Source of the DNA: Eubacteriales bacterium
Lineage (GTDB): Bacteria > Bacillota > Clostridia > Lachnospirales > Lachnospiraceae
DNA: 64,000 bases
Assembly (NCBI GenBank): GCA_030524715.1
Contig: JAUNGB010000006.1
Span: forward strand, 33,382-97,381
Reading direction: 5' to 3'
Notes under the pieces: generated by a model
Told to the model about the DNA's origin: nothing
The model's input: only the letters and a program-made list of their open reading frames with translations
The model's database searches: none
Shown: positions 1 to 64,000 of the stretch, one piece after another
Numbering within the stretch: the stretch's first letter is position 1
Layout of the letters: every line of letters starts with the position of its first letter
Program-made: the position numbers and the translations under genes

Positions 1-220
1 GAATCTTGGGAAGGATGATGAAGAATTCCTGGACGTCCTCAATGTGGAGGAAGCAGAGAAGCATATGAACGAGGACCAGTTTGCCCCGGGTTCCATGCTT
101 CCGAAATTTGAAGCCGGAATTTCCTTTATCCGGAAGGGAGAAGGACGCCGCGCCATTATTACGGATATCCCCCATGCAAGAGACGGATACCGGGAAAAAA
201 CAGGAACGATTATTAAATAA
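1..220 (+). CDS. arcC: Carbamate kinase, C-terminal fragment (cut by window edge)
   Basis: The reading frame enters at base 2 and ends at a TAA at 218-220, giving the last 72 residues. The stretch QFAPGSMLPK followed by an AIITD strand and a closing KTGTIIK matches the carboxy end of carbamate kinases. These enzymes make ATP and carbamate from carbamoyl phosphate and ADP, the last step of the arginine deiminase or purine/allantoin routes. The rest of the gene and its operon lie to the left, so its pathway cannot be told. A strong terminator follows directly. The family call is fairly sure from this short piece. Confidence 0.82.
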   Translation, partial: NLGKDDEEFLDVLNVEEAEKHMNEDQFAPGSMLPKFEAGISFIRKGEGRRAIITDIPHARDGYREKTGTIIK

Positions 221-233
221 CCAAATAACTGAT

Positions 234-278
234 AAAAAGGGGATCCCGCGCCAAATCCAGGCGCAGGATCCCCTTTTT
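234..278. terminator. Bidirectional intrinsic terminator
   Basis: A GC-rich stem (AAGGGGATCC with GGATCCCCTT, extended inward by CGCGCC/GGCGC) is flanked by five A on the left and five T on the right. It can stop both the rightward carbamate kinase transcript and the leftward sugar-transport transcript ending at 409. Confidence 0.85.
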
Positions 279-380
279 GATTACCTCATACAGCCTCCCG
301 GGCAATCCTTACGGACGCCCTTCAGGCTGTTTATAAGAGACTAACTATTGTGCCTCCCGACGGTCAGTGCTCTGTGCACT

Positions 381-408
381 TAAACCGGAGATGCTTATCT
401 GCATTCAA
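381..408. repeat. Partial copy of dispersed palindromic repeat (family B)
   Basis: The stretch GAGATGCTTATCTGCATTCA touches the stop codon of the binding-protein gene. It matches the better copies near 17230, 23071, 24493 and 52336, of which it retains only one arm. Confidence 0.5.
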
Positions 409-1650
409 TTAGTCGTAAAGGTTCGGAGCGATTGTCTCGTCTTCGATATTGTTTACATCATACCAGTAACCGTCTGTAGGAACGTCAGAAACTTCCTGTC
501 CGTTAGCTGCTGCTGTAAGAGCGTAGATTGCATAGTAGCCCATCATCAGAGGAGACTGTGTAACAGCGCCAAGGAATGTGCCATCCTGTACGGCTGCTTT
601 AATGATAGAACCAGCGTCAAAACCAACACCGATTACATCGCCTGCTGCTGCATCGGAACCAAGAACGTTCAGGTTTGCATTAGCTGCAAGAACACCTTCT
701 GCTGCTGTCTGGTTGGAACCGAAGATTGCGATACAGTTTTCTTTGGAAAGAATAGCCTGAGCTTCTGTGGAGCAAAGCTCTACAGTTGTCTGTGCCGGAA
801 CTGCTACCTGGATAACAACGTCTGCATCAGCTTCTGTTGCATCAGCGGTTGTTGCTGCGTTTACATAGAATTCGTTGCCGGCTACTGCAACTGTTTTTCC
901 GTCTGCCTGAAGAAGCTCGATCATCTTGTCAATGAAACCGCCGCCACGCTGCTGAATATTCAGAGCTGTTGCATCCTGGTTAACTTCACCGATGATAACC
1001 TGTCCTTCTGCGTTTGCTACAACATCTTTAATTGCTGCATACATGTTTTCAGCAGCTACAGAACCAGCCTGTGCATTGTCTGTACAAACCTCTGCTACTA
1101 CGGAGCCTTCCGGAGCATCAGCAACACCGGTATCAAAGGTAACTACCGGGATTCCCTTGTCTGCACATGTCTGAAGAGCTTCCAGTACGGAAGAAGTATC
1201 GCATGCTGCAAGACCAAGACCAGCCGGGCTTGTTCCGATTGCTGTGTTGATCATGTTTACCTGGTCAGCGATATCGGACTCGCTGTTCGGTCCCTGTGCT
1301 TTGTAGGTAACACCAAGTTCCTCTGCAGCCATATCCATACCTTTCATAGCTGCTTCCCAGTATGTAGACTGGAAGGATTTTACCATCATCGGGAATTCAT
1401 AAGCTTCGTTAGCGGTCAGTCCTTCAAACTGTGCTGCCGGATCTGCTGCGTCTGCTTCTGCAGCGTCAGTATCTTCTGTTTCTTCTGCTTCTGTGTCTTC
1501 TGCTGCATCAGTTTCTTCTGCATCTGTTTCAGCAGCGTCAGCTTCTTCTTCTACTGCTGTGTCAGCTTCTTCTGCAAATGCCGGAGTAACGGTCATTCCC
1601 ATTACCATTGCTACGCTGAGTCCCAGTGCGATCACTTTCTTGAATGTCAT
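409..1650 (-). CDS. Sugar ABC transporter substrate-binding protein (RbsB/LacI-fold type)
   Basis: 413 residues. A signal peptide (about 1-26) ends in TPAFA|EE, a signal-peptidase-I type site. There is no cysteine, so the usual lipobox of Gram-positive binding proteins is absent. Residues about 27-75 are a low-complexity Glu/Ala/Asp/Thr linker. The rest is a type-1 periplasmic-binding fold (FPMMVKSFQSTYW start, VVTFDTG and VIGVGFDAG strands). It is the last gene of the permease-ATPase-permease operon, 108 bases behind the second permease, and may be boosted by its own promoter. The sugar is unknown; ribose, fucose or a polyol are all possible. A possible CcpA-like site, TGAAAACGTTCACC, lies at 1687-1700 just upstream. 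Confidence 0.88.
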   Translation of the reverse strand: MTFKKVIALGLSVAMVMGMTVTPAFAEEADTAVEEEADAAETDAEETDAAEDTEAEETEDTDAAEADAADPAAQFEGLTANEAYEFPMMVKSFQSTYWEAAMKGMDMAAEELGVTYKAQGPNSESDIADQVNMINTAIGTSPAGLGLAACDTSSVLEALQTCADKGIPVVTFDTGVADAPEGSVVAEVCTDNAQAGSVAAENMYAAIKDVVANAEGQVIIGEVNQDATALNIQQRGGGFIDKMIELLQADGKTVAVAGNEFYVNAATTADATEADADVVIQVAVPAQTTVELCSTEAQAILSKENCIAIFGSNQTAAEGVLAANANLNVLGSDAAAGDVIGVGFDAGSIIKAAVQDGTFLGAVTQSPLMMGYYAIYALTAAANGQEVSDVPTDGYWYDVNNIEDETIAPNLYD

Positions 1651-1686
1651 TTCTTTGTCCTCCTTTTAATCTGTGTCTTTGTTTTA

Positions 1687-1700
1687 TATGAAAACGTTCA
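1687..1700. promoter_or_regulatory. Possible catabolite-repression (cre-like) site
   Basis: TGAAAACGTTCACC matches 12 of 14 positions of the Gram-positive cre consensus TGWAARCGYTWWCW. It lies between the second permease and the binding-protein gene. A LacI-family operator would look similar. Confidence 0.35.
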
Positions 1701-1758
1701 CCGTTTCACATACCTGATATTAAGTTTCACATACCCGATCAATTATTGATCCGGAAAA

Positions 1759-2733
1759 TTATTTTATCCCTTTTTTCTCCTTCAGGATATCGATCAATAC
1801 TGCCACGATCAGCACGATACCGGTAATGATCTGCTGCCAGTTTGCCTGAAGCCCGATATAGGGAAGACCGGTCTTCAAAAGCATGATGACATAAATACCT
1901 ACAAAAGTCCCCAGCAGGGAACCATACCCGCCGGATGCGGCAACGCCGCCTACAAATACGCCGCCGATGGCATCCATCTCAAGTCCTGCGCCGGTACCGG
2001 GCTGTACAGTAGGAGTAACCGCTGCATATGCTGTAGCAGCAAGGCCTACAAACAGACCGCAGACAACGTAAACCATAACATGATAAAATTTTACGTTGAT
2101 TCCGGAAAGGGCTGCCGCTTCTTTATTGGAACCGATAGCGATGGTATAACGCCCGAATTTTGTGTGATTCAGAACGAATTCCATCAGAAGAACCAGAAGG
2201 ATCATCCACAGGAAACCTATAGGATAACGGTCAGCGCTTCTTCCTGTACCAATCGTGAGCTTATAAATCGAATGGAACCATCCGCCCTCCTGGGTAAGTC
2301 CCGGCCACGGGGTCGCACTGTAAAGAGAGCCGATACCACGGGTAATCATACAGGTACAAAGAGTAGCCAAAAACGGCGGAAGATTCATAATACCGATCAG
2401 GACGCCGTTTACAGCACCGATGGCAACGCCCAGCAGCACGCACACCAGCATGGCAATGATAACAGGGCAGTTGTTGTTTCTGATCAGGGTTCCGCCGATC
2501 AGCGCGTAACAAACCATTCCTGTTCCGATCGACAGGTCTACGCCGCCTGTAATCAGCGGGAAGGTAACACCGATTGCCATCAGAAGGTCATAGTAGGAAA
2601 AATCCAGAAGGCTCAGCAGGGTATTGTACTGCCGAAACTCCTTGCTCATGATTGAAAATACTGCTGTCAATGCAATAACAACCAGCAAAACAATAAATCT
2701 CTGATCACTTAAAATACTTTTTTTCTTAGTCAT
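1759..2733 (-). CDS. Sugar ABC transporter permease (RbsC family)
   Basis: 324 residues, mostly hydrophobic, with about eight to ten membrane segments. It holds the typical GGVDLSIGTGM motif near residue 64 and GSNKEAAALSGINV in the cytoplasmic loop, the coupling region that contacts the ATPase. This is one of two different RbsC-type permeases in the operon, so the channel may be a heterodimer, whereas ribose importers usually use a homodimer. It begins 11 bases after the ATPase gene. Confidence 0.9.
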   Translation of the reverse strand: MTKKKSILSDQRFIVLLVVIALTAVFSIMSKEFRQYNTLLSLLDFSYYDLLMAIGVTFPLITGGVDLSIGTGMVCYALIGGTLIRNNNCPVIIAMLVCVLLGVAIGAVNGVLIGIMNLPPFLATLCTCMITRGIGSLYSATPWPGLTQEGGWFHSIYKLTIGTGRSADRYPIGFLWMILLVLLMEFVLNHTKFGRYTIAIGSNKEAAALSGINVKFYHVMVYVVCGLFVGLAATAYAAVTPTVQPGTGAGLEMDAIGGVFVGGVAASGGYGSLLGTFVGIYVIMLLKTGLPYIGLQANWQQIITGIVLIVAVLIDILKEKKGIK

Positions 2734-2744
2734 GACTGTCCTCC

Positions 2745-4256
2745 TTAATCGATATTCCGTGTAGCCTTGTTCATGATGTTTTCCTGGGTCGCTTCGGAAA
2801 TATCAATATTTCCTGTAACCTTCCCCTCGCACATAATGATAATGCGGTCACTCATACGGAGAACCTCTGTCATTTCAGAAGAGATCATGATGATCGATTT
2901 ACCCTCGGCTGCCAGTTTGTTCATTAATTTATAAATCTCGTTCTTGGCGCCGACATCGATACCTCTGGTAGGCTCATCGAAGATCAGGATATCACTGTCT
3001 CTGGTAAGCCACTTGGCAATAACGACTTTCTGCTGGTTACCGCCGGAAAGATTTACAACAAGCTGATCTGCGGTAGGCGTCTTGGTTGCAAGTTCCTTGA
3101 TATATCTCTCAGTTACCTCTTTTTCTTTGGCTGAGTTGATCAGCAGGCCGCTGGTATACTGTTCCATCGTTGCCAGAGTCGTGTTTTCAATACAGGACTT
3201 CTGTACAACACATCCGTATCTTCTTCTGTCCTCTGACAGGTAACCGATGCCATATTTAACCGCATCCTGCGGGCTGTTGATGGTCACCTCGTGAAGCTGG
3301 CCGTCTTTTCCCATAACAGAAATCTTTCCGCTCTGCTTTGGATCCGCACCAAACAGCGCTCTGGCTGTCTCTGTACGTCCGGCACCCATCAGTCCGGAGA
3401 AGCCAAGAATCTCGCCCTTGCGAAGCTCAAAGCTGACATTCTGAACCATCTTGCCTGCATTAAGATTCTCTACCTTAAGAACTACAGGGGCATCCGGTGC
3501 AACCATACTGTGCTGCTTCGGATCCTCGTAAATGACACGGCCAACCATCATGTTGATGATATCTTCCTTGGTACTCTCTGCTGTTACCAGAGTTCCTACA
3601 TAACCGCCGTCTCGCATGACTGTTACACGGTCTGTGATAACCTTGATCTCATCCATACGATGTGAAATATAAACGATTCCCAGACCCTTTTCACGAAGGT
3701 CACGGATGATCACAAATAAATCCGCGATCTCTTTCTCTGTCAGAGCTGCTGAAGGCTCATCGAAGATAATAACCTCCGCCTTATGGGAAATCGCTTTTGC
3801 AATCTCACACATCTGCTGTTTACCAACCGTAAGATTGTGCATCTTCTCTCTCGGATCGATTTCAATATTCAATTCCCGGAAAAGCTTCCTGGAATCTTCG
3901 ATCATTTTTTTATCATCAATGCGGAAACCTTTCTTAGGCTCACGTCCGATGAAAATATTCTGAGCGACTGTAAGATCACCCACCATGTTTAATTCCTGAT
4001 GTACGATTACAACACCTGCATCCTGTGCCTCTCTTGTGTTGTGGAATTCCACCTCTTTCCCTTTGTAGGTGATCGAACCGGAATCCTTCTGGTAAATACC
4101 GGTAAGAACCTTCATCAGTGTGGACTTTCCGGCACCGTTTTCTCCCATAAGAGCATGTACTTCACCGCGTTTCACCTCGAAATTAACGTGATCCAAAGCA
4201 TGAACTCCAGGAAAGGACTTATCAATGCCTTCCATAGTCAGAATAACTTCACCCAT
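2745..4256 (-). CDS. Sugar ABC transporter ATP-binding protein (RbsA/MglA type, two nucleotide domains)
   Basis: 503 residues with two fused ATPase domains. The first has Walker A GENGAGKST (about 38-46), Walker B VIIFDEP, and an LTVGKQQ segment in place of the usual signature. The second has a degenerate Walker A (GLMGAGRTE), signature LSGGNQQ and DILIFDEPTRGIDVGAK. Unequal domains are normal for carbohydrate-uptake (CUT2) importers. It lies between the two permeases, 20 bases after the first. Confidence 0.93.
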   Translation of the reverse strand: MGEVILTMEGIDKSFPGVHALDHVNFEVKRGEVHALMGENGAGKSTLMKVLTGIYQKDSGSITYKGKEVEFHNTREAQDAGVVIVHQELNMVGDLTVAQNIFIGREPKKGFRIDDKKMIEDSRKLFRELNIEIDPREKMHNLTVGKQQMCEIAKAISHKAEVIIFDEPSAALTEKEIADLFVIIRDLREKGLGIVYISHRMDEIKVITDRVTVMRDGGYVGTLVTAESTKEDIINMMVGRVIYEDPKQHSMVAPDAPVVLKVENLNAGKMVQNVSFELRKGEILGFSGLMGAGRTETARALFGADPKQSGKISVMGKDGQLHEVTINSPQDAVKYGIGYLSEDRRRYGCVVQKSCIENTTLATMEQYTSGLLINSAKEKEVTERYIKELATKTPTADQLVVNLSGGNQQKVVIAKWLTRDSDILIFDEPTRGIDVGAKNEIYKLMNKLAAEGKSIIMISSEMTEVLRMSDRIIIMCEGKVTGNIDISEATQENIMNKATRNID

Positions 4257-4276
4257 TGCTGCATCCTCCCTTCACA

Positions 4277-5254
4277 TTAATTCTTTCTGCGTCTTGCAGA
4301 AACATCGGCATAAACTGCTACGATTACGATGATACCGGTAATGATCATCTGCTGGCCCTTGCCAAGGCCGAAAGCCATGATTCCCTGCTGCAAAAGAGAA
4401 ATGATGCACACGCCGATCACTGTACCGCCGATGGAAGCAAGTCCGCCGACCATGGAAGTACCGCCCATAACGCAGCCTGCAATAGCCTCGTTGTTGTACT
4501 GGTCGCCATATCCAGGCTGAACCGTTGTATAGGTAGCTACGAAAAACAGAGCAGCGATTCCTGCCATCATCCCGCAGATGATATAGGCAAGCATACGCCA
4601 TTTCTTTGTGTTAACGCCGGAAAGACGAACCGCCTCGCTGTTGGAACCAAGGCAAAGGATATATCTGCCCGGTTTTGTGCGGTAAAGGACAATGCCGCAG
4701 ATTAAGGCAACAGCCAGGAAGATCACAAGGCCTACCGGGAAACCGTTATAGGAAACAATATTTCTGAACCATCCGTTCTCCGGATCACTGGCTAACGGCC
4801 AGCTTACGGACTGTGTCTTGGTGAATACGGAAGCAAGGCCTTTTGCAATGTTCATAGATGCCATGGACACGATAAACGGCGGCACGGACATATAAGATAC
4901 CAGCCATCCGTTGAAAACTCCGAAGCAAACGCCTACGAGAACACAGATGATCATAGCCAGCGCGCACGGAACGCCATAGCTTGTCATGCAGTAGCCGGAG
5001 ATCAGCGCACAGCAGAACATTACCGGCCCGATAGAGAAATCGATGCCTCCCGTAGCGATTACAAAAGTAACGCCTAATGACAAAAAGCCCAGGAAATATA
5101 CGTAGTTCAGAGTGGACCGAATACTGTCCACCACCGGGAATTTACTTCCCAGAGCAGCTCTGAAGACTATGAACATCACAATCAGAATCCCCACCAGCAG
5201 GATCCTGTTCAGTCCGAGCTTTTTCATGATTGGATTTTGTTTCAGCTTTTCCAA
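4277..5254 (-). CDS. Sugar ABC transporter permease (RbsC family), first gene of operon
   Basis: 325 residues with the same fold as the permease at 1759 but clearly diverged. The GGIDFSIGPVM motif is present, as is GSNSEAVRLSGVNTKKW in the coupling loop. It is the first gene of the four-gene importer. The 240-base leader upstream contains a candidate -10 box (TATTAT, 5303-5308) without a good -35, plus a 44-base palindrome. This suits activator-dependent control, probably by the neighbouring response regulator (inference). Confidence 0.9.
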   Translation of the reverse strand: MEKLKQNPIMKKLGLNRILLVGILIVMFIVFRAALGSKFPVVDSIRSTLNYVYFLGFLSLGVTFVIATGGIDFSIGPVMFCCALISGYCMTSYGVPCALAMIICVLVGVCFGVFNGWLVSYMSVPPFIVSMASMNIAKGLASVFTKTQSVSWPLASDPENGWFRNIVSYNGFPVGLVIFLAVALICGIVLYRTKPGRYILCLGSNSEAVRLSGVNTKKWRMLAYIICGMMAGIAALFFVATYTTVQPGYGDQYNNEAIAGCVMGGTSMVGGLASIGGTVIGVCIISLLQQGIMAFGLGKGQQMIITGIIVIVAVYADVSARRRKN

Positions 5255-5346
5255 TTTTTTCCCTCCCTATATTTTTTTCGTTTCAGTGTTTTTCTACCCC
5301 TAATAATAGCCTGAAATTCTTCTGATGAAAATGGAAAATCTTCTAA

Positions 5347-5390
5347 AAAAAGGTTAAAAATTTACGGTACCGTAAATTTTTAACCTTTTT
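5347..5390. repeat. 44-base perfect palindrome, probable terminator or operator
   Basis: The sequence reads AAAAAGGTTAAAAATTTACG on the left arm and its exact complement on the right, centred on GGTACC with no loop. It sits between the end of the sensor operon (5495) and the start of the importer operon (5254). The flanking A and T runs allow a terminator in both directions, but a loopless perfect dyad could equally be a protein site. Confidence 0.6.
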
Positions 5391-5494
5391 AGAGTGTGTT
5401 TGAAAATTGCTTTCTGCAGGATGTATTCCACAATTTGAGGATATCTGGTTCAAATAAGAAAAGCGCAGCGGGCGCTGCCCGCCTGGCGGCTCTG

Positions 5495-6499
5495 TTATTG
5501 CTCTGTTTCCGTCTGACTGACGTTATTGAACGGAAACAGAAGCTTCTCTATTTCGCTGGTATACATATTTTCAGGGGTTACCAGTTCAGAGCCGGAATCA
5601 ATATCTTTTTCCACATCTTCGCCATTGAGCATCCGGACTGTTTCCCGCACGCCCACATAGCCCATCTTGAACGCCTTCTGTACCACGAAGCCCCGGAAAA
5701 TCCCTTGCTCCATCAACTGCACCGCCTCCTGGGAGCTGTCTATTCCCACTACTTTGATACGGTCCTGGGCATTGGCGTCCTTCACGGCTCTCGCGGCCCC
5801 TACGGAGGAATATTCGTTCAGCCCGGCGATCATTTCCAGATCCGGATATTTCTCCATCAGTTCTTCCGTCAGGGCATATGCCTTGTCAAAAATGGAATCG
5901 CAATATACCACCTCCACGATATTCTCTGCTTTGGCTCCAAGTCCTTCCCGGAAGCCCCGCTCTCTTTCAACCGCTGTGGATACCCCCTGCACATGGCATA
6001 CCACCGCGATTTTTGAATCGTCCTCCAGAAAGCCGGAGGCATATTCTCCCAGCTTTCTCCCGGCCTCCAGATTGTCTGTGGCAACTGTCAGATCCTGAAT
6101 ATCCTCTTCTATATAAGAATCAACAAATGTGATCCTGATCCCCTTTTTCTTTGCCGTCTCCAAAAGCTCTGTGGAAGCGGTAAAGCTGGAAGGCGAGATC
6201 AGGATCGCATCAGGCTGTTTCTCAATTGCCTCAGCCAGAAGCTCGTTCTGACGTTCCACGTCCTGCTCTCTGTCAGGAGCCAGGACCTCCAGAGAGGCGT
6301 GGTACTCCTTTGCGGCCATCCTTGCCCCTGAGATCAGGGAGGTCCAGAAATCATTGGTTCCGTCAGCAGTCTTCGGGATATAGATCAGGGAGTACATCTG
6401 GTTTTCTTTTTTCTGTTTCCAAAGCCAGAAGCCCGCGATCCCCGCTGCAGCGATGCACACTGCCAGAAGGATATATACCCATTTTTTAATTTTTTTCAT
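5495..6499 (-). CDS. Membrane-anchored sugar-binding sensor protein of a three-part signalling system
   Basis: 334 residues from the ATG at 6499, chosen because GGAGGACGGCC precedes it. The longer frame to 6616 has no ribosome site and lies inside the kinase gene. One membrane anchor (about 7-23) is followed by a LacI/RbsB-type binding fold (TADGTNDFWTSLISGA, AILISPSS, IKVVGIDSS). It overlaps the end of the histidine kinase gene by 14 bases, so the two are probably translationally coupled. Such proteins present sugar to a YesM-type kinase instead of feeding an importer. It probably senses the substrate of the adjacent ABC system (inference). Confidence 0.82.
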   Translation of the reverse strand: MKKIKKWVYILLAVCIAAAGIAGFWLWKQKKENQMYSLIYIPKTADGTNDFWTSLISGARMAAKEYHASLEVLAPDREQDVERQNELLAEAIEKQPDAILISPSSFTASTELLETAKKKGIRITFVDSYIEEDIQDLTVATDNLEAGRKLGEYASGFLEDDSKIAVVCHVQGVSTAVERERGFREGLGAKAENIVEVVYCDSIFDKAYALTEELMEKYPDLEMIAGLNEYSSVGAARAVKDANAQDRIKVVGIDSSQEAVQLMEQGIFRGFVVQKAFKMGYVGVRETVRMLNGEDVEKDIDSGSELVTPENMYTSEIEKLLFPFNNVSQTETEQ

Positions 6500-8285
6500 G
6501 GCCGTCCTCCTGTGACTTTGGAATGGTAATGGTTGCTTTTGTGCCTGTACCCTGTTTACTTTTGTAGGTAATGCCGTAGCTGTTCCCATAATAAAGCTGC
6601 AGCCGCTTCTGCACATTGTAAACGCCCACGCCGTTGGATTGATAATTTACTTTATGCCGTTCAAAAATATGCTCAAGCGTCTCTTCATCCATGCCCACGC
6701 CGTTATCCTTCACCTCAAGGATGACGTTTTCCCCGTCCTCATATCCGTTTACCAGCAACAGGCCTTTGCTCTCCTTATATTTCAGCCCGTGATAGATCGC
6801 ATTCTCTATAAGAGGCTGGAGCACCAGCTTGATGATCTTTATCCCGGTAATGGACGGCTCCACGTCGATCTGAAATTCCAGCTTGTCTTTGTAGCGCATT
6901 TTCTGGATGGTAAGATAGCTTCTGGCATATTCCACCTCCTGCCCGATGGGCACCAGTTCATCCTCATTGCTGATGCTCTGGCGCAGAAGCCTTGCAAGGG
7001 ACGCCGTCATAAGGACGACCTCCTCATGCTTTTTCCCCTCTGCCATCCATATGATAGAATCCAGGGTATTATAAAGGAAATGTGGGTTGATCTGGGACTG
7101 CAGGGCTTTCAGCTCGCTCTTGCGCTTTTCCTCCTGCTCATGCACATTCTGCTCCATCAGTTCTTCAATACGGTGGGTCATGACATTAAAGGATTTTGTC
7201 AGGCTTCCGATTTCATTTTCTGAGGGAACCTCCACATCCGCAGTCTCAAAATCTCCCTCCTGTACCTTTGCCATGGAATCCCTCAGCTTTTGGAGCGGCG
7301 AAGTGATCATTCGTGTAATGATACTGGAAATCCACAGTGCCACCACCACAAGGGCCACCGCTGTCAGCACATAAATACTCTGTGCTTTCCGCGTATTCTT
7401 CAGCAATTCTCCCACATTCATACAGGCCGCCACTGTCCAGCCGGTCTTTTCCGAACGTGAAAGGGTATAAATCTTCCCCTGGTCGCCATTATCCGTGATC
7501 ACCGTATCAGACTCTGCGTTCATGACCATATCTATGTTTTCGGTCTGCAGTTCGTTGTAAAGCTGCTGCTGCTGAGGATGGTACACAATGTTGCCTTCCT
7601 CATCCAGGATAAAAACATAGCCCTTTTCCCCAATGCTGTTCTGGTCGCAAAGGCTGCTGATGGCGCTGTAGTTCAGATCGATAAAAAAAACGCCGTCGGA
7701 ATCGCCGCTTCCGGTCCTGTTGCGGATATCCCGGCTTAAGGTGATCACCCACGGGCGTTCTCCCTTTACCACATGCTGCACATGGGAAGAGCTCAGCGCG
7801 GAGCTGTCTCTGGATTCCATTGCCTCCCGGTACCATTCCTGGCCTGCGATATCCAGATCAGGATTTACCTCCTGCTCCCCTTCGTTGATCAGGGCTCTTC
7901 CGTCGATCCGCAGGATTCCCAGGTTACGGATATCCTCACGGCCCTTCAGGATGGTGGAAAACTGTGTCAGAAGCCTTTTCCTGGCGTCTCCGGTATTTTC
8001 CTCCGTCTCATAAAGATAATACTGTACATCATCTCCGGTGGCTATCAGGGAGGATATATTATCCATGTAATCAATATAAGAATCAATATTCTGATTCATC
8101 TGACGGACGATGGCCCTGGTGTATTCCACTGAATTTTCATAGATGGACGACCTGGTATAATTCAGAGAAACCACCGTTACGATGGCCACAGCGCTTAACA
8201 CAAGGATGGATACCACCGTAAAAATGGCGCTCTGGATACTCTTAAAGCGCCCCAGCAGCCGTCCGCTGAAACCTTCTTTTTTCAT
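6486..8285 (-). CDS. Sensor histidine kinase, YesM/LytS-like family
   Basis: 599 residues. It has a membrane segment at about 20-42, an extracellular Cache-like sensor region (about 45-295), a second membrane segment (about 303-322), a HAMP linker, and the His_kinase box SQINPHFLYNTLDSI with the phosphorylated histidine. The HATPase domain follows (NAIYHGL, DNGVGM, GVGVYNVQKRL). Its start overlaps the stop of the response regulator as ATGA. These kinases usually control carbohydrate uptake genes, here most likely the importer at 409-5254. Confidence 0.93.
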   Translation of the reverse strand: MKKEGFSGRLLGRFKSIQSAIFTVVSILVLSAVAIVTVVSLNYTRSSIYENSVEYTRAIVRQMNQNIDSYIDYMDNISSLIATGDDVQYYLYETEENTGDARKRLLTQFSTILKGREDIRNLGILRIDGRALINEGEQEVNPDLDIAGQEWYREAMESRDSSALSSSHVQHVVKGERPWVITLSRDIRNRTGSGDSDGVFFIDLNYSAISSLCDQNSIGEKGYVFILDEEGNIVYHPQQQQLYNELQTENIDMVMNAESDTVITDNGDQGKIYTLSRSEKTGWTVAACMNVGELLKNTRKAQSIYVLTAVALVVVALWISSIITRMITSPLQKLRDSMAKVQEGDFETADVEVPSENEIGSLTKSFNVMTHRIEELMEQNVHEQEEKRKSELKALQSQINPHFLYNTLDSIIWMAEGKKHEEVVLMTASLARLLRQSISNEDELVPIGQEVEYARSYLTIQKMRYKDKLEFQIDVEPSITGIKIIKLVLQPLIENAIYHGLKYKESKGLLLVNGYEDGENVILEVKDNGVGMDEETLEHIFERHKVNYQSNGVGVYNVQKRLQLYYGNSYGITYKSKQGTGTKATITIPKSQEDGHEKN

Positions 8286-9904
8286 TTGCGATACTCCCTG
8301 GCATATTCAGTAGGGGTTTTTCCTGTTATTTTCTTAAATGAGATCCCAAAATAATGAGGATCGGAAAAACCGACCTTTTCCGCGATCTCATAGTTCTTCA
8401 GAGTGGTGTTTTCCAAAAGCTCCTTTGCTTTCTGCATTCTTGTACTTATCAGGGCATCCATAAAGGTTCCCCCGGTCACTTCCTTAAATATCGTGCTGAA
8501 GTGGCTGGTGCTGATGCTTAAGTAGGAGCAGATGCTGTTCAGGCTCAGATCCGGATCCATATAATTGTTTCGGATATAATCCAGAGCCAGATACGCCTGT
8601 CTCTGCCCGTTGGAGCTGTTAAGGTTCAAAAGCTCATCGAATACCTGTTCTGCATATTCCTTTACAATACCGATGGCCTGCTGAAAGCTTTTCTGTTCTG
8701 TCACACGCTGGGTAAACGTCTCCCTCTGGTTTCTCAGCTTTTCCTCGTCTCCCTCTACCCGCCCGTAGACATTGCTGACAGCACGGATCACCTGCTGCAG
8801 GTAAACGCAGGCGCGGCTTTTGTCCACCAGGGCGCCTTTGATGGCTTCCTCGATCTTGGACAGGGCAAGCTCCATACTTTCTTTTTTGCCCATGCGCACA
8901 GCCTCCGTTAATTCGTCTGTCAGTTCATATATGGGAACCGCCCCGTTCACCTGCTGCTCCGCCATGTCAAGAAGCAGGTTACCTCCCAAAAGGTAACGGT
9001 ACTGGATGGCTTTCCGGGCAAGATCATGGGAAAGAATCAATTCCTCAGGAGAATTTACCCAATCTCCGATCCCCATGGAAACCTCGATCCCGATAACCTC
9101 CTTTACATTTTGCTGGATCTCCCTGCAGACGCTTTTGATCCTGTGGGAAAAATCCCTGGTCTTGGCCCCCTGAAAGAGGATGCAGACGCTGTTGTTCCCC
9201 TCCTGATAGGCGATCCCCATATTTTCACGGGTAACGATCTCATCGCTGATATTGAAAAGCACAAATGCCATCAGGGCGCTTTCCTGACGTTTTTCCACGT
9301 CAAGCTGGTACATATCGGAATAAATATCCATATCGAAGACAGCGACGCGGAAATGGGAGTGGCTGCCTATCTCTATCCCCATGCCTTTGAGCTGTTCTAT
9401 GCTCTCCCCTACATCCCGGGAACAGGTAACAAAAGCTTCGATGGCCTTGGAGCGTATCATCTGGGCGTTTTTGCGGTAATTTTCCGAGGCACGTGTAAGG
9501 CTTTCCATTTTTTTCTTTTCTTTTTGGCGCTGGTCAACCTTCTCTTTCATTTTTTCGATCACTGCGGTCAGCTCCATGGCAGTGACCGGCTTGAGCATAT
9601 ATTCGCTGACATTGTATTGGATGGCCTTTTTTGCATATTCAAATTCCCCGAAGCCGCTGAAAATAACGATCACGATATCCGGGTAGTTATCATGGAGGAA
9701 ATGGCTTAATTCCATGCCGTCCATATACGGCATACAAATATCTGTAAGTACAATATCCACCGGGTGCTGCTTCACAAACTCCGCAGCCTCCTGTCCGTTC
9801 TGACAGTCGCCCGACAGCTCACAGCCCAAGCCCTCCCAGTCTATGTTTTCTCTAATAGCGTCGCGTACTAAAATCTCATCATCTACAAGTAATATCCTGT
9901 ACAT
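8282..9904 (-). CDS. Response regulator with AraC-type DNA-binding domain (YesN family)
   Basis: 540 residues from the ATG at 9904, where the receiver domain begins (MYRILLVDDE). A start 14 codons earlier is possible; neither has a strong ribosome site. The receiver holds the phospho-acceptor aspartate in IVLTDICMPYMDG and the lysine in MLKPV. A central linker resembling the GGDEF-like region of YesN proteins follows, and two AraC helix-turn-helix motifs close the protein (LNSICSYLSISTSHFSTIF; NYEIAEKVGFSDPHYF). It is the first gene of the sensor operon and the likely activator of the importer operon. Confidence 0.92.
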   Translation of the reverse strand: MYRILLVDDEILVRDAIRENIDWEGLGCELSGDCQNGQEAAEFVKQHPVDIVLTDICMPYMDGMELSHFLHDNYPDIVIVIFSGFGEFEYAKKAIQYNVSEYMLKPVTAMELTAVIEKMKEKVDQRQKEKKKMESLTRASENYRKNAQMIRSKAIEAFVTCSRDVGESIEQLKGMGIEIGSHSHFRVAVFDMDIYSDMYQLDVEKRQESALMAFVLFNISDEIVTRENMGIAYQEGNNSVCILFQGAKTRDFSHRIKSVCREIQQNVKEVIGIEVSMGIGDWVNSPEELILSHDLARKAIQYRYLLGGNLLLDMAEQQVNGAVPIYELTDELTEAVRMGKKESMELALSKIEEAIKGALVDKSRACVYLQQVIRAVSNVYGRVEGDEEKLRNQRETFTQRVTEQKSFQQAIGIVKEYAEQVFDELLNLNSSNGQRQAYLALDYIRNNYMDPDLSLNSICSYLSISTSHFSTIFKEVTGGTFMDALISTRMQKAKELLENTTLKNYEIAEKVGFSDPHYFGISFKKITGKTPTEYAREYRK

Positions 9905-10025
9905 ATAATCAGTAAAGTCCCCCTGGTCGATTTGTTTTTCTTTCACATCTGTCTCACATATGATATTCTGTGAGCAGATTCTGTTTGCATCCGCAGCCGG
10001 TGTTCCAGACTGTTATGTTGTTACT

Positions 10026-10054
10026 ATAGTACCATGTTTTGATATAATTTACAA
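10026..10054 (-). promoter_or_regulatory. Candidate promoter of the sensor operon
   Basis: TTGTAA and TACTAT are separated by 17 bases on the minus strand, about 120 bases upstream of the response regulator. Confidence 0.5.
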
Positions 10055-10092
10055 CAAACTGGTTTGCGGCAAAATCCCGGAACTGGTTCCTG

Positions 10093-10322
10093 GGTTATTG
10101 TTCACAGGTTATCATTCTACCTGCCTCTCTTTATATACTGCATAGCAATCAACTATCAGCGCAGGAATCAGAAAGGATCTGCCGTACGGACAATATTTCT
10201 GCTCGAAAGAGCCAGAAAATTATCCTGTACTTCAGCAGATACCTTTAAAGCCTGCGTACATATTGGGATCATGTGCAGGTATATAAAAAGGCAGGTTGAA
10301 GTGTAACCTGTGAACAGTAATG
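10093..10322. mobile_element. MITE-like element with long imperfect inverted ends
   Basis: Two arms of about 43 bases (10095-10137 and 10279-10321) are imperfect inverted copies. Both contain GTTCACAGGTTA and an AACCTGCC/ACCTGCC block running into TTTATATAC. About 140 non-coding bases lie between them. A 21-base direct repeat (10184-10204 and 10335-10355, core GTACGGACAATATTTCTGCT) has one copy inside and one just outside the right arm. No transposase is encoded. The 520-base gap between 9904 and 10425 holds nothing else except a promoter and a terminator. Confidence 0.45.
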
Positions 10323-10360
10323 TTTCCGGTTTCTGTACGGACAATATTTCTGCTCTTAAC

Positions 10361-10396
10361 CAAAAATCAGTGCGGGATTTCTAAGAAATCCCGCAC
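10361..10396 (-). terminator. Terminator of the polyol operon
   Basis: An 11-base perfect stem, GTGCGGGATTT with AAATCCCGCAC, has a five-base loop and is followed on the minus strand by TGATTTTTG. It lies 28 bases after the aldo/keto reductase stop. Confidence 0.8.
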
Positions 10397-10424
10397 CGCA
10401 TTCTGCTCATAAGAGCTATTGAAT

Positions 10425-11435
10425 TTATTTTACAATGACTCCGTCCTCATCCCACAGGTCATGCCAGTCCCTGGCGCCTTCCCAGAGGAAAACATGGCCC
10501 TTGATCAGACGGTTGTTTTTATCCAGGGATTTCATGACGGACATTTCCTCATCCGTAAGGGGATCCTCTGTGACACACTGAAGATTCTTGGTGTAATTTT
10601 TCTCCTTAAGGGAGAACGGAATCGGGGACTGCCCTCTCTGGACTGCCCATTTAATGCAGATGACTGCCGGATGCACTCCATGGGCTTCTGCGATCTTCTT
10701 CAGCTCAGGAAGCTCGATGTCCGCAATATCATCCGGCATTTTATCACGCTCCGGACGTTCCGGGGAACCGATGGGGCAGAAGCCTACCACCTGGATATTG
10801 TGCGCGCGGCAGTAATCGAACAGCTCCGGCTGCTGGAAGCACGGGTGCAGTTCCATTTCGATAGCTGCCGGCTGAATCCTGCAGAGAGGCAGAACCGCTT
10901 CCAGCTTGGGAATGGTCATGTTGGACATACCGATATGTTTAGTAAGCCCCATATCCACCAGACGTTCCATCTGTCTCCAGGTCTTCATAAAGCGCTCTAC
11001 TGTAAACGGCTTGGAATCCGGGTTACGGGAATCCACATCACAGCCCGGCGCATGATAATTGGGAAATGGCCAGTGCACATAGTACATATCCAGATAATCC
11101 AGCTTTAAATCCTTTAAGGTTTTCGCGCAGGCAAGAAGCACATCTCCGTCGCCGTGCATATCATTCCATACCTTTGACGCAATGAAAAGGTCTTCTCTCT
11201 TTACAACGCCTTCTTCAAAAGCATCGGCAAACACCCTGCCGATCTGATCCTCATTTCCGTAGCAGGCCGCACAGTCAAAGGAACGGTATCCCACACGGAT
11301 AGCTCCCGCAACAGCGGCGGATACGGCATCCGGATCCGCATGGTCGCTTCCGAAGGTTCCCATACCTACCGCCGGCATTTTGGCGCCGGTGTACAAAGTC
11401 CTCTGAGGAACTGTATTCGGGTCAATAAATGTCAT
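10425..11435 (-). CDS. Aldo/keto reductase
   Basis: 336 residues with the AKR barrel. The catalytic tetrad can be seen: Asp and Tyr in FDCAACYGNE, Lys in IASKVW and His in YYVHWPFP. The NADP-binding tail region is of the usual type (SLKEKNYTKNLQ). It reduces or oxidises a sugar, aldehyde or polyol. It is the last gene of the LacI-controlled polyol operon, so it may act on the polyol/ketose pair or remove aldehyde by-products. The substrate cannot be read from sequence. Confidence 0.87.
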   Translation of the reverse strand: MTFIDPNTVPQRTLYTGAKMPAVGMGTFGSDHADPDAVSAAVAGAIRVGYRSFDCAACYGNEDQIGRVFADAFEEGVVKREDLFIASKVWNDMHGDGDVLLACAKTLKDLKLDYLDMYYVHWPFPNYHAPGCDVDSRNPDSKPFTVERFMKTWRQMERLVDMGLTKHIGMSNMTIPKLEAVLPLCRIQPAAIEMELHPCFQQPELFDYCRAHNIQVVGFCPIGSPERPERDKMPDDIADIELPELKKIAEAHGVHPAVICIKWAVQRGQSPIPFSLKEKNYTKNLQCVTEDPLTDEEMSVMKSLDKNNRLIKGHVFLWEGARDWHDLWDEDGVIVK

Positions 11436-11507
11436 TTTTTCATCCTCCTTTTATGGTTATGGCGATGCCGCCGTCAGACAGCATTGCCGTTTGTTATCTG
11501 ATTTTTG

Positions 11508-12440
11508 TTATCTGATCTTTTTTATCTGCACCTTCGGCAGGATCGCTTCCATATCTTCTTTTACAAAAAAGCCTGTTTCCAGACGCATGGCGTTTGCCGC
11601 GGAAATAGCGCTGGCAAGGCGGATGGTCTCTGTCATGGGAAGGCTCCTTGACATGCCCACCGCAAATCCGGCAATCATGGAATCTCCGCAGCCGACTGTA
11701 TTTACCGCATCGATCTTCGGCACCTTTACATCATAAACGCCTTCCATACAGGATACCAGAGAGCCGTCCCCTCCAAGGGAGATCACAACAATTTCAATAC
11801 CGTCCTCATGGAGATCCCTGGCCGCGCGAAGCAGCGCCTCGCGGCTGTTCATAGGGCGTCCGGTAAGCGCGCGGATCTCATCGATATTGGGCTTGATCAT
11901 GGTCGGGCGCTCCAGCAGGCAGTCCTCTAAAAGCGCGCCGCTGGTATCAAGGATCACCGGTTTTCCGGCTTCCCTTGCCGCCCGGAGCATTCTTTTATAC
12001 AGGCTGGAATCCGCTCCCTTGGGCGCGCTTCCTGAGATCGTTACTACCCTGCACTCTGGAAGGATGGACGTAAATTTCTCGATCAGACGATCACAATCCT
12101 TATCTGTTACAGAAAAACCAGGTTCCAGAAATTCCGTCTGCTTCTTTTCCACTTCATCCCAGATATTGATACAGGTACGGCTTTCGCCCTCGCACCATAC
12201 AAAATCGCTTTTGATTCCCCGTGCTTCCACCCGTTCTGAAATAAACTTCCCGGCATGGCCTCCCAAAAATCCCGTAGCGGTCATTTTCTCTCCCGCAATA
12301 GAGGCTACACGCGCAACATTGATTCCCTTGCCTCCCGCATTAGCGGCACAGGATTTTACACGGTTTACGTTGCCTACGCCGAATCTCTCCACAACATAAC
12401 GTTTATCTATCGCCGCATTGGCAGTTACTGTTAATATCAT
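11508..12440 (-). CDS. PfkB-family sugar-phosphate kinase (1-phosphofructokinase / tagatose-6-phosphate kinase type)
   Basis: 310 residues. It has the MILTVTANAAIDKRY start typical of the FruK/LacC branch, the GGKGINVA motif near residue 37, and the ATP/anion-hole motif NTVGCGDSMIAG with the catalytic Asp. Members phosphorylate fructose-1-phosphate or tagatose-6-phosphate to the 1,6-bisphosphate. Beside a GatY-like aldolase and GatD-like dehydrogenase, tagatose-6-phosphate is the attractive substrate (inference). Six bases separate it from the upstream dehydrogenase gene. Confidence 0.87.
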   Translation of the reverse strand: MILTVTANAAIDKRYVVERFGVGNVNRVKSCAANAGGKGINVARVASIAGEKMTATGFLGGHAGKFISERVEARGIKSDFVWCEGESRTCINIWDEVEKKQTEFLEPGFSVTDKDCDRLIEKFTSILPECRVVTISGSAPKGADSSLYKRMLRAAREAGKPVILDTSGALLEDCLLERPTMIKPNIDEIRALTGRPMNSREALLRAARDLHEDGIEIVVISLGGDGSLVSCMEGVYDVKVPKIDAVNTVGCGDSMIAGFAVGMSRSLPMTETIRLASAISAANAMRLETGFFVKEDMEAILPKVQIKKIR

Positions 12441-12445
12441 TGCTT

Positions 12446-13495
12446 TTATTCCTCGTTCATTAATAAAATCTTACCCTGTACAAGTCCCGGGGTCTTGTAT
12501 AGCTGAAACGCCTCCTGAGCCTGACTCATGGGCATTTTTCTGTAAATGAAGCCCGGATCGAATTTTAACTGGCCGGTTGCAAAATAATGGGCGGTCAACT
12601 CCCATTCTTTTCCCGGGAACGGAGAGCTGTAGGACATCCATGAGCCGGTCAGCTTAAATTCCTTACGGTTCATGTTCTCCCACTGCTTCGGGGTGAAGCT
12701 TAAGTCTACGTGAGGAGTGCCGATAAAGCATACGTGCGCTTTGTTGGCGGCAAGCTCGAAAGCCATGTGCATGGTCGGCACCTGCCCGGCGGTTTCAAAA
12801 ACATAACCATAGCCTTTGCCTCCGGTGATCGCAAGGGCGTCTGCCATGTAGGTTTCTTTTGTAGTGTTGATGACCTCGTCCGCCCCCAGACGTCTGGCAA
12901 GGGCAAGGCGTTCATCACTGATATCGAACACGACTACCTTTTTGGAGCCGAAAATTTTGGCCCACTGCATGGTAAACATACCGATGGTTCCGCCTCCCAG
13001 AACAGCAACGTACTGGCCGCCCTGATAATCGTTCTGGAAAAGGCCGTGGAGGGCAACAGTGGAAGGTTCAAACATAGCGCCCTGTTCATAGGAAATGGAC
13101 GGATCAAAGGGAACAACGTTCTGCTCAGGGAAAACCACATACTCTGCGTTGCTGCCCTGCTCCCGGGAGCCCTTGAAGCTGTAATGCTTGCAGAGGGAAA
13201 AGTTGCCGTTCTGGCAGTCGTCACATTTCATACACGGAAGAAGCGGCGCGCAGGTTACCCGGTCGCCCACCTTTGTCTTCGTAACGCCGTCGCCGATCTC
13301 CACAACGTCGCCGGAAAATTCATGTCCCAGAACAATGGGATAGAAATGGACTCCGTTATGTAAAACACGTGGAACGTCCGAACCGCAGATACCGGATGCC
13401 TTTACTTTAATTTTGACATACCCGGGTTTTACCTGAGGTTCTTCCACATCCTGATAACGGACATCTTCGTTAGCTACTACTACTGCTGCTTTCAT
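12446..13495 (-). CDS. Zinc alcohol dehydrogenase, galactitol-1-phosphate 5-dehydrogenase-like
   Basis: 349 residues of the medium-chain dehydrogenase family. The catalytic zinc site is GICGSD with GHEFSG; the structural zinc cysteines are in PCMKCDDCQNGNFSLC; the Rossmann motif is VLGGGTIGMF. The run LCKHYSFKGSREQGSNAEYV and the GSWMSYSSPFPGKEW segment resemble E. coli GatD closely. It would oxidise a polyol, or polyol phosphate, to the ketose form with NAD. No phosphotransferase genes lie nearby, so its substrate must be phosphorylated by the adjacent FGGY kinase or remain unphosphorylated. Confidence 0.87.
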   Translation of the reverse strand: MKAAVVVANEDVRYQDVEEPQVKPGYVKIKVKASGICGSDVPRVLHNGVHFYPIVLGHEFSGDVVEIGDGVTKTKVGDRVTCAPLLPCMKCDDCQNGNFSLCKHYSFKGSREQGSNAEYVVFPEQNVVPFDPSISYEQGAMFEPSTVALHGLFQNDYQGGQYVAVLGGGTIGMFTMQWAKIFGSKKVVVFDISDERLALARRLGADEVINTTKETYMADALAITGGKGYGYVFETAGQVPTMHMAFELAANKAHVCFIGTPHVDLSFTPKQWENMNRKEFKLTGSWMSYSSPFPGKEWELTAHYFATGQLKFDPGFIYRKMPMSQAQEAFQLYKTPGLVQGKILLMNEE

Positions 13496-13507
13496 GAATA
13501 AGCCTCC

Positions 13508-15022
13508 TTATTTATTCTTCATTAACTCTTTTAATGCCTTATATAAAGCCAGGTACGTCTGATATGCTTTGTCATAAACCTCTTTGTGCGATAAATCAGG
13601 CGTATGCGCCCTGGTCTGTTTTACCGTAAGCTCTACAGCCTCCCGGTAATCCTTGTAAAATCCTGTGCCCACTCCTGCCAAAAGCGCGGCTCCCAGAGTG
13701 GTAGCCGTATCGGAAGAAGGAACAATAATGGGTTTCCCTGTAATATCGGCCTTTATCTGGGTCCAGAGAAGAGAGTTCGCGGAGCCTCCCATGGCCCGCA
13801 GTACCTCTGCCAACGCCCCGGCTTCTTCGGCAATTTCCAGATTGTGGCGAAGGGAAAAGGCAACCCCTTCCATACAGGCACGTACCATGTGCCCCTTTGT
13901 CTTGGAAAAATCAAGCCCGTAGAAAACGCCTTTGGCATCAGGATCCCAGATAGGGGAGCGTTCTCCTGCCATATAGGGAAGAAATACAACTCCGTCACTT
14001 CCCGGCTCAACCTGCCCGGCAATCACGTTCAACTGTTCCAGAGAGGATTTGTTTGTTTTCGGAGCGATCTCCCGCTCATAGTCAGCAAACTCCCGTTCAA
14101 ACCAGCGCATGACCCCGCCGCCTCCGGTAGTTCCCCCCTGAAGAAGCCACTGGCCGGGAATCACATGGAAGCTCAGGATAAGCCTTGGATCCGCCTTGTA
14201 GGTATCCATACAGATACTCATGCCGCCGGCCTGTCCGCCCTGCTCCTGAGTCTCACCCGGATGGATCACCCCGGCTCCCAACGTGCCGCAGGCTGCGTCC
14301 AGTCCCCCGGCAACTACCGGAGTGCCGGGAGCAAGCCCGCTTTCCCGGGCAGCCTTTGGCGTGACGGTGCCCACAACCTTGTCACAGGGAACGATCTCCG
14401 GGAGAAATTCCATGGGGATCCCCAATTTCCCGCACATTTGCGCATCCCACGTTCCGGTACGCATATGAAAGCAATGAAGCCCGTATCCCTGGGAAACGTC
14501 CTGGGTAACAGCGCCTGTCAGGCGAAACGCTATGTAACTGTTGGACTGCAGGATCTTATAAATGTTCCGGTAAACCTCCGGCTTATTTTCTTTATACCAT
14601 AGAATTTTGGCTGTGGTGTAGGAAGGCTGCAGGGAATTTCCCGCCGCCTGAAAAATCTCGTCTGCACCGATCTCTTCATTTAAACGCGCACAGATGGACT
14701 GCGCACGTGTATCCATCCAGATGGGAGTGTTCGTCAGAACCCTGCCCTCTTTATCAATGGCAATGGCGGACCAGCTTTGGCCGTCAATTCCAATTCCCGC
14801 AATTTCCTCCGGGTCAACATTCCCTTTCTGCAGGGCAGCTTTCGTGGCATGGCAGACAGCCGCCCACCATTCCTCGGGGTTCTGCTCTGCCCATCCCTCC
14901 TGCGGGTAGTATACCGGATAATCGCCGGAAGCGGCGCCGACCACACGGCCCTCGCGGTCGAATACTGCCACCTTGCAGGCGCTGGTCCCTATATCTATTC
15001 CCAATAAATATGGCTTCGTCAT
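13508..15022 (-). CDS. FGGY-family carbohydrate kinase (xylulokinase-like)
   Basis: 504 residues. The actin-like ATPase fold starts with LGIDIGTSACKVAVFD (phosphate 1 motif). It has DGQSWSAIAID, the GGLDAACGTLGAGV segment and an adenosine region MGGSANSLLWTQI. The closest family is xylulokinase, but FGGY kinases also act on glycerol, ribitol, erythritol, fuculose and rhamnulose. In this operon a polyol or ketose kinase role is likely. It could in principle supply the fuculokinase missing from the window, but its setting argues against that. Confidence 0.87.
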   Translation of the reverse strand: MTKPYLLGIDIGTSACKVAVFDREGRVVGAASGDYPVYYPQEGWAEQNPEEWWAAVCHATKAALQKGNVDPEEIAGIGIDGQSWSAIAIDKEGRVLTNTPIWMDTRAQSICARLNEEIGADEIFQAAGNSLQPSYTTAKILWYKENKPEVYRNIYKILQSNSYIAFRLTGAVTQDVSQGYGLHCFHMRTGTWDAQMCGKLGIPMEFLPEIVPCDKVVGTVTPKAARESGLAPGTPVVAGGLDAACGTLGAGVIHPGETQEQGGQAGGMSICMDTYKADPRLILSFHVIPGQWLLQGGTTGGGGVMRWFEREFADYEREIAPKTNKSSLEQLNVIAGQVEPGSDGVVFLPYMAGERSPIWDPDAKGVFYGLDFSKTKGHMVRACMEGVAFSLRHNLEIAEEAGALAEVLRAMGGSANSLLWTQIKADITGKPIIVPSSDTATTLGAALLAGVGTGFYKDYREAVELTVKQTRAHTPDLSHKEVYDKAYQTYLALYKALKELMKNK

Positions 15023-15114
15023 AATATTATTAAGATCCTTTCGTTATTAAAGTTCTTTCGTTTGGTTATTTCTTTGACCGCGCATCTAAAGCTACGCGGA
15101 TTTCTTCTGTTCTT

Positions 15115-15163
15115 TAAAGCAGACTTTCGCATCCTGCTTTACTACATCCTTATCTGCTTTCAA
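15115..15163. repeat. Dispersed palindromic repeat (family B)
   Basis: AAAGCAGACTTTCGCATCCT ... CTTATCTGCTTTCA lies between the kinase and LacI genes. It follows the same pattern as the copies at 17230 and 24493. Confidence 0.5.
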
Positions 15164-16160
15164 GCTTTTTTATAGATTTTCCCATAAAAATTTCCGTCTG
15201 GAATTTCTCAGTAAAAACATCAGGAGCCTCATCATTGCCCAGCCGGAGAAGTATCCTGCGCGCCGCCTCTCTGGCGATCTGCTGGGTAGGCTGGGAAACT
15301 ATGGTAAGCTTTGGGCTGCACGCCCTTGCGAACGGAAGATTGTCAAACCCGATCAGGGAAAGCTGCTCCGGAATCCGGATACCAAGCTCATTGATACCGA
15401 TCACCGCACCCATTGTCATCTCATAATTAGTCACAAAAACCGCCGTCATATCAGGATTGCGGCTGACCAGCTCTTCCAGTCCCCGGACGCCTCCCTGAAT
15501 CGTATAATCTCCGTGATAGATCAGCGATTCACGGACAGGGATACCCGCCTCTTCATGTGCCTTGATATAGCCCTCCATGCGCTCCTGTGCGGTAAAAATG
15601 TCCCGGGGGCCCCCGATGATCCCGATATTTTTATGGCCGTTTTCCAGAAGAAGGGAAACTGCCTTACCTGCCGCCGCATGATTATCTACAAGAACGCAGT
15701 CACAGGATATACCCTGAATACGCCGGTCAATCAGCACAATGGGCCTGCCTGTTTTCAGGAATGCCTTAAGGTGCGCGCCGGTCACATCCACGGGCATATT
15801 AATGATCCCGTCCACACGCTTCCTCGTAAGAAATTCCACAGCCTCTTTTTCCAGATTTTTGTCTGTGCGGCAGTCACAGATGATCGTGGCATACCCGTGG
15901 CTGCGGAGGATATCCTCCATCTCCGAGATGATCTCCGCGCAGAAAACATTATTCAGCTCGGGAATCACAACGCCGACGGTTTTCGTGGCGTTGGTTTTCA
16001 GTCCGCGGGCAACCTCGTTCACTTCGTAATGAAGCTCTTCGATCGCTTCCTCGATTTTCTTCCTGTTTTTTTCCCGCACATTTCCCCCGTTGAAATAAGA
16101 AGAGATCGTCGCCAGTCCAAGCCCGGTACGGTTTGCAAGATCTTTCATTGTTGCTGCCAT
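15150..16160 (-). CDS. LacI-family transcriptional regulator of the polyol operon
   Basis: 336 residues from the ATG at 16160, the one properly spaced after AAAGAGGGG (an ATG six bases earlier is too close). An N-terminal helix-turn-helix (TMKDLANRTGLGLATISSYFN) and hinge lead into a periplasmic-binding-like effector domain (VGVVIPELNNVF, RPIVLIDRR, LSLIGFDNLPFA). The gene is inside the operon it most likely controls. A symmetric GAAACGTTTC operator lies just downstream of the operon's promoter at 17307-17335. It should repress in the absence of the sugar (inference). Confidence 0.92.
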   Translation of the reverse strand: MAATMKDLANRTGLGLATISSYFNGGNVREKNRKKIEEAIEELHYEVNEVARGLKTNATKTVGVVIPELNNVFCAEIISEMEDILRSHGYATIICDCRTDKNLEKEAVEFLTRKRVDGIINMPVDVTGAHLKAFLKTGRPIVLIDRRIQGISCDCVLVDNHAAAGKAVSLLLENGHKNIGIIGGPRDIFTAQERMEGYIKAHEEAGIPVRESLIYHGDYTIQGGVRGLEELVSRNPDMTAVFVTNYEMTMGAVIGINELGIRIPEQLSLIGFDNLPFARACSPKLTIVSQPTQQIAREAARRILLRLGNDEAPDVFTEKFQTEIFMGKSIKKLESR

Positions 16161-16275
16161 GCTCATCCCCTCTTTCCTGACAATTATACGTTCTTATCTC
16201 ATAGGCTTGCAGCCAGTGCCGGAGTGAACAGTAATCCTGTTTTTCTATTCGCTCCCGTACAGCTCAGAGGGTATG

Positions 16276-17127
16276 TTACTCTGCTTTGCCATCGCATCCG
16301 CAGACCTTCATACGGCCCTTTACCAGTTCCTTAACTGCTGCAATTCCCGCTTTGCCATACGCTTTGGGATCGATGGTGTCCGGTTTTTCTGTGAGAAGCT
16401 CTTTGACCGCTTTTGAATATGCGGCACGCAGCTCGGTAGCAAAATTAACCTTGCAGATTCCTCTTCTTACACAGTCGCTGACGTCTTCATCTGTCAGGCC
16501 TGAAGCTCCGTGAAGAACCAGCGGGATATCCACAACCTTGCGGATCTCTGTCAGACGTTCCTTATCAAGAATCGGAGTACCTACATAAAAGCCGTGGGCT
16601 GTTCCGATGGCAACTGCAAGGGAGGTCACACCTGTACGCTCAACAAATTCCCTTGCCTCCTGAGGGTCAGTGTTCGTATCTGCGTCCGCCTCCAGGTCGT
16701 CTTCCTTGCCGCCCACTTTGCCCAGTTCAGCCTCACATGGGATGCCAAGAGCAGCCGCTGCGTCCGCAACCTTTTTGCTGACCTCTATATTTCCTTCAAA
16801 ATCCAGCTTGGAACCGTCGATCATAACAGACGTATAGCCAGCCTTCATTGCCTGCATAGCCAGTTCAAAGCTGCTGCCATGGTCTAAATGAAGGCAGACC
16901 GGAACAGATGCCTTAGCTGCTTCCGCCGCTACGATCGCGGCATAGGTTTCCAGCGTACCGTATTTTACCGTGGATGGAGTCGTCTGGATCATGACCGGAG
17001 CCTTTAATTCTTCTGCTGCCTGAATGATCGCCTTCACCATCTCCATATTCTCTGCGTTAAATGCGCCTACGGCGTATCCGCCCTTCTGAGCGTTTAATAA
17101 CATTTCTTTTGATGTAACTAATGGCAT
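16276..17127 (-). CDS. Class II ketose-bisphosphate aldolase, GatY/KbaY-like
   Basis: 283 residues, the usual size for tagatose-1,6-bisphosphate aldolases. It has zinc ligands in LHLDHGSS, the EAELGKVGG segment, TAHGFYVG and the phosphate-binding GASGL ... KVNFATELR. It cleaves a ketose-1,6-bisphosphate into DHAP and glyceraldehyde-3-phosphate. Fructose-bisphosphate activity cannot be excluded from sequence. It is the first gene of the polyol operon, behind a consensus-like promoter overlapped by a LacI-type operator. Confidence 0.88.
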   Translation of the reverse strand: MPLVTSKEMLLNAQKGGYAVGAFNAENMEMVKAIIQAAEELKAPVMIQTTPSTVKYGTLETYAAIVAAEAAKASVPVCLHLDHGSSFELAMQAMKAGYTSVMIDGSKLDFEGNIEVSKKVADAAAALGIPCEAELGKVGGKEDDLEADADTNTDPQEAREFVERTGVTSLAVAIGTAHGFYVGTPILDKERLTEIRKVVDIPLVLHGASGLTDEDVSDCVRRGICKVNFATELRAAYSKAVKELLTEKPDTIDPKAYGKAGIAAVKELVKGRMKVCGCDGKAE

Positions 17128-17229
17128 TGTTTTTTCCTCCTGCTTCCTGTAAATGTAACTTGATTATCGTGAAATTTCTGCCGCTCCCGGAAGTCCCTGA
17201 AGTGTGTTTGAACAAACATGCTCCGGTCT

Positions 17230-17280
17230 AGTAAAGCAGATATTCGCATTACCCTTTGCTGGATGCTTATCTGCGTTCAG
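17230..17280. repeat. Dispersed palindromic repeat (family B)
   Basis: AAAGCAGATATTCGCATTAC ... GGATGCTTATCTGCGTTCAG. The GCAGATA and TATCTGC arms can pair. It lies upstream of the aldolase promoter region. Confidence 0.6.
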
Positions 17281-17282
17281 AA

Positions 17283-17298
17283 ACCGAAACGTTTCTGT
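17283..17298. promoter_or_regulatory. LacI-type operator
   Basis: The symmetric core GAAACGTTTC (17286-17295) lies directly downstream of the -10 box of the aldolase promoter, where a bound LacI-family repressor would block transcription. CcpA could also read such a site. Confidence 0.65.
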
Positions 17299-17306
17299 TT
17301 GGTATT

Positions 17307-17335
17307 ATCATACCTCCTGAAAACTCTTTTGTCAA
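17307..17335 (-). promoter_or_regulatory. Promoter of the polyol operon
   Basis: A perfect TTGACA and TATGAT are separated by 17 bases on the minus strand, about 180 bases upstream of the aldolase start. Confidence 0.75.
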
Positions 17336-17345
17336 CCATAAAAAC

Positions 17346-17376
17346 GTTACTTTTCACACCTGCGGTGTAAAAAGTA
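17346..17376. repeat. Dispersed hairpin repeat (family A)
   Basis: GTTACTTTTCACACC-TGC-GGTGTAAAAAGTAA is a near-perfect inverted repeat. Related copies occur at 10301, 16224, 36607, 45602 and 50196. The 405-base gap 17128-17532 otherwise holds the operator, the promoter and one family B repeat. Confidence 0.55.
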
Positions 17377-17532
17377 AGGCAGCATAAAAATTTCATCATT
17401 TCCCGGAAAATATTACCTTGCTTTATGGCAGAAAGCAGGATAAGGTATATAGTAGCAAAAAATCCGGGCAGTAAGAAAAAGGCTCGGATACTGTCTGATA
17501 TTCATGTTTTTATACGGAAAGGGGTTTATATT

Positions 17533-17976
17533 ATGTTAAAAGGTATTCCTGAAATTTTATCACCAGAATTATTAAAGGTATTATGCGAAATGGGACACAG
17601 CGACCGTCTTGTTATCGCAGACGGAAATTTCCCGGTAGAATCTATGGGTAAGAACGCGATCACTATTCGCTGCGACGGACATGGGGTTCCTGAACTTCTG
17701 GATGCGATCCTGAAGCTGTTCCCGCTGGATACTTATGTAGAACATCCGGTAAATTTGATGGAGGTTATGCCGGGGGACGATGTGGAAACCCCCATTTGGG
17801 ATACCTATAAAGAAATCGTGGGTAAATATGACGAGCGGGGAGAGCAGGCTATAGGAAATATCGAACGTTTTGCCTTTTATGAAGAAGCAAAAACCGCTTA
17901 CTGCATTATTTCCACCAGCGAAAAGGCCCTCTATGCAAATGTAATGCTGCAAAAGGGCGTAGTGATCAACAACTAA
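17533..17976 (+). CDS. fucU: RbsD/FucU-family sugar mutarotase, probably L-fucose mutarotase
   Basis: 147 residues from the ATG at 17533, chosen because GGAAAGGGG stands upstream and the protein then begins MLKGIPEILSPELLKVLCEM as FucU proteins do. It interconverts the anomers of L-fucose to supply the form used by the isomerase. It holds the conserved GHSDRLVIADGNFP stretch with the catalytic His/Asp region, and the C-terminal YANVMLQKGVV. It stands alone on the plus strand, about 3.2 kb from the end of the L-fucose isomerase gene, and ends in its own terminator. Confidence 0.87.
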   Translation: MLKGIPEILSPELLKVLCEMGHSDRLVIADGNFPVESMGKNAITIRCDGHGVPELLDAILKLFPLDTYVEHPVNLMEVMPGDDVETPIWDTYKEIVGKYDERGEQAIGNIERFAFYEEAKTAYCIISTSEKALYANVMLQKGVVINN

Positions 17977-18012
17977 AGGATCAATCAGCAGCTCAAAAAT
18001 CATACAAAAAAC

Positions 18013-18058
18013 GACCGGATATGAAAAGCGCCTGCCTTTCGTATCCGGTCTTATTTTT
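18013..18058 (+). terminator. Terminator after the mutarotase gene
   Basis: GACCGGATATG and CGTATCCGGTC form the stem, followed by TTATTTTT. Confidence 0.75.
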
Positions 18059-18110
18059 GCTTTATTTATTTGCTTTTGCTTCGTTTATTTTTGCTTCATT
18101 TTATTTCTGC

Positions 18111-19046
18111 TTATTTCTGCGATTTATTTTTTATAAAATGATAAATCAAAAGGATAATCGCGATCAGAACTGCGATACCCAAAATCCAGATAAACGGATT
18201 CACCGCAGGAATCTCTGAGGTTTCCACGTCCTCACTGGACGCAGCCTGATCCTCTGTTTCGCTGGGGGAAGGCTCCGAAGTAGCTTCCGGTTCTTCTGTC
18301 GGAGTCTCTTCCGGTGCTTCTGTCGCTGTCGCCTCTGCAGTAGGCGTCGGTTCAGCAGTAGGCGTTACGGTCGGCGCCGCAGTCGGCGTCACCTGAACCA
18401 TGTCGGCTCCCGCTTGAAGCTCTGCCATATCTCCTGCCTCTTCCGGATGTATTTCAGCCCAATTCTTAAGGCCGTCAAGTCTTACCCAGCCCTCTTTATC
18501 ATCCAGAGCTGTCTTTCCCCAATATGTGCCGTCTTCCATCTTTGCTTCCTGGGTGATATGTAAAATCTGACCGCCTGGAACCGCGTCTGTCCCCGCAACC
18601 TTTCCGTATTTATTGTCAGGCCCCTGATAAAGGAACACATCCTGATCCTCCGGACCGACTTCTATCTGGTAATCCACATCTGCCGTCTCTGCAAGGCCCA
18701 GATCAGAATTTATGGCTTCCTGTTTACCGGAAGGCCTGCAGTCATCCAACGGAACATATCCCTGCATTCCATGATATTCGGTATATCCCCATCCACGGCT
18801 GCTCTCATCCTCGTACTCGCCTTCAATATGCAGCGCCGTCCCATTAGGAATCAGCTCATTATTCAGCTTCGGCTGCTCAGAATCCGCTGTTGAATAAATA
18901 TTGATCCCGCCATCCGGTGACTCCACGATCATATAGTAATCCGTAGAAAAATCAACCTTCTGCGCTTCATTATCGTCCGCAAAGACACTCACTGTCATAA
19001 GTATGCCTAACAGCAAAGCCAGACACACATTCCTTATCTTCTCCAT
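18111..19046 (-). CDS. Secreted SH3-like domain protein with C-terminal membrane anchor
   Basis: 311 residues. A signal peptide (about 1-23, ending SVFADD) is followed by two bacterial SH3-like regions (about 35-105 and 115-185) with GYVPLDDCR and GWVRLDGLK endings. A long Pro/Thr/Glu linker with repeated PTAE/PTPTAE (about 215-270) follows, then one membrane helix (about 283-303) and a Lys-rich tail. SH3-like domains of this kind bind cell-wall peptides. It is probably a wall-associated protein of unknown partner, monocistronic. Confidence 0.8.
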   Translation of the reverse strand: MEKIRNVCLALLLGILMTVSVFADDNEAQKVDFSTDYYMIVESPDGGINIYSTADSEQPKLNNELIPNGTALHIEGEYEDESSRGWGYTEYHGMQGYVPLDDCRPSGKQEAINSDLGLAETADVDYQIEVGPEDQDVFLYQGPDNKYGKVAGTDAVPGGQILHITQEAKMEDGTYWGKTALDDKEGWVRLDGLKNWAEIHPEEAGDMAELQAGADMVQVTPTAAPTVTPTAEPTPTAEATATEAPEETPTEEPEATSEPSPSETEDQAASSEDVETSEIPAVNPFIWILGIAVLIAIILLIYHFIKNKSQK

Positions 19047-19285
19047 AATGCTCCCCTCTGATTTTATCGTTGATATTTTTCCGCTTTTGTCATCTTTTCC
19101 TGTCGCTTTCTATGCTTTCTCCATTTTAGCACATCTTCCGATAAATGATAATACCCTTTTTCCATAAATTTAATGATAGTTTTCGACACTTTCACGGAAA
19201 AATGCCGGATATCCTACGGCAAAAAACTTTTCCCGGCAAAAAGCAACTCTGTTTCCCGTTACAACTCTGTTTCCCGTTCAGTCAA

Positions 19286-19314
19286 AGAGTCCCCCGGCTC
19301 ATCCGGAGGACTCT
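19286..19314 (-). terminator. Weak terminator after the L-fucose isomerase gene
   Basis: AGAGTCC and GGACTCT pair around an inner CCGG stem. Only a short T run follows on the minus strand. Confidence 0.5.
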
Positions 19315-19352
19315 GTTAAAAATCTGATTTAAGTTCCTGTATCTATCGTTCC

Positions 19353-21146
19353 TTATTTATAAAGCGGTCCGTAATTCTTGCATGCTCTGAAGTCTGCGCC
19401 CTCTTTATCCATTCCGAAAGCGTTCCATGCTGCCGGACGGAAGATCTTCTCTTCCGGTACGTTGTGCAGGGAAACCGGAATCCTCAGCATAGAGCACATG
19501 GTGATCAGATCTGCGCCGATATGTCCATAGGAAATTGCGCCGTGGTTAGCGCCCCAGTTGTTCATAACATCATAAGCGGTCTTAAATGCGCCCTCGCCAT
19601 TGCATCTTGGTGCAAACCAAGTACATGGCCATGTATAGTCTGTACGTTTCCAAAGCTTATCGGAAACCTCTTCCGGAAGATGTACTGTCCAGCCCTCTGC
19701 GATCTGCAGAACCGGTCCAAGGCCTTTTACAAGATTCAGACGGATCATGGTTGCAGGCATTTCTGCTTTCGTCTCAAATCTGGATGAGAAACCGCCGCCG
19801 CGGAAGTATCCAAGGTCAGCAAAGTTCCAGGTGGTATTCTTCATGATTGCATCCTGATCTTCCTCTGTTACTTCATACCATGGTTTCATTACAGGATTGC
19901 CGTCAGCATCCTTTGCTGCTCCGTTGGCATCCAGGCAGCATGCGCCGGAGTTGATCAGATGGATAAAGCCGCCGTTATCCTTTGCAACGCCCTCTACATC
20001 ATAGCCGGTTGCTTTCTTAACTGCTTCCGGGCTCCAGTAAGTACGAACATCGGCAAACATCTGCGCACGGTTGGTCAGAAGCTTCATAAACAGCATTCCA
20101 AGGCCGTTGAGAACGTCATTCTCTGTTGCCAGGATGTACGGCTCTCTTGCTCCGTTCCAGTCAAAGGAGGTATTCAGCATAGCTTCCGGGAAGTCACAGT
20201 TCGGATAGAAATCTGTCCACTGTCTCTGGCCCTGGAAACCTGCTGCGATGGCATTGTGTCCTACCATTTCTTCCTCGCGGCCTTCCGGAAGGTTCTTATT
20301 GCCGTTCATCAGGTCTTTAATGATAACGGCCATCTTAACTACAAATTCAAACTGTTCTTCCTTCTTCTCATCGGTCATCTGTAATTCAGCCGGATTCTTG
20401 TCAAAGCCCATAATGCATTTTTCTTTTGCCCATGCAAGAGCCTTCTGATATTCTGCCTCATCATAGATGCCCTCTGTCATACGGCGGATGATCTCTACCT
20501 CATCCACAGACTCTACACGCATTCCAAGATAGGATTCGATAAAGTCGGAATCAATAATGGAGCCGCCGATTCCCATACAAATAGAACCGATCTGTAAGTA
20601 GGATTTGCCTCTCATAGTAGCAGCAGCCACTGCAGCACGTCCGAATCTCAGCAGCTTTTCCTGAACATCTGCCGGAATGGAAGTGTCGTCTGCTTCGCAG
20701 ACATCATGTCCGTAGATTCCGAATGCCGGAAGTCCCTTCTGTGCATGAGTAGCCAGAACGGAAGCAAGGTATACAGCGCCCGGTCTTTCTGTTCCGTTGA
20801 AGCCCCATACAGCCTTAATGGTCTGGGGATCCATATCCATTGTCTCGGAGCCGTAGCACCAGCATGGTGTAACGGTTACGGTAATATCAACGCCTTCTTT
20901 TCTGAATTTATCTGCGCACGCTGCTGACTCGGCAACACGTCCGATGGTTGTATCTGCAATAACAACCTTTACAGGCTCGCCGTTAGAATATCTGAGATTC
21001 TCTTCAAACAATTTAGCTGCGGACTTAGCCATGTTCATAGTCTGCTCTTCCAGAGACTCACGAACCTTCAGAGCGCCGCGGCGTCCGTCGATGGTTGGTC
21101 TGATACCAATTACAGGGTAGCTTCCGATTAATCTGCTTTCTGCCAT
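19353..21146 (-). CDS. fucI: L-fucose isomerase
   Basis: 597 residues, matching the 590-odd of the family. It converts L-fucose to L-fuculose with manganese. Family stretches include [12 protein letters not shown] at the start, [29 protein letters not shown] and the C-terminal [21 protein letters not shown] with its metal-binding histidine region. A good CGGAGG site precedes the start. It is divergent from the AraC regulator at 21324 across a 177-base gap with overlapping promoters. Its product feeds a fuculokinase not found here and then the aldolase at 40018. Confidence 0.95.
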
Positions 21147-21216
21147 AATTTTGAATACCTCCGTTTTATGTATTTGTTGTTTCTTGTTACCGTTTTCTAT
21201 ATAGGTTATTATACGA

Positions 21217-21246
21217 TTGAAATTGGGAAATTACTTGTGTTATAAT
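21217..21246 (+). promoter_or_regulatory. Promoter of the AraC regulator
   Basis: TTGAAA and TATAAT are separated by 18 bases, about 78 bases upstream of the TTG start. A minus-strand TATAAT at 21207-21212 for the isomerase gene lies beside it, so the two promoters are packed together. Confidence 0.6.
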
Positions 21247-21323
21247 AGCAAAAAACAGGACAATATTCACTTTTTCAGTTTTGTCTGTGATTTTTCTATG
21301 AATTTTGGAAAGGAGGAAAGTTT

Positions 21324-22172
21324 TTGCACGATTTAGAACGCAACGAAGACCGTCCGAGAGGCACCTACGAATTTCCTTTTGAATTTCACCATATTGAAAT
21401 TAACCATCCCCGTTATGTAATGTCATACCACTGGCATGTAGAATATGAAATCATCCGCATCCTCACAGGAACCTTAACTGTCACTTTAGACGAAAAAAGT
21501 TTTACCGCGACAGCCGGAGATGTAATTTTTGTCCATAGCGGAATCCTCCACAGCGGGATTCCAAAGGACTGTGTGTATCAGTGTATCGTCTTTGACGTAA
21601 ATACTTTTTTGAAGCAGAATACCGTATGCGCAGGATATATGCAGCGCATTATCCATCAGGAGCTTATGATCTTTCACCATTTTACAGAAAAATATCCTGA
21701 AATTCTTCAGGTTATCAATAGCATTTTTGAATCTATCCAAAAAAAGCAGGATGGATATGAAATGGTCGTGATTGGACAATTTTACCACTTTTTCGGGCTT
21801 GTTTTTGGTAATCATTACTATCTTGACGGAGTAACAAAAGCAAGGAGAGACTATAAAAGGATTTTACAGTTAAAACAGGTGCTGGAATTCATTGAACATA
21901 ATTATGCATCCCCCCTTACTTTACAGCAGCTTTCCGCTTCTGTTTCAATGTCCCCAAAATATTTCTGCAGGTTTTTTTCGGAAATGACCCACCAGACGCC
22001 TATGGATTACCTGAACCGTCAAAGAATTGAACAGGCATGCTACCAGTTGTCTACCACAGATGATTCTATTACGGAAATCGCCTACCGGAACGGTTTTAAT
22101 GACCTGAGCTACTTTATCAGGACCTTCAAAAAATATAAAGGCATGACGCCCGGAAAATATAAACGGACCTGA
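21324..22172 (+). CDS. AraC-family regulator with cupin-type sensor domain, likely fucose regulator
   Basis: 282 residues from a TTG start, fixed by GGAAAGGAGG seven bases upstream. The N-terminal cupin (about 25-100; SYHWHVEYEIIRI, HSGILHSG) should bind the sugar. The C-terminal AraC domain has two helix-turn-helix motifs (LQQLSASVSMSPKYFCRFF; ITEIAYRNGFNDLSYFIRTF). Its divergent position to L-fucose isomerase suggests it activates that gene in response to fucose or a related sugar (inference). Confidence 0.88.
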   Translation: MHDLERNEDRPRGTYEFPFEFHHIEINHPRYVMSYHWHVEYEIIRILTGTLTVTLDEKSFTATAGDVIFVHSGILHSGIPKDCVYQCIVFDVNTFLKQNTVCAGYMQRIIHQELMIFHHFTEKYPEILQVINSIFESIQKKQDGYEMVVIGQFYHFFGLVFGNHYYLDGVTKARRDYKRILQLKQVLEFIEHNYASPLTLQQLSASVSMSPKYFCRFFSEMTHQTPMDYLNRQRIEQACYQLSTTDDSITEIAYRNGFNDLSYFIRTFKKYKGMTPGKYKRT

Positions 22173-22208
22173 TAGCAACAAACCCCTTTACAATAAGATG
22201 AATTTCTC

Positions 22209-22237
22209 TTGACATTGAGCAGGAATATGTCAGAATA
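22209..22237 (+). promoter_or_regulatory. Candidate promoter of the hydrolase-like gene
   Basis: A perfect TTGACA is followed 17 bases later by AGAATA, about 50 bases before the chosen start. Confidence 0.5.
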
Positions 22238-22286
22238 GAAGTATCAGTGGAATTTTATGACAAACAAACAATTTGGAGATAAGAAT

Positions 22287-22862
22287 ATGAAAAAACTTGC
22301 AGTTATGTTCCCCGGGGTGGGGTATACTTGTATGAAACCATTATTATATTATACTGCCTCTGCAGCAGAGGACCGCGGATATGAGATCATGCGTCTGGAT
22401 TACGGACAGGATATTCACACCTTTCGCGGAAGGAGTCCTCTGGATCTGGAGCCTGTGACCAGGCTTGCCCTGCGCAGAGTGCTGCAGCAATTAAACGGCT
22501 TTGATTTCCACGAATATGAAGATATTCTTTTTATATCAAAAAGCATCGGCACTGTAATAGCCTGCGAAGCAGAAAAGGAATTAAAGCTGGAGGGACAGGT
22601 CAGGCATTTTCTTATGACACCTATTCCGGCGACTGTTCCTTATTTAAAGCATGTAAACGGTGTTTTCTTTTCCGGGACTGCCGACCCGTATATTTCAGAA
22701 AATATGGTCCGTTCCATTGCCCGTCAATATTCCTCAAAGGCAGGCGGGATTTTTGAAAAATGCAATCATTCTCTGGAACGCAAAGGCGACACTCTCGGAA
22801 ACCTGAAAAATATACGGCAGATTATAGAATGCTTGAACTGGATGATGGAACAAAGCTTATAG
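22287..22862 (+). CDS. Alpha/beta-hydrolase-like protein of unknown function
   Basis: 191 residues from the ATG at 22287, which has TTGGAG nine bases upstream; an ATG ten codons earlier lacks a site. The layout suggests an alpha/beta hydrolase: first strand KLAVMFPGVGYTC, a nucleophile-elbow-like ISKSIGTVIACEA near residue 90 (Ser in S-K-S-I-G-T), and a late Asp/His pair (GTADPYIS; KCNHSLE). The exact substrate is not recognisable. It has its own promoter and terminator and is no obvious partner of its neighbours. Confidence 0.6.
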   Translation: MKKLAVMFPGVGYTCMKPLLYYTASAAEDRGYEIMRLDYGQDIHTFRGRSPLDLEPVTRLALRRVLQQLNGFDFHEYEDILFISKSIGTVIACEAEKELKLEGQVRHFLMTPIPATVPYLKHVNGVFFSGTADPYISENMVRSIARQYSSKAGGIFEKCNHSLERKGDTLGNLKNIRQIIECLNWMMEQSL

Positions 22863-22970
22863 CTAAAAGATGACTATGATAAAGCCTGCTGCCTGCTTCC
22901 TCTCAGAAAATAATATTACTCACAATAAACTGACCCTATCTGCTGCAGATTCTAAACTACTAAAAAAGCC

Positions 22971-23010
22971 AGCCCCTCAAAGCACGAATTCCTTCTCTGA
23001 GGGGCTTTTT
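22971..23010 (+). terminator. Terminator after the hydrolase-like gene
   Basis: AGCCCCTCA pairs with TGAGGGGCT, followed by TTTTT. Confidence 0.8.
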
Positions 23011-23070
23011 AATCCATAGAATTTCACTCTTAACCACAGCGGTTAGTCCTCTGTTCAGTAGCTGGAATCC

Positions 23071-23140
23071 GGCAAAGCGAAAATTCACATTCCGCTTTGC
23101 CGCATGCTCATGAACGCAGATCCGCTGCAGGGCTTGTCAG
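23071..23140. repeat. Dispersed palindromic repeat (family B)
   Basis: GGCAAAGCG and CGCTTTGCC form an arm pair, followed by GCATGCTCATGAACGCAGA. The repeat runs into the last codons of the nuclease gene. Confidence 0.6.
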
Positions 23141-24183
23141 TGGAAATTTCCTGATAGATATTCATAAATTCTGTCGCAATCATAATCGGGTGCATATTTC
23201 TTTACAGCCTCGCAGATTGGAAGCACCACATCCATCGTTTCCTCCAATTCCTCCGCAATAAGCTCAGGAGACTTATTCCTGATAAGCTTCCGGCTGATCT
23301 GCCGAATCAGCATCCTTAATCTTCCTTCTGTCCGTCCTTCTGCTTTTCCTTCTTCTCTATACAATAACATTGCACCATTCCATGCCTCACACACGTCTTT
23401 TACCTCCACTTCATTTTCATTAACAATAACATATTGGTCCAGCAATATCGCCAGAAATATCCTGGTATCCTGGCTCAATCCCTGAATTTCTTCTTTGTGT
23501 TCTTCCACATACTTTTTAAGTTCTTCACTCTTACGGCTATGATTCATCAAGCGGAAAATGTCCCTCCACTCTGTCTGGAACAAATCAGGGGTTTGTTCAT
23601 GGATATCTGTGACATAAGTCCGATAGTCCGGAAGAAAATCCTGAAATTCCTCAAACTCTTCAGGAATATTCATCATCTCTTTTAACGTATGTTTGCTTAA
23701 CCAGCGCTTCTCTCCCATATACAATACCTGATGAAATACAGGAATCAGAGGACGAACCGTTTTCATTTTCTTCCCTTTTTCAGGTTTCCTGTTTTTTAAC
23801 TGTTCCGAATACTCCACGCCATCATATGTAAATTCTCTTAAAGGCATATTATAATCCGGCTGTGCCATCCCTTCACAGGCTAAATAAACTCTCGCGTTCT
23901 CTTTATCATGGTACATCAGGGTATCACGTTCCCTTTCCAGATATCCCATCCCTGTTTTTGAGTTTTCCCGCTTCATATCATCTTTTGTATCCGGATCGTT
24001 TGTCTTCTGTACACTTTCATCCAAAGGCTCCTCTCGATATAACAGTCTCTTCTTCCTTTGAATTTCTCTTAAATAATCCGCCTGCACGATTCGTTCGCCA
24101 CGAAAAACTGTTCCATTCATGAAATCTGCAAAACGGACAGGATCTTTGTTATATTCTATAAAGCTATAGTCCTTAACACCCAA
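23137..24183 (-). CDS. Rpn-family (PD-(D/E)XK) recombination-promoting nuclease / transposase-like protein
   Basis: 348 residues from a TTG start with AAGGGAT six bases upstream. The pattern is that of Lachnospiraceae Rpn-like proteins: an N-terminal nuclease region starting DPVRFADFMNG and continuing through ENARVYLACEGM, IPVFHQVLYMGEKRW and a middle DIHEQTPDLFQTEWRDIF. A charged C-terminal helix region has EEGKAEGRTEGRLR. Rpn proteins cut DNA and promote RecA-independent recombination in E. coli. Such genes occur in many copies in these genomes. It sits between two family B repeats. Confidence 0.75.
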   Translation of the reverse strand: MGVKDYSFIEYNKDPVRFADFMNGTVFRGERIVQADYLREIQRKKRLLYREEPLDESVQKTNDPDTKDDMKRENSKTGMGYLERERDTLMYHDKENARVYLACEGMAQPDYNMPLREFTYDGVEYSEQLKNRKPEKGKKMKTVRPLIPVFHQVLYMGEKRWLSKHTLKEMMNIPEEFEEFQDFLPDYRTYVTDIHEQTPDLFQTEWRDIFRLMNHSRKSEELKKYVEEHKEEIQGLSQDTRIFLAILLDQYVIVNENEVEVKDVCEAWNGAMLLYREEGKAEGRTEGRLRMLIRQISRKLIRNKSPELIAEELEETMDVVLPICEAVKKYAPDYDCDRIYEYLSGNFH

Positions 24184-24324
24184 ACATATCCCTTCTTTCT
24201 TATTCTGTTAATATATTTCCACAGGAGTTTGAAGCCGAACGGCAAAGAATAAGTCAAATGGACATACAAGCATATCCGATTGGCTTGTTGCTCGCGGGAA
24301 TAAATTTCCCGAAATGATAGATTT

Positions 24325-24353
24325 ATATTATCACAGAACAAAATGGAGTGCAA
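24325..24353 (-). promoter_or_regulatory. Candidate promoter of the Rpn nuclease gene
   Basis: TTGCAC and TAATAT are 17 bases apart on the minus strand. A small palindrome (CGGGAATAAATTTCCCG, 24295-24311) lies just downstream. The 406-base gap 24184-24589 otherwise holds a terminator and a repeat. Confidence 0.5.
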
Positions 24354-24440
24354 GGGCTTTATAAAAACTTTAGATATCCTGTGATAATATGGTAACATAT
24401 TCTATTTAAGAACGCAATGGGCTTATAGCAAATTTCAACA

Positions 24441-24490
24441 AAAAACCCTCAGAGCAGAGAAGCTTCCAACTTCCCACTCTGAGGGTTTTT
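24441..24490. terminator. Bidirectional terminator at the end of the pdu cluster
   Basis: AAAAACCCTCAGAG pairs with CTCTGAGGGTTTTT, giving A and T tracts on either side. It closes the 21-kb leftward microcompartment cluster. Confidence 0.8.
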
Positions 24491-24492
24491 AA

Positions 24493-24555
24493 TAAAGCAG
24501 ACATTCGCATTCCGCTTTGCTATATGCTTATAATGCAGGTCGCTACGCGACTTGT
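24493..24555. repeat. Dispersed palindromic repeat (family B)
   Basis: AAAGCAGACATTCGCATTCC GCTTTGC ... ATGCTTATAATGCAGGTCGC is one of the best copies. Confidence 0.6.
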
Positions 24556-24589
24556 CAGTGGGAGCCTTAAACTCCCCCGACTAAGCATT

Positions 24590-25687
24590 CTACAAAACCT
24601 CATTGAGTACAGACAATCCGTACTCCGCAAGGCTATGATCTTCTTCTCCGGTACCTCCGCTGACGCCCAGGCCGCCGATGATCGTATCGCCCACCTTAAT
24701 GGGAACGCCACCGCCGAAAATAATAATATTTCCGCCTTCCATCTTATCCAGGCCATAGAAGGTTCCGCCGGGCTGTGCCAGCTTACTCAGCTCCATTGTA
24801 GACATCTTTACCGCCACAGAAGTATAAGCCTTTTTTACAGCCACGTCAAAGCTTACCAGAAAAGCCCCGTCCATCACATGGACAGCGATTGGATTACCGT
24901 CCGGACCGCAGACTGCAATAACCGCCTGTTTTCCCCGGCGTTTTGCTTCCTCTTCAATCCTCCCGATCAAACGCTTGGACGCATCCAGCGTAATCCTTCC
25001 CTGAATTCCCATACGCTTCAGCACTTCCTGAATCACAGCCTCGCTGACTGCGCCATTCTGATTTTCTCCCATAGCAGCAACCTTTCCCGCTCCAAAAGCA
25101 GAAGTCCCTGCCTGTCCCGGCATATCAGCGGCCTTCGTCTGTCCCGGCGTAGCTGCACCGGATACCGACGCTTCCGCCTCTTCTGCTTCCTTCGCATCCG
25201 TATATCTGGCAAGCACATAAAGATAATCCGCCAGACGGTTCATATACTTCTTTGTTCCGGTATCCGCCCCGAACTTCACACTCACCGCAGCCAATGCCCG
25301 TTCAGCCCGCCTTGCAACGGTCCGGGCCACATCTATTTCTGCGGAAAGCCGACAGCTTCCCGGAAGGATAAACTTTTTCGGACGCTCAAACAGCCCTTCC
25401 ATCCTGTCAATTTCTTCTTCAAGAATGGCTGTCTTATCGTCATTGATTTTATACTCTCTGTTATAAGGGTCTGCCACACCTGCCATCACCGTAATCAAAG
25501 TACCCTGAATCTTCTCCAGAATCCGGATGGTATCTCCATCCTTCAGCATGGTCTTCACCACGCCCAGATGACTGGTCAGCTCATCTATGGTACCCACAAG
25601 CTGGATTCTGTCATCCGACTTGGATACATTTTTCGTACGGATCAGGTCCGTGGTTCCTTTGTCTCCGTTTTTCGTATAAATATTCAT
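24590..25687 (-). CDS. pduO: Cob(I)alamin adenosyltransferase PduO with C-terminal GlcG/HbpS domain
   Basis: 365 residues from the ATG at 25687, set by GGGGGA seven bases upstream. The N-terminal PduO-type adenosyltransferase (about 1-180; YTKNGDKGTTDLI, FILPGSCRLSAEIDVARTVARRAER) makes the adenosylcobalamin cofactor of the diol dehydratase. A linker carries an amphipathic helix, AVSEAVIQEVLKRM, like an encapsulation peptide. The C-terminal GlcG/DUF336 domain (about 230-365; GGNIIIFGGGVPIKV, GGLGVSGGTGEED) is standard in two-domain PduO. It is the last gene of the cluster. Confidence 0.92.
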   Translation of the reverse strand: MNIYTKNGDKGTTDLIRTKNVSKSDDRIQLVGTIDELTSHLGVVKTMLKDGDTIRILEKIQGTLITVMAGVADPYNREYKINDDKTAILEEEIDRMEGLFERPKKFILPGSCRLSAEIDVARTVARRAERALAAVSVKFGADTGTKKYMNRLADYLYVLARYTDAKEAEEAEASVSGAATPGQTKAADMPGQAGTSAFGAGKVAAMGENQNGAVSEAVIQEVLKRMGIQGRITLDASKRLIGRIEEEAKRRGKQAVIAVCGPDGNPIAVHVMDGAFLVSFDVAVKKAYTSVAVKMSTMELSKLAQPGGTFYGLDKMEGGNIIIFGGGVPIKVGDTIIGGLGVSGGTGEEDHSLAEYGLSVLNEVL

Positions 25688-25808
25688 AACGGCATCCCCC
25701 ATAATTGTATACTGATAAGCTCATTCCATAACTCTCTATAAGCTTTGCTATCAGCCATAGCCTTACAGCTCTGGTGTAAGACATTGTATGAAAATAACAT
25801 GAACTTAC

Positions 25809-26144
25809 TCAATATACAGGTTTAAATGGCATTTTCTTAATTGCCCTCGCACTATTTGCCCCAAGATTCCGGCACTGCCGGAACGACGGCGCATTCAGCT
25901 CAAAGACGTTTTTTCCTTTTGGAAGACGCTGCATCTGCATTGCCAGCCGCGCCCCGCAAATCCCGATCCCGGATCCAAGCATCGACTCATTTGCCGCCTC
26001 AAACGCCAGATCGTCCAGATCTCCTTCGCGGTTCTGCACCTGATACAGAACGCCCTCTTCCTCAATCCCCGCATAGACCTCCCGAAGGAAATCCCTGTCC
26101 GGTTCCTTACAATATATAATTATCGTAGGCTTATTTACAACCAT
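25809..26144 (-). CDS. pduH: Diol dehydratase reactivase, small subunit
   Basis: 111 residues, the normal size. KPTIIIYCKEPDRD opens the fold, ANESMLGSGIGICG is the conserved middle, and RNLGANSARAIKKMPFKP ends the protein. With the large subunit it exchanges damaged cobalamin out of inactivated diol dehydratase at the cost of ATP. It starts 18 bases after the large-subunit gene. Confidence 0.9.
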   Translation of the reverse strand: MVVNKPTIIIYCKEPDRDFLREVYAGIEEEGVLYQVQNREGDLDDLAFEAANESMLGSGIGICGARLAMQMQRLPKGKNVFELNAPSFRQCRNLGANSARAIKKMPFKPVY

Positions 26145-26162
26145 ACCCTCACCACCCGCAGA

Positions 26163-27977
26163 TTAGAGCGTGTTTAAAAAGGACAGCACCAGCCCTGTCG
26201 CCACCGCATTCCGTGGTCCTTCCACCCCTCTGATATTTCCTCGTCCGCAAACGATCCGATACTCAGAAAGGGCCTCCATCAGCATCTCCGGAATCTCAAA
26301 ATCCTCCGCAGAGCCTCCGACCAGCACCACATTTGGAATTTTCCGCAGATCGCCCTCCGGCGCCACAGCCTTCAGCGCCCTCAGCGCATTCTTCACAAAA
26401 ACCTTTTTCTTCGCTTCCCGGCGGACCTCAAGGATCTTCTCCATAGGGATATCCTCTTCCACCTTCAGCATCTCATCCGGCGCCAGCAGCACCACATGCC
26501 CATAATACCTTGGATCGATGGATTCCTCAAAAAACTCCATAGCCCCGTTTTCCAGCCGCATATGAAAAAGGCTCTCCACCTTTCCCATGGGATATTTCTT
26601 AATCTGCTCCGCGGTCGTCCGGCTGCCAAGCCCAAGCTCTGTCTGGATCAGCATGGAAACAAGCTCTCCTGCCCCGGCCTGATGGGTAGTCCTCACCCTT
26701 CCATCTGGCTCCAGCACAGCAGCGTCCGTGGAGCCGCCGCCCATATCCAGAATGGCAAGAGGAAGCTTTGTCCCCGGCGTCGTCATCGCTCCAAGGGAAG
26801 CCATCACAGCCTCCACCCCCGCAACCACTGCCCGGACTCCAAGCTCATGCTCCAGTCTCTCGGCAATCTTCTTCATGGGAAGCTGCTGGGTCTTTACCAT
26901 AGCGGCAATCCCCACAGCCTTTTCCATACAGGTTTCCCCCGCCAGGGATCCGGAAATTTCCACCGGCGCAAGAGTATCCACAGCCAGAATATCCGTAATA
27001 CGGATCTCACTGTCATGTGCTTTGGCCACATCCGCCATACTTGTCTTAATGCGGGTAAGCATATTTCCTACGTTAGTGTCCGTCTCTCCGTCGATATCCC
27101 GCACTTCTCCCACCGAAGCAAGAGCGTCCATGATCCTGTCCGCCCCTGCGTCAATGCTCACTGTCACATCATGCTGTCCATGGACAGTAATTTCTCCGGC
27201 AGGAAGAACATTCTCCCGGATATTTCCATGGGGAGTCCTGATTACCACAGCGCTTCTCTTTCCGATCAGGCTCTTGGCAATGGGGGTGACCGCCTTCGTT
27301 TCCTCCGCATTCAGCTTCAGAAGCGTAGCGATTCCATAAGGGTTGGAAAGCATCCGGATACTGGTTCCGGGAAGCGCCACCTCAATGGCCGCCAGCTTTC
27401 CCTCCGGCACCTTTCCGATATGCCTTACCTCATCCACGATGGGAATTTTTTTATTCAGCCTGTTTTCCACCAGAACCGCCTCGTCCGCCTGCAGGATCAG
27501 CCCCCGGATATCCAGTTCCGGAATATGCTGATTCAGCCTTGCGGCGACTTCTTCATAGGAAAACTTACTGGCTGCCGCCACAATATACGGCGCCCCCGGC
27601 TTCCCCTTCCAGATATTTTCCAGAAAGATCAGTTCTCCCACCGCTTCCCCGGCCCCTGCCGGTGTGGATGGATTATGTCCGATCATAGAGGATTCCGTAA
27701 TGATGGTTTCGGTGATGGTCTCCATGGCCGTATCCCCGATCACCGGCGCCGCCTCATTAAGGCGCACAAGGTCAAGGGCGCTTAAAGGCTGCCGGATCTT
27801 ATCCATAGCCTCCATTAGCGCCGCCTTGATCCCATAAACATTCGGCAGTGTTCCTTTTGTTCCGGTAGTCATACGGGAAGCGCCGGAGAGGAACTGAAAA
27901 GATCCGTCCTCTCCAACAGCGCCGATACATACTTCAGTTGTGGAATTTCCTATATCAACACCTGCAATCAGTTTCAA
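26163..27977 (-). CDS. pduG: Diol dehydratase reactivase, large subunit
   Basis: 604 residues from a TTG at 27977, which gives the family start (M)KLIAGVDIGNSTTEV. Its TTGA overlaps the stop of the small dehydratase subunit, and AAGGGG lies eight bases upstream. An Hsp70/actin-like ATPase fold is visible: VDIGNSTTEV phosphate loop, LAILDMGGGSTDAAVL and VVLVGGSAEDFEIPEML. It reactivates diol dehydratase by releasing the spent cofactor. The longer frame to 28034 has no ribosome site. Confidence 0.93.
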   Translation of the reverse strand: MKLIAGVDIGNSTTEVCIGAVGEDGSFQFLSGASRMTTGTKGTLPNVYGIKAALMEAMDKIRQPLSALDLVRLNEAAPVIGDTAMETITETIITESSMIGHNPSTPAGAGEAVGELIFLENIWKGKPGAPYIVAAASKFSYEEVAARLNQHIPELDIRGLILQADEAVLVENRLNKKIPIVDEVRHIGKVPEGKLAAIEVALPGTSIRMLSNPYGIATLLKLNAEETKAVTPIAKSLIGKRSAVVIRTPHGNIRENVLPAGEITVHGQHDVTVSIDAGADRIMDALASVGEVRDIDGETDTNVGNMLTRIKTSMADVAKAHDSEIRITDILAVDTLAPVEISGSLAGETCMEKAVGIAAMVKTQQLPMKKIAERLEHELGVRAVVAGVEAVMASLGAMTTPGTKLPLAILDMGGGSTDAAVLEPDGRVRTTHQAGAGELVSMLIQTELGLGSRTTAEQIKKYPMGKVESLFHMRLENGAMEFFEESIDPRYYGHVVLLAPDEMLKVEEDIPMEKILEVRREAKKKVFVKNALRALKAVAPEGDLRKIPNVVLVGGSAEDFEIPEMLMEALSEYRIVCGRGNIRGVEGPRNAVATGLVLSFLNTL

Positions 27978-28369
27978 AGAAGAATTCCCCTTTTTTCGTA
28001 AATTTCCGCAGCTTCCAGCACCAGTTTGGCACAATGAGGCGCCTGATATTTCTCAAGCAGCTCTTTTGCCATCAGAACCAGTTCATTTTTGGTAGAACGG
28101 TTTGGGCGAAGCTTGTTGTACATGTTCAAAATCACATCATCCGGAACATTGGAAAGCTCGGCAGCCCTCTCAAAATTCGCTTCCATCTGGGGATTGTCTG
28201 CAGAAGCTGCCACCTGTCCCTGCCTCTTAAGCATTTCCGGCGAAATCTTAATATCTTCCGCAGTCACGCTGCCGCGCTTTACCTCATCAAGAGTGATCTG
28301 GGAAAGCTTTTTCCCTGTTTTGGAGGTAATGGTGTCGGCTTCGTACTGCCCTAAAGGATACTTACTCAT
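27974..28369 (-). CDS. pduE: B12-dependent propanediol dehydratase, small subunit
   Basis: 131 residues from the ATG at 28369 (GGGAGGG upstream; its ATGA overlaps the stop of the medium subunit). The conserved LSQITLDEVKRGSVTAEDIKISPEMLKRQ and RPNRSTKNELVLMAKELLEKY are present. The N-terminal encapsulation-like extension of the enterobacterial protein is missing, so targeting would depend on the medium subunit. It is part of the heterodimeric (alpha-beta-gamma)2 enzyme. Confidence 0.92.
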   Translation of the reverse strand: MSKYPLGQYEADTITSKTGKKLSQITLDEVKRGSVTAEDIKISPEMLKRQGQVAASADNPQMEANFERAAELSNVPDDVILNMYNKLRPNRSTKNELVLMAKELLEKYQAPHCAKLVLEAAEIYEKRGILL

Positions 28370-29049
28370 CTTGCGCCCTCCCATACAATCATGCCTTTTT
28401 CCGGATCAAGCTGCTCTGTTTCGATGATGTGCATCAGGGCGGCCTTTACCTGGAATTTCGCACGCACCATAGGGTCGTTGGTGCACTCGATCGGAGTCAC
28501 CTTTTCCCCTTTGACATATTTTGCTGCGTTTCTGCCGATCTTACGGTAGGTCTCAAGATTCATCAAAGGTGCCTGGGGGAAAAGCTCCAGATTCGTCAGA
28601 GGATAGAGATCCTTCTGATGAATGACGGTGGTTCCCTTGGACTGGATTCCGATTCCGATTCCGGAGCCGGAAAGCTTGGCTGCCTGGAGGGCCATAAAGC
28701 CTACATCCGAGGTATCCAGCACTTTTACCACACGGGAAACCATGCCTTCTTCTTCGATTCCTGCTTTCACATTGCGCAGCACCTCATCCAGCGGAATCCC
28801 GCCGATGGTCTTGGTGATCTCCGTCTGGAAAGCAGCCCCTACACCAATGACAACTTCCTTGGGGTCTGTCCCCTGTTTTGCCCTTACCGCACCTTCATAG
28901 GAACGCTTCGGGCGCATTCTTGTCTTCCCTGCAAGGCTCTGGGTACCGGAGCTTTTGGGAGACTCATCCGGGAGCTTCGCACCATTTCGCTGCAACTGCT
29001 CCACGACCGCTTTGGTTATGGCTTGTATCAGTTGTTCATTCACTTCCAT
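28366..29049 (-). CDS. pduD: B12-dependent propanediol dehydratase, medium subunit
   Basis: 227 residues. The first 20 (VNEQLIQAITKAVVEQLQR) form an amphipathic helix followed by a Ser/Pro-rich linker, the known encapsulation signal that takes diol dehydratase into the Salmonella Pdu compartment. The core has GVGAAFQTEITKTI, GIEEEGMVSRVV, SGIGIGIQSKGTTVIH and LELFPQAPL. The signal argues that this B12 enzyme uses the same shell as the glycyl-radical enzyme upstream. Confidence 0.93.
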   Translation of the reverse strand: MEVNEQLIQAITKAVVEQLQRNGAKLPDESPKSSGTQSLAGKTRMRPKRSYEGAVRAKQGTDPKEVVIGVGAAFQTEITKTIGGIPLDEVLRNVKAGIEEEGMVSRVVKVLDTSDVGFMALQAAKLSGSGIGIGIQSKGTTVIHQKDLYPLTNLELFPQAPLMNLETYRKIGRNAAKYVKGEKVTPIECTNDPMVRAKFQVKAALMHIIETEQLDPEKGMIVWEGAR

Positions 29050-29060
29050 GGCACAGCCTC

Positions 29061-30725
29061 CTAAAATTCATTTACATTGATCCGGTGAGGAATCGCTTTG
29101 ATCTCCTCCCAGCGTTTGCCTGTTACACGGTATCCGGTTCCCGGCCCCAGATAATCATTTGGCGTATTCACGCCGGACATTACCTGGAAATTCTCATCCA
29201 GGATCGCCGCGGTATGCATGTAATCTCCGATCACCCTCTGCTTGAGCATGTTCAGAATGCTCTGGGCAAGCTCGGTAAAGCCGCTCTCTGCCAGCGCCTT
29301 TACCACATCGATTCCTGTGATACCGCGCTTCATCAGATCATCCGCGGCCATCAGGTCGGACGCTACATCACGCTTTAAGGTGTCCTTGCTTCCATGGGCA
29401 TAGGTGACCGCCTCCACCTGCTCGTCTGTCACTTCCGTCAGTCCCAGATACTTAAACACAGCCTGCACGGCCTTCCCTGCTTCCCGGCGCACACGGATCA
29501 CTTCTTCCTCCGTCACCGGACGCAGACCGCCGTCCACCTGCATATCTCGCTGTAATACATTATAATCGTCAAAATCCTCCGCATCAAAGTTGGACCCTGC
29601 AAACATATTGTCATAGTTGGGTTCTGCCGCGTATCCGGAAAAGATAAAGTCTGTTCCCGGCATAAACTGCAGCATGGTCCTGGCAGTCCTTCTCATATCA
29701 GAGTTGGAAAAACTCTGGTCATTGGAGGACGCACATTCCAGTCCCAGCAGCGCCGCTACCAGATTCTCCCCGATGATCTCACGGATACCGGACGGCACGC
29801 TGGCCGCCACGCCCACACAGCTTACGGAACCGTTCTGGATTCCCTGGGAACCTGCGCCCTTAGTCACATACAGGCATCTGCATTCCAGATACAGCATGGA
29901 CTTTTTCTCACTGCTTCCCATCAAAACCTCGGAGCCGGAGCCGGAGGTAAAACGGACCTTCAGGCCCCGGGAGGCATAGGCTGAATTAAGAAACGCCTTG
30001 GAATACGGGGTATCATCCCCATCGATAAATACCTTTTCCGTACCGTAGACGGAAAGCGTTTCCGCATAGGTGGTCAGGCCGCGGATCCCAAGCTCCAGCT
30101 CGGTGGCTTCTTCCACCGCGCACTGGGTCAATACTCCCTTTCTTCCCACCTGGGAGCCGATCAACAACGCAATGGCATTAAACGGCGCATATCTTGCCAC
30201 ACCCGTTGTGGTTTCCTCTTCACTGAAACCACGGAGCGCGCCCTCCGCTGCGTCGGCGGCGATCTGCACCGGATCGTCCTTCAGATTGGTGATATGCGCC
30301 TGGTTGCCCGGCACCTTTCTGGCACGCATTTTCTGCATACCCATCATCATTTCCACCACATTCAGGTAATTGATGACCTCCACCATCTTTGCCGGAGTGA
30401 TTCCTGAGACAATTTCCAGAATTTCCTTCCGTGAGGTCTGGATATCCACGATCTTCCTTGCAATCTCCAGAGAGGGAATTGCCATGGAAGCCTCTGTCCT
30501 GTCAATACGGATAGCATAATCCGCGATAAACTGGTCAAGGAAATCAAAATCCCCGCGCTTTTTTCCGTCCAGCTCAGTGATGACTCCGTTTTCTACTTTT
30601 ACAGAAGGTTTTGGGTCATAGGGACTTTTCATGGCCACAAATCCCATTTCCGGCCATTCGTCAATAAATCCGTCTTTATTGACCGCCCTCTGATCCAAAA
30701 CCTCGATTCTTTTCGATCTTTTCAT
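29061..30725 (-). CDS. pduC: B12-dependent propanediol dehydratase, large (catalytic) subunit
   Basis: 554 residues, same length as Salmonella PduC. It forms the TIM barrel that binds adenosylcobalamin and the diol. Conserved stretches include RSKRIEVLDQRAVNKDGFI, GNQAHITNLKDDPVQIAADA, EEATELELGIRGLTTYAETLS, SGSGSEVLMG and NDQSFSNSDMRRTARTM. It turns 1,2-propanediol into propionaldehyde (glycerol into 3-hydroxypropionaldehyde). Only 48 bases separate it from the iron alcohol dehydrogenase gene and no promoter is visible there, so it is probably co-transcribed. Confidence 0.95.
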   Translation of the reverse strand: MKRSKRIEVLDQRAVNKDGFIDEWPEMGFVAMKSPYDPKPSVKVENGVITELDGKKRGDFDFLDQFIADYAIRIDRTEASMAIPSLEIARKIVDIQTSRKEILEIVSGITPAKMVEVINYLNVVEMMMGMQKMRARKVPGNQAHITNLKDDPVQIAADAAEGALRGFSEEETTTGVARYAPFNAIALLIGSQVGRKGVLTQCAVEEATELELGIRGLTTYAETLSVYGTEKVFIDGDDTPYSKAFLNSAYASRGLKVRFTSGSGSEVLMGSSEKKSMLYLECRCLYVTKGAGSQGIQNGSVSCVGVAASVPSGIREIIGENLVAALLGLECASSNDQSFSNSDMRRTARTMLQFMPGTDFIFSGYAAEPNYDNMFAGSNFDAEDFDDYNVLQRDMQVDGGLRPVTEEEVIRVRREAGKAVQAVFKYLGLTEVTDEQVEAVTYAHGSKDTLKRDVASDLMAADDLMKRGITGIDVVKALAESGFTELAQSILNMLKQRVIGDYMHTAAILDENFQVMSGVNTPNDYLGPGTGYRVTGKRWEEIKAIPHRINVNEF

Positions 30726-30773
30726 AGCTTCTACCTTTTCCAGAAAAAATCATGAAAGCCCTTTTTATTTATC

Positions 30774-31925
30774 TCAGAAGGACCAAAGCTTCGTATAAAT
30801 CTTTACAATATCTTCCTTCGTAGGAACTCTTGGGTTATTCGCTGTACAGGCATCCGCAAGTGCGGCCTCCGCCATTTTATCTACTGCCGCAAAATACGCA
30901 TCCGGGGTAATCGTTCCGATTTCCTGGATGGTCAGAGGAATATTCATTTCCTTCTGCATAAACTGAATCCAGTTTACAAGCGACCGCACGCTCATAACCT
31001 TGTTATAATTACTGAGTCCCAGAATATGCGCAATATTCGCATATCGTTTTACTGCCGGAAGATACTCCTTCTGGCTTCTGCTGTGCTTATTGATATTGGC
31101 GTTAAATTCCACAATATGAGGCAGCAGCATTGCGTTTGCCCTTCCGTGGGGAATATGGAACACAGCGCCTAACTGATGCGCCATGCTGTGGGTAATTCCA
31201 AGTCCCGCCGTATTAAAGGAAAGTCCGGCAAGGCAGGACGCCACATGCATCTTCTGTCTTGCATGCATATCGCTTCCGTCCAGATACGCTCTTAAAAGGA
31301 ATACCCCGCAGATTTCAATGGATTTCTCTGCCAGTGCGGAAGAAAACTCATTGTGGTCTGTGCTTACGTAGGATTCCAGCGCATGGGTAAATACATCCAT
31401 GCCGGTATCCGCTGTAATGGCAGGGGGTACGCTCTTTACCAGTTCTGCGTCCAGGATCGCCTCGTCCGCTGTCAGTCTATCGGATACAAGAGGGTATTTC
31501 ACCTTTGCGTCCGTGTCGTTGACAACCGCGAAAGAGGTTACTTCGGAACCGGTACCGCTGGTGGTCGGAATGGCGATCAGGCCAACGTTTCCATAATTAT
31601 TGATCTTCAGGGCAAATTCACGGATAGCTTTGGATGAGTCGATGGCTGACCCGCCTCCGACTGCCACAATCGCTTCCGGCTGAAATTGAAGGAACTTCTT
31701 AACGCCCTCTGCAATTTTCCCTACCGGTGCATCCGGAACCACATCCTGGAAAATATCATACTGGATACCCGCGCTATCCAGAGGCGCCGTAATCAGATCA
31801 ATCATATGGCTCTGTACTACAAAAGGATCTGTGATAATCAGAACTCTTTTATAAGGAATAACTTTCAGCCTGTCCAAAGCGTTATCGCCAAAATGAATGA
31901 CTGTTTTCATTTCAAAGGTTTTCAT
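30774..31925 (-). CDS. Iron-containing alcohol dehydrogenase (lactaldehyde reductase FucO / propanol dehydrogenase PduQ type)
   Basis: 383 residues of the group III alcohol dehydrogenases. NAD-binding GGGSAIDSSKAI and ATPTTSGTGSEVT-like IPTTSGTGSEVT are present, with iron ligands in DTGMDVFTHALE and the two His of GITHSMAHQLGAVFHIPHG. It can reduce lactaldehyde to 1,2-propanediol or propionaldehyde to propanol. There is no encapsulation helix at either end, so it may act outside the shell. AAGGAG precedes the start. Confidence 0.9.
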   Translation of the reverse strand: MKTFEMKTVIHFGDNALDRLKVIPYKRVLIITDPFVVQSHMIDLITAPLDSAGIQYDIFQDVVPDAPVGKIAEGVKKFLQFQPEAIVAVGGGSAIDSSKAIREFALKINNYGNVGLIAIPTTSGTGSEVTSFAVVNDTDAKVKYPLVSDRLTADEAILDAELVKSVPPAITADTGMDVFTHALESYVSTDHNEFSSALAEKSIEICGVFLLRAYLDGSDMHARQKMHVASCLAGLSFNTAGLGITHSMAHQLGAVFHIPHGRANAMLLPHIVEFNANINKHSRSQKEYLPAVKRYANIAHILGLSNYNKVMSVRSLVNWIQFMQKEMNIPLTIQEIGTITPDAYFAAVDKMAEAALADACTANNPRVPTKEDIVKIYTKLWSF

Positions 31926-32001
31926 ATCAGATGCTCCTTATATGCGGCTGCAGCCAGAATCCCCGCAGGCTTCTTATCAACAGCTCTTGTCCATCGCTTT
32001 G

Positions 32002-32766
32002 TTATTCCGGATATTTACACTCAATATCCAGATCCGCAAAATGATGGAGCCATTTGTCGCCCGGTTTTCTGTCTGTTACAACCACATCCACATCCCGCAG
32101 GCTTCCTGCAACGGAAAATGCGGTCTGGTCAAATTTGGTACTGTCTATTACCAGAATCTTTTTGCGTCCTGAGGCCATCATGGCTTTTTTTGTGGAGCCA
32201 AAAGCCTCCTGTGATTCCATGATCCCCCAGTTATGATCCAACGCCTTACAGGAAATGATCACCTTATCCACATAATAAGCCCTGATAGCTTCTTCTGTCT
32301 TGGAGCCCAGAAAGGCAAGATACCCTTCCTTCATCACTCCCCCGGTGGAAATGATATTCCAGCCGGAAACATCGGAAAGCTCAAGCAGGATCTCCATGGA
32401 ATTGGTAATGACCGTCAGCCGTTCTCTGGCCTTCAGCGCCTTTGCTACGAACACAGCCGTAGTGCTGGCGTCAAGGAAGATATGCTCCCCGTCCTGCACC
32501 AGAGAAGCGGTAATCTCCGCCATCTTCTGTTTTCCTGCAACATTCTGGTTTTTACGGATGTTAAAGGGCAAATCGATACTTACATCCTCATTAATCACCG
32601 CTCCGCCATAGCTCTTGGTGGCAAGCCCCTCTTTTTCAAGCTTGTCCAGATCCCGGCGGATGGTTTCTTCAGAAACATCATAAAGCTGACTGAGCTCGCT
32701 CACAACTACGCGCTTCTCAATCTGAAGTTTCTCGAGGATCAGGTTACGTCGTTCTAAAGCCAGCAT
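32002..32766 (-). CDS. DeoR-family transcriptional regulator of the microcompartment cluster
   Basis: 254 residues from the ATG at 32766 (GAGGAGGG upstream). The N-terminal helix-turn-helix is VVVSELSQLYDVSEETIRRDLDKLEKEG. The C-terminal sugar-phosphate-binding domain has IFLDASTTAVFVAKAL and LAFLGSKTEEAI, which resemble effector-binding motifs of DeoR sensors. The natural inducer would be fuculose- or rhamnulose-1-phosphate, or DHAP (inference). T-rich direct repeats upstream of the two main promoters (41026 and 45488) are likely binding sites. Confidence 0.9.
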   Translation of the reverse strand: MLALERRNLILEKLQIEKRVVVSELSQLYDVSEETIRRDLDKLEKEGLATKSYGGAVINEDVSIDLPFNIRKNQNVAGKQKMAEITASLVQDGEHIFLDASTTAVFVAKALKARERLTVITNSMEILLELSDVSGWNIISTGGVMKEGYLAFLGSKTEEAIRAYYVDKVIISCKALDHNWGIMESQEAFGSTKKAMMASGRKKILVIDSTKFDQTAFSVAGSLRDVDVVVTDRKPGDKWLHHFADLDIECKYPE

Positions 32767-32866
32767 ATTTTTGCCCTCCTCTACTCGTTTCATATGTGAT
32801 CGTGCCTGCATTGACAGGCAGATCCGCTTTGCTTATACGGGAAACGGCAGCTTTCCGTACCGCCTC

Positions 32867-33415
32867 CTATAAAATGGAATCCATCATGCGCTTATCCGGA
32901 TGGGCAATAACGGAGGAATCCAGATACATGCCCTTTTCCGCAACAAGTTCCTTTGCTCTTTCGATGGACGCCTCTACTGCGGAAACCTCCCCTGTGATCA
33001 TCATGTAGGATTTTCCGCACATACCTTTGGCAATACGAAGCTCGATCAGATCAACGATCGCTGTCTTCGCAGCCTGATCCGCTGCTTCAATAATCGAAGC
33101 GGCGTCATAGGTTTCCAGGATTCCCAGGGCGCTGATCTCTTCTACGGCTGTCGTTCCGTAGATCGCCGGGAAAATGGAATCATGTGGATTGCCCAGCACA
33201 AAGCTGTCAATGCACTTATCTTCATAGGTGGTAACTGCCGTGTCAACGGCTGCCTTTACCGCACTTAAATCGCCGGTGATAATTGCAATGTATTTACCCG
33301 GACATACGGTCTGCGCCTCGACAATCTCCACGTCAGAGGTCTTCACCATGGCATCTGCTGCAGTGATGCCTGTGGCTGTCGTTTTAAATTCAATCATTCC
33401 GATTGCTTTACTCAT
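32867..33415 (-). CDS. Trimeric tandem-domain shell protein (BMC-T), PduT-like
   Basis: 182 residues from the ATG at 33415 (AAAGGA upstream). Two BMC domains in tandem: residues about 1-88 (AIGMIEFKTTATGITAADAMVKTSD) and about 90-182 (ALGILETYDAASIIEAADQA). In Pdu shells PduT carries a pore Fe-S cluster and passes electrons to PduS. A Cys in KGMCGKSYMM is seen, but whether it lies at the pore cannot be judged without a model. It is adjacent to PduS, which supports the pairing. Confidence 0.88.
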   Translation of the reverse strand: MSKAIGMIEFKTTATGITAADAMVKTSDVEIVEAQTVCPGKYIAIITGDLSAVKAAVDTAVTTYEDKCIDSFVLGNPHDSIFPAIYGTTAVEEISALGILETYDAASIIEAADQAAKTAIVDLIELRIAKGMCGKSYMMITGEVSAVEASIERAKELVAEKGMYLDSSVIAHPDKRMMDSIL

Positions 33416-33431
33416 GTTCTGCACGTCCTTT

Positions 33432-34760
33432 CTACTTTGCTGCAATTATGATGTGGCGGTCAGTAACTTCTGTTACTTTTCCGCAGATGGTTGCGTGGAT
33501 GCCGACGCTTAATCCGTTGGCCGGCTTTGCGATCATCTGACCTCTGGTTACTTCATCGCCTGCACTTACAATTGCCTGCGCCGGTGCTCCGATATGCTGG
33601 CTCAAAAGGACTTTTACCTTCGGAACAGCCACAAGGGTCTCGTCCATAGGTGCATCCTTGTCATATTTGGTCAGAGCCAAACGTGCCATTAACCGTTCTT
33701 CCGGAACTTTACGGTACTCTCTGGATGGTTTTACAGGCGCTGCCTGTACACCCTGAGGAGGTCTGACACCTGCTGCGCGAAGTCCGCCCTTCATATCTGC
33801 AAGGAGACTTCTCGGTGCCAGGCTCTGCGGACAGGAATACATCTCGCAGACACCGCAGGAACTGCAGAAGCTTGCATCCAGGTATGGATTCAGATCCCTG
33901 AAGTCATTGTTGGATGCCGCTCTCATGAAACGGGCCGGATCAATGGGATGTCCCAGATTATTTCTCGGACAAAGATCCGTACAGGTATTACACTGGCAGC
34001 AAATGGATGCTGCACGTTTTAAATCTATGGAAGAAGTTCTTAACTTCTTCATTACAATAGGATGGTCCTTAGGAAGAACCAGGATTGCATTCGTTGTTTT
34101 GGTCACCGGATCGGAACCATTGCCGATACGCCCCATCATCGGTCCGCCTACAAAGTAGACAGGATCTTTGATCGTAATATCACCGGCCTGGGCCACAACC
34201 TCATCCAGTGTACAGCCAAGAGGCACTCTCACAGTTACCGGGTTGCTGACTTCCGCTACAACGGACACGTATTTGTCTGTTACCGGGCACTGCTTTTCCA
34301 CAGCGCGGTATACATTGTAGATGGTCTCTACGTTAAACACGGCAACGCCCTGTTCAATAGGCAGTCCGCCGGGTCTTACCACTCGTCCGGTCGCCTCATA
34401 GATCAGGACAACCTCATCGCCCATGGGATATACTTCTTCCAGAAGATGAATCCGCATGTTCGGGAATTCTTCAATATGCTGCTGTAATGCTTTTACAGTC
34501 TGTACGTAAGATTTTTTGATTCCAATGATAGCTTCGGAAGCACCTACGGTCTCTGCTACCAGATGGAATGTCTTCATAATCTCATAAGCGTGCTTCTCTA
34601 ATAACTGTCTGTGTAATTTCAGTAAAGGTTCGCACTCCGCACAGTTCATGAGAATCGTGTCTGCTTTGTCCGTCAGTTTTGCATAGGTTGGGAAACCAGC
34701 GCCGCCGGCACCTACCACACCATTCTCCTGCATTATTTTCTGTAATTCTTTGATTTCCAT
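33432..34760 (-). CDS. pduS: Microcompartment cobalamin reductase / RnfC-like electron-transfer protein PduS
   Basis: 442 residues from the ATG at 34760 (GGAGTAACGCC upstream). It has an RnfC/Nqo1-like flavin and NADH region starting GVVGAGGAGFPTYAKL, then two [4Fe-4S] motifs (CCQCNTCTDLCP; CSSCGVCEMYSCP), and a C-terminal SLBB-like domain. In Salmonella it reduces cob(II)alamin and/or vents electrons through PduT. It is also found in B12-independent microcompartments, so its presence alone does not prove cobalamin use. Confidence 0.92.
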   Translation of the reverse strand: MEIKELQKIMQENGVVGAGGAGFPTYAKLTDKADTILMNCAECEPLLKLHRQLLEKHAYEIMKTFHLVAETVGASEAIIGIKKSYVQTVKALQQHIEEFPNMRIHLLEEVYPMGDEVVLIYEATGRVVRPGGLPIEQGVAVFNVETIYNVYRAVEKQCPVTDKYVSVVAEVSNPVTVRVPLGCTLDEVVAQAGDITIKDPVYFVGGPMMGRIGNGSDPVTKTTNAILVLPKDHPIVMKKLRTSSIDLKRAASICCQCNTCTDLCPRNNLGHPIDPARFMRAASNNDFRDLNPYLDASFCSSCGVCEMYSCPQSLAPRSLLADMKGGLRAAGVRPPQGVQAAPVKPSREYRKVPEERLMARLALTKYDKDAPMDETLVAVPKVKVLLSQHIGAPAQAIVSAGDEVTRGQMIAKPANGLSVGIHATICGKVTEVTDRHIIIAAK

Positions 34761-34764
34761 GGCG

Positions 34765-35031
34765 TTACTCCAATCCTGCACCGTCGTCGATGATACCCAC
34801 AATTGCAGCATCAACCGGTGCTGTTTCTACGCCGCAGCCAATTCTTGCTGCGCTTCCCTGTGCCACCAATACATATTCACCGATTCCTGCACCGATGATA
34901 TCGATTGCAACAATCTGATTGAGGTCAGCTTTCATATGATTCACTGGCTCAACAATCATGAATTTCTGTCCGATTAATTTTTCACTCTTCCGCGTAGATA
35001 CTACGCTTCCAACTACCTTGCCTACAATCAT
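34765..35031 (-). CDS. pduN: Pentameric vertex shell protein (BMC-P, EutN/CcmL/PduN family)
   Basis: 88 residues. IVGKVVGSVVSTRKSEKLIG starts the OB-like fold; VAIDIIGAGIGEYVLVAQGSAAR is the family signature. Pentamers cap the vertices of the polyhedral shell. It is the only BMC-P gene in the window. Its stop is four bases before the start of PduS. Confidence 0.93.
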   Translation of the reverse strand: MIVGKVVGSVVSTRKSEKLIGQKFMIVEPVNHMKADLNQIVAIDIIGAGIGEYVLVAQGSAARIGCGVETAPVDAAIVGIIDDGAGLE

Positions 35032-35055
35032 ATGAGCCTCCGCGTTTTTCCTGAA

Positions 35056-35100
35056 TCCTCCTATGCCGGTGGCAGTTCTGCCACCGGCGCAGTATGGAGG
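35056..35100. other. Strong intercistronic hairpin between PduL and PduN genes
   Basis: An 11-base perfect stem, GCCGGTGGCAG with CTGCCACCGGC, is extended outward by imperfect CTCCTAT/ATGGAGG pairing. It has no U-tract, so it is more likely an mRNA-stability or processing element than a terminator. Confidence 0.55.
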
Positions 35101-35105
35101 AATGA

Positions 35106-35750
35106 TTATTTAATAATGGTAACTGTATTGCCTGTGGCAATTTTTGCTGCATTTGCTTCGTCTGTGTCAATATGCATCTCCAGTGTAAAGCTGTCATGTA
35201 CGCGGATTTTCACATGGTTGAAAATTGTTCCGCGTTCGTTGTCAGCTTTTACGGATACAATATCGCCGTCCTTGACACCAGCCGCCTGTGCATCTTTCGG
35301 AGACATGTGGATATGACGCATAGCCACGATACAGCCCTCGTTCAGATAGATGGCGCCTTTGGGTCCTACGATGGCAATGGGAGCACTGCCTTTCACATCA
35401 CCGGATTCGCGGATCGGAACGTTCATTCCAAGCTTGATCGCATCTGTTGCGGATACTTCTACCTGGGATGCCTTACGTACCGGTCCGAGGATTCGTACGT
35501 TTTCGATCGCACGAAGCTTTAATCCTACGATGGTGACTGTTTCGTTGGATGCAAACTGGCCGCCCATCAGCTCTTTTTTCTTGGTGAGCTGATATCCGGG
35601 GCCGAACAGTGCTTCCACATGCTCCTGTGTCAGGTGGATGTGTCTTGCGGAAACTCCAATCGGAACTACGAAGCCTTCGCTCTTGCTTTCGCTCTGGTTG
35701 ATCGCATCAATCACCATTTTTGTTATTAATTCGATATTTTTCGTTTCCAA
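35106..35750 (-). CDS. pduL: Phosphate propanoyltransferase PduL
   Basis: 214 residues from a TTG start. This start is preferred over an internal ATG because it retains the N-terminal amphipathic helix ETKNIELITKMVIDAINQ, an encapsulation signal. The core has two PduL barrels with zinc-ligand histidines in GVSARHIHLTQEHVE and CIVAMRHIHMSPKDA. It converts propionyl-CoA to propionyl-phosphate and regenerates CoA inside the shell. No propionate kinase is present in the window. Confidence 0.93.
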   Translation of the reverse strand: METKNIELITKMVIDAINQSESKSEGFVVPIGVSARHIHLTQEHVEALFGPGYQLTKKKELMGGQFASNETVTIVGLKLRAIENVRILGPVRKASQVEVSATDAIKLGMNVPIRESGDVKGSAPIAIVGPKGAIYLNEGCIVAMRHIHMSPKDAQAAGVKDGDIVSVKADNERGTIFNHVKIRVHDSFTLEMHIDTDEANAAKIATGNTVTIIK

Positions 35751-35806
35751 GAGTACACCTGCTTTCCTTTCTGGTTTCTAAGCTCTTCGCCTGATGGCTC
35801 TACTTT

Positions 35807-36283
35807 TTATTTTAAAACCGGAAGGATTTTTTCTACGTCTGTGTGTGGTCTTGGGATTACATGGGTAGCTACTAATTCGCCAAGTCTGGATGCTGCTGCG
35901 CTTCCGCTCTCTACTGCAGATTTTACAGCGCCTACGTCTCCGCGTACCATAACGGTTACAAGACCGGAGCCGATCTTCTCTGTTCCTACTAATGCAACGT
36001 TAGCTGCCTTGCACATCTGGTCTGCTGCTTCGATCGCTGCTGTAAGTCCTCTGGTTTCTACCATTCCTAAAGCTTCCTGTGTCATTCTTTTTTCCTCCTT
36101 ATGGATTGCTGTCTTTTCAGCGTCCTGTTTTTTTATTTCGGTTTTTATTACTTCGGTTTCAGCGGCTTCGGTTTTCACCTCTGCCGTTCCGGCTTTGGCT
36201 GCGGCTGCCTTTGCAGTTCTTCTGGGAGCCGCCGCCTTTTTCGGGGCTGTGCTTTTCGCTGTTGTTTTTTTCTCTTCAGCCAT
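35807..36283 (-). CDS. Hexameric shell protein (BMC-H) with long basic N-terminal extension and a second internal start
   Basis: 158 residues. The last 90 or so (from [13 protein letters not shown]) are a standard PduA/PduJ-type BMC-H domain. The first 67 are Ala/Lys/Glu/Thr-rich ([20 protein letters not shown]), like histone-H1 or linker tails. Both starts have ribosome sites: AGGGGGATGAACA before the long form, and AAGGAGGAAAAAAGA before the inner ATG at about 36085. Inside the long form this inner site codes for HKEEKR. Two proteins may therefore be made from one gene. The tail would project from the N-terminal face of the hexamer. The domain is almost identical to the BMC-H at 36694. Confidence 0.88.
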
Positions 36284-36294
36284 TGTTCATCCCC

Positions 36295-36591
36295 CTATTG
36301 TTTTTTCTTTTTCCATCGACTTGCACTTAATTCCACCATTTTGACGATTTCTTCGTGAGGACGGGCAATGACTGCATAACACGCAGGTTTCTTGATCCCG
36401 TTTGCCACCGCCGCCTCTACGGCCTCCGTTACAGCCGATACATCGCCTTCTACAATGATGGTTACCAGTCGTCCGCCCAGCTTACGTTCCCATGACGCCA
36501 GCTCAACGTCTGCAGTCTTACACATGATGTCCAGCGCATCGATGGCCGCTACGACACCTGTGATTTCAATAAAACCATATGATTTACTCAT
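36295..36591 (-). CDS. Hexameric shell protein (BMC-H) with Lys-rich C-terminus
   Basis: 98 residues with one BMC domain (YGFIEITGVVAAIDALDIMCKTADVEL; RLVTIIVEGDVSAVTEAVEAA; CYAVIARPHEEI). It ends RWKKKKQ. It is more diverged than its two neighbours and so probably has a different pore. Twelve bases separate it from the extended shell gene that follows. Confidence 0.9.
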   Translation of the reverse strand: MSKSYGFIEITGVVAAIDALDIMCKTADVELASWERKLGGRLVTIIVEGDVSAVTEAVEAAVANGIKKPACYAVIARPHEEIVKMVELSASRWKKKKQ

Positions 36592-36606
36592 GAGCGAACT
36601 CCTTTA

Positions 36607-36678
36607 GCTGTTACTATTTACAGCAGCCGCTGCGAACAGTAACCCGGCATGCGGGATATGGACTGTGAATAGTAACCT
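36607..36678. repeat. Dispersed hairpin repeat (family A), double copy
   Basis: CTGTTACTATTTACAGCAGC ... GCTGCGAACAGTAAC is followed by GACTGTGAATAGTAACC. It lies between two shell-protein genes. Confidence 0.5.
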
Positions 36679-36693
36679 TTTAAATTCTGTATA

Positions 36694-36969
36694 TTAGAGT
36701 GTCGGCAAGATCTTTTCCACGTCGCTATGCGGTCTTGGGATTACATGTGTCGCTACCAATTCGCCAAGTCTGGATGCTGCTGCGCTTCCGCTTTCCACTG
36801 CTGCCTTCACAGCGCCTACATCGCCACGAACCATAACAGTTACAAGACCGGAACCGATTTTTTCTGTTCCTACTAATGCAACCTCTGCTGCCTTTGTCAT
36901 CGCATCTGCTGCTTCGATTGCAGCGGTAAGTCCTCTTGTTTCAACCATTCCTAATGCTTCCTGTGCCAT
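36694..36969 (-). CDS. Hexameric shell protein (BMC-H), PduA/PduJ type
   Basis: 91 residues. [29 protein letters not shown] and [23 protein letters not shown] are typical of major shell proteins. It is likely the bulk facet protein. Nearly the same domain, at protein and DNA level, follows in the extended shell gene at 35807, pointing to a local duplication. Confidence 0.93.
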
Positions 36970-37018
36970 GATTCATTCCTCCTGAAATTCATTTCTTAAT
37001 TTAATCCGGATATGGCTG

Positions 37019-37333
37019 CTACTCCTTATCCAGAGCGCTGATCTTCAGCATTTTTCTTGTCCCTTCTTCGGGATTGGGAATTACATAATGCTGTACCACA
37101 CCGGCCAGCCGGTTTGCAGCTTCCATTCCGGCTTCCACTGCTGCCGTCACATCCGTCACGCTTCCGCGGAATTTAATGCAGACCAGAAGCGGCACTGGCA
37201 GGCTGTCTGCATTGGCAGGCTTATTCTTATCGAACACCTCCAGGCGGACATTTGCTGCCTTGCATCCGGCATCGCCTGCTACGAAGGCTGTGGTCAGCCC
37301 AAACACCTCTAAAATTCCTACAGCTTCTGCCAT
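37019..37333 (-). CDS. Hexameric shell protein (BMC-H) with an extended loop
   Basis: 104 residues with a BMC domain (AVGILEVFGLTTAFVAGDAGCKAANVRLEVFD) interrupted by the insertion KNKPANADSLPVPLL before the third strand (VCIKFRGSVTDVTAAVEAG). The same kind of protein is found in glycyl-radical fucose/rhamnose compartments such as that of C. phytofermentans. It starts 24 bases after the alcohol dehydrogenase gene. Confidence 0.88.
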   Translation of the reverse strand: MAEAVGILEVFGLTTAFVAGDAGCKAANVRLEVFDKNKPANADSLPVPLLVCIKFRGSVTDVTAAVEAGMEAANRLAGVVQHYVIPNPEEGTRKMLKISALDKE

Positions 37334-37357
37334 CTTGCTTCTCCTTTACCGTCCGGA

Positions 37358-38578
37358 TTATTTATTGATCACTGCGATCTTAAGACCGCTCATTGCCAGG
37401 TTCGTTTCAAGCGCTTCGTTGATCTGCTCTAACGGGAATCTGTGTGTGATCAGCTCGGACATGGGAAGGCCGATTGCTTTTGCCCTCTTCAGGAAATCAA
37501 ATGTGGTTGCATAATCTCTCAGGTTGTATACCCAGGAGCCAACCAGGTTGATTTCTTTGGAGCAGAGGTCGAAATGCGGGTTGATGGTCGCATCGCCGCC
37601 GTTGATAAAGAAGCCAAGCTCACAAAGTCCGCCGCCGTTGCGGATGAATTTGTAAATATTTGAATGAGCCTTCGGATTACCGGTACACTGGAATGCGAAA
37701 TCTGCCAGATGTCCGCCGAGAGCGGTCTTAACGCCGTCTGCCAGAGCTTCGATTCCCTGGAAATCTCCGAAGTTTACAGTTGTATTTGCGCCCATCTTCT
37801 TTGCGAAATCAAGACGCTGCTGATTTCCGTCAACCGCACAGATATTCTCAACACCCATAGTGCGGAGAACAGCAATACAGATCAGGCCGATAGGACCGCA
37901 TCCCTGGACAACCACTCTGCTGTTGAATTTCAGGATGCCGGTGGTTTTTGCACGTTCTACTGCATGTACCAGAACGGCGCACGGCTCAATGAGGATACGG
38001 GAATCCAGATCCAGATCGCTTACATTAAAGAATGTGGAACCGAAGTTTCCGCCTCTGATGAATATGTAATCTGCGAACCAGCCGTTGAATTTTACGTCGT
38101 CATCCGGAAGCAGTCCGTATACGTCGGCGCCGCCTACGTTCTTTTTATTTAAGTCAAACATGGTGATCTCAGGATCATCCTTAAAGATCATACATGTAAC
38201 AACCTTATCGCCGATCTTAACCGGTTTGCCGGCTGTATCGGTCTTTACATTTTTGCCCATGGCAACGATCTCACCGGTACCTTCATGTCCCAGTACAACC
38301 GGGATCAGGCCGAACGGGTCGTTTTTGTATTCGTGCGCGTCGGTTCCGCAGACGCCGCAGCCTTCTACCTTTACGAGAATATCGTCGTCGCCTACCGGCG
38401 GAAGGGGATATTCCTGAAGCTCAAAGTGCTTTTTCTCAGTCATCATTGCAACTCTTGCGGTTTTCGGGATAGCGCCGCCTGCTGCCGGGGCCGGAGCTGC
38501 CGCTGCCGGAGCGTTTCCTGTCATGCCGGAGAGAACCTGCTTCACGATTTCTTCAATATTAATGTTATTCATATCCAT
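37358..38578 (-). CDS. Zinc-dependent alcohol dehydrogenase with N-terminal encapsulation peptide
   Basis: 406 residues from the ATG at 38578 (AGGAGGAG upstream). An amphipathic helix, MNNINIEEIVKQVLSGMTG, and an Ala/Pro linker (about 20-40) precede a medium-chain dehydrogenase domain: GCGVCGTDAHEY and GHEGTGEI zinc ligands, and GCGPIGL Rossmann motif. Known members of this locus type are thought to recycle NADH in the lumen by reducing propionaldehyde to propanol or lactaldehyde to 1,2-propanediol. Confidence 0.9.
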   Translation of the reverse strand: MDMNNINIEEIVKQVLSGMTGNAPAAAAPAPAAGGAIPKTARVAMMTEKKHFELQEYPLPPVGDDDILVKVEGCGVCGTDAHEYKNDPFGLIPVVLGHEGTGEIVAMGKNVKTDTAGKPVKIGDKVVTCMIFKDDPEITMFDLNKKNVGGADVYGLLPDDDVKFNGWFADYIFIRGGNFGSTFFNVSDLDLDSRILIEPCAVLVHAVERAKTTGILKFNSRVVVQGCGPIGLICIAVLRTMGVENICAVDGNQQRLDFAKKMGANTTVNFGDFQGIEALADGVKTALGGHLADFAFQCTGNPKAHSNIYKFIRNGGGLCELGFFINGGDATINPHFDLCSKEINLVGSWVYNLRDYATTFDFLKRAKAIGLPMSELITHRFPLEQINEALETNLAMSGLKIAVINK

Positions 38579-38595
38579 TGTTCTTCTCCTCCTGA

Positions 38596-39984
38596 TTAAC
38601 GAATGCAAAGGCTGTCAGACATTACGCAGCGTCTTCTCTTGGTAAAGGTGCTCGCGCTTGTCAGACCTTCTCCTGTACGGCTTGCGATAGTAAAGGTACA
38701 GTAGCCTTCTCCGCCGAATCCAAGAGCTGCATAGGACGGTGCATTCTTTACAAGGATCGCGGTATCGATTGCTTTCGCGTATTTGGTGATATTGTCAATG
38801 TTTTTGGAATGGATGTGCGCGGAATGGCGGTTGCCGTGCTCAAGCCATACGGCCTGCTCTACCGCGTCGTCAAAATCCCTTGCCCTTACAACGCCCAAGA
38901 TCGGCATCATAAGCTCTGTAGCGATCAGCGGATGCTCCTTGGGTCCTTCGAATACGATGCAGCGGATGTTTGCGGGAGCATTCACTCCGATCATGGAAAG
39001 AAGGGTTTTGGCGTCGCGTCCTACGCATTTACGGTTCAGCTTACCTCCTGCCAGAACAACAGCGGTCAGCTTGTCCTGCTCTTCCTTGGAAGCCAGATAG
39101 CAGTCGTTTTCTGATACAAGATAATGCATCAATTCATCCGTCACGGAAGCAACCGCTACGATCTCCTTCTCTGCAATACACGGAAGGTTATTGTCAAAAG
39201 TACATCCGTTTACGATATCCTGGGCTGCCTTGCGGACGTCGGCAGTCTCGTCCACCACTGCGGGAGGATTTCCTGCGCCTGCGCCAATGCCTCTCTTTCC
39301 GGAGGAAAGAACCGCGGTTACCACGCCGGGGCCGCCTGTTGCCGCGATCAGCGGGATATCTTTATGTTTCATCATAATGTTGCTTGTTTCTAATGTAGGT
39401 TTCTCTACCGTTACGGCAATGTTGTCCGGCCCGCCTGCCTCCAGGGAAGCTTCGTTTACCAGATTGATTGCGTAAACAGAGGTTTTGATGGCTGCCGGAT
39501 GGGGGTTGAATACAACAGTATTTCCGCCTGCCAGCATGCCGATGGTATTGCACAGAACGGTTTCACTGGGGTTTGTACATGGAGTGATCGCTCCGATCAC
39601 ACCGAACGGCCCCATTTCGATCAGGGTCAGTCCTCTGTCCCCGGACCATGCAGTTGTGGTAATATCCTCAGTACCCGGGGTCTTGTCAGCTACCAGATGG
39701 TGTTTGAGGATCTTGTCTCCTACATTTCCCATTCCTGTTTCGTCAACCGCCATACGGGCGAGGATTTCTGCATTTTCCCTGATTTTTTTACGCATGCAGG
39801 TAATGATTTTTTCTCTCTGGTCCATGGACATTCTTTTTACGATAAGCTCAGCCTTCTTAGCGGCCTCGATCGCATCGTTCATATCCTTGAATATGCCATG
39901 TTTTCCGGTGGGAGCGTCTGCAATCTGCATTTTTGCCATGACTTCCTGTACAATTTCCTGTACCATATTTTCACTGATTGGCAT
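38596..39984 (-). CDS. pduP: CoA-acylating propionaldehyde dehydrogenase, PduP type
   Basis: 462 residues from the ATG at 39984 (AAGGAGGACAATCTC upstream). The N-terminal helix ISENMVQEIVQEVMAKMQ is an encapsulation signal, followed by a Gly/His linker. The aldehyde dehydrogenase core has TPCTNPSETVLCNTIGMLAGGN, AATGGPGVV and the catalytic cysteine in DNNLPCIAEKE. It oxidises propionaldehyde with NAD and CoA to propionyl-CoA. Confidence 0.93.
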   Translation of the reverse strand: MPISENMVQEIVQEVMAKMQIADAPTGKHGIFKDMNDAIEAAKKAELIVKRMSMDQREKIITCMRKKIRENAEILARMAVDETGMGNVGDKILKHHLVADKTPGTEDITTTAWSGDRGLTLIEMGPFGVIGAITPCTNPSETVLCNTIGMLAGGNTVVFNPHPAAIKTSVYAINLVNEASLEAGGPDNIAVTVEKPTLETSNIMMKHKDIPLIAATGGPGVVTAVLSSGKRGIGAGAGNPPAVVDETADVRKAAQDIVNGCTFDNNLPCIAEKEIVAVASVTDELMHYLVSENDCYLASKEEQDKLTAVVLAGGKLNRKCVGRDAKTLLSMIGVNAPANIRCIVFEGPKEHPLIATELMMPILGVVRARDFDDAVEQAVWLEHGNRHSAHIHSKNIDNITKYAKAIDTAILVKNAPSYAALGFGGEGYCTFTIASRTGEGLTSASTFTKRRRCVMSDSLCIR

Positions 39985-40017
39985 GAGATTGTCCTCCTTA
40001 CTATTTGTCAGGTTCAA

Positions 40018-40872
40018 TTATTTCAGTCCTAACTGAGCCATTACCTGTTTCGTGATATTTGCTACCAGTTCAGCGTCTGCCGCCGGAGTTTCCTTGGAGG
40101 AACATTCCTTTCCGACAAAATCATACTGATATCCCGGGAACTGCTTGTAGTCGTCGCCGCATGCACCGCAGTTATGGCAGTTCTTTCCGTCCTTGTTCAG
40201 GCAGATGCTTGCCGGATGTTTGCCGGGCATACCGAATTTACGGCGGATCGCATACAGCTTCTCAATATTCTTCTCATCGAATTCCTTGGGGCCGCCGAGC
40301 AGCTTGGACTGATACAGAAGCTGTGCATAGAACTCAACAGATTCCATCTTCATGTAAGCAGCGTTCAGGTCTGTACTCCAGGTAAGTGCTCCGTGGTTCT
40401 CAAGAAGAACTGCGTCGAAGTATGGAAGGTATTTTTCCAGATTATCCGGAATTTCCATAGTGGAAGGTGTGCCATATTCAGCAATCGGCACGCAGCCAAG
40501 AGCGATAACTGCTTCAGGCATGATCGGCTGTGTCAGCGGGATACCTGCGATTGCAAAAGAGGTTGCATAAATCGGATGAGCATGAACAACAGATCCGACA
40601 TCCGGTCTCTTCTCATATACTCTCATATGCATTTTGATCTCAGAAGACGGTTTGAATCCCGGGTTAGCCTGGATCACATTGCCCTTTGCGTCTACCTTAC
40701 AGATAAATTCCGGGGTCATAAAGCCCTTGGATACGCCTGTAGGTGTGCAAAGGAATTCATTGTCGTTCAGCTTAACGGAAATATTACCGTCGTTTGCTGC
40801 TACCATGTTGCGGTTGTAGATTCTTCTACCGATGTCGCAAATCTGTTTTTTGATTTCGTATTCGTTTACCAT
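40018..40872 (-). CDS. Class II aldolase, fuculose/rhamnulose-1-phosphate type, with C-terminal encapsulation peptide
   Basis: 284 residues from the ATG at 40872 (AAGGAGGAAGAAAGC upstream). The AraD/FucA fold shows the DGNISVK motif, zinc ligands VHAHPIYATSF and ENHGALTW. After residue about 215 a Cys-rich stretch (CHNCGACGDDY) leads to the helix DAELVANITKQVMAQLGLK, a C-terminal encapsulation signal known from glycyl-radical fucose compartments. It makes DHAP and L-lactaldehyde, probably at or in the shell. It is the first gene behind its own promoter. Confidence 0.92.
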   Translation of the reverse strand: MVNEYEIKKQICDIGRRIYNRNMVAANDGNISVKLNDNEFLCTPTGVSKGFMTPEFICKVDAKGNVIQANPGFKPSSEIKMHMRVYEKRPDVGSVVHAHPIYATSFAIAGIPLTQPIMPEAVIALGCVPIAEYGTPSTMEIPDNLEKYLPYFDAVLLENHGALTWSTDLNAAYMKMESVEFYAQLLYQSKLLGGPKEFDEKNIEKLYAIRRKFGMPGKHPASICLNKDGKNCHNCGACGDDYKQFPGYQYDFVGKECSSKETPAADAELVANITKQVMAQLGLK

Positions 40873-40988
40873 GCTTTCTTCCTCCTTGAGCGCATTTGGT
40901 TTGTTGTCCCTGCCGTTTATGCCGGGACATTGGGTGCCTGTGCGGTTTCCACATAAGCACATTTGGTTTTTCTTTGTTTCTAAGCAAA

Positions 40989-41017
40989 ATTGTACTCTAT
41001 TTCGCCGGAAAAGTCAA
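40989..41017 (-). promoter_or_regulatory. Promoter of the aldolase - shell - pdu transcription unit
   Basis: TTGACT and TACAAT are 18 bases apart on the minus strand, about 115 bases before the aldolase start. T-rich repeats that may be DeoR sites lie directly upstream. Confidence 0.75.
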
Positions 41018-41025
41018 GAAAAACC

Positions 41026-41078
41026 TGTTGTTTCGTGTTGTTTTTGTTGTATTTTTTATGTTGTTTTTATTGTGATTC
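41026..41078. promoter_or_regulatory. Direct-repeat operator region upstream of the aldolase promoter
   Basis: TGTTGTTT occurs at 41026, 41036 and 41059, with a partial at 41045 and TGTGATTC at 41071, at roughly ten-base spacing. The same motifs (TGTGGTTT twice, TGTGATTT) stand upstream of the dehydratase promoter near 45488. The in-cluster DeoR regulator is the natural reader (inference). Confidence 0.5.
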
Positions 41079-41537
41079 CTTTTTTTGCTCTTCCCAGGGC
41101 ATTACATCTCCTTCTTCCCGCAAATATTCCAGGATTTCCGCAATTCCCTCGTGCTTTTTGGAATCCACATAAAAAATCTTTTTGCAGCCGGCAAGCCTCA
41201 GCCATGAAGCGGCACGCTCCGGTCTGGCATCGGGGTGGTTGATCTTCGTCACGATCCCGACCACCTCCCTGTTCGCCATACAGGTGCAGCAGGGCGGAAA
41301 CAGGCAGTACGGCTCAATGGCCGAGCAGATAAGGCCGACAATATCCGCTTCATAGGAATAAAGGGCAAGGGCATGTCCAAGTCCCTTCGTCTGGGCATAC
41401 TCTCCCGGCGTATCTATAATAACGTCAAAATGATTTACATATTGTGTTTTGTGATAATGAATCTTTTCGCCGCGCAGGGCCTGGGTAAGGGTTGTCTTCC
41501 CGGCCTCGCTGCGGCCCATCAAAGCTATTTTTTTCAT
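41067..41537 (-). CDS. PduV/EutP-family small GTPase-like protein
   Basis: 156 residues. It has a P-loop, GRSEAGKTT, near the start, DTPGEYAQ as the G3-like motif, and VTKINHPDA in place of NKxD. A Cys-rich insertion (CLFPPCCTCMANR) is present. PduV/EutP proteins associate with microcompartments; a role in their cellular positioning has been proposed. It follows the permuted shell protein by seven bases, and a promoter region separates it from the aldolase gene. Confidence 0.88.
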   Translation of the reverse strand: MKKIALMGRSEAGKTTLTQALRGEKIHYHKTQYVNHFDVIIDTPGEYAQTKGLGHALALYSYEADIVGLICSAIEPYCLFPPCCTCMANREVVGIVTKINHPDARPERAASWLRLAGCKKIFYVDSKKHEGIAEILEYLREEGDVMPWEEQKKESQ

Positions 41538-41544
41538 TGTTTCC

Positions 41545-41919
41545 TTAAGTTCTGGTGATCGGACATACGGCGAAGCCTAATTTTCCGCCCACATAGTCCA
41601 AAATAGCATTTACTGCCGCCTCCACCTCCGATACGGTGCCTGTGATGATCAGGCTTCCGCTGAAACGGTCTACAAAGCCCAGCTCCACGCCGGAGGATTT
41701 GAGGGAAATATCCCCCATGATGATCGCCGTTTCCGCAGGACTTACTGTCAGTATACCGATAGCAGAACGGGAATATTCTATGGCCGGATCAAGCCCCAGC
41801 TTCGTATATAATACTTTGTCAGGATTAGCGATAATATGCGCTAATGAAATCTGCTTGCCGGGAACCTGTTCCTGCACAATACGCTGCAGTTCCGGCGGCA
41901 TACCTCCCGAATATCCCAT
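41545..41919 (-). CDS. pduU: Circularly permuted BMC-H shell protein, PduU/EutS family
   Basis: 124 residues. An N-terminal segment (QRIVQEQVPGKQISLAHIIANP) forms the extra beta-barrel cap of PduU/EutS. The permuted BMC domain follows (AIGILTVSPAETAIIMGDISLKSSGVELGFVDRFSGSLIITGTVSEVEAAV). It lies three bases after the activase gene, in the same transcription unit as the glycyl-radical enzyme. Confidence 0.9.
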   Translation of the reverse strand: MGYSGGMPPELQRIVQEQVPGKQISLAHIIANPDKVLYTKLGLDPAIEYSRSAIGILTVSPAETAIIMGDISLKSSGVELGFVDRFSGSLIITGTVSEVEAAVNAILDYVGGKLGFAVCPITRT

Positions 41920-41922
41920 AAA

Positions 41923-42714
41923 TCAGCCTCCTATCTGGCAGTCCAGCGCGCATACGGCATGTACTGCCTTTTTCAATGTTTCCATATGTTCCATAGTGGG
42001 AGGAATGATTCCTTCCATCAGATATTTCCTGCCAAGGCCGTCGTATTTATCCTGCCCCAGCCTGTGATACGGCAGAAGATGGATCTTATCCACACCCGGC
42101 AGCGTAGAGGCAAAGCGGGCAATGTCCTGGATTTCCGGCACAGTGTCGTTAAAGGTCGGAATGACCGGGACGCGGATCACCAGACGGGTCTGTCCTGAAA
42201 TAGCAACCTTTCTGGCATTTTCCATCATCAGCTCATTGCTTCTGCCTGTAAATTCCTTATGCTTGGCAGGATTGGTATGCTTGATGTCCATCAGATAAAG
42301 ATCCAGGTAAGGCAGGATCATTTCTATCTTCTCGTAGGAAGCGCACGCCATGCTTTCGATGGCAGTGTTGATCCCCCGTTCTTTCGCCGCCCGCAGCAGG
42401 TCTCTGGAAAATTCCGGCTGGCAAAGGCATTCCCCGCCGGAAAGGGTCATTCCGCCGCCGGAACGATAATAGTAGGAACGATCCTTTTCCACTAGCTCTA
42501 TCATTTCCCGGACAGCGACATCACGACCGATCAGTTTTTCCTCGCCCTGAACCATCATAGTCTGGACAGCGTATTCCTGGGATTCCGGATTACAGCACCA
42601 GCGGCACCGCAGAACGCAGCCTTTCAAAAACACGATCGTCCGGATTCCCGGACCATCATGGATAGAATAACGCTGGACATCGAAAATCCTGCCTTTCCGT
42701 TCTAAATAATCCAT
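41923..42714 (-). CDS. Glycyl-radical enzyme activating enzyme (radical SAM)
   Basis: 263 residues from the ATG at 42714, the start preceded by GAAAGAGGTAAT; a longer frame to 42786 lies in tandem repeats. YSIHDGPGIRTIVFLKGC leads to the radical-SAM cluster motif CVLRCRWC, then GGMTLSGGECLCQ. The ferredoxin-like double Fe-S insertion common in activases is absent, as in pyruvate formate-lyase activase. It installs the glycyl radical on the dehydratase encoded just upstream. Confidence 0.93.
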   Translation of the reverse strand: MDYLERKGRIFDVQRYSIHDGPGIRTIVFLKGCVLRCRWCCNPESQEYAVQTMMVQGEEKLIGRDVAVREMIELVEKDRSYYYRSGGGMTLSGGECLCQPEFSRDLLRAAKERGINTAIESMACASYEKIEMILPYLDLYLMDIKHTNPAKHKEFTGRSNELMMENARKVAISGQTRLVIRVPVIPTFNDTVPEIQDIARFASTLPGVDKIHLLPYHRLGQDKYDGLGRKYLMEGIIPPTMEHMETLKKAVHAVCALDCQIGG

Positions 42715-42849
42715 ATTACCTCTTTCCCGGCCGTATGGCCATAGTGGTATCCCTGTGGGATTTCCTCTTTTCTGGCGAATAGCCATAATGGTATCCCCGC
42801 GGGATTACCTCTTTCCTGGCCGCATGGCCATCATGGTATCCCCGCCCAG
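42715..42849. repeat. Three tandem 44-45-base repeats between dehydratase and activase genes
   Basis: Copies begin at 42715, 42760 and 42804. On the minus strand each carries an ATACCA-TATGG-CAT segment and a ribosome-site-like AAAGAGGTAAT (or AAAGAGGAAAT). They fill the whole gap, and only the last copy is followed by the true activase start. Confidence 0.8.
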
Positions 42850-42853
42850 TTGT

Positions 42854-45373
42854 CTAAAAGCCCTGCTCGGTCCTGCGGATGATGTCATCCTGCAGGGAAC
42901 GGGAAAGCGTTGTAAACAAAGCGCTGTACCCTGCTACGCGTACCACCAGATGCTTGTATTTTTCAGGATGCTCCTGGGCATCCAGAAGAGTTTCCCTGTC
43001 AACAACGTTAAACTGTACGTGCATGCCCTTCTGGTCGAAATATGACCGGATCAGCGCCACAAATTTCTCCAGCCCCTCTCTTCCGGACAATGCCGAAGGA
43101 TGGAACTTCTGATTAAACAGAGTACCATTGGATACAATAAAGTGATCCAGACGGGATACAGAGGTCATGGCCGCGGTAGGCCCGTTTACATCCTTCCCTG
43201 CGGACGGAGAAACACCGTCTGCCACAGGAGCATGGGCATAACGCCCGTCCGGAGTAGCGCCTGTCTGTCCCCCGAGAGGCACATTGGCAGATACCGGATA
43301 AAGGCCTGCCTGGAACTGTCCGCCCCGGGGATTCTTATAATTCTGAAGGGGACGCGTGTAAGTGTACGCCACATCCCTGGCAAAGTAGTCCACCTCCGGA
43401 ATATCATTGCCATACTTCGGAACCTCTTCAATCATGTTATGTAATTCTTCATATCTGGCTTTCTGCGCCGGGGTCGGCTGAATATTCATGACTGCCTTTA
43501 ATATAGAAGAAACAGTGCTGCTGTCAATGGTTTTTCCCTGTGCCTGCATTTCTTCAAGAATGGAAACCGTAATTTCAGATACAGACTGCTCGTCCAGTCC
43601 TTTTCCGTAATTCCATGCCAGAGCTTCCTTATACTCCTGCATGGTAACCTTCTTCTCCTGATAAACAAGCTGACGGATGGCATACAGAGAATCCGCCATA
43701 TTGGCAATTCCAAAGCCCTGCGGCCCGGTAAAGTTATAAACCGCGCCGCCCTCCTGAACCGTAAGTCCGCGTTTCAGGCAGTCATCCACCATAGATGATA
43801 AAAACGGCAGGGGACAAAGCTCGGCATGAGCCACGTCAATGGCGTTATCCGCATTTACCAGAAGAGAAATGCAGTATTCCATCTGTTTCTTGTAAGCGTC
43901 ATAAAATTCCTCAAAGGTAGACATCTTTGTGACATCTCCGGTGGGGATTCCCACCATCTCGCCCTTATCCATACCATTTGCAAATACCAGTTCCAGCGGA
44001 CGGCACATATTAAAGAACGCCGCATCATGCCATCCCTCGGTCTTGCCGGCCTTCTGAGGCTCCACGCATCCGATGATATTATATTCCCTGGCGTCCTCAA
44101 GAGATAAGCCCCGGCTCTGCAGGGATGGAATGATTACTTCGTCGTTATAATACGCCGGAAGCCCGATCCCGGTTCTGGTAAGCTCTGCCGCCTTAATAAG
44201 AAATTCATGGGGCGAGCCGTTCCATACCCTCACGGAAAGAGACGGCTGGGGCAAATGTACATGCATAGACGCCTGAATACACATGATGGACAGGTCATTG
44301 GTCACATCCACTCCATCCTTATTCTGGCCTCCTGCGATCAGATTCTGGAAAAGGCTGTAGCCCGCAAAGCCCTCTGCGGATGCAGCGTCACGGCATTTGT
44401 TCAGGTCGTTCAGCTTCACCCAGACACAGTCCATCAGTTCCTGGGCAAATTCCCGGGTGATTGTTTTATTCTCCATATCCTTCTGATAGTAAGGATACAT
44501 GTACTGGTCAAAGCGCCCCGGTGAAATGGAATGGCCGCTGGACTCCAATTGAAGAAGCTGCTGAACAAACCAGAAGGACTGGCAGGCTTCATAAAAGCCC
44601 TCAGCGCCTTTAGCCGGAACACGGCGGCAGTTCTCTGAGATCGCCAGAAGCTCCTGCTTCCTTACAGGGTCACTGCACCCGGAAGCCATCTCAGCCGCCA
44701 GATCCGAATAACGCCCTGCATATTCAATGGCTGCCTGGCAGCTTGTGATCACTGCCTTGAGAAAATGAGAACGTCTTGCATAATCGCCGTCGCCCACCTG
44801 GCATTTATCCAGTTCCGCCTGGGCCTTGGCAATGATCCCCTCAAAGCCGATAGCAAGTACCTCCTCATATTTAACAGTTACATGTCCTACGCCGTTATAA
44901 AAATAGTTCCCGGGCGTAAAAATATTGTGTTCGATCGCCTTAATTGCCTCCGGCGCCATATAGGCAGTAGCAAGCTCACTGGTTGTCTTCCCTTTCCAGT
45001 ATTTATGAACCTCCCGAAGCTCCTGCTTTGTTTCTTCAGCGATATAAAACGGGTCCGCGCTCCTCGTTTCAACCGTATCCAATTCGTCTTCCAGCCATTG
45101 ATAAGAAAATTCCGGATAAGTCTGGCATCCTCTCGGCGCGATTGTACTGCTTCCTACGATCAGCTCTTCATCCCGGATGATAATGGGAATGTGACGCAGG
45201 ATATGTGCAAAGGCTTCCGCACGCCGGGTGATAATCGGCTGGCCTTCGGTAGCTCTGTAGGACTCTGTGATAAGCTTCGCCCTGGCAGATTCGATGACCG
45301 GCATCTTTTCATACAGATGGTCTACCAACCGGGTAATTCTGGAAGATTTTGGAATATCTGTGGTATTGAACAT
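42854..45373 (-). CDS. Glycyl-radical (B12-independent) 1,2-propanediol dehydratase
   Basis: 839 residues from the ATG at 45373 (AAAGGAG upstream; the frame extends to 45451 without a ribosome site). It belongs to the pyruvate formate-lyase superfamily. The active-site loop is NIIGCVEPQ with catalytic Cys and Glu, and the C-terminal glycyl radical motif is VVRVAGYSALF. It should remove water from 1,2-propanediol to give propionaldehyde; glycerol is an alternative substrate that cannot be excluded. No obvious encapsulation extension is seen. It is the first gene of the supercluster behind a consensus promoter. Confidence 0.9.
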   Translation of the reverse strand: MFNTTDIPKSSRITRLVDHLYEKMPVIESARAKLITESYRATEGQPIITRRAEAFAHILRHIPIIIRDEELIVGSSTIAPRGCQTYPEFSYQWLEDELDTVETRSADPFYIAEETKQELREVHKYWKGKTTSELATAYMAPEAIKAIEHNIFTPGNYFYNGVGHVTVKYEEVLAIGFEGIIAKAQAELDKCQVGDGDYARRSHFLKAVITSCQAAIEYAGRYSDLAAEMASGCSDPVRKQELLAISENCRRVPAKGAEGFYEACQSFWFVQQLLQLESSGHSISPGRFDQYMYPYYQKDMENKTITREFAQELMDCVWVKLNDLNKCRDAASAEGFAGYSLFQNLIAGGQNKDGVDVTNDLSIMCIQASMHVHLPQPSLSVRVWNGSPHEFLIKAAELTRTGIGLPAYYNDEVIIPSLQSRGLSLEDAREYNIIGCVEPQKAGKTEGWHDAAFFNMCRPLELVFANGMDKGEMVGIPTGDVTKMSTFEEFYDAYKKQMEYCISLLVNADNAIDVAHAELCPLPFLSSMVDDCLKRGLTVQEGGAVYNFTGPQGFGIANMADSLYAIRQLVYQEKKVTMQEYKEALAWNYGKGLDEQSVSEITVSILEEMQAQGKTIDSSTVSSILKAVMNIQPTPAQKARYEELHNMIEEVPKYGNDIPEVDYFARDVAYTYTRPLQNYKNPRGGQFQAGLYPVSANVPLGGQTGATPDGRYAHAPVADGVSPSAGKDVNGPTAAMTSVSRLDHFIVSNGTLFNQKFHPSALSGREGLEKFVALIRSYFDQKGMHVQFNVVDRETLLDAQEHPEKYKHLVVRVAGYSALFTTLSRSLQDDIIRRTEQGF

Positions 45374-45430
45374 CTCCACGCTTCTCCTTTCCCATGGCCG
45401 CTTATCGCCGCCATGTATTTGCGTAATTTC

Positions 45431-45459
45431 ATTATACGCCCTGTCTCCCATAATGTCAA
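45431..45459 (-). promoter_or_regulatory. Consensus promoter of the glycyl-radical dehydratase gene
   Basis: Perfect TTGACA and TATAAT are 17 bases apart on the minus strand, about 58 bases before the start. A GTGTTGTTTTTGTTG block overlaps the -35 box. Confidence 0.88.
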
Positions 45460-45518
45460 CAAAAACAACACTTTTTTATAATTTAAATGTGGTTTTTTGT
45501 GGTTTTATTTTGTGATTT
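45460..45518. promoter_or_regulatory. Operator region of the dehydratase promoter
   Basis: TGTGGTTT at 45488 and 45498 and TGTGATTT at 45511 repeat the motifs upstream of the aldolase promoter. An inverted copy (AACAAAAACAACA) touches the -35 box. Confidence 0.5.
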
Positions 45519-45601
45519 TTATTTGTTTTTATTTGAAATCCGGTTTTTTGGTTGACAAAGAGGGTTTTGTCTGGCATACTGACAAATAGAAATGCCTTTT
45601 A

Positions 45602-45688
45602 CACTGCGCCAGTGTAAGGTCCTGAAGTGAGCAGCAACAAAAGAATACCTTTGTACCAAAGCCTATGAACAGTAATTGAATAGTAATT
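45602..45688. repeat. Degenerate dispersed hairpin repeat (family A)
   Basis: CACTGCGCCAGTG, GTGAGCAGCAAC and ATGAACAGTAATTGAATAGTAA resemble the family A copies. The 338-base gap 45374-45711 otherwise holds the promoter and operators above. Confidence 0.4.
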
Positions 45689-45711
45689 TTTCTGATAAAG
45701 GAGGAGCGATA

Positions 45712-46425
45712 ATGTACCTCTCTGATATGCACACCCATTCTATTGCCAGCGGGCACGGAACCACCTGTACCATTTCTGACATGGCAAAGAAAGCCGCCCA
45801 GAACGGCCTTAAACTTCTGGGGATCACAGACCATGGACCCGGAACACTGGCTGCCGGAACGCCTTCTTATTTCCGGAGTCTGACCTATTCCCCGAAAAAG
45901 CGTTTCGGGGTAGAGTTATTGTATGGAATTGAACTGAATATTCTGGATACGGAAGGGACTGTAGATTTGGAAGAAGAATTGCTCTCCCGGCTGGATTATG
46001 CCATTGCCAGTATGCACTCCCAGAATTATAAAAGCAGGACAAGAGAAGAAAATACCCTTGCCTTTTTAAACGTGATGAAAAATCCCCATGTGAAGATTCT
46101 CGGGCATTGCGACAACCCGCATTACCCGGTGGATTATGACGCACTCGTGGCGGGAGCAAAAGAACACCAGGTACTTCTTGAGATCAATGAGGCTTCTCTT
46201 GCGCCTTATGGCTACAGAGGTGATACACGGGCCAACAATCTGGAAATCCTGCGCTGCTGCCGGAAATATGACGCGCCGATCGTTCTGTCCAGCGACAGCC
46301 ATGGTTCCGGACATATCGGGGACTTTACCTATGCCGCGGAGTTTGTCCATCAGGCAATGTTTCCGGAACGCCTGATCTATAATAACCAGATTCCGAAATT
46401 AAAGGTATTTTTGCAGACAAGATAA
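45712..46425 (+). CDS. PHP-domain phosphoesterase (YcdX / histidinol-phosphatase-like)
   Basis: 237 residues from the ATG at 45712, which has AAAGGAGG directly upstream. Metal-binding motifs are SDMHTHSIASGHG at the N-terminus, GITDHGPG, SMHSQ, LGHCDNP and SSDSHGSGHIG. Proteins of this family are hydrolases with a trinuclear metal site. The substrate is unknown, and YcdX-like proteins are often annotated only as phosphatases. It is convergent with the lipid kinase gene, whose stop is 17 bases away. Confidence 0.87.
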   Translation: MYLSDMHTHSIASGHGTTCTISDMAKKAAQNGLKLLGITDHGPGTLAAGTPSYFRSLTYSPKKRFGVELLYGIELNILDTEGTVDLEEELLSRLDYAIASMHSQNYKSRTREENTLAFLNVMKNPHVKILGHCDNPHYPVDYDALVAGAKEHQVLLEINEASLAPYGYRGDTRANNLEILRCCRKYDAPIVLSSDSHGSGHIGDFTYAAEFVHQAMFPERLIYNNQIPKLKVFLQTR

Positions 46426-46442
46426 ACCAACAGGGGGGGAAT

Positions 46443-47375
46443 TCACTGCACAAACCTCAACCCGCTTTTGCATTCCATAGATATTTTTCGGATTTTAAAC
46501 GGCGTTTCCCCGTCCATATGAAACCATTGCGGTTTATCCAATGTCAGAGTCAGGCTGCGGCAGCGAAAAGCTGTGACCCCACGGAATAAATAGTGCTTTT
46601 TTAAATAGACAAATATAACCGCCAGCAGCAGTTTCCATTTTGCCATCCCTTCTACCACGCACAAATCCAAATATCCGTCCGCCGGATCCGCTTCAGGGCA
46701 GAAAGGAACGCCGCCGCCTTCATATGGATGGATCATTCCCACGAGGAAAAATAAGCCGGAAATATATCTTTTTTCCTGCCCCTCCAGGCGCAGAACGGCC
46801 CGGCAGGTTTTGCGGGTAAAAATCTGCCTGATGCCAATGCAGACATAAACCAGCTTTCCTAAATGCAAGCGGTTCATAACCTTTTTCAGTCTGCTGCGGC
46901 TGACTTCTTCGCAGATATCCGCATCATAGCCGACGCCGCTGCTGATAAGAAAGCGCTTTTGGACTGGTGAATCATCTGTCGGATAAGCCGTAAGGATTCC
47001 ATAATCCAGCATTGTTTCCTGAGAATCATAGAGAAGGTGAAGAAGAGCCCTTTCCAAATCCCTTTCAAGCCCCATATCCTTGGCAAAGTCATTGCCGGAT
47101 CCTGTTCTGATGCAGGACAAAGTGGTATGTTCAAAGGATACGATTCCCTGCAATACAAGATTCAAAGTACCGTCCCCGCCCAATACCACCAAATGACAGT
47201 CTTCAGAAGAAGGGGTTTCCGTCAGCTTCCGCACAAGCCTGTCCGTGTGCTCCCCGCTTTTCGGAAAATGCGCAGTATATTCAGCGTTTTCTCTTTTTAA
47301 AATACTTTCGGCTTTTTGCCAGACTTCTGCGCCTTTCCCTGATGAGGCGGCGGAATTTATAATAAAATGATACAT
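46443..47375 (-). CDS. Diacylglycerol/lipid kinase family protein (DagK/YegS type)
   Basis: 310 residues from the ATG at 47375 (AAAGGGATATCAGG upstream). FIINSAASSGKG is the nucleotide loop of this family, VVLGGDGTLNLVLQGI carries the GGDGT motif, and IRTGSGNDFAKDMG is the conserved GTGNDFA-like stretch. It phosphorylates diacylglycerol or a related lipid at the inner membrane surface. Confidence 0.9.
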   Translation of the reverse strand: MYHFIINSAASSGKGAEVWQKAESILKRENAEYTAHFPKSGEHTDRLVRKLTETPSSEDCHLVVLGGDGTLNLVLQGIVSFEHTTLSCIRTGSGNDFAKDMGLERDLERALLHLLYDSQETMLDYGILTAYPTDDSPVQKRFLISSGVGYDADICEEVSRSRLKKVMNRLHLGKLVYVCIGIRQIFTRKTCRAVLRLEGQEKRYISGLFFLVGMIHPYEGGGVPFCPEADPADGYLDLCVVEGMAKWKLLLAVIFVYLKKHYLFRGVTAFRCRSLTLTLDKPQWFHMDGETPFKIRKISMECKSGLRFVQ

Positions 47376-47396
47376 CCTGATATCCCTTTCATCTTG

Positions 47397-47445
47397 TAAA
47401 ACGGACATTTGCCTTCCGCTTCATGGCATACTTATCTTTGTTTAA
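47397..47445. repeat. Degenerate family B repeat
   Basis: AAACGGACATTTGCCTTCCG CTTCATGGCATACTTATCTTTG keeps the spacing of the family with several changes. Confidence 0.4.
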
Positions 47446-47521
47446 TCCATAAACATTAATTCAAGACAAGTTTATCATAATCCGACAGGTTTTGAAAGCA
47501 GGAAACACACCTAATTTATGA

Positions 47522-47551
47522 TTGACATTTTGCCGCGCAATGGATTACTAT
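47522..47551 (+). promoter_or_regulatory. Promoter of the MATE exporter gene
   Basis: A perfect TTGACA is followed by TACTAT after 18 bases, about 65 bases before the start. Confidence 0.6.
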
Positions 47552-47615
47552 AATAATTGATTTCCCAGCCGGATAAAGGCTGGGAAAATGATTCTTACTC
47601 AGGAGGATGAAAAAC

Positions 47616-49010
47616 ATGAAATCAAATGTAAATTCCGCTGAAAATCCGCTGGGTACCGCCCCGGTGGGGAGCCTGCTGCGTAAATTTGCCATTCCAAGTA
47701 TTATCAGTATGGTAGTAAGCGCGCTCTATAATATCGTTGACCAGATTTTTATCGGACAGGGCGTAGGAATGCTTGGAAATGCGGCCACCAACGTGGCATT
47801 TCCCATGACAACTGTCACTGTCGCCATTTCCCTTCTGCTTGGAATCGGCGGCGCCGCTAATTTTAATCTGGCTTTGGGGCGCAAGGAGCCTGAAAGAGCA
47901 AAGGGCATTGCAGGTACGGCTTTTGGCTCTCTGATCATTCTCGGATTTTTATTCTGCATTATCATCCGTCTTTTCCTGGAGCCTGTAGTTCTGGCGTGCG
48001 GCGCTACAGACCAGACTTTAAGCTATTCGCTGGCATATGTGGGAATTACATCGCTGGGCTTCCCATTCTATATGCTTACAACAGGCGGCAATCATTTGAT
48101 CCGCGCGGACGGGAAACCCACTTACTCTATGATTGCCATGCTTTCCGGCGCACTGATCAATACGGTTCTCGACCCTCTCTTCATCTTTGTTTTTGACTGG
48201 GGAATCCAGGGAGCCGCATGGGCGACTGTAATTGGACAGATTTTCTCCGCCTGTATGGTACTCTTTTATTTACCAAAATACATGGGAGGCACGCTCCATC
48301 CAAAGGACTTTCTTCCAAAAGCCGTATATCTGAAAGCAATTATTTCTCTTGGCTCGGCAGCCTGCCTGAACCAGCTTGCGATTACGATCGTACAGATTCT
48401 ATTGAACAATACCCTTCGTCATTACGGGCAGCTTTCCATTTACGGAAGCGATATCCCACTGGCTGTGGCAGGAATTGTTATGAAGGTAAACATGCTGTTC
48501 CTTTCTGTCGTCATCGGACTGTCTCAGGGAGCGCAGCCGATCATCAGCTTTAATTACGGCGCCGGGAAATTCAGCCGGGTAAAGGAAGCTTATCTGAAGG
48601 CAGCCGGCTCCGCAACAGTAGTGGCAATTTTAGGCTTTATCTGTTTCCAGGTGTTCCCAAGACAGATCATCAGCCTGTTCGGAAACGGTGATGAACTGTA
48701 CTATGAATTTGCTGTAAAATTCTTCCGGATTTACCTGTTCTGTACGTTTTTTAACGGACTGCAGCCTGTAACCTCCAATTTCTTTACCTCCATCGGTAAG
48801 GCAACCAAAGGAATTTTTCTTTCCATGACAAGACAGATCATCTTCCTTGTTCCTCTTGTTATTATTTTCCCGATTTTTATGGGAATCGACGGAGTCATGT
48901 ATGCAGGTCCTATTGCCGATGCGGCCGCCGGAATTCTGGCAATCGTCCTGGTAACAAAAGAATTCCGCAAAATGAACACAGATAAGCCTCGCAGCGACCT
49001 GCGTTCATAA
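47616..49010 (+). CDS. MATE-family multidrug/sodium exporter
   Basis: 464 residues from the ATG at 47616, nine bases after AGGAGG; an ATG touching the site at 47607 is too close. Twelve membrane segments. The start NPLGTAPVGSLLRKFAIPSIISMV and the VDQIFIGQGVG loop fit the MATE family, as do GLSQGAQPIISFNYGAGKF and the C-terminal half repeat. It exports cationic drugs or metabolites in exchange for sodium or protons. The last codons lie in a family B repeat. Confidence 0.92.
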   Translation: MKSNVNSAENPLGTAPVGSLLRKFAIPSIISMVVSALYNIVDQIFIGQGVGMLGNAATNVAFPMTTVTVAISLLLGIGGAANFNLALGRKEPERAKGIAGTAFGSLIILGFLFCIIIRLFLEPVVLACGATDQTLSYSLAYVGITSLGFPFYMLTTGGNHLIRADGKPTYSMIAMLSGALINTVLDPLFIFVFDWGIQGAAWATVIGQIFSACMVLFYLPKYMGGTLHPKDFLPKAVYLKAIISLGSAACLNQLAITIVQILLNNTLRHYGQLSIYGSDIPLAVAGIVMKVNMLFLSVVIGLSQGAQPIISFNYGAGKFSRVKEAYLKAAGSATVVAILGFICFQVFPRQIISLFGNGDELYYEFAVKFFRIYLFCTFFNGLQPVTSNFFTSIGKATKGIFLSMTRQIIFLVPLVIIFPIFMGIDGVMYAGPIADAAAGILAIVLVTKEFRKMNTDKPRSDLRS

Positions 49011-49034
49011 GCATACAGCAAAGCAAAATGTAAC
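48989..49034. repeat. Family B repeat overlapping the 3' end of the MATE gene
   Basis: CGCAGCGACCTGCGTTCATAAGCATACAGCAAAGC is the reverse orientation of the copy at 24493. It encodes the last residues and the stop of the exporter. Confidence 0.55.
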
Positions 49035-49065
49035 CGGTAAATATTAATACGACTCCAGCCATAAC

Positions 49066-49109
49066 AAAAAACCTGCCCCAACGCCGCTGGCGTGCCCGGG
49101 CAGGTTTTT
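49066..49109. terminator. Bidirectional terminator between exporter and Cys-rich gene
   Basis: ACCTGCCC pairs with GGGCAGGT around an inner ACGCC/GGCGT stem, with A and T runs on both sides. Confidence 0.75.
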
Positions 49110-49239
49110 ATGCTTCATCCCTCTTCCCGTCATGAATATCAATCCATTGATGATCGTCTGCAATACGCCCCTGTGTTTTTTCGATAATCAGAAGCGGATC
49201 ATAACAAGGAATCTCTAACTCCTGCAGAATCCATTTCAA
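49108..49239 (-). CDS. Small open frame behind the Cys-rich gene
   Basis: 43 residues from a TTG at 49239 with AGGGAA six bases upstream; it begins (M)KWILQELEIPCYDPLL and ends HDGKRDEA. It is in the same frame as the Cys-rich protein, separated only by that gene's TAG stop and six codons. It may be a separate small gene, a broken C-terminal extension, or chance. I do not recognise it. Confidence 0.3.
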   Translation of the reverse strand: MKWILQELEIPCYDPLLIIEKTQGRIADDHQWIDIHDGKRDEA

Positions 49240-49260
49240 CTGAATTTCCCTGATCCTTGA

Positions 49261-49554
49261 CTAAATATCCATTTCCCGTACTTTTTTCATCAATGCGGCG
49301 AGCTCTGCATACTTACCTACTACATAACCATAATTCTGACGTTTGTGCGGAAGCTGACAGTACGTACAATCCTTGATGCCATTTTCTGTAATCCGAAAAT
49401 TACCGCCGCACTTATCCCCAAGAGCATATAAGGGGCAGTAGCAGAATAAGCAGTTAAAATTTTCAGGATCCGCTCCTTTATGGCACGGAAAATATTCGCA
49501 GTTTTTGTGGCTGAAAAAAGAATATTCCTTATCTTCCCAGTATTGTTTTTCCAT
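49261..49554 (-). CDS. Cysteine-rich small-domain protein
   Basis: 97 residues from the ATG at 49554 (GGGAGGATTT upstream). Ten cysteines include CEYFPCHKG, NCLFCYCPLYALGDKCGG and KDCTYCQLPHK, the pattern of the cysteine-rich small domain family, likely metal-binding. Members are often found beside cobalamin genes. That fits the cobalamin riboswitch 240-500 bases upstream, though no B12 enzyme gene follows here. Its exact function is not known. Confidence 0.85.
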   Translation of the reverse strand: MEKQYWEDKEYSFFSHKNCEYFPCHKGADPENFNCLFCYCPLYALGDKCGGNFRITENGIKDCTYCQLPHKRQNYGYVVGKYAELAALMKKVREMDI

Positions 49555-49574
49555 AAATCCTCCCTGTTTTTCCA

Positions 49575-49601
49575 TAAAAAAATCGGCGTTCCATACGCCG
49601 A
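49575..49601 (-). terminator. Leader terminator just before the Cys-rich gene
   Basis: TCGGCGT pairs with ACGCCGA around a five-base loop, followed by seven U on the minus strand. It stands only 20 bases before the start codon, so it must be regulated for the gene to be read. Confidence 0.8.
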
Positions 49602-49621
49602 CAACCGTCTTTTACGAGGGT

Positions 49622-49696
49622 GCGATGCTACTTCGGGGTAGACAATGATCCGTTCAAAATATGCGGAGGGAACGAATGCATCCGAAGTAGTATCGC
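49622..49696 (-). ncRNA. Unassigned structured leader RNA upstream of the second leader terminator
   Basis: Fifteen-base arms (49622-49636 and 49682-49696) pair with one mismatch around a 45-base loop that holds a further CGTTC/GAACG pair. The element lies between the riboswitch terminator and the terminator at 49575. I cannot match it to a riboswitch class I know. Confidence 0.4.
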
Positions 49697-49794
49697 CTGC
49701 CATTTAATCATACCTTTTCAGGTACACCACTACTGCCGCAGCAAGTACGGCGAATAATAGTTATGTATAATTCATTATGAACAGGCGCATTCCA

Positions 49795-49823
49795 TAAAAA
49801 ATGTCTGCTCCATAAAAGCAGAC
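49795..49823 (-). terminator. Riboswitch expression-platform terminator
   Basis: GTCTGCT pairs with AGCAGAC, followed by six U on the minus strand. It stands just 3' of the cobalamin aptamer. Confidence 0.8.
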
Positions 49824-49844
49824 AACGTCCCGGGACTGCGGATT

Positions 49845-50060
49845 GTCCCGAAATTGGTTGTTACACTTTACACGGAAGTTTAACCTCGCCATACAAAGCA
49901 GGTTTCCTGACTCCAGTATCATCGCTCCTTCTCCCCTTCTCATACCTGACGGTACAATGGGCAAAAATGAGAAGTCGCTCCTCTGTCACAGTGACCGGAT
50001 CGCTCAGGATTCTCACCTGATTCCCTCTTCTATTCATTACGCGGTTAATGAATAGCACTT
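49845..50060 (-). ncRNA. Cobalamin riboswitch aptamer
   Basis: On the minus strand AGGGAATCAGGTGAGAATCC TGAGCGATCCGGTCACTGTGA is the conserved 5' core. GAGTCAGGAAACCTGC (around 49900-49915) is the B12 box. The order and spacing match class-I cobalamin riboswitches. Binding should favour the terminator at 49795 and silence the Cys-rich gene when B12 is plentiful. The 763-base gap 49555-50317 is otherwise filled by the leader hairpins and one repeat. Confidence 0.92.
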
Positions 50061-50195
50061 CATATGTTCACTATGGAATTATACTAAGGATATAATAGCA
50101 CTCCTCTACATCTCTGTCAATAACTTAACACACAAAATTTTAAAATTTATAGCTTGTCGCTGTTTGCGCCGCAGGTATGAACAGCAACAGATAAC

Positions 50196-50238
50196 AAATG
50201 GTTACCGCTCACACCTATGGTGTAAACGATAACCATTT
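50196..50238. repeat. Dispersed hairpin repeat (family A)
   Basis: AAATGGTTACCGCTCACACC and GGTGTAAACGATAACCATTT pair with three mismatches. It is the most complete copy and could also act as a weak terminator for the Tp47-like gene. Confidence 0.6.
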
Positions 50239-50317
50239 ATTATTATCAACACATCCTTTATGGCAGAAAATCTTCCGAAAACCAGCGGGAAAACTCCTGC
50301 TGTCTTTTATCCGTTCT

Positions 50318-52246
50318 TTATTTTACAGTCACAGTAAATTTCTTCGATACGCCATTGCATGTCACGGTAATGGTTGTTTTTCCCCTGGAAATTCCTTTTA
50401 CAACGCCCTTAGAAGTCACCGTTGCAATTTTCTTATTTGCAGTCTTATAAGTGACCTTTCCGGCAGGAGTTGCCGTAGCCTTAACAGTCACAGTTTTTCC
50501 TTTTTTAACGGAAGCGGATGTTTTTGCCAGCTTCAGGGATGGATTCTTAACCGTTATCTTACAGGTAGCTTTATAGTTTCCGGATTTTGCCGTTATGGTA
50601 ACAGTTCCGGTCTTTTTCGCAGTAACCACACCCTTGGAGCTTACAGTGGCTACCTTTTTATTGCTGGTGCTGTAAGTAATCTTACCGCTTACATTCTTTG
50701 TCAGCTTCAGGGTTACCGTTGTGGTTCCTTTTGTATAAATGGTTGCAGATGCCTTTGCAAATTTAAACTGTACGGCTGCTAAATCCTTGATGGCACTTTC
50801 CAGATGGGTGATCTGCTCGTCCACACCAGCCTGATTATATCTGCTGATATTCGCAAGCATTTCCTCACATTCTTCCAGCTCAAGCTTCATTTTTTCCCAA
50901 CTGTCCGGCGTATAGGAGGATTCCTTTAATGCCTTCGCCTGCGCAATGACAGCTTCCATTTTAGTTGTATCCACTTCTTCAGCAGATGGTTTTACAATAT
51001 TGGCTTCCGTAGCCTGTACTTTTACAGTATAATCCGCATAGCCAAGGGCATATACGGTCAGCGCCCAGTATCCGGTTCCGTCTGTTCCTGCCGGAAGCTG
51101 GCAGCGTACAGAATCTGTCAGGCCAAGCTGCACGCCCATAGCTTTGTGCATCCAGTTATCCGAGGCAAACTTTGTTCCATAGACCGCAAGGGGGTTGCTG
51201 TAGGTACTGTCATTACCGTAATAAGTCCATTTAACAGCCTGCATAGCGGCTCCGAGTCCGCCGTAATTTCCATTCAGGTCAACACGCAGGAATTCCCCGT
51301 AAGAACCGTTGGCATCTTTTACCTCTACGGTAACTCCTTCTGCTGTCTTTAAGGCAGTATCCTTTAATCCGGAATCTGTTCCTGCTGCCCGTGCCGAAAA
51401 ATGAAAACTTCCGTCTGCATTCTTTACTGCCGTCTTCAGTCCGTTAGTGTTTTCTGTAACGTCTGCCGCTGCGGTATAAGAAACCAGATTATTTTCTGTA
51501 TAACCGCCTGCAAGGACGCCATCCTTTTCCACTACCTGATACAGTTTACAGAAATCTGCATAATCCTCTGTTTTTACCTTTACCGGAACATATTTGATCC
51601 CTGTTACAATATAATGGTCCATGGAATCCGTACTTCCGTCTGCAAGGGTAATATCTCCCTTATTAAAAGCAACTGTGCTTCCGTCTGTCAGGACGATCGT
51701 AGAACCGTCCGCCCAATAAGAGATTGGATAGGTTTTTCCACTCTCTCCGTAAATGATCGCATTACACTGGAAGCTTCCTCTGTGCAGTCCATGATTCCGT
51801 GTAGCTCTTGTAACAGTGTCAAAGGCGCCTTTGTCAAATTCTCCGTTTGCATCAGCTTCCTGTGAAGAAACAGAGCTTCCTGCCGCCAGTACGCCTTCTG
51901 CCTCCCAATACTCCGCCCAGCTTAAGCCGGCATACACATACTGGTACTCTCCGGAAGCTGCCGTATCTCCAAAAAGCTCCGGTTCTTCTGCCTCATCAGA
52001 TGCAGAAAACAACTCTTCTCCGGAAATAAAAGGATCCGCGGTTTCCACATCCTGTGCGGATATTTCCGCCTCCTGCAGTTCCTCTTCCAAAGCCGGCGCC
52101 GTCTCCTGAGCATCCTCTTCAAATACAGTTACTTCTTCATACGCATCCACATCTGCTGCAAACGCAGTGGAAGGTACGCCAGAAACTACAATTGCAGAAC
52201 TTAAAAGAACTGCTGCTGTTTTTTTCGATAGTCTCCACTTATGCAT
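50318..52246 (-). CDS. Surface protein: Tp47-like domains + FIVAR-like region + two Big_2 domains
   Basis: 642 residues with a signal peptide (about 1-30). After an acidic linker, residues about 105-395 resemble the Treponema pallidum 47-kDa lipoprotein Tp47: YAGLSWAEYWEAEG, GAFDTVTRATRNHG, VTENTNGLKT, TYYGNDSTYSNPLAVYGTK and GTGYWALTVYALGYADY. A FIVAR-like helical region (about 400-475) follows, then two Ig-like Big_2 repeats (about 480-642; ATIYTKGTTTVTLKL, VATVSSKGVVTAKKTGT). There is no sortase motif. Tp47 binds penicillin, but its natural role is unclear. The gene has its own promoter with two TTAG-N6-CTAA sites. Confidence 0.8.
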   Translation of the reverse strand: MHKWRLSKKTAAVLLSSAIVVSGVPSTAFAADVDAYEEVTVFEEDAQETAPALEEELQEAEISAQDVETADPFISGEELFSASDEAEEPELFGDTAASGEYQYVYAGLSWAEYWEAEGVLAAGSSVSSQEADANGEFDKGAFDTVTRATRNHGLHRGSFQCNAIIYGESGKTYPISYWADGSTIVLTDGSTVAFNKGDITLADGSTDSMDHYIVTGIKYVPVKVKTEDYADFCKLYQVVEKDGVLAGGYTENNLVSYTAAADVTENTNGLKTAVKNADGSFHFSARAAGTDSGLKDTALKTAEGVTVEVKDANGSYGEFLRVDLNGNYGGLGAAMQAVKWTYYGNDSTYSNPLAVYGTKFASDNWMHKAMGVQLGLTDSVRCQLPAGTDGTGYWALTVYALGYADYTVKVQATEANIVKPSAEEVDTTKMEAVIAQAKALKESSYTPDSWEKMKLELEECEEMLANISRYNQAGVDEQITHLESAIKDLAAVQFKFAKASATIYTKGTTTVTLKLTKNVSGKITYSTSNKKVATVSSKGVVTAKKTGTVTITAKSGNYKATCKITVKNPSLKLAKTSASVKKGKTVTVKATATPAGKVTYKTANKKIATVTSKGVVKGISRGKTTITVTCNGVSKKFTVTVK

Positions 52247-52335
52247 GTTACTTTCTCCTCCTGAAAATAATATTTATCGAAATCCTTTCTGCCAAGGAAA
52301 TCCATATCTATTTTCCGACTCCTTTACTGGATGAA

Positions 52336-52407
52336 ACGCAAAGCGGACATTCTCGTTCCGCTTTGCCACATACTCACAAACGCAGATCGCTGCGCGACTG
52401 CGTTCAT
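52336..52407. repeat. Dispersed palindromic repeat (family B)
   Basis: GCAAAGCGGA and TCCGCTTTGC form a perfect ten-base stem, followed by ACGCAGATCGCTGCGCGACTG. It lies in the leader of the Tp47-like gene. Confidence 0.65.
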
Positions 52408-52457
52408 AATATTTATGACTTTCTTTCTCATCCGTGAAGCAAACATGATTTGTTTAA

Positions 52458-52491
52458 TAAGTTATTTCTAATATAAATTAGTTATTTCTAA
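52458..52491. promoter_or_regulatory. Paired TTAG-N6-CTAA operators of the Tp47-like gene
   Basis: TAAGTTATTTCTAA (52458-52471) and TTAGTTATTTCTAA (52478-52491) are exactly 20 bases apart, just downstream of the promoter. Same-type sites flank the promoter at 58912. Confidence 0.6.
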
Positions 52492-52499
52492 CCTTCGTG

Positions 52500-52528
52500 A
52501 TTATATCACTCTGTTATAATACTGTCTA
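52500..52528 (-). promoter_or_regulatory. Promoter of the Tp47-like gene at 50318
   Basis: TAGACA and TATAAT are 17 bases apart on the minus strand. The leader to the start is about 250 bases long. The 321-base gap 52247-52567 holds this promoter, its operators and a repeat. Confidence 0.7.
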
Positions 52529-52567
52529 CAGAAATCCTGAATTTTCGCTATTCCTTGCAGATAAAGT

Positions 52568-54058
52568 TTATCGTATAGCCTGACTCAGAGCGTTCTGAAT
52601 CCCTCCGATGATTCCCTCTGATGAAAATGTCGCACCGGAAACCGTATCAATTCCATCGGCGCTCTGCTGCGCCATAACCTGCGGGAGGATCGTGCTCCAG
52701 GCGGTATTAAAATATTCTGCGGTATCCTTATTGGACTGTTCTATAGAAACGATCTGTCCTCCGGATATCGTTACCGTGATATTTACTTTTCCCAGATATC
52801 CCCATGCAGATCCTGAATAAGTTCCGTCAATATAAGGACCTTCCGGTTCAGGGGTTGGTTCCGGAGCATCTTCGCCGCCTGGTGTCGGCGTGACCTCTGC
52901 ATCAGGTGTTGGTGTCACTTCCGGATCCGGATTTTCTTCTTCTCCTGGTGTTGGCGTTACCTCCGGGGTTGGCGTTACCTCTGGTGTTGGCGTTATCTCC
53001 GAAGTAGGTTCCGCCTTGTACCCGGCCTGCTTCATTACCTGTTCCATAGCATCCAGAATGCCGATAGAAGAGTATGTCGCCCCGCTGACTGTGTCAATTC
53101 CCTGTACGGACTGCTTCTCCAGTATTTCCGGCTTTATTTTCTCCCACGCTTTGTTAAAAAAGCTTTCCGTATCCTGATGCTTTGCACTTATCTTTTTGAT
53201 TACGCCATTCTGGATTTTCACGGTCAGGATCACCTCTCCATTAAATCCGGTTCCGCTTCCCTGATAAGTGCCATCCTTATATCCATCCGGCTCTTTCGTC
53301 TCGTCGGATGAAGGTTTTTTCGTTGGTACTGGTTTCTTTGTCGGCTCCGGCGTTGGCGTTACAGTCTGCCCGCCTGAATCTGCTGCCGCCTGGGACAGTG
53401 CATTCTGGATTGCCTGAATAATACCATTTGATGAATAAGTTGCCCCGCTGACTGCGTCTACATTCGGGCTCTGGCTCGCAATTACTTTACTGATAACCCC
53501 CTGGGCTGACGAGAAATAAGAGGGCGTTTCTCCCGATGCACTAAGAATATTAACCGACGCGATCTTCCCGCCGCTGACTGTAACGCTTACCGTAATGGTT
53601 CCTCCAAATCCTGTTCCGCTTCCCTGATAAGTACCATCCTTATAACCGGAAGCCGGGATCTGCGCAACGGGGGTTTGCGTACTTCCCATTCCTCCCCCAC
53701 TGCCTCCGGTACCGGAAGACGAAGCCGGAAGCGCCCTTTTGGAGGAAGAGGTTTTAATCTTGCCGGAAGTCTTTTTTGAAGAAGCCTTTTTAACTGCGGC
53801 TTTCTTTTCTGTATCTTCTGTATTTTCTTCTTCCTCTAATTCTTCAGAAATCAAAAAGCCTTCCAGTTCCTCTGCGTTCATGATCTCCGGGCTGCTCAAC
53901 AGATCTTTTTGTGATTCTGCACTTTTAGCTCCCGTTCCTGAAAAAGCAAGCGCGGCGACCACTGCGGCTGCAGGCAGCAATTTCAGCCAGTATCTCCTGC
54001 CGCCTTCCTCCTTCCGGGATGTTTCTGTTTTATGATCTTTATGATCCTGCGTTTCCAA
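52568..54058 (-). CDS. Surface protein with three FMN-binding (flavinylation) domains
   Basis: 496 residues from a TTG at 54058 (AAAGGAAAGAG upstream). A short basic tail and one membrane segment (about 27-45) are followed by a Ser/Lys linker and three FMN_bind domains (about 130-222, 257-345, 405-496). Each begins with a KDGTYQGSGTGF-like motif (third copy IDGTYSGSAWGY) and ends in a flavin-attachment site: VDAVSGATYSS, IDTVSGATYSS, IDTVSGATFSS. Pro/Thr repeats (PTPEVTPTP) separate domains two and three. FMN would be attached to the Thr by the ApbE encoded upstream. It likely carries electrons through the cell wall. Confidence 0.92.
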   Translation of the reverse strand: METQDHKDHKTETSRKEEGGRRYWLKLLPAAAVVAALAFSGTGAKSAESQKDLLSSPEIMNAEELEGFLISEELEEEENTEDTEKKAAVKKASSKKTSGKIKTSSSKRALPASSSGTGGSGGGMGSTQTPVAQIPASGYKDGTYQGSGTGFGGTITVSVTVSGGKIASVNILSASGETPSYFSSAQGVISKVIASQSPNVDAVSGATYSSNGIIQAIQNALSQAAADSGGQTVTPTPEPTKKPVPTKKPSSDETKEPDGYKDGTYQGSGTGFNGEVILTVKIQNGVIKKISAKHQDTESFFNKAWEKIKPEILEKQSVQGIDTVSGATYSSIGILDAMEQVMKQAGYKAEPTSEITPTPEVTPTPEVTPTPGEEENPDPEVTPTPDAEVTPTPGGEDAPEPTPEPEGPYIDGTYSGSAWGYLGKVNITVTISGGQIVSIEQSNKDTAEYFNTAWSTILPQVMAQQSADGIDTVSGATFSSEGIIGGIQNALSQAIR

Positions 54059-54169
54059 TGGCTCTTTCCTTTCTTTAAGAATACGTTATGCGCAAAGATT
54101 CCTGCGCTCCGAAAAGACACAGGAATTCTCTGCTTTTTTACTCTATGGCTCTCATATGCCATTTATTTT

Positions 54170-56371
54170 TTATTTTACCGTAACGGCAAATTTTTTGGAT
54201 ACGCCGTTGCAGGTTACTGTAATCGTTGCTTTTCCTTTCGCAACGCCTTTCACAACGCCCTTAGAGGTCACGGTCGCGATTTTCTTATTGCTGGTTTTGT
54301 AAGTAACTTTTCCGGCCGGAGTTGCCGTCGCCTTAATAGTTACTGTTTTTCCTTTCGCAATAGACGCGGAGGTCTTGCCAAGCTTCAGAGACGGCGCCTT
54401 TACAGTTACCTTGCAGGTTGCTTTATAGGAACCGCATTTTGCAGTGATCGTTACCGTACCTGTTTTCTTAGCAGTTACGACGCCCTTGGAGGATACAGTT
54501 GCGATTGCTTTGTTACTGGTGCTGTAGGTTACAGTACCTTTAACGCCTGCTTTTTTCGCGGTAAGGGTTACCTTTGTAGTTCCCTTTGTATAAATAGTCG
54601 CTGTTTTCTTGCTTAATGTAAGCGCCGGTTTCTTTACGGTTACCTTGCAGGTCGCCGTTGCGGAACCGCTGGCTGCCGTGATCGTAGCTGTACCGGCCTT
54701 CTTTGCAGTTACAACTCCTTTTGCGGATACAGTTGCAACGCTTGTATCGCTGCTGGTATAGGTGACTGCTTCGTCAGAATTTGTTACAGTCGCTTTTAAA
54801 GTAACGGTTGCCGGAGTGCCTTTTACATAAATAGTTGCTGCCGTCTTGTCAAGAGAAATCGTTGCTGCCGGTTTTACACTATAGGTGAATGCAAGCTCCG
54901 GATATCCCGTTGCCTTGACAACTACTGCATACTCTCCCGCTGCTGTGATGGGCTCTGCATCCGTTTTAATGGTTCCGTCTGTATTTACAATAACAACAGA
55001 GCCTCTTCCGCTTGCCGCATAGTCTGTTCCGTTAACGGAAACAGAAGTAATCTTTCCTACGTATGCTGTAAGCTGTTCAGTTGTAAATCCATCTGCCGCC
55101 TTTAATGCCTTTGCTTCTCCGTCATATGCCGCCGGCATATCTGCGGTAGACAAAACAAATGTTCCCTTCAATCCCACATATGCTTTATTTGCATCTTCTA
55201 CCTTTAAGGTATAGCTTCCGGGCGCTGCTGCTGTCGAATAGGTTAATACGCCATTTTCAACCTTAGCGTCTGCAAGGCCATCCACACTGTATACAGGGCT
55301 GAAATCCGCCGGAAGTCCGGTTACTTCAACTGTTGTTTTGCCGTCTGTCACTTTTGCATCTGCAACAGCAGCGGTACCTGCAAATTTAACAGGAACGGAA
55401 ATATCACTTAACGGAATCTCAAAAATACCGGCATTTGTATAATAGGTTACTTTATTGATCGTCTGGCCCATCATTTTTGCGTAGTGCGCAGAGGATACCG
55501 GGCAGCCGTGTACTTCCGTTGTAAATCCTGTACCCCAGGCAAGCTGCGTTACACGCCAGATATTTTCCACATGGCGCATACCGTAATCATTTCCTTCTTT
55601 TGTGCTGACCACAACTCCATAGACTGTAATATCTTCCGGTACAGTCGCCTCAATGTTCAACTGATAATCGCCATAAGTAGTATCTGTGATCAGACGCGCG
55701 TCTGCTCCGTTGAGCGTAGTAACCGTGCCCACAGCTTTTCCGAAAGAAAGCTGTCCGTTTACCATCGTAAGCTCTTTATAATAAGCAGGAGCATCGTTTA
55801 ATACATAATAAGAATAGCTGGGATTTTCAAACAGCGCATCTTTTCCTGTAAAGGTTTGTGTGCTTGTCTGTCCGCGGTTTGTAACTGTGATCTCAACAGA
55901 ATCAGCATCTGTTACCTGCTTATATCCGGATAAATCCACGTCTCCCACAATTTTTACCGGATAAATAATACCGGTAATATCTTCGCCTGCTGCGGAAACA
56001 TGATAGGAACCGCCTGCCAGACCTGCTGTCCTGGTCTTATTTTTTGTCGCGGATGTAAAAGCGTCTACCGCCACATCATTATTGACTTCCGCCTTATAAA
56101 AATCTGCATACGGGATGTTCATCAGCGCATATTCCACATTTGCCTGAGCTTCCGAAAGAAAAACCTCTGTTTCTTCTGTCTCTTCATCAGAAAAAACATC
56201 TTCATCTGTAAAAGCGTCTTCCAATGCGCCGGAGGCTTCCTCAAAAGTCTCCTCATAGACCTCGCTTGTAAATTCATCTGCCGCAAAGGCTGTAACCGGT
56301 AATCCGGTTGATGCAACTGCAACGCTTAAAATTACAGGAGCTGTCTTTCTTAAAAATTTCCACCTGTTCAT
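54170..56371 (-). CDS. Second Tp47-like surface protein with three Big_2 domains
   Basis: 733 residues with a signal peptide (about 1-30) and acidic linker. Residues about 80-335 show a more distant Tp47-like pattern: MNIPYADFYKAE, AVDAFTSATKNKTR, SYSYYVLNDAPAYYKEL and GDYQLNIEATV. Residues about 340-500 contain further Ig-like stretches, then three clear Big_2 repeats (about 505-733; VATVSAKGVVTAKKAGT and similar). Its leader shares AAAGGATTTC-ATAAAT with the leader of the gene at 50318. It lies between ApbE and the triple FMN protein on the same strand. Confidence 0.75.
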   Translation of the reverse strand: MNRWKFLRKTAPVILSVAVASTGLPVTAFAADEFTSEVYEETFEEASGALEDAFTDEDVFSDEETEETEVFLSEAQANVEYALMNIPYADFYKAEVNNDVAVDAFTSATKNKTRTAGLAGGSYHVSAAGEDITGIIYPVKIVGDVDLSGYKQVTDADSVEITVTNRGQTSTQTFTGKDALFENPSYSYYVLNDAPAYYKELTMVNGQLSFGKAVGTVTTLNGADARLITDTTYGDYQLNIEATVPEDITVYGVVVSTKEGNDYGMRHVENIWRVTQLAWGTGFTTEVHGCPVSSAHYAKMMGQTINKVTYYTNAGIFEIPLSDISVPVKFAGTAAVADAKVTDGKTTVEVTGLPADFSPVYSVDGLADAKVENGVLTYSTAAAPGSYTLKVEDANKAYVGLKGTFVLSTADMPAAYDGEAKALKAADGFTTEQLTAYVGKITSVSVNGTDYAASGRGSVVIVNTDGTIKTDAEPITAAGEYAVVVKATGYPELAFTYSVKPAATISLDKTAATIYVKGTPATVTLKATVTNSDEAVTYTSSDTSVATVSAKGVVTAKKAGTATITAASGSATATCKVTVKKPALTLSKKTATIYTKGTTKVTLTAKKAGVKGTVTYSTSNKAIATVSSKGVVTAKKTGTVTITAKCGSYKATCKVTVKAPSLKLGKTSASIAKGKTVTIKATATPAGKVTYKTSNKKIATVTSKGVVKGVAKGKATITVTCNGVSKKFAVTVK

Positions 56372-56462
56372 TTTGTTCCTCCTTCATTAATAAAGATATT
56401 TTTAATTTATAGAAATCCTTTACGGAAACTCTATCTTTTTTCTATGCAGCGCTCCGCGCATT

Positions 56463-56492
56463 CTGCAAGGGAGATGCTTATCTGCGTTCAAA
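56463..56492. repeat. Partial family B repeat at the end of the ApbE gene
   Basis: CTGCAAGGGAGATGCTTATC TGCGTTCAAA supplies the stop codon and last residues of ApbE. Confidence 0.45.
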
Positions 56493-57482
56493 TCTTTCTT
56501 CCATGCCTTCTGTCATATAAATTTCGCCCGCTTCGTCTACAAACAGGCCGTCCGCTTCATATTTTTCCAGCAGTTCCCGCCCTTTTTCCACTCCAAGGGC
56601 AAAGCATGCCGTAGATAAGCCGTCGGCATCCAGTCCGTTATCACACACGACCGTTACAGAAGTAATTCCGTTATCCACAGGATAACCGCTTGCGGAATCA
56701 AGAATATGATGATACCTTTTTCCATCCTCGATAAAATATTTCTCATAGTCGCCGGACGTGGACAAAAATTCTTTTCCATTCAGGGATATTACCCCCAGAT
56801 AATCTCCCTCCGTGTCTCTTGGATCTGTCACCGCTACCTTCCACGCCGTCCCATCAGTTTTCTCCCCGTAGGTCATAACGCTGCTGCCTCCAAGATTCAG
56901 GATCATTCCGCTTATTTCCGGCTGCTGTTCAAGATAGTCTGCAACTGCGTCGCAGCCGATTCCTTTTCCCACAGCCCCCAGATCAAGGGTGCAGCCTTCT
57001 TCCAGGGTCACTTTATTTCCGGAAAGCGAAACCTTTTCATATCCCACATTCTCCATGAGGCTTTTCAGTTCCGGATCTGCAGGGACATGAGGGTTCTCCC
57101 CATCAATATCCCAAAGCCGGATGACCCTTCCCAAGGTAGGATCCATGGCTCCGTTACTATCCTCGGACAGCTTCAGGATCTGCTTAAGATATCCCGAAAG
57201 CTCTTCTGATACCTGGACTTCTTCTCCGCTTTTTTCATTAAGACGGTAAATCTGAGAATTTTCATTGGTCCATGAAATCAGGTTTGTCTCCAAATCCTTC
57301 AGAATTCCGATCACCGAATCTGTAATATCCTCTCCTGTAGAGTAAACCGTTTCCGTAACTACAGTATCCATAGCAAAATCTGTCCTGGTATAAACAGCCG
57401 GCTCCGCGGCATGCGCCGCTGTAGGAAAAGCTGTAAGCCCGAGGCTTATCACTGCTATTATCCATTGTTTTCCTGTATTCAT
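56478..57482 (-). CDS. apbE: FAD:protein FMN transferase (ApbE)
   Basis: 334 residues from the ATG at 57482 (CAGGAGAG upstream); the longer frame lies over the polyferredoxin gene. A signal peptide ends TAAHAAEP, with no lipobox cysteine. Family motifs: MDTVVTETVY, LDLGAVGKGIGCDAVADYL, LNLGGSSVMTYG and HHILDSASGYPVDNGITSVTVV with the metal-binding region. It moves FMN from FAD onto Thr of FMN_bind proteins outside the membrane. The substrates here are the proteins at 52568 and 58263. Confidence 0.95.
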   Translation of the reverse strand: MNTGKQWIIAVISLGLTAFPTAAHAAEPAVYTRTDFAMDTVVTETVYSTGEDITDSVIGILKDLETNLISWTNENSQIYRLNEKSGEEVQVSEELSGYLKQILKLSEDSNGAMDPTLGRVIRLWDIDGENPHVPADPELKSLMENVGYEKVSLSGNKVTLEEGCTLDLGAVGKGIGCDAVADYLEQQPEISGMILNLGGSSVMTYGEKTDGTAWKVAVTDPRDTEGDYLGVISLNGKEFLSTSGDYEKYFIEDGKRYHHILDSASGYPVDNGITSVTVVCDNGLDADGLSTACFALGVEKGRELLEKYEADGLFVDEAGEIYMTEGMEERFERR

Positions 57483-57498
57483 TATTCTCTCCTGTCGT

Positions 57499-58266
57499 CT
57501 ATTCCTGCGGGCCGGTATAAACATTTCCTTTTGGACATATGGCCGTACATGCATGGCAGCAGATACATTCTCCCGACATTGCCGTATCTCCGTCGATATC
57601 CAGGTGAGCGGGACATCTTTTTTTGCACAGTGTACATTTTGGCGAACATTTTTCTCTTCTTCTCCTGAATAATGCCCCGGGAATAATGGGCATTATGGCA
57701 AATACCGCTCCCATGGGACAGAGAAACTGACAGAAAAACCGTTCCTGCGTACACATTCCGACCATGATCAGTACCAGAAGGATCATGCCGATTTTATAGG
57801 AGCTGTCCGGAAGCCTGCCCGCAGTCAGCATGGAAAACACATCCCATGGACTCGTCCCTGTAAAGTTCTGATACACGCCTGATACGCACATCATAAGAAT
57901 CATAAAAAGAATGATGTATTTTAGTTTTTGCAGGATATGTACTGCCTTTTCCGGATAGCCGGGCTTTTTCTTTTTATGGAAGACCTTTTTCCAAACCAGG
58001 GAAAACATCTCATACAGGGCGTCTCCCAGAGAGCCGAAAGCACAGGCATACCCGCAGAAATGTCTTCCGAACAGGCAGGTGATCAGCAGCAGAGCCGCTG
58101 TAACATTCAAAAAAGAATTCCAGGTAACAGGTTCGTTATTTCCAATTGCCAGAAATATTGTCTTGATTCCGGCGAATGCCGTCGAAAACAGAGACGGCGC
58201 CAGGACAAAAAACAATAGCTGTATTCCCGCACGGATAATCCTTATCTTTTTCTGTTTCTTTTTCAT
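57499..58266 (-). CDS. Membrane polyferredoxin (NapH/NosR/YccM-like 4Fe-4S protein)
   Basis: 255 residues with about four to five membrane segments. Cys motifs GRHFCGYACAFG and QFLCPMGA lie at membrane loops. The C-terminal domain has two [4Fe-4S] sites (CSPKCTLCKKRCP; CICCHACTAICP). It probably passes electrons from a cytoplasmic or quinone donor across the membrane to the flavinylated proteins. Its start overlaps the upstream FMN-binding gene by four bases (ATGA). Confidence 0.9.
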   Translation of the reverse strand: MKKKQKKIRIIRAGIQLLFFVLAPSLFSTAFAGIKTIFLAIGNNEPVTWNSFLNVTAALLLITCLFGRHFCGYACAFGSLGDALYEMFSLVWKKVFHKKKKPGYPEKAVHILQKLKYIILFMILMMCVSGVYQNFTGTSPWDVFSMLTAGRLPDSSYKIGMILLVLIMVGMCTQERFFCQFLCPMGAVFAIMPIIPGALFRRRREKCSPKCTLCKKRCPAHLDIDGDTAMSGECICCHACTAICPKGNVYTGPQE

Positions 58267-58838
58267 TGGTTTTCCGCCTTTACCAACGCGTCATCGATCG
58301 CATTCAAAATACCGGTGGAACTGAAGGTCGCGCCTGAAACAGTATCCACGTTTGTGCTCTGTTCGCTTAATACTGTAGAGATAACTCCCTGCGCCTGGGA
58401 AAGATAAGCGCTGTCCTCTCCCGGAGCGCTGACAACCGAAATGTTTGTCAAGGTATCGTTTTCAAGAGTAACTTCTACCTGTATTGTTCCTCCGAATCCT
58501 GTCCCTTCTCCTGTATAAACGCCGTCTTTATAATAATTGTCCGAACTGTCTTCGGCTTCTTCTTCGCCTTCCGCTTCATCAGATTTATCGGCTTCTTCAC
58601 TTCCTGCTTCTTTCTTTTCAGCCTCCGCAGATTCCTTTTCTTCCTCGCGTTCTTCATAATAAGTTTGAAGCGCTTCCAGCATCTCCTTCTGTTGTGCTTC
58701 CAAAGCATCTATTCTGTCTGATAGCTGTACCGCCTGCTCTGCCTGTACTTCATCCTGCTTATGTCCATTGTAAAACAGGACGGCGGCAATGATGACAACC
58801 AGACAGATAACACGCAGAAAAAAATTAGTGTTCTTCAT
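58263..58838 (-). CDS. Membrane-anchored FMN-binding protein, one flavinylation domain
   Basis: 191 residues. An N-terminal membrane helix (about 7-23), a coiled-coil stretch (QLSDRIDALEAQQKEML) and an acidic Glu/Ala linker (about 60-100) lead to one FMN_bind domain (about 102-191) ending TVSGATFSSTG, the flavin-attachment site. It is the first gene of the electron-transfer operon. Two TTAG-N6-CTAA sites flank its promoter. Confidence 0.92.
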   Translation of the reverse strand: MKNTNFFLRVICLVVIIAAVLFYNGHKQDEVQAEQAVQLSDRIDALEAQQKEMLEALQTYYEEREEEKESAEAEKKEAGSEEADKSDEAEGEEEAEDSSDNYYKDGVYTGEGTGFGGTIQVEVTLENDTLTNISVVSAPGEDSAYLSQAQGVISTVLSEQSTNVDTVSGATFSSTGILNAIDDALVKAENQ

Positions 58839-58889
58839 AATTACTGTCTCTTCTCCCCTCGTATTATGCGTTCACTCTCCGCACATTGG

Positions 58890-58903
58890 TTAGCCATTTC
58901 TAA
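58890..58903. promoter_or_regulatory. TTAG-N6-CTAA operator, proximal
   Basis: TTAGCCATTTCTAA lies nine bases downstream of the -10 box of the FMN operon promoter. Confidence 0.6.
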
Positions 58904-58911
58904 CAGCAGTG

Positions 58912-58940
58912 ATTATAGCACCTGTTTTTTCAAAAGTCCA
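58912..58940 (-). promoter_or_regulatory. Promoter of the FMN/polyferredoxin/ApbE operon
   Basis: TGGACT and TATAAT are 17 bases apart on the minus strand, with an extended -10 (TGCTATAAT). Confidence 0.7.
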
Positions 58941-58958
58941 TAGAAAATCCCGATTTTG

Positions 58959-58972
58959 TTAGTTACTGCTAA
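58959..58972. promoter_or_regulatory. TTAG-N6-CTAA operator, distal
   Basis: TTAGTTACTGCTAA lies upstream of the -35 box of the leftward promoter and just upstream of the rightward promoter at 58991. It could act on both. Confidence 0.6.
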
Positions 58973-58990
58973 CTTTTTATCAATAATGAA

Positions 58991-59019
58991 TTGCCACATG
59001 CCCCAAATTGTGTTATTAT
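58991..59019 (+). promoter_or_regulatory. Promoter of the NusG-II / Gx-transporter pair
   Basis: TTGCCA and TATTAT are 17 bases apart, about 32 bases before the TTG start. Confidence 0.65.
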
Positions 59020-59051
59020 GAAGAACAAAAAAAGGAAATGAGGCACATACT

Positions 59052-59417
59052 TTGAAAAAGAAAGAATGCTTTTTTATCCTGGGAATCTTGTTTCTGGCAG
59101 GTATTCTGTGGGTTGGAATGCGCCTGTCCATAAAGGAATCCGAGAGTATACGCATCACAGTGGACGGGGAAGAATACGGCGTCTACCAGTTATCCGAAGA
59201 CCAGACCATTCCTATCGGAGATACAAACATCTGCCAGATCAAAGACGGCAAGGCATTCATGATCGAAGCAACTTGTCCGGATCATTTATGTATGGAACAG
59301 AAAGCTGTTGATAAAACAGGCGGCACTATTGTCTGCCTTCCCAATAAAGTTGTAATAGAAGGAGGAACAACCGCAGCCACGGGACAGACCAGCCCGGGAA
59401 TCGATGCGGTTACATAA
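59052..59417 (+). CDS. NusG domain II-containing exported protein
   Basis: 121 residues from a TTG start (GAGG eight bases upstream). One N-terminal membrane anchor (about 5-22) is followed by a NusG-II domain: SIRITVDGEEYGVYQL, CQIKDGKAFMIEATCPDHLCMEQ and GGTIVCLPNKVVIE. The CPDHLC pair may form a disulfide or bind a ligand. Such proteins often stand next to Gx-transporter proteins and ApbE/FMN systems, and the pair resembles EetA/EetB of flavin-based extracellular electron transfer (recollection). Confidence 0.85.
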   Translation: MKKKECFFILGILFLAGILWVGMRLSIKESESIRITVDGEEYGVYQLSEDQTIPIGDTNICQIKDGKAFMIEATCPDHLCMEQKAVDKTGGTIVCLPNKVVIEGGTTAATGQTSPGIDAVT

Positions 59418-59420
59418 TAT

Positions 59421-59900
59421 ATGAGTCGAAAAACCGCATACCTGGGACTGTTTTCCGCTGTAGCGATCATCTTCGGCTATGTGGAATCATTAGTTCCTGT
59501 TTTCGCCGGAATTCCCGGAATCAAGCTTGGATTGGCCAACCTTGCCGTCCTGTTTATTCTGGCAAGATATTCTTATAAGGAAGCTGCTCTGGTATCTCTG
59601 GTAAGAATTCTTGTGATCGGATTTATGTTCGGCAATCTGTTCAGTATTATTTACAGTCTGGCAGGAGCTGCTCTCAGTCTGACTGTCATGACCTTTATGA
59701 AAAAGTACAGTGGATTCAGTCTGGCAGGAATCAGCGTTGCCGGAGGGGTAACCCATAATGTGGGCCAGCTTCTGGTCGCTACGATAATTGTGGAAAATTT
59801 CAGCCTGCTTTATTATGCCCCAGCCCTTCTGATATCAGGAGTGATCACCGGCCTGCTGATTGGATGGCTGACCACAGAAGTTTTAAAAAGAATTCCTTAA
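59421..59900 (+). CDS. Gx transporter family membrane protein (heptaprenyl diphosphate synthase component I-like)
   Basis: 159 residues, five to six membrane segments. VESLVPVFAGIPGIKLGLANLAVLFIL and GAALSLTVMTFMKKYSG are family-typical, as is the GGVTHNVGQLLVA segment. The structure resembles ECF transporter S components. It starts three bases after the NusG-II gene. In electron-transfer loci this family is linked to quinone or flavin supply; the real role is unsettled. Confidence 0.85.
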   Translation: MSRKTAYLGLFSAVAIIFGYVESLVPVFAGIPGIKLGLANLAVLFILARYSYKEAALVSLVRILVIGFMFGNLFSIIYSLAGAALSLTVMTFMKKYSGFSLAGISVAGGVTHNVGQLLVATIIVENFSLLYYAPALLISGVITGLLIGWLTTEVLKRIP

Positions 59901-60082
59901 GATACCTGCAAAAACAATTTTCAAACATACTCCCGAAAAGAACTGCTGCCCGGAAAATATTCTGCGCAGTGGTTCTTTTTTCTTATAGCATCGTAGTTAA
60001 CATGAATCCCGAACCAGAGCGTGTTTCGAATATGGTCTTTGGGACTGGCATCATATTATTTCCACAAATTATGTTTTATGTA

Positions 60083-60111
60083 TTGACAAATAAATATATA
60101 TGTGATTAAAT
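60083..60111 (+). promoter_or_regulatory. Promoter of the metal ATPase gene
   Basis: A perfect TTGACA is followed after 17 bases by TTAAAT. The -10 box lies inside the operator at 60100. Confidence 0.65.
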
Positions 60112-60119
60112 TATCACAT
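60100..60119. promoter_or_regulatory. Inverted-repeat operator, probably ArsR/SmtB type
   Basis: ATGTGAT-TAAATT-ATCACAT is a perfect seven-base dyad over the -10 box. The ArsR-family sensor at 63381 is the likely reader. Confidence 0.55.
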
Positions 60120-60190
60120 GAACAATTAATCATATGTAGTGTTTTTCGATATATGTTTACCTACTATATTATATGGAAGGAGTTTCAACA

Positions 60191-63100
60191 ATGACTAAGA
60201 AGGACAAATTACAAAATGGTCATGAAGAACATGAACACGAGCATTCTCATGAGCACCAACACGAGCATGGCGATTCCTGCGGCTGCGGACATGACCACTC
60301 CCATGAGGAACACGGGCATTCCCATGAACATCATCACGAGCACGGTGATTCCTGCAGTTGCGGGCATGACCACTCCCATGATGAGTATGAACACGAACAT
60401 TCCCATGAACACCACCATGAGCATGGCGATTCCTGCGGCTGCGGACATGACCATTCCCATGATGAACATGAACACGAACATTCCCATGAACACCACCATG
60501 AGCACGGTGATTCCTGCGGTTGCGGACATGATCATTCCCATGATGAGCATGAACATGAACATTCCCATGAACATCATCACGAGCACGGTGATTCCTGCGG
60601 TTGCGGACATGACCACTCCCATGAGGAGCATGAACACGAGCATTCTCATGAACACCACCACGAGCATGGCGATTCCTGCGGTTGCGGACATGACCATTCC
60701 CACGAAGAACACGAACACCACCACGAACATCATCACACACCGGGACATCCGGATGATTGTCAGTGTGAGCTTTGTCATCCACATGCGGAATATTGTGATG
60801 TATGCGGCCAGAGCCTTGCCAACTGTACCTGCCATATGCCGGATGACGGTTTGGAAAAAAGAGTTTATATTCTGGAAAACCTTGGCTGCGCTCACTGTGC
60901 CTCCAAAATGGAAGCCAAGATCAAAGAGCTTCCCGGCGTAAAATATGCAACTATCACTTATGCGACCAAACAGCTTCGTCTTTCCGCCGAGAATCACGAA
61001 AAGCTTTTGCCTGAAATCCAGAATATCTGTACCTCTATTGAATCACAGGTAAAGGTAGTACCAAGAGGCGGCAAACTTCCCGGAGCATTTAAAACCAAAA
61101 CTTACCTTCTGGAAAATCTGGGCTGTGCTCACTGCGCTTCCAAAATGGAAGAACAGATCAGTAAGCTTGACGGCGTCACTGACGCGACCATTACTTTTGC
61201 AACCAAGCAGCTCCGCGTGACTGCCCAGAACCCGGATCGCTACCTGCCCCAGATACGCAAGATCTGCAGTTCCATTGAATCTCAGGTTCAGGTTGTGGAA
61301 AAAGACACTGCACCAAAAAGCGCTGACACTCTCCCTCTGGAAACAGAACGTACTTCCTCCAAAGAGCCAGTTTCCAAAGAACGTAAGGATCTGATTTCCA
61401 TCGGCATCGGCGCTGCTCTGTTTATTGTGGGAGAAATTCTGGAGCATATGGGCTACGGCGATATGACGACACTTCCGATTTTTATTATCGGTTATCTCAT
61501 TCTGGGAGGAAAAATTCTTCTGGAGGCTGCCCGTAATATTACACATGGACAGATTTTTGACGAAAACTTCCTGATGAGTATTGCGACGCTTGGCGCATTT
61601 GGTATTCGTGAATATCCGGAAGCTGTAGGCGTTATGCTCTTCTACCGCATTGGAGAGTTTTTTGAGCACAAGGCTGTAGACAGAAGCCGGGGACAGATTA
61701 TGGATGCAGTAGATATGCGTCCTGAGGTCGTAAATCTTCTGATCGGAGAGGATGTTCAGGTAATTCCTGCCGAGGACGCACAGATTGGCGACATCCTTCT
61801 TATCCGTCCCGGTGACAGAATCCCGTTGGACGGCGTTATCGTAGAGGGCGACAGCCGAATCGATACTTCTCCAATCACCGGAGAGCCGGTTCCTGTAACT
61901 GTTAAATTTGGCGACGAGGTCACTTCCGGCTGCGTAAATACCTCCGGCCAGTTAAAAATCCGTGTAGAAAAGCTTCTGGAAGAATCCATGGTTACCCGTA
62001 TTCTGGATTCCGTGGAAAATGCTGCGGCAAGCAAGCCTAAAATCGACCGTTTCATTACACGTTTCGCCAAGGTTTACACTCCTTGTGTCGTTGGAATCGC
62101 CCTGGCAACTGCAGTCCTTCCTTCCCTTGTAACAGGGAACTGGAATTACTGGGTTTATACAGCTCTTACTTTCCTGGTTATGAGCTGCCCGTGCGCCCTT
62201 GTTTTAAGCGTACCTCTTGCCTTTTTCTCCGGTATAGGAGCCGGTTCCAAAAAGGGCATCCTGTTCAAGGGCGGCGTATCCATTGAGTCTTTAGGTCACT
62301 TAGGCGCAGTCGTAATGGATAAAACCGGAACTATCACAGAGGGGAACTTCCAGTTGCAGAAAGTAATCCCTGCCGGCAGCTTTCACGAGGACGAGCTGCT
62401 CCGGATCTGCGCAAGCTGCGAACAGAATTCCACTCATCCGATTGCCAACAGTATCGTAACAGCGGCCCGTGAACGTGGCCTGAGATTGGATACCCCATCC
62501 TCACTGGAAGAGATCGCGGGACACGGAATCGTTGCAGCCATGCCGGAGGGACAGATTCTCTGCGGAAACCGTAAGTTAATGGATAAATATCATATTCCTG
62601 TAAAAGAATTGAAGGATGGCTCTTACGGGGCGGAAGTATTCCTTGCGGTCAATGGAAGCTTTGCAGGATACATGCTGATCTCTGATACAGTCAAAGCCGA
62701 CGCAAAATCAGCAATCGGACGCTTAAAGGCCATGGGGCTTCATACCATTATGCTGACCGGAGATTCCCAGGACAGCGCCCAGGCAGTTGCCAAAGAGACA
62801 GGAATTGATGACGTATACGCGAAGCTGCTGCCTCAGGATAAGCTGAATGCCCTGACTAAGGTACGTAATGACCACGGTGCGGTAATGTTTGTCGGCGACG
62901 GAATCAATGACGCCCCGGTTCTGGCAGGAGCCGATGTAGGGGCCGCGATGGGAAGCGGGGCTGATGCTGCAATTGAGGCTGCCGATGCAGTATTTATGAA
63001 TTCCAGCGTAGAATCTATTCCGGATGCAATTGCCATTGCCCGGAGCACAAACCGGATTGCTGTACAGAATGTGGTATTCGCACTCATTATCAAGGTCGCT

Positions 63101-63214
63101 GTTATGATTCTTGGGCTTGTGGGATTTGCGAATATGTGGATGGCTGTGTTTGCGGATACCGGAGTAGCTATGCTTTGTGTATTAAATTCTATCAGGATAC
63201 TTTATAAAAAGTAA
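60191..63214 (+). CDS. P-type metal-transporting ATPase (CPC type, Zn/Cd/Co-like) with His-rich repeat tail
   Basis: 1007 residues from the ATG at 60191 (GGAAGGAG upstream). Residues about 10-190 carry six copies of GDSCGCGHDHSH separated by HEHSHEHHHEH, a 27-residue period. A Cys-rich knuckle (CQCELCHPH, CDVCGQ) follows, then two HMA domains with GCAHC (about 232 and 311), about six to eight membrane segments, SCPCALVLS (about 665), DKTGT (about 709), STHPIANS and GDGINDAP (about 901). It exports divalent metal, most likely zinc or cadmium. The tail may buffer or sense the metal. Confidence 0.93.
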   Translation: MTKKDKLQNGHEEHEHEHSHEHQHEHGDSCGCGHDHSHEEHGHSHEHHHEHGDSCSCGHDHSHDEYEHEHSHEHHHEHGDSCGCGHDHSHDEHEHEHSHEHHHEHGDSCGCGHDHSHDEHEHEHSHEHHHEHGDSCGCGHDHSHEEHEHEHSHEHHHEHGDSCGCGHDHSHEEHEHHHEHHHTPGHPDDCQCELCHPHAEYCDVCGQSLANCTCHMPDDGLEKRVYILENLGCAHCASKMEAKIKELPGVKYATITYATKQLRLSAENHEKLLPEIQNICTSIESQVKVVPRGGKLPGAFKTKTYLLENLGCAHCASKMEEQISKLDGVTDATITFATKQLRVTAQNPDRYLPQIRKICSSIESQVQVVEKDTAPKSADTLPLETERTSSKEPVSKERKDLISIGIGAALFIVGEILEHMGYGDMTTLPIFIIGYLILGGKILLEAARNITHGQIFDENFLMSIATLGAFGIREYPEAVGVMLFYRIGEFFEHKAVDRSRGQIMDAVDMRPEVVNLLIGEDVQVIPAEDAQIGDILLIRPGDRIPLDGVIVEGDSRIDTSPITGEPVPVTVKFGDEVTSGCVNTSGQLKIRVEKLLEESMVTRILDSVENAAASKPKIDRFITRFAKVYTPCVVGIALATAVLPSLVTGNWNYWVYTALTFLVMSCPCALVLSVPLAFFSGIGAGSKKGILFKGGVSIESLGHLGAVVMDKTGTITEGNFQLQKVIPAGSFHEDELLRICASCEQNSTHPIANSIVTAARERGLRLDTPSSLEEIAGHGIVAAMPEGQILCGNRKLMDKYHIPVKELKDGSYGAEVFLAVNGSFAGYMLISDTVKADAKSAIGRLKAMGLHTIMLTGDSQDSAQAVAKETGIDDVYAKLLPQDKLNALTKVRNDHGAVMFVGDGINDAPVLAGADVGAAMGSGADAAIEAADAVFMNSSVESIPDAIAIARSTNRIAVQNVVFALIIKVAVMILGLVGFANMWMAVFADTGVAMLCVLNSIRILYKK
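60240..60730. repeat. Tandem 81-base coding repeats in the ATPase gene
   Basis: Six copies of an 81-base unit centred on GATTCCTGCGGCTGCGGACA differ mainly at third codon positions. Codon-neutral drift with a conserved His/Cys pattern argues for selection on the protein. Confidence 0.85.
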
Positions 63215-63251
63215 CCCCAAATGCTCGTTACTGCCAGTTTTTTAAAGATTC

Positions 63252-63296
63252 CACCTGTACGGTTGGAATATCAAGAATATTGCAACCGCACAGGTA
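63252..63296. repeat. Inverted repeat between ATPase and regulator genes
   Basis: CACCTGTACGGTTGGAATATC and its near-perfect complement pair around three to four bases. There is no U-tract. It may be a processing or attenuation hairpin. Confidence 0.5.
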
Positions 63297-63304
63297 GAAA
63301 AGAT

Positions 63305-63333
63305 TTGACCAAGTCCCCCATTTTCGTTAAAAT
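63305..63333 (+). promoter_or_regulatory. Promoter of the ArsR-family regulator
   Basis: TTGACC and TAAAAT are 17 bases apart, about 50 bases before the start. Confidence 0.6.
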
Positions 63334-63380
63334 AGAAATATCCTGTTAATGTTTTACATATAGAGTGGAGGATATATGAA

Positions 63381-63689
63381 ATGAACGTTCAAAAAATCGA
63401 TTATCATACGGATGACGAAACTTTATACAGACTTGCGGAACTGTTCAAAGTATTTGGAGATCCCACCAGAATTCGCATTCTGTATACGCTCTCCCAAAAA
63501 GAGCTGTGTGTACAGGACATTGCGGATAACCTGAATATGACACAAAGCGCTATTTCCCACCAGCTTCGCATTTTAAAGCAGGCCGCCCTGGTAAAATTCC
63601 GGCGGGAGGGTAAAACTATTTATTATTCTCTGGCGGACGACCATGTAGCTACCATTATGGCGCAGGGGCTGGAGCATGTTTGTGAATAA
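63381..63689 (+). CDS. ArsR/SmtB-family metal-responsive repressor
   Basis: 102 residues. A winged helix-turn-helix has LAELFKVFGDPTRIRIL, ELCVQDIADNLNMTQSAISHQLRIL and the wing KFRREGKTIYYSL. The C-terminal helix DDHVATIMAQGLEH has the Asp/His spacing of the alpha-5 zinc site of CzrA/SmtB. This points to zinc (or cobalt) sensing and fits the neighbouring exporter. It has its own promoter and is probably autoregulated. Confidence 0.92.
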   Translation: MNVQKIDYHTDDETLYRLAELFKVFGDPTRIRILYTLSQKELCVQDIADNLNMTQSAISHQLRILKQAALVKFRREGKTIYYSLADDHVATIMAQGLEHVCE

Positions 63690-63774
63690 TTATGCATTCT
63701 ATTGTTTTAGTCCACACTCGGTATATTCAACGGAGTGCAGCATGCGGAAACGCCCGTGTAAATTGATTACAATC

Positions 63775-63811
63775 GTCCCTGAATCCTTCTTGAACGACAG
63801 ATTCAGGGACA
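63775..63811. terminator. Hairpin after the ArsR gene, possible terminator
   Basis: GTCCCTGAATC pairs with GATTCAGGGAC. No clear T run follows, so the call is tentative. Confidence 0.4.
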
Positions 63812-63846
63812 TCTGAAAAATCTGATCACATCCTGTACGGTTTCCT

Positions 63847-63989
63847 TTACAATCCATACTCTGAAAATAACTGTTCACGGTATTCCTTATCTACTGACAC
63901 TTTTTCCAATGCATCATACCGCTTGCTGTCCAAAAGAAAGAGAGTTAATTTTCCAAATCGTTCCATCCCTTTTTCCATTCCCCTTTCCA
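63847..63989 (-). pseudogene. Remnant of a second Rpn-type nuclease gene (C-terminal end)
   Basis: Reading leftward, the frame codes for MERFGKLTLFLLDSKRYD and DKEYREQLFSEYGL before the TAA at 63847-63849. This is the usual closing stretch of Lachnospiraceae Rpn-like proteins. A TGA in the same frame lies within ten bases of the window edge, just before a repeated MERGMEKGME, so the gene is either frameshifted in that repeat or truncated. The rest would lie beyond the window. Confidence 0.5.
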
Positions 63990-64000
63990 TTCACTTTTCC

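Follow-up and report, generated by a model that had tools for sequence, protein, structure and literature searches.

A fucose-fermentation microcompartment cluster that carries both a glycyl-radical and a B12-dependent dehydratase in a Blautia-like gut bacterium

Among described microcompartment systems, those closest to the locus reported here include the GRM5 loci of C. phytofermentans (Cphy_1174-1187) and R. inulinivorans, whose gene order has been reported (PMC3557285) and is the same as that in our locus. The shared genes encode a glycyl-radical enzyme (GRE), its activase, a PduU-like protein, FucA, an aldehyde dehydrogenase (AldDH), a zinc alcohol dehydrogenase (Zn-ADH), BMC-H proteins, PduL, BMC-P, PduS, PduT and an SrlR-like regulator. 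According to Petit et al., pduCDE and pduGH are absent from the two known GRM5 loci. Zarzycki et al. (2017; PMC5311937) mention speculation that the mutually exclusive use of B12-dependent PDU and glycyl-radical GRM3 systems reflects different niches. In addition, 28 Clostridiales genomes have been described as carrying both propanediol dehydratases (PMC9403272); the accessible portion of that report does not state that they share a cluster or a shell.

We analysed a 64,000-nucleotide stretch of DNA (the window) from a Blautia-like gut bacterium, which encodes a protein-shelled compartment for fucose fermentation. The cluster runs from position 45373 to 24590 and comprises a GRE with its activase, a core of FucA, shell, PduP, PduL, PduS and PduT genes, and a PduCDE, PduGH and PduO set. 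NCBIfam and Pfam scans of the window match every named gene and place all of them on the minus strand, as an earlier note on this DNA had claimed in describing one single-strand cluster with both dehydratase types. Names were assigned by curated cut-offs, or else by E-value significance. The matches for PduE, PduT, PduS, BMC-P, the BMC-H genes, PduU, FucA, Zn-ADH, an iron-containing alcohol dehydrogenase (Fe-ADH) and the DeoR-type regulator are E-value-significant and fall below the cut-off of their best model, and these genes are therefore named by family and place.

The GRE gene (42854..45373), assigned as a glycyl-radical 1,2-propanediol dehydratase of the GRM5 type, scores above its curated cut-off (805 bits, cut-off 678). 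Its best solved match is the R. inulinivorans diol dehydratase 5i2a (1338.8 bits, versus 1026.8 bits for the glycerol dehydratase 1r8w). The thiyl motif GCVE and the glycyl motif RVAGY are both present, and an insertion at approximately residues 613-666 is unaligned to 1r8w. The start at 45373 given previously fits, with 5i2a aligning from residue 28 of the longer open reading frame and a 12/12 promoter-like site located at 45459-45431. The radical SAM activating enzyme (41923..42786; 287 bits, cut-off 174) likely begins at about 42714 and carries a CxxxCxxC motif; it has no ferredoxin-type CxxCxxCxxxC motif, and lack of the ferredoxin insertion is described as a GRM5 feature (PMC6325248). A PduU/EutS-like BMC-H shell protein (41545..41919; profile match) and a PduV/EutP GTPase-like protein (41067..41537; 143 bits, cut-off 138) follow.

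The core starts with FucA, a class II fuculose/rhamnulose-phosphate-type aldolase (40018..40872) with a C-terminal encapsulation-type helix. N-terminal helices of this type are found on the PduP-type CoA-acylating aldehyde dehydrogenase (38596..40017; AldDH, 658 bits, cut-off 403) and on the Zn-ADH (37358..38608), an enzyme that is called lactaldehyde reductase (LR) in GRM5 systems (PMC6325248). The locus thus contains both the aldolase and a Zn-type LR, each as a family match below curated cut-offs. Four BMC-H shell genes (35807..37333; individually 37019-37333, 36694-36969, 36295-36591 and 35807-36283) precede the phosphate propanoyltransferase PduL (35106..35750; 267 bits, cut-off 209), a BMC-P vertex protein (34765..35031; profile match), a PduS-like RnfC-family flavo/FeS protein (33432..34814; profile match and motifs) and a PduT-like BMC-T shell protein (32867..33445). 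The joint presence of PduS and PduT, here as matches below curated cut-offs, is likewise reported as a GRM5 feature (PMC6325248). No PduB-type BMC-T was recognised in the locus, where the PduT-like gene is the sole BMC-T and scores 26-34 bits with PduB models that have cut-offs of 173-310. Profile matches also identify the DeoR-family regulator (32002..32811), the Fe-ADH in the PduQ position (30774..31925) and, adjoining the cluster on the same strand, an L-fucose isomerase (19353..21146).

The B12-dependent set is complete, with PduE just below its best-model cut-off. It consists of the glycerol/diol dehydratase large subunit PduC (29061..30725; 957 bits, cut-off 788), the medium subunit PduD (28366..29049; 275 bits, cut-off 248) with an N-terminal encapsulation-type helix (IQAITKAVVEQL), a short form of the small subunit PduE (27974..28384; 173.8 bits, cut-off 183) that has 136 amino acids and is missing the first 38 profile positions, the reactivase alpha subunit PduG (26163..28034; 903 bits, cut-off 400), whose true start is likely downstream of 28034, the PduH-like reactivase beta subunit (25809..26144; Pfam Dehydratase_MU, 101.7 bits) and the cob(I)alamin adenosyltransferase PduO with an HbpS-like domain (24590..25702; N-domain 149 bits, cut-off 108). 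Both GRE and PduC keep their active-site residues, which for PduC are Q142, H144, E171, E222, Q297, D336 and S363. The earlier description of both enzymes as propanediol dehydratases agrees with the closest solved relative of the GRE. However, PduC scores higher with Klebsiella glycerol dehydratase 1iwp (865 bits) than with diol dehydratase 1dio (817 bits), and so its propanediol specificity is a prediction from context.

The recurrence of the arrangement in related genomes, proposed earlier as a check, was examined at 80 LR-anchored loci, one for each genome of the named relatives surveyed. The same dual cluster is present at nine of these loci in addition to the window, among them those of isolates recorded as Blautia caecimuris DSM 29492 and B. 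schinkii DSM 10518. An assembly or contamination artefact (the window genome has 5.02% contamination and 210 contigs) is rejected because nine other genomes, isolates among them, carry the dual cluster. By genome, 43 of the 80 have GRE only, 19 PduC only, 17 both and one neither, compared with 11 expected to have neither (Fisher p about 1e-7, kinship ignored). The two enzymes lie within 15 kb of each other in only 5 of the 17 family genomes that have both; in one of the genomes examined (G351), a gap of 17 bp separates PduO from GRE within a single run. Outside the family, each of the eight loci examined is a fucosome whose cluster contains PduCDE but lacks GRE; PduCDEGHO is positioned between FucA and PduP in each, and GRE occurs elsewhere, away from shell genes, in two of the eight genomes. 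Full-length PduO is retained without CDEGH at two loci (L034 and L065). The B12-synthesis gene CbiC is carried by most PduC-bearing hosts and by 16 of 17 dual hosts. Because relatives keep either enzyme or both, one organelle seems able to use the two dehydratases as swappable components.

Transcription of the cluster probably begins at two sites rather than one. The predicted sites are P1 before GRE (45431..45459; TTGACA-17-TATAAT, 12/12 sigma-70-like) and P2 before FucA (40989..41017; TTGACT-17-TACAAT), and both have AAACMACA-type operator-like repeats upstream, a motif that was picked after viewing the sequences. P1 scores at least 11/12 in 18 of 19 loci, and the exception (L054) carries a 12/12 site at a greater distance upstream; P2 scores at least 10/12 in 24 of 30. 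A promoter-like site of at least 11/12 also precedes PduU in all six loci that have PduU and no GRE upstream (L027, L029, L030, L039, L051 and L052). Before PduC, no promoter-like site reaches 10/12 in any of 18 loci. Terminator-like hairpins before PduC in three dual loci (L025, L037 and L061) and in G351 raise the possibility that some species attenuate PduC; none is seen there in the window.

Neither in the cluster of the window nor in the cluster portion of eight dual loci examined (L025, L026, L032, L035, L037, L045, L054 and L061) does any cobalamin riboswitch reach the gathering score. Within the window, the nearest one is located ahead of a small PF04071 gene, and oppositely oriented genes intervene before GRE. 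Where such a riboswitch lies nearby (the window, L025, L027, L029, L039, L054 and L061), it is followed on its own strand by a PF04071-like gene. In the window and in five of the six loci, a PHP-domain gene that runs in the direction opposite to the cluster separates this PF04071-like gene from the cluster. The riboswitch of L054 shares the strand of GRE and lies approximately 1.1 kb ahead of it; this locus has no PHP gene, and a terminator-like hairpin (by eye) and the 12/12 P1 site reside between its PF04071-like gene and GRE. At L025, the riboswitch and PF04071-like gene point away from the cluster. Control of the cluster by a B12 riboswitch is therefore unsupported.

Both catalyst sets look addressed to one shared shell. 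One and the same helix pattern, also chosen after viewing the sequences, has matches in the window in PduD (residue 8, consistent with the earlier claim that PduD retains its encapsulation helix), PduP, PduL, LR, FucA and GRE (residue 624). The PduD pattern is kept in 39 of 44 examined loci. In GRM5 systems an internal insertion of the GRE acts as encapsulation peptide; the GRE insertion of the window matches the pattern, but among 45 loci only 4 do so. The hydrophobic-moment test is weak, as 11 (LR), 36 (PduL), 88 (PduD), 170 (FucA), 183 (PduP) and 246 (GRE insertion) of 1000 shuffles score as high, and the helix calls therefore rely on the residue pattern.

GRE and PduC show strong purifying selection in dual loci, with median pN/pS values in 10 loci of 0.12 and 0.07, respectively, ratios that are rough because synonymous sites are near saturation. 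Decay of either enzyme was not seen by this measure. PduH and PduO were left out of the dN/dS test, having few usable rows in most sets. On a tree of 54 rows (L041 and L057 had too few core genes to be included), presence changed at least 6 times for GRE and at least 10 times for PduC, and the clade of the window is dual in four of four rows. At E 1e-3, we found no CDEGH remnants in 11 GRE-only stretches and no GRE or activase remnants in 8 stretches without GRE, some stretches being incomplete; one of the 11 (L053) belongs to a genome with PduC on another contig.

These data favour, at a probability of roughly two in three, a fucose/rhamnose microcompartment (fucosome) of the GRM5 type in which two non-homologous catalysts of one step are induced together and are interchangeable. 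As judged from the protein families, FucA would split fuculose-1-phosphate, lactaldehyde would be reduced to 1,2-propanediol, either GRE or PduCDE would convert this to propionaldehyde, and PduP, PduL and the alcohol dehydrogenases would complete the pathway. The GRE-activase unit would be transcribed from P1, and the shell, core enzymes and PduCDEGHO downstream of P2. The same repeats occur at both sites and one regulator probably acts on both, such that the two catalysts would be made together on fucose. Both bear encapsulation-type helices and would probably be packed in the same shell. The B12 enzyme, fed by the cell's own B12, could serve as an always-present second catalyst, a hedge in case the oxygen-sensitive radical enzyme or B12 is lost, with no transcriptional switch. 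Across related genomes the two behave as exchangeable cassettes. Against this reading are the closer match of PduC to 1iwp, the scarcity of the GRE-insertion helix, the choice of repeat motif and helix pattern after the fact, the hairpins before some PduC genes, the small share (5 of 17) of two-enzyme family genomes with both enzymes within 15 kb, the GRE genes remote from shell genes in two of the eight genomes outside the family, and the argument by Ravcheev et al. (PMC6620236) that the dehydratase step lies outside the fucose/rhamnose pathway. More tentatively, at somewhat less than even odds, the cluster would encode a two-engine fucosome, in which both enzymes are loaded at once in response to one fucose signal, and gut Lachnospiraceae would gain and lose the two as cassettes at set positions while the shell stays the same.

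The earlier note had proposed a dual-catalyst organelle that swaps enzymes by B12 supply or oxygen exposure. Two helix-bearing enzyme sets around one shell agree with the organelle, but the swap by B12 supply or oxygen finds no support. A regulated switch, with PduCDE in use under ample B12 or on exposure to oxygen and GRE under other conditions, is quite unlikely: separate promoters for GRE and for the shell/Pdu unit would permit separate control, and the hairpins in three dual loci and the L054 riboswitch point the same way, but P1 and P2 have the same type of repeat and the nearby riboswitches, including that of L054, precede PF04071-like genes. Taken together, the shared repeats, the absence of a promoter-like site before PduC and of a cluster riboswitch, and CbiC in the hosts argue for co-induction rather than a switch. 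Choice between the enzymes could still happen after transcription. Somewhat less improbable is that the second catalyst was gained to replace the first and that the dual state is transitional or neutral, with no selected role. Single states, a P1-like promoter without GRE and activase, retained PduO and the many presence changes would all fit, but strong purifying selection on both enzymes, the uniformly dual clade of the window and the recurrence of GRE/PduCDE linkage in several different layouts speak against it.

The remaining alternatives concern what PduCDE does and where. GRE might act on fucose-derived 1,2-propanediol and PduCDE mainly on glycerol or another diol in the same shell, as the 1iwp score and the extra Fe-ADH immediately before PduC could indicate; this is very unlikely given that PduC occurs without GRE in 19 of 80 fucosome genomes, that both are absent in only one, and that PduC adjoins FucA in all eight examined fucosomes outside the family. 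We consider it least probable that one enzyme alone is packed, be it GRE with PduCDE in the cytosol or the other way round. Related genomes do contain free-standing PduCDEGHO operons remote from shell genes (G382, G355 and G371), but these sets also carry the encapsulation helix, the PduD pattern holds in 39 of 44 examined loci, and shell genes are present in all 12 genomes searched, these three among them.

Relative to GRM5, the window adds PduV, Fe-ADH and PduCDE-GH-O. With the Salmonella-type B12-dependent PDU system it shares PduCDE, PduGH, PduO, PduP, PduL, PduS, PduT, PduU and PduV homologues; unlike that system, it has a fucose aldolase and LR in the cluster, no recognised PduB-type BMC-T, and an additional dehydratase that is independent of B12. 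Published work already describes, separately, genomes that have both enzymes and a B12 enzyme next to a fucose microcompartment, the latter in Clostridium methylpentosum, where a B12 diol dehydratase resides beside fucose/rhamnose BMC genes (Ravcheev et al. 2019, PMC6620236) and, in the relevant part of that paper, is the only dehydratase mentioned. In the article texts consulted, we found no statement of GRE and PduCDE in one cluster. Here both kinds of catalyst occupy one cluster, and close relatives are GRE-only, B12-only or dual around one shell. This series offers a natural experiment on whether the identity of the enclosed catalyst matters to a shell and on the value of each catalyst when oxygen or B12 is the stress, and it bears on the building of two-catalyst compartments; if the two-engine reading is true, propanediol turnover would survive the loss of either chemistry. 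Because the B. caecimuris and B. schinkii isolate records carry the dual cluster, these ideas are directly testable. For PDU1AB versus GRM4, Sutter et al. (2021; PMC8217296) similarly present the idea of a shell that can retain its composition when the dehydratase is exchanged, but there one enzyme replaces the other, whereas here the two coexist and single and dual states occur among close relatives. RMM2 (Axen et al. 2014, PMC4207490) is reported as possibly bifunctional, with two candidate signature enzymes, including a diol dehydratase, in one locus; it would handle two substrates, with the dehydratase genes on the other strand, whereas the window holds two enzymes for what appears to be one step on one strand.

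The GRM5 fucosome, the glycyl-radical fucose/rhamnose microcompartment, occurs in a real and recurrent dual-catalyst form. NCBIfam and Pfam profile scans of the window resolve one single-direction cluster on the minus strand, extending from the glycyl-radical 1,2-propanediol dehydratase (GRE, start at 45373) to the adenosyltransferase PduO (24590). Its gene order is GRE, activase (AE), PduU, PduV, fuculose aldolase (FucA), PduP, the Zn-ADH ‘lactaldehyde reductase’ (LR), four BMC-H, PduL, BMC-P, PduS, PduT, DeoR, an Fe-ADH at the PduQ position, the B12-dependent dehydratase PduC, D and E, its reactivase PduG and H, and PduO. These scans bear out the earlier note in placing both catalysts and a shared core on one strand. 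Nine matches exceed curated cut-offs, whereas PduE, PduT, PduS, BMC-P, the BMC-H genes, PduU, FucA, LR, Fe-ADH and DeoR have strong E-values yet fall below the cut-off of the best single model. L-fucose isomerase (FucI) lies near the cluster (19353-21146), as it also does in G372 and G369. The source genome comprises 5.28 Mb in 210 contigs, and the closest named loci among the matches listed are labelled Blautia or only to family or order level. Two ORFs flanking the cluster, of 348 aa (23137-24183, minus strand) and 201 aa (22257-22862, plus strand), have no Pfam or NCBIfam match, and a 642-aa protein (50318-52246, minus strand) carries Tp47-type penicillin-binding domains (PF14888, PF14889) with Ig-like domains.

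Both catalysts look intact. Among solved structures, GRE matches the diol dehydratase of R. inulinivorans best, with 1338.8 bits (5i2a/5i2g) vs 1026.8 bits for glycerol dehydratase 1r8w, and the GCVE and RVAGY motifs are present. PduC scores 865 bits against Klebsiella glycerol dehydratase (1iwp) vs 817 bits against diol dehydratase (1dio), and retains Q142, H144, E171, E222, Q297, D336 and S363, which we take to be active-site residues. Across 10 loci carrying both enzymes, median pN/pS is 0.12 for GRE and 0.07 for PduC, with core genes at 0.06 (PduP), 0.13 (LR) and 0.11 (PduS), although these ratios are rough because synonymous sites are near saturation.

Both enzymes likewise appear to be addressed to the shell, as judged from an encapsulation-helix pattern drawn up after helices had been seen. 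Among cluster proteins, it matches only PduD (position 8), PduL (6), LR (18, and again at 240), PduP (19), FucA (300) and GRE (624). Hits number 0.94 per 1000 aa across the cluster proteins, FucI and one unassigned ORF, vs 0.22 in other window ORFs of at least 200 aa; a test of helix amphipathicity gave a weak signal. Across the loci examined, the pattern is retained in PduD (39/44), FucA (81/90), LR (83/93) and PduP (81/91), and in the GRE insertion in only 4/45. This insertion (~613-666) does not align to 1r8w, which agrees with two papers that describe an intramolecular encapsulation peptide in enzymes of the GRM3/4/5 types (PMC6325248, PMC5311937).

Promoter-like sequences were surveyed in the window and its 33 nearest loci, which provided regions before GRE (19), FucA (30) and PduC (18). 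A site scoring at least 11/12 lies within 330 bases before GRE in 18/19 (perfect in 15/19; shuffles, mean 0.1), and the lone exception, L054, carries a perfect one at a greater distance upstream. Before FucA, 24/30 regions have a site of at least 10/12 (shuffles, 1.09), and before PduC there is none at 10/12 and one in 18 at 9/12. The operator-like repeat AAACMACA, a motif picked after inspection of the sequences, occurs at least once within 250 bases at the GRE site in 18/19 and at the FucA site in 26/30 (background, 0.057 per 250 bases), and in 0/18 of the 250-base regions before PduC. The PduQ-PduC gap is 48 bases in the window, where no terminator-like hairpin was found, and 11 bases in L026 and L045; such a hairpin occupies the gap in L025, L037 and L061, and lies between DeoR and PduC in G351.

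Rfam scans at the gathering score (window, L005-L011 and 14 further loci) found no cobalamin riboswitch inside any cluster. L054 has one ~1.1 kb upstream of GRE and on GRE's strand; behind it come a PF04071-like gene, a hairpin judged terminator-like by eye, the promoter-like site and, between that site and GRE, a Clostridiales-1 RNA (2659-2864). The pairing of a cobalamin riboswitch with a small cysteine-rich PF04071-type gene behind it recurs near the cluster, in the window (49880-50077 and 49261-49575, minus strand) and in L025, L027, L029, L039, L054 and L061. Clostridiales-1 RNAs also occur inside the L036 cluster (12680-12813) and in L011, where two flank a free-standing PduCDEGHO operon and a third lies nearby (2376-2529, 8871-9016, 12564-12717).

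Related genomes were compared through the best 80 loci of a longer LR-alignment list drawn from named genomes, a near neighbourhood rather than a census. Both enzyme sets share one cluster in nine (L025, L026, L031, L032, L035, L037, L045, L054, L061), four of which (L031, L032, L035, L054) are missing PduU and PduV; the other stretches show GRE only (29), PduC only (8) or neither (34, many of them ending early). States were settled by whole-genome search, in a set with many MAGs in which G733 (L043) and G767 (L077) yield GRE in part only. The 33 nearest genomes (L025-L055, L061, L065) hold both in 11, GRE only in 12, PduC only in 10 and neither in 0, and the remaining 47 divide into 6, 31, 9 and 1, for totals of 17, 43, 19 and 1. 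A single genome with neither compares with 11 expected under independence (20 x 44 / 80; Fisher p ~1e-7, uncorrected for kinship). The sequences show that GRE and PduCDE both coexist and interchange. The fucosome cluster of L077/L115 is headed by two GRE-like ORFs side by side, which may represent one broken gene or a duplication.

Eleven loci lack GRE in front, namely the 10 with PduC only and L052, whose genome has GRE elsewhere. Six keep PduU (L027, L029, L030, L039, L051, L052), all with a sigma-70-like site of at least 11/12 before it and five with AAACMACA there too; PduU is absent from the examined stretch of the other five, that of L028 ending early. The simplest reading would be that GRE-AE dropped out behind its own promoter, with gain as the alternative. 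GRE-only loci L034 (18011-19123) and L065 (17497-18555), in genomes without a PduC match, retain after Fe-ADH a full-length PduO, with both its B12 adenosyltransferase and its HbpS domain; L040 retains a PduO of 313 aa, and L046 and L048 the HbpS part only. A 54-row core tree, built by a quick method with 15/51 inner branches open, implies at least 6 changes of GRE presence and at least 10 of PduC presence, which do not separate gain from loss.

The earlier note had the cell swapping dehydratases by B12 supply or oxygen. CbiC (PF02570), a single marker for the B12-synthesis pathway, counted if above cut-off, occurs in 15/17 family genomes with both enzymes vs 28/56 with GRE only (Fisher p 0.005). 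In the overlapping named set it occurs in 16/17 with both, 18/19 with PduC only, 9/13 with GRE only (13/43 covered) and 1/1 with neither, and it is present in the window's own genome. The B12 enzyme thus accompanies hosts that are probably B12 producers, which weakens a model of outside supply. Swapping by B12 is unsupported. We infer instead shared packing, co-induction and a hedging role for the two catalysts.

Wider scans, which overlap the best-80 set (by coordinates, G372 is the genome of L031 and G411 that of L074), found PduC in 29/392 genomes of the order, 10 of them also with GRE, and GRE in 73/397 of the family (a few matches partial), 17 also with PduC. In 5/17 family genomes the two lie at most 15 kb apart (G000, G351, G403, G664, G584), and in 12/17 they do not. 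G351 is arranged as shell-PduCDEGHO-GRE-AE-PduU-PduV, with 17 bp from PduO to GRE; in G403 and G664 the order is PduCDEGHO-GRE-AE, with no shell genes beside it, and in G584 PduC lies 5.9 kb from the activase, these last three having shell genes elsewhere in the genome. L105 and L106 place both dehydratases back to back in a shell-less PduCDEGHO-GRE-AE operon, with shell genes on other contigs, and L112 and L108 combine PduCDEGHO with a DeoR-type regulator and a 477-aa ORF, with no shell genes in the stretch examined.

The portions of the literature covered, supplementary tables lying outside the search, contain no statement of both dehydratases in one cluster that we could find (PMC6325248, PMC8217296, PMC6620236, PMC4207490, PMC9403272, PMC8156839, PMC3557285, PMC11414229, PMC5311937). 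Within those portions, both are reported in 28 Clostridiales genomes (PMC9403272), and Petit et al. describe pduCDE and pduGH as missing from known GRM5-type loci (PMC3557285). PduC surroundings were examined for 14/28 other PduC genomes of the order, including 8/22 outside the family. All eight of the latter have a fucosome-type cluster with PduCDEGHO between FucA and PduP; six have no GRE match, and in G069 and G079 GRE sits on a different contig with no shell genes nearby. This layout matches that of Clostridium methylpentosum, the single case in print according to the part covered of its source (PMC6620236).
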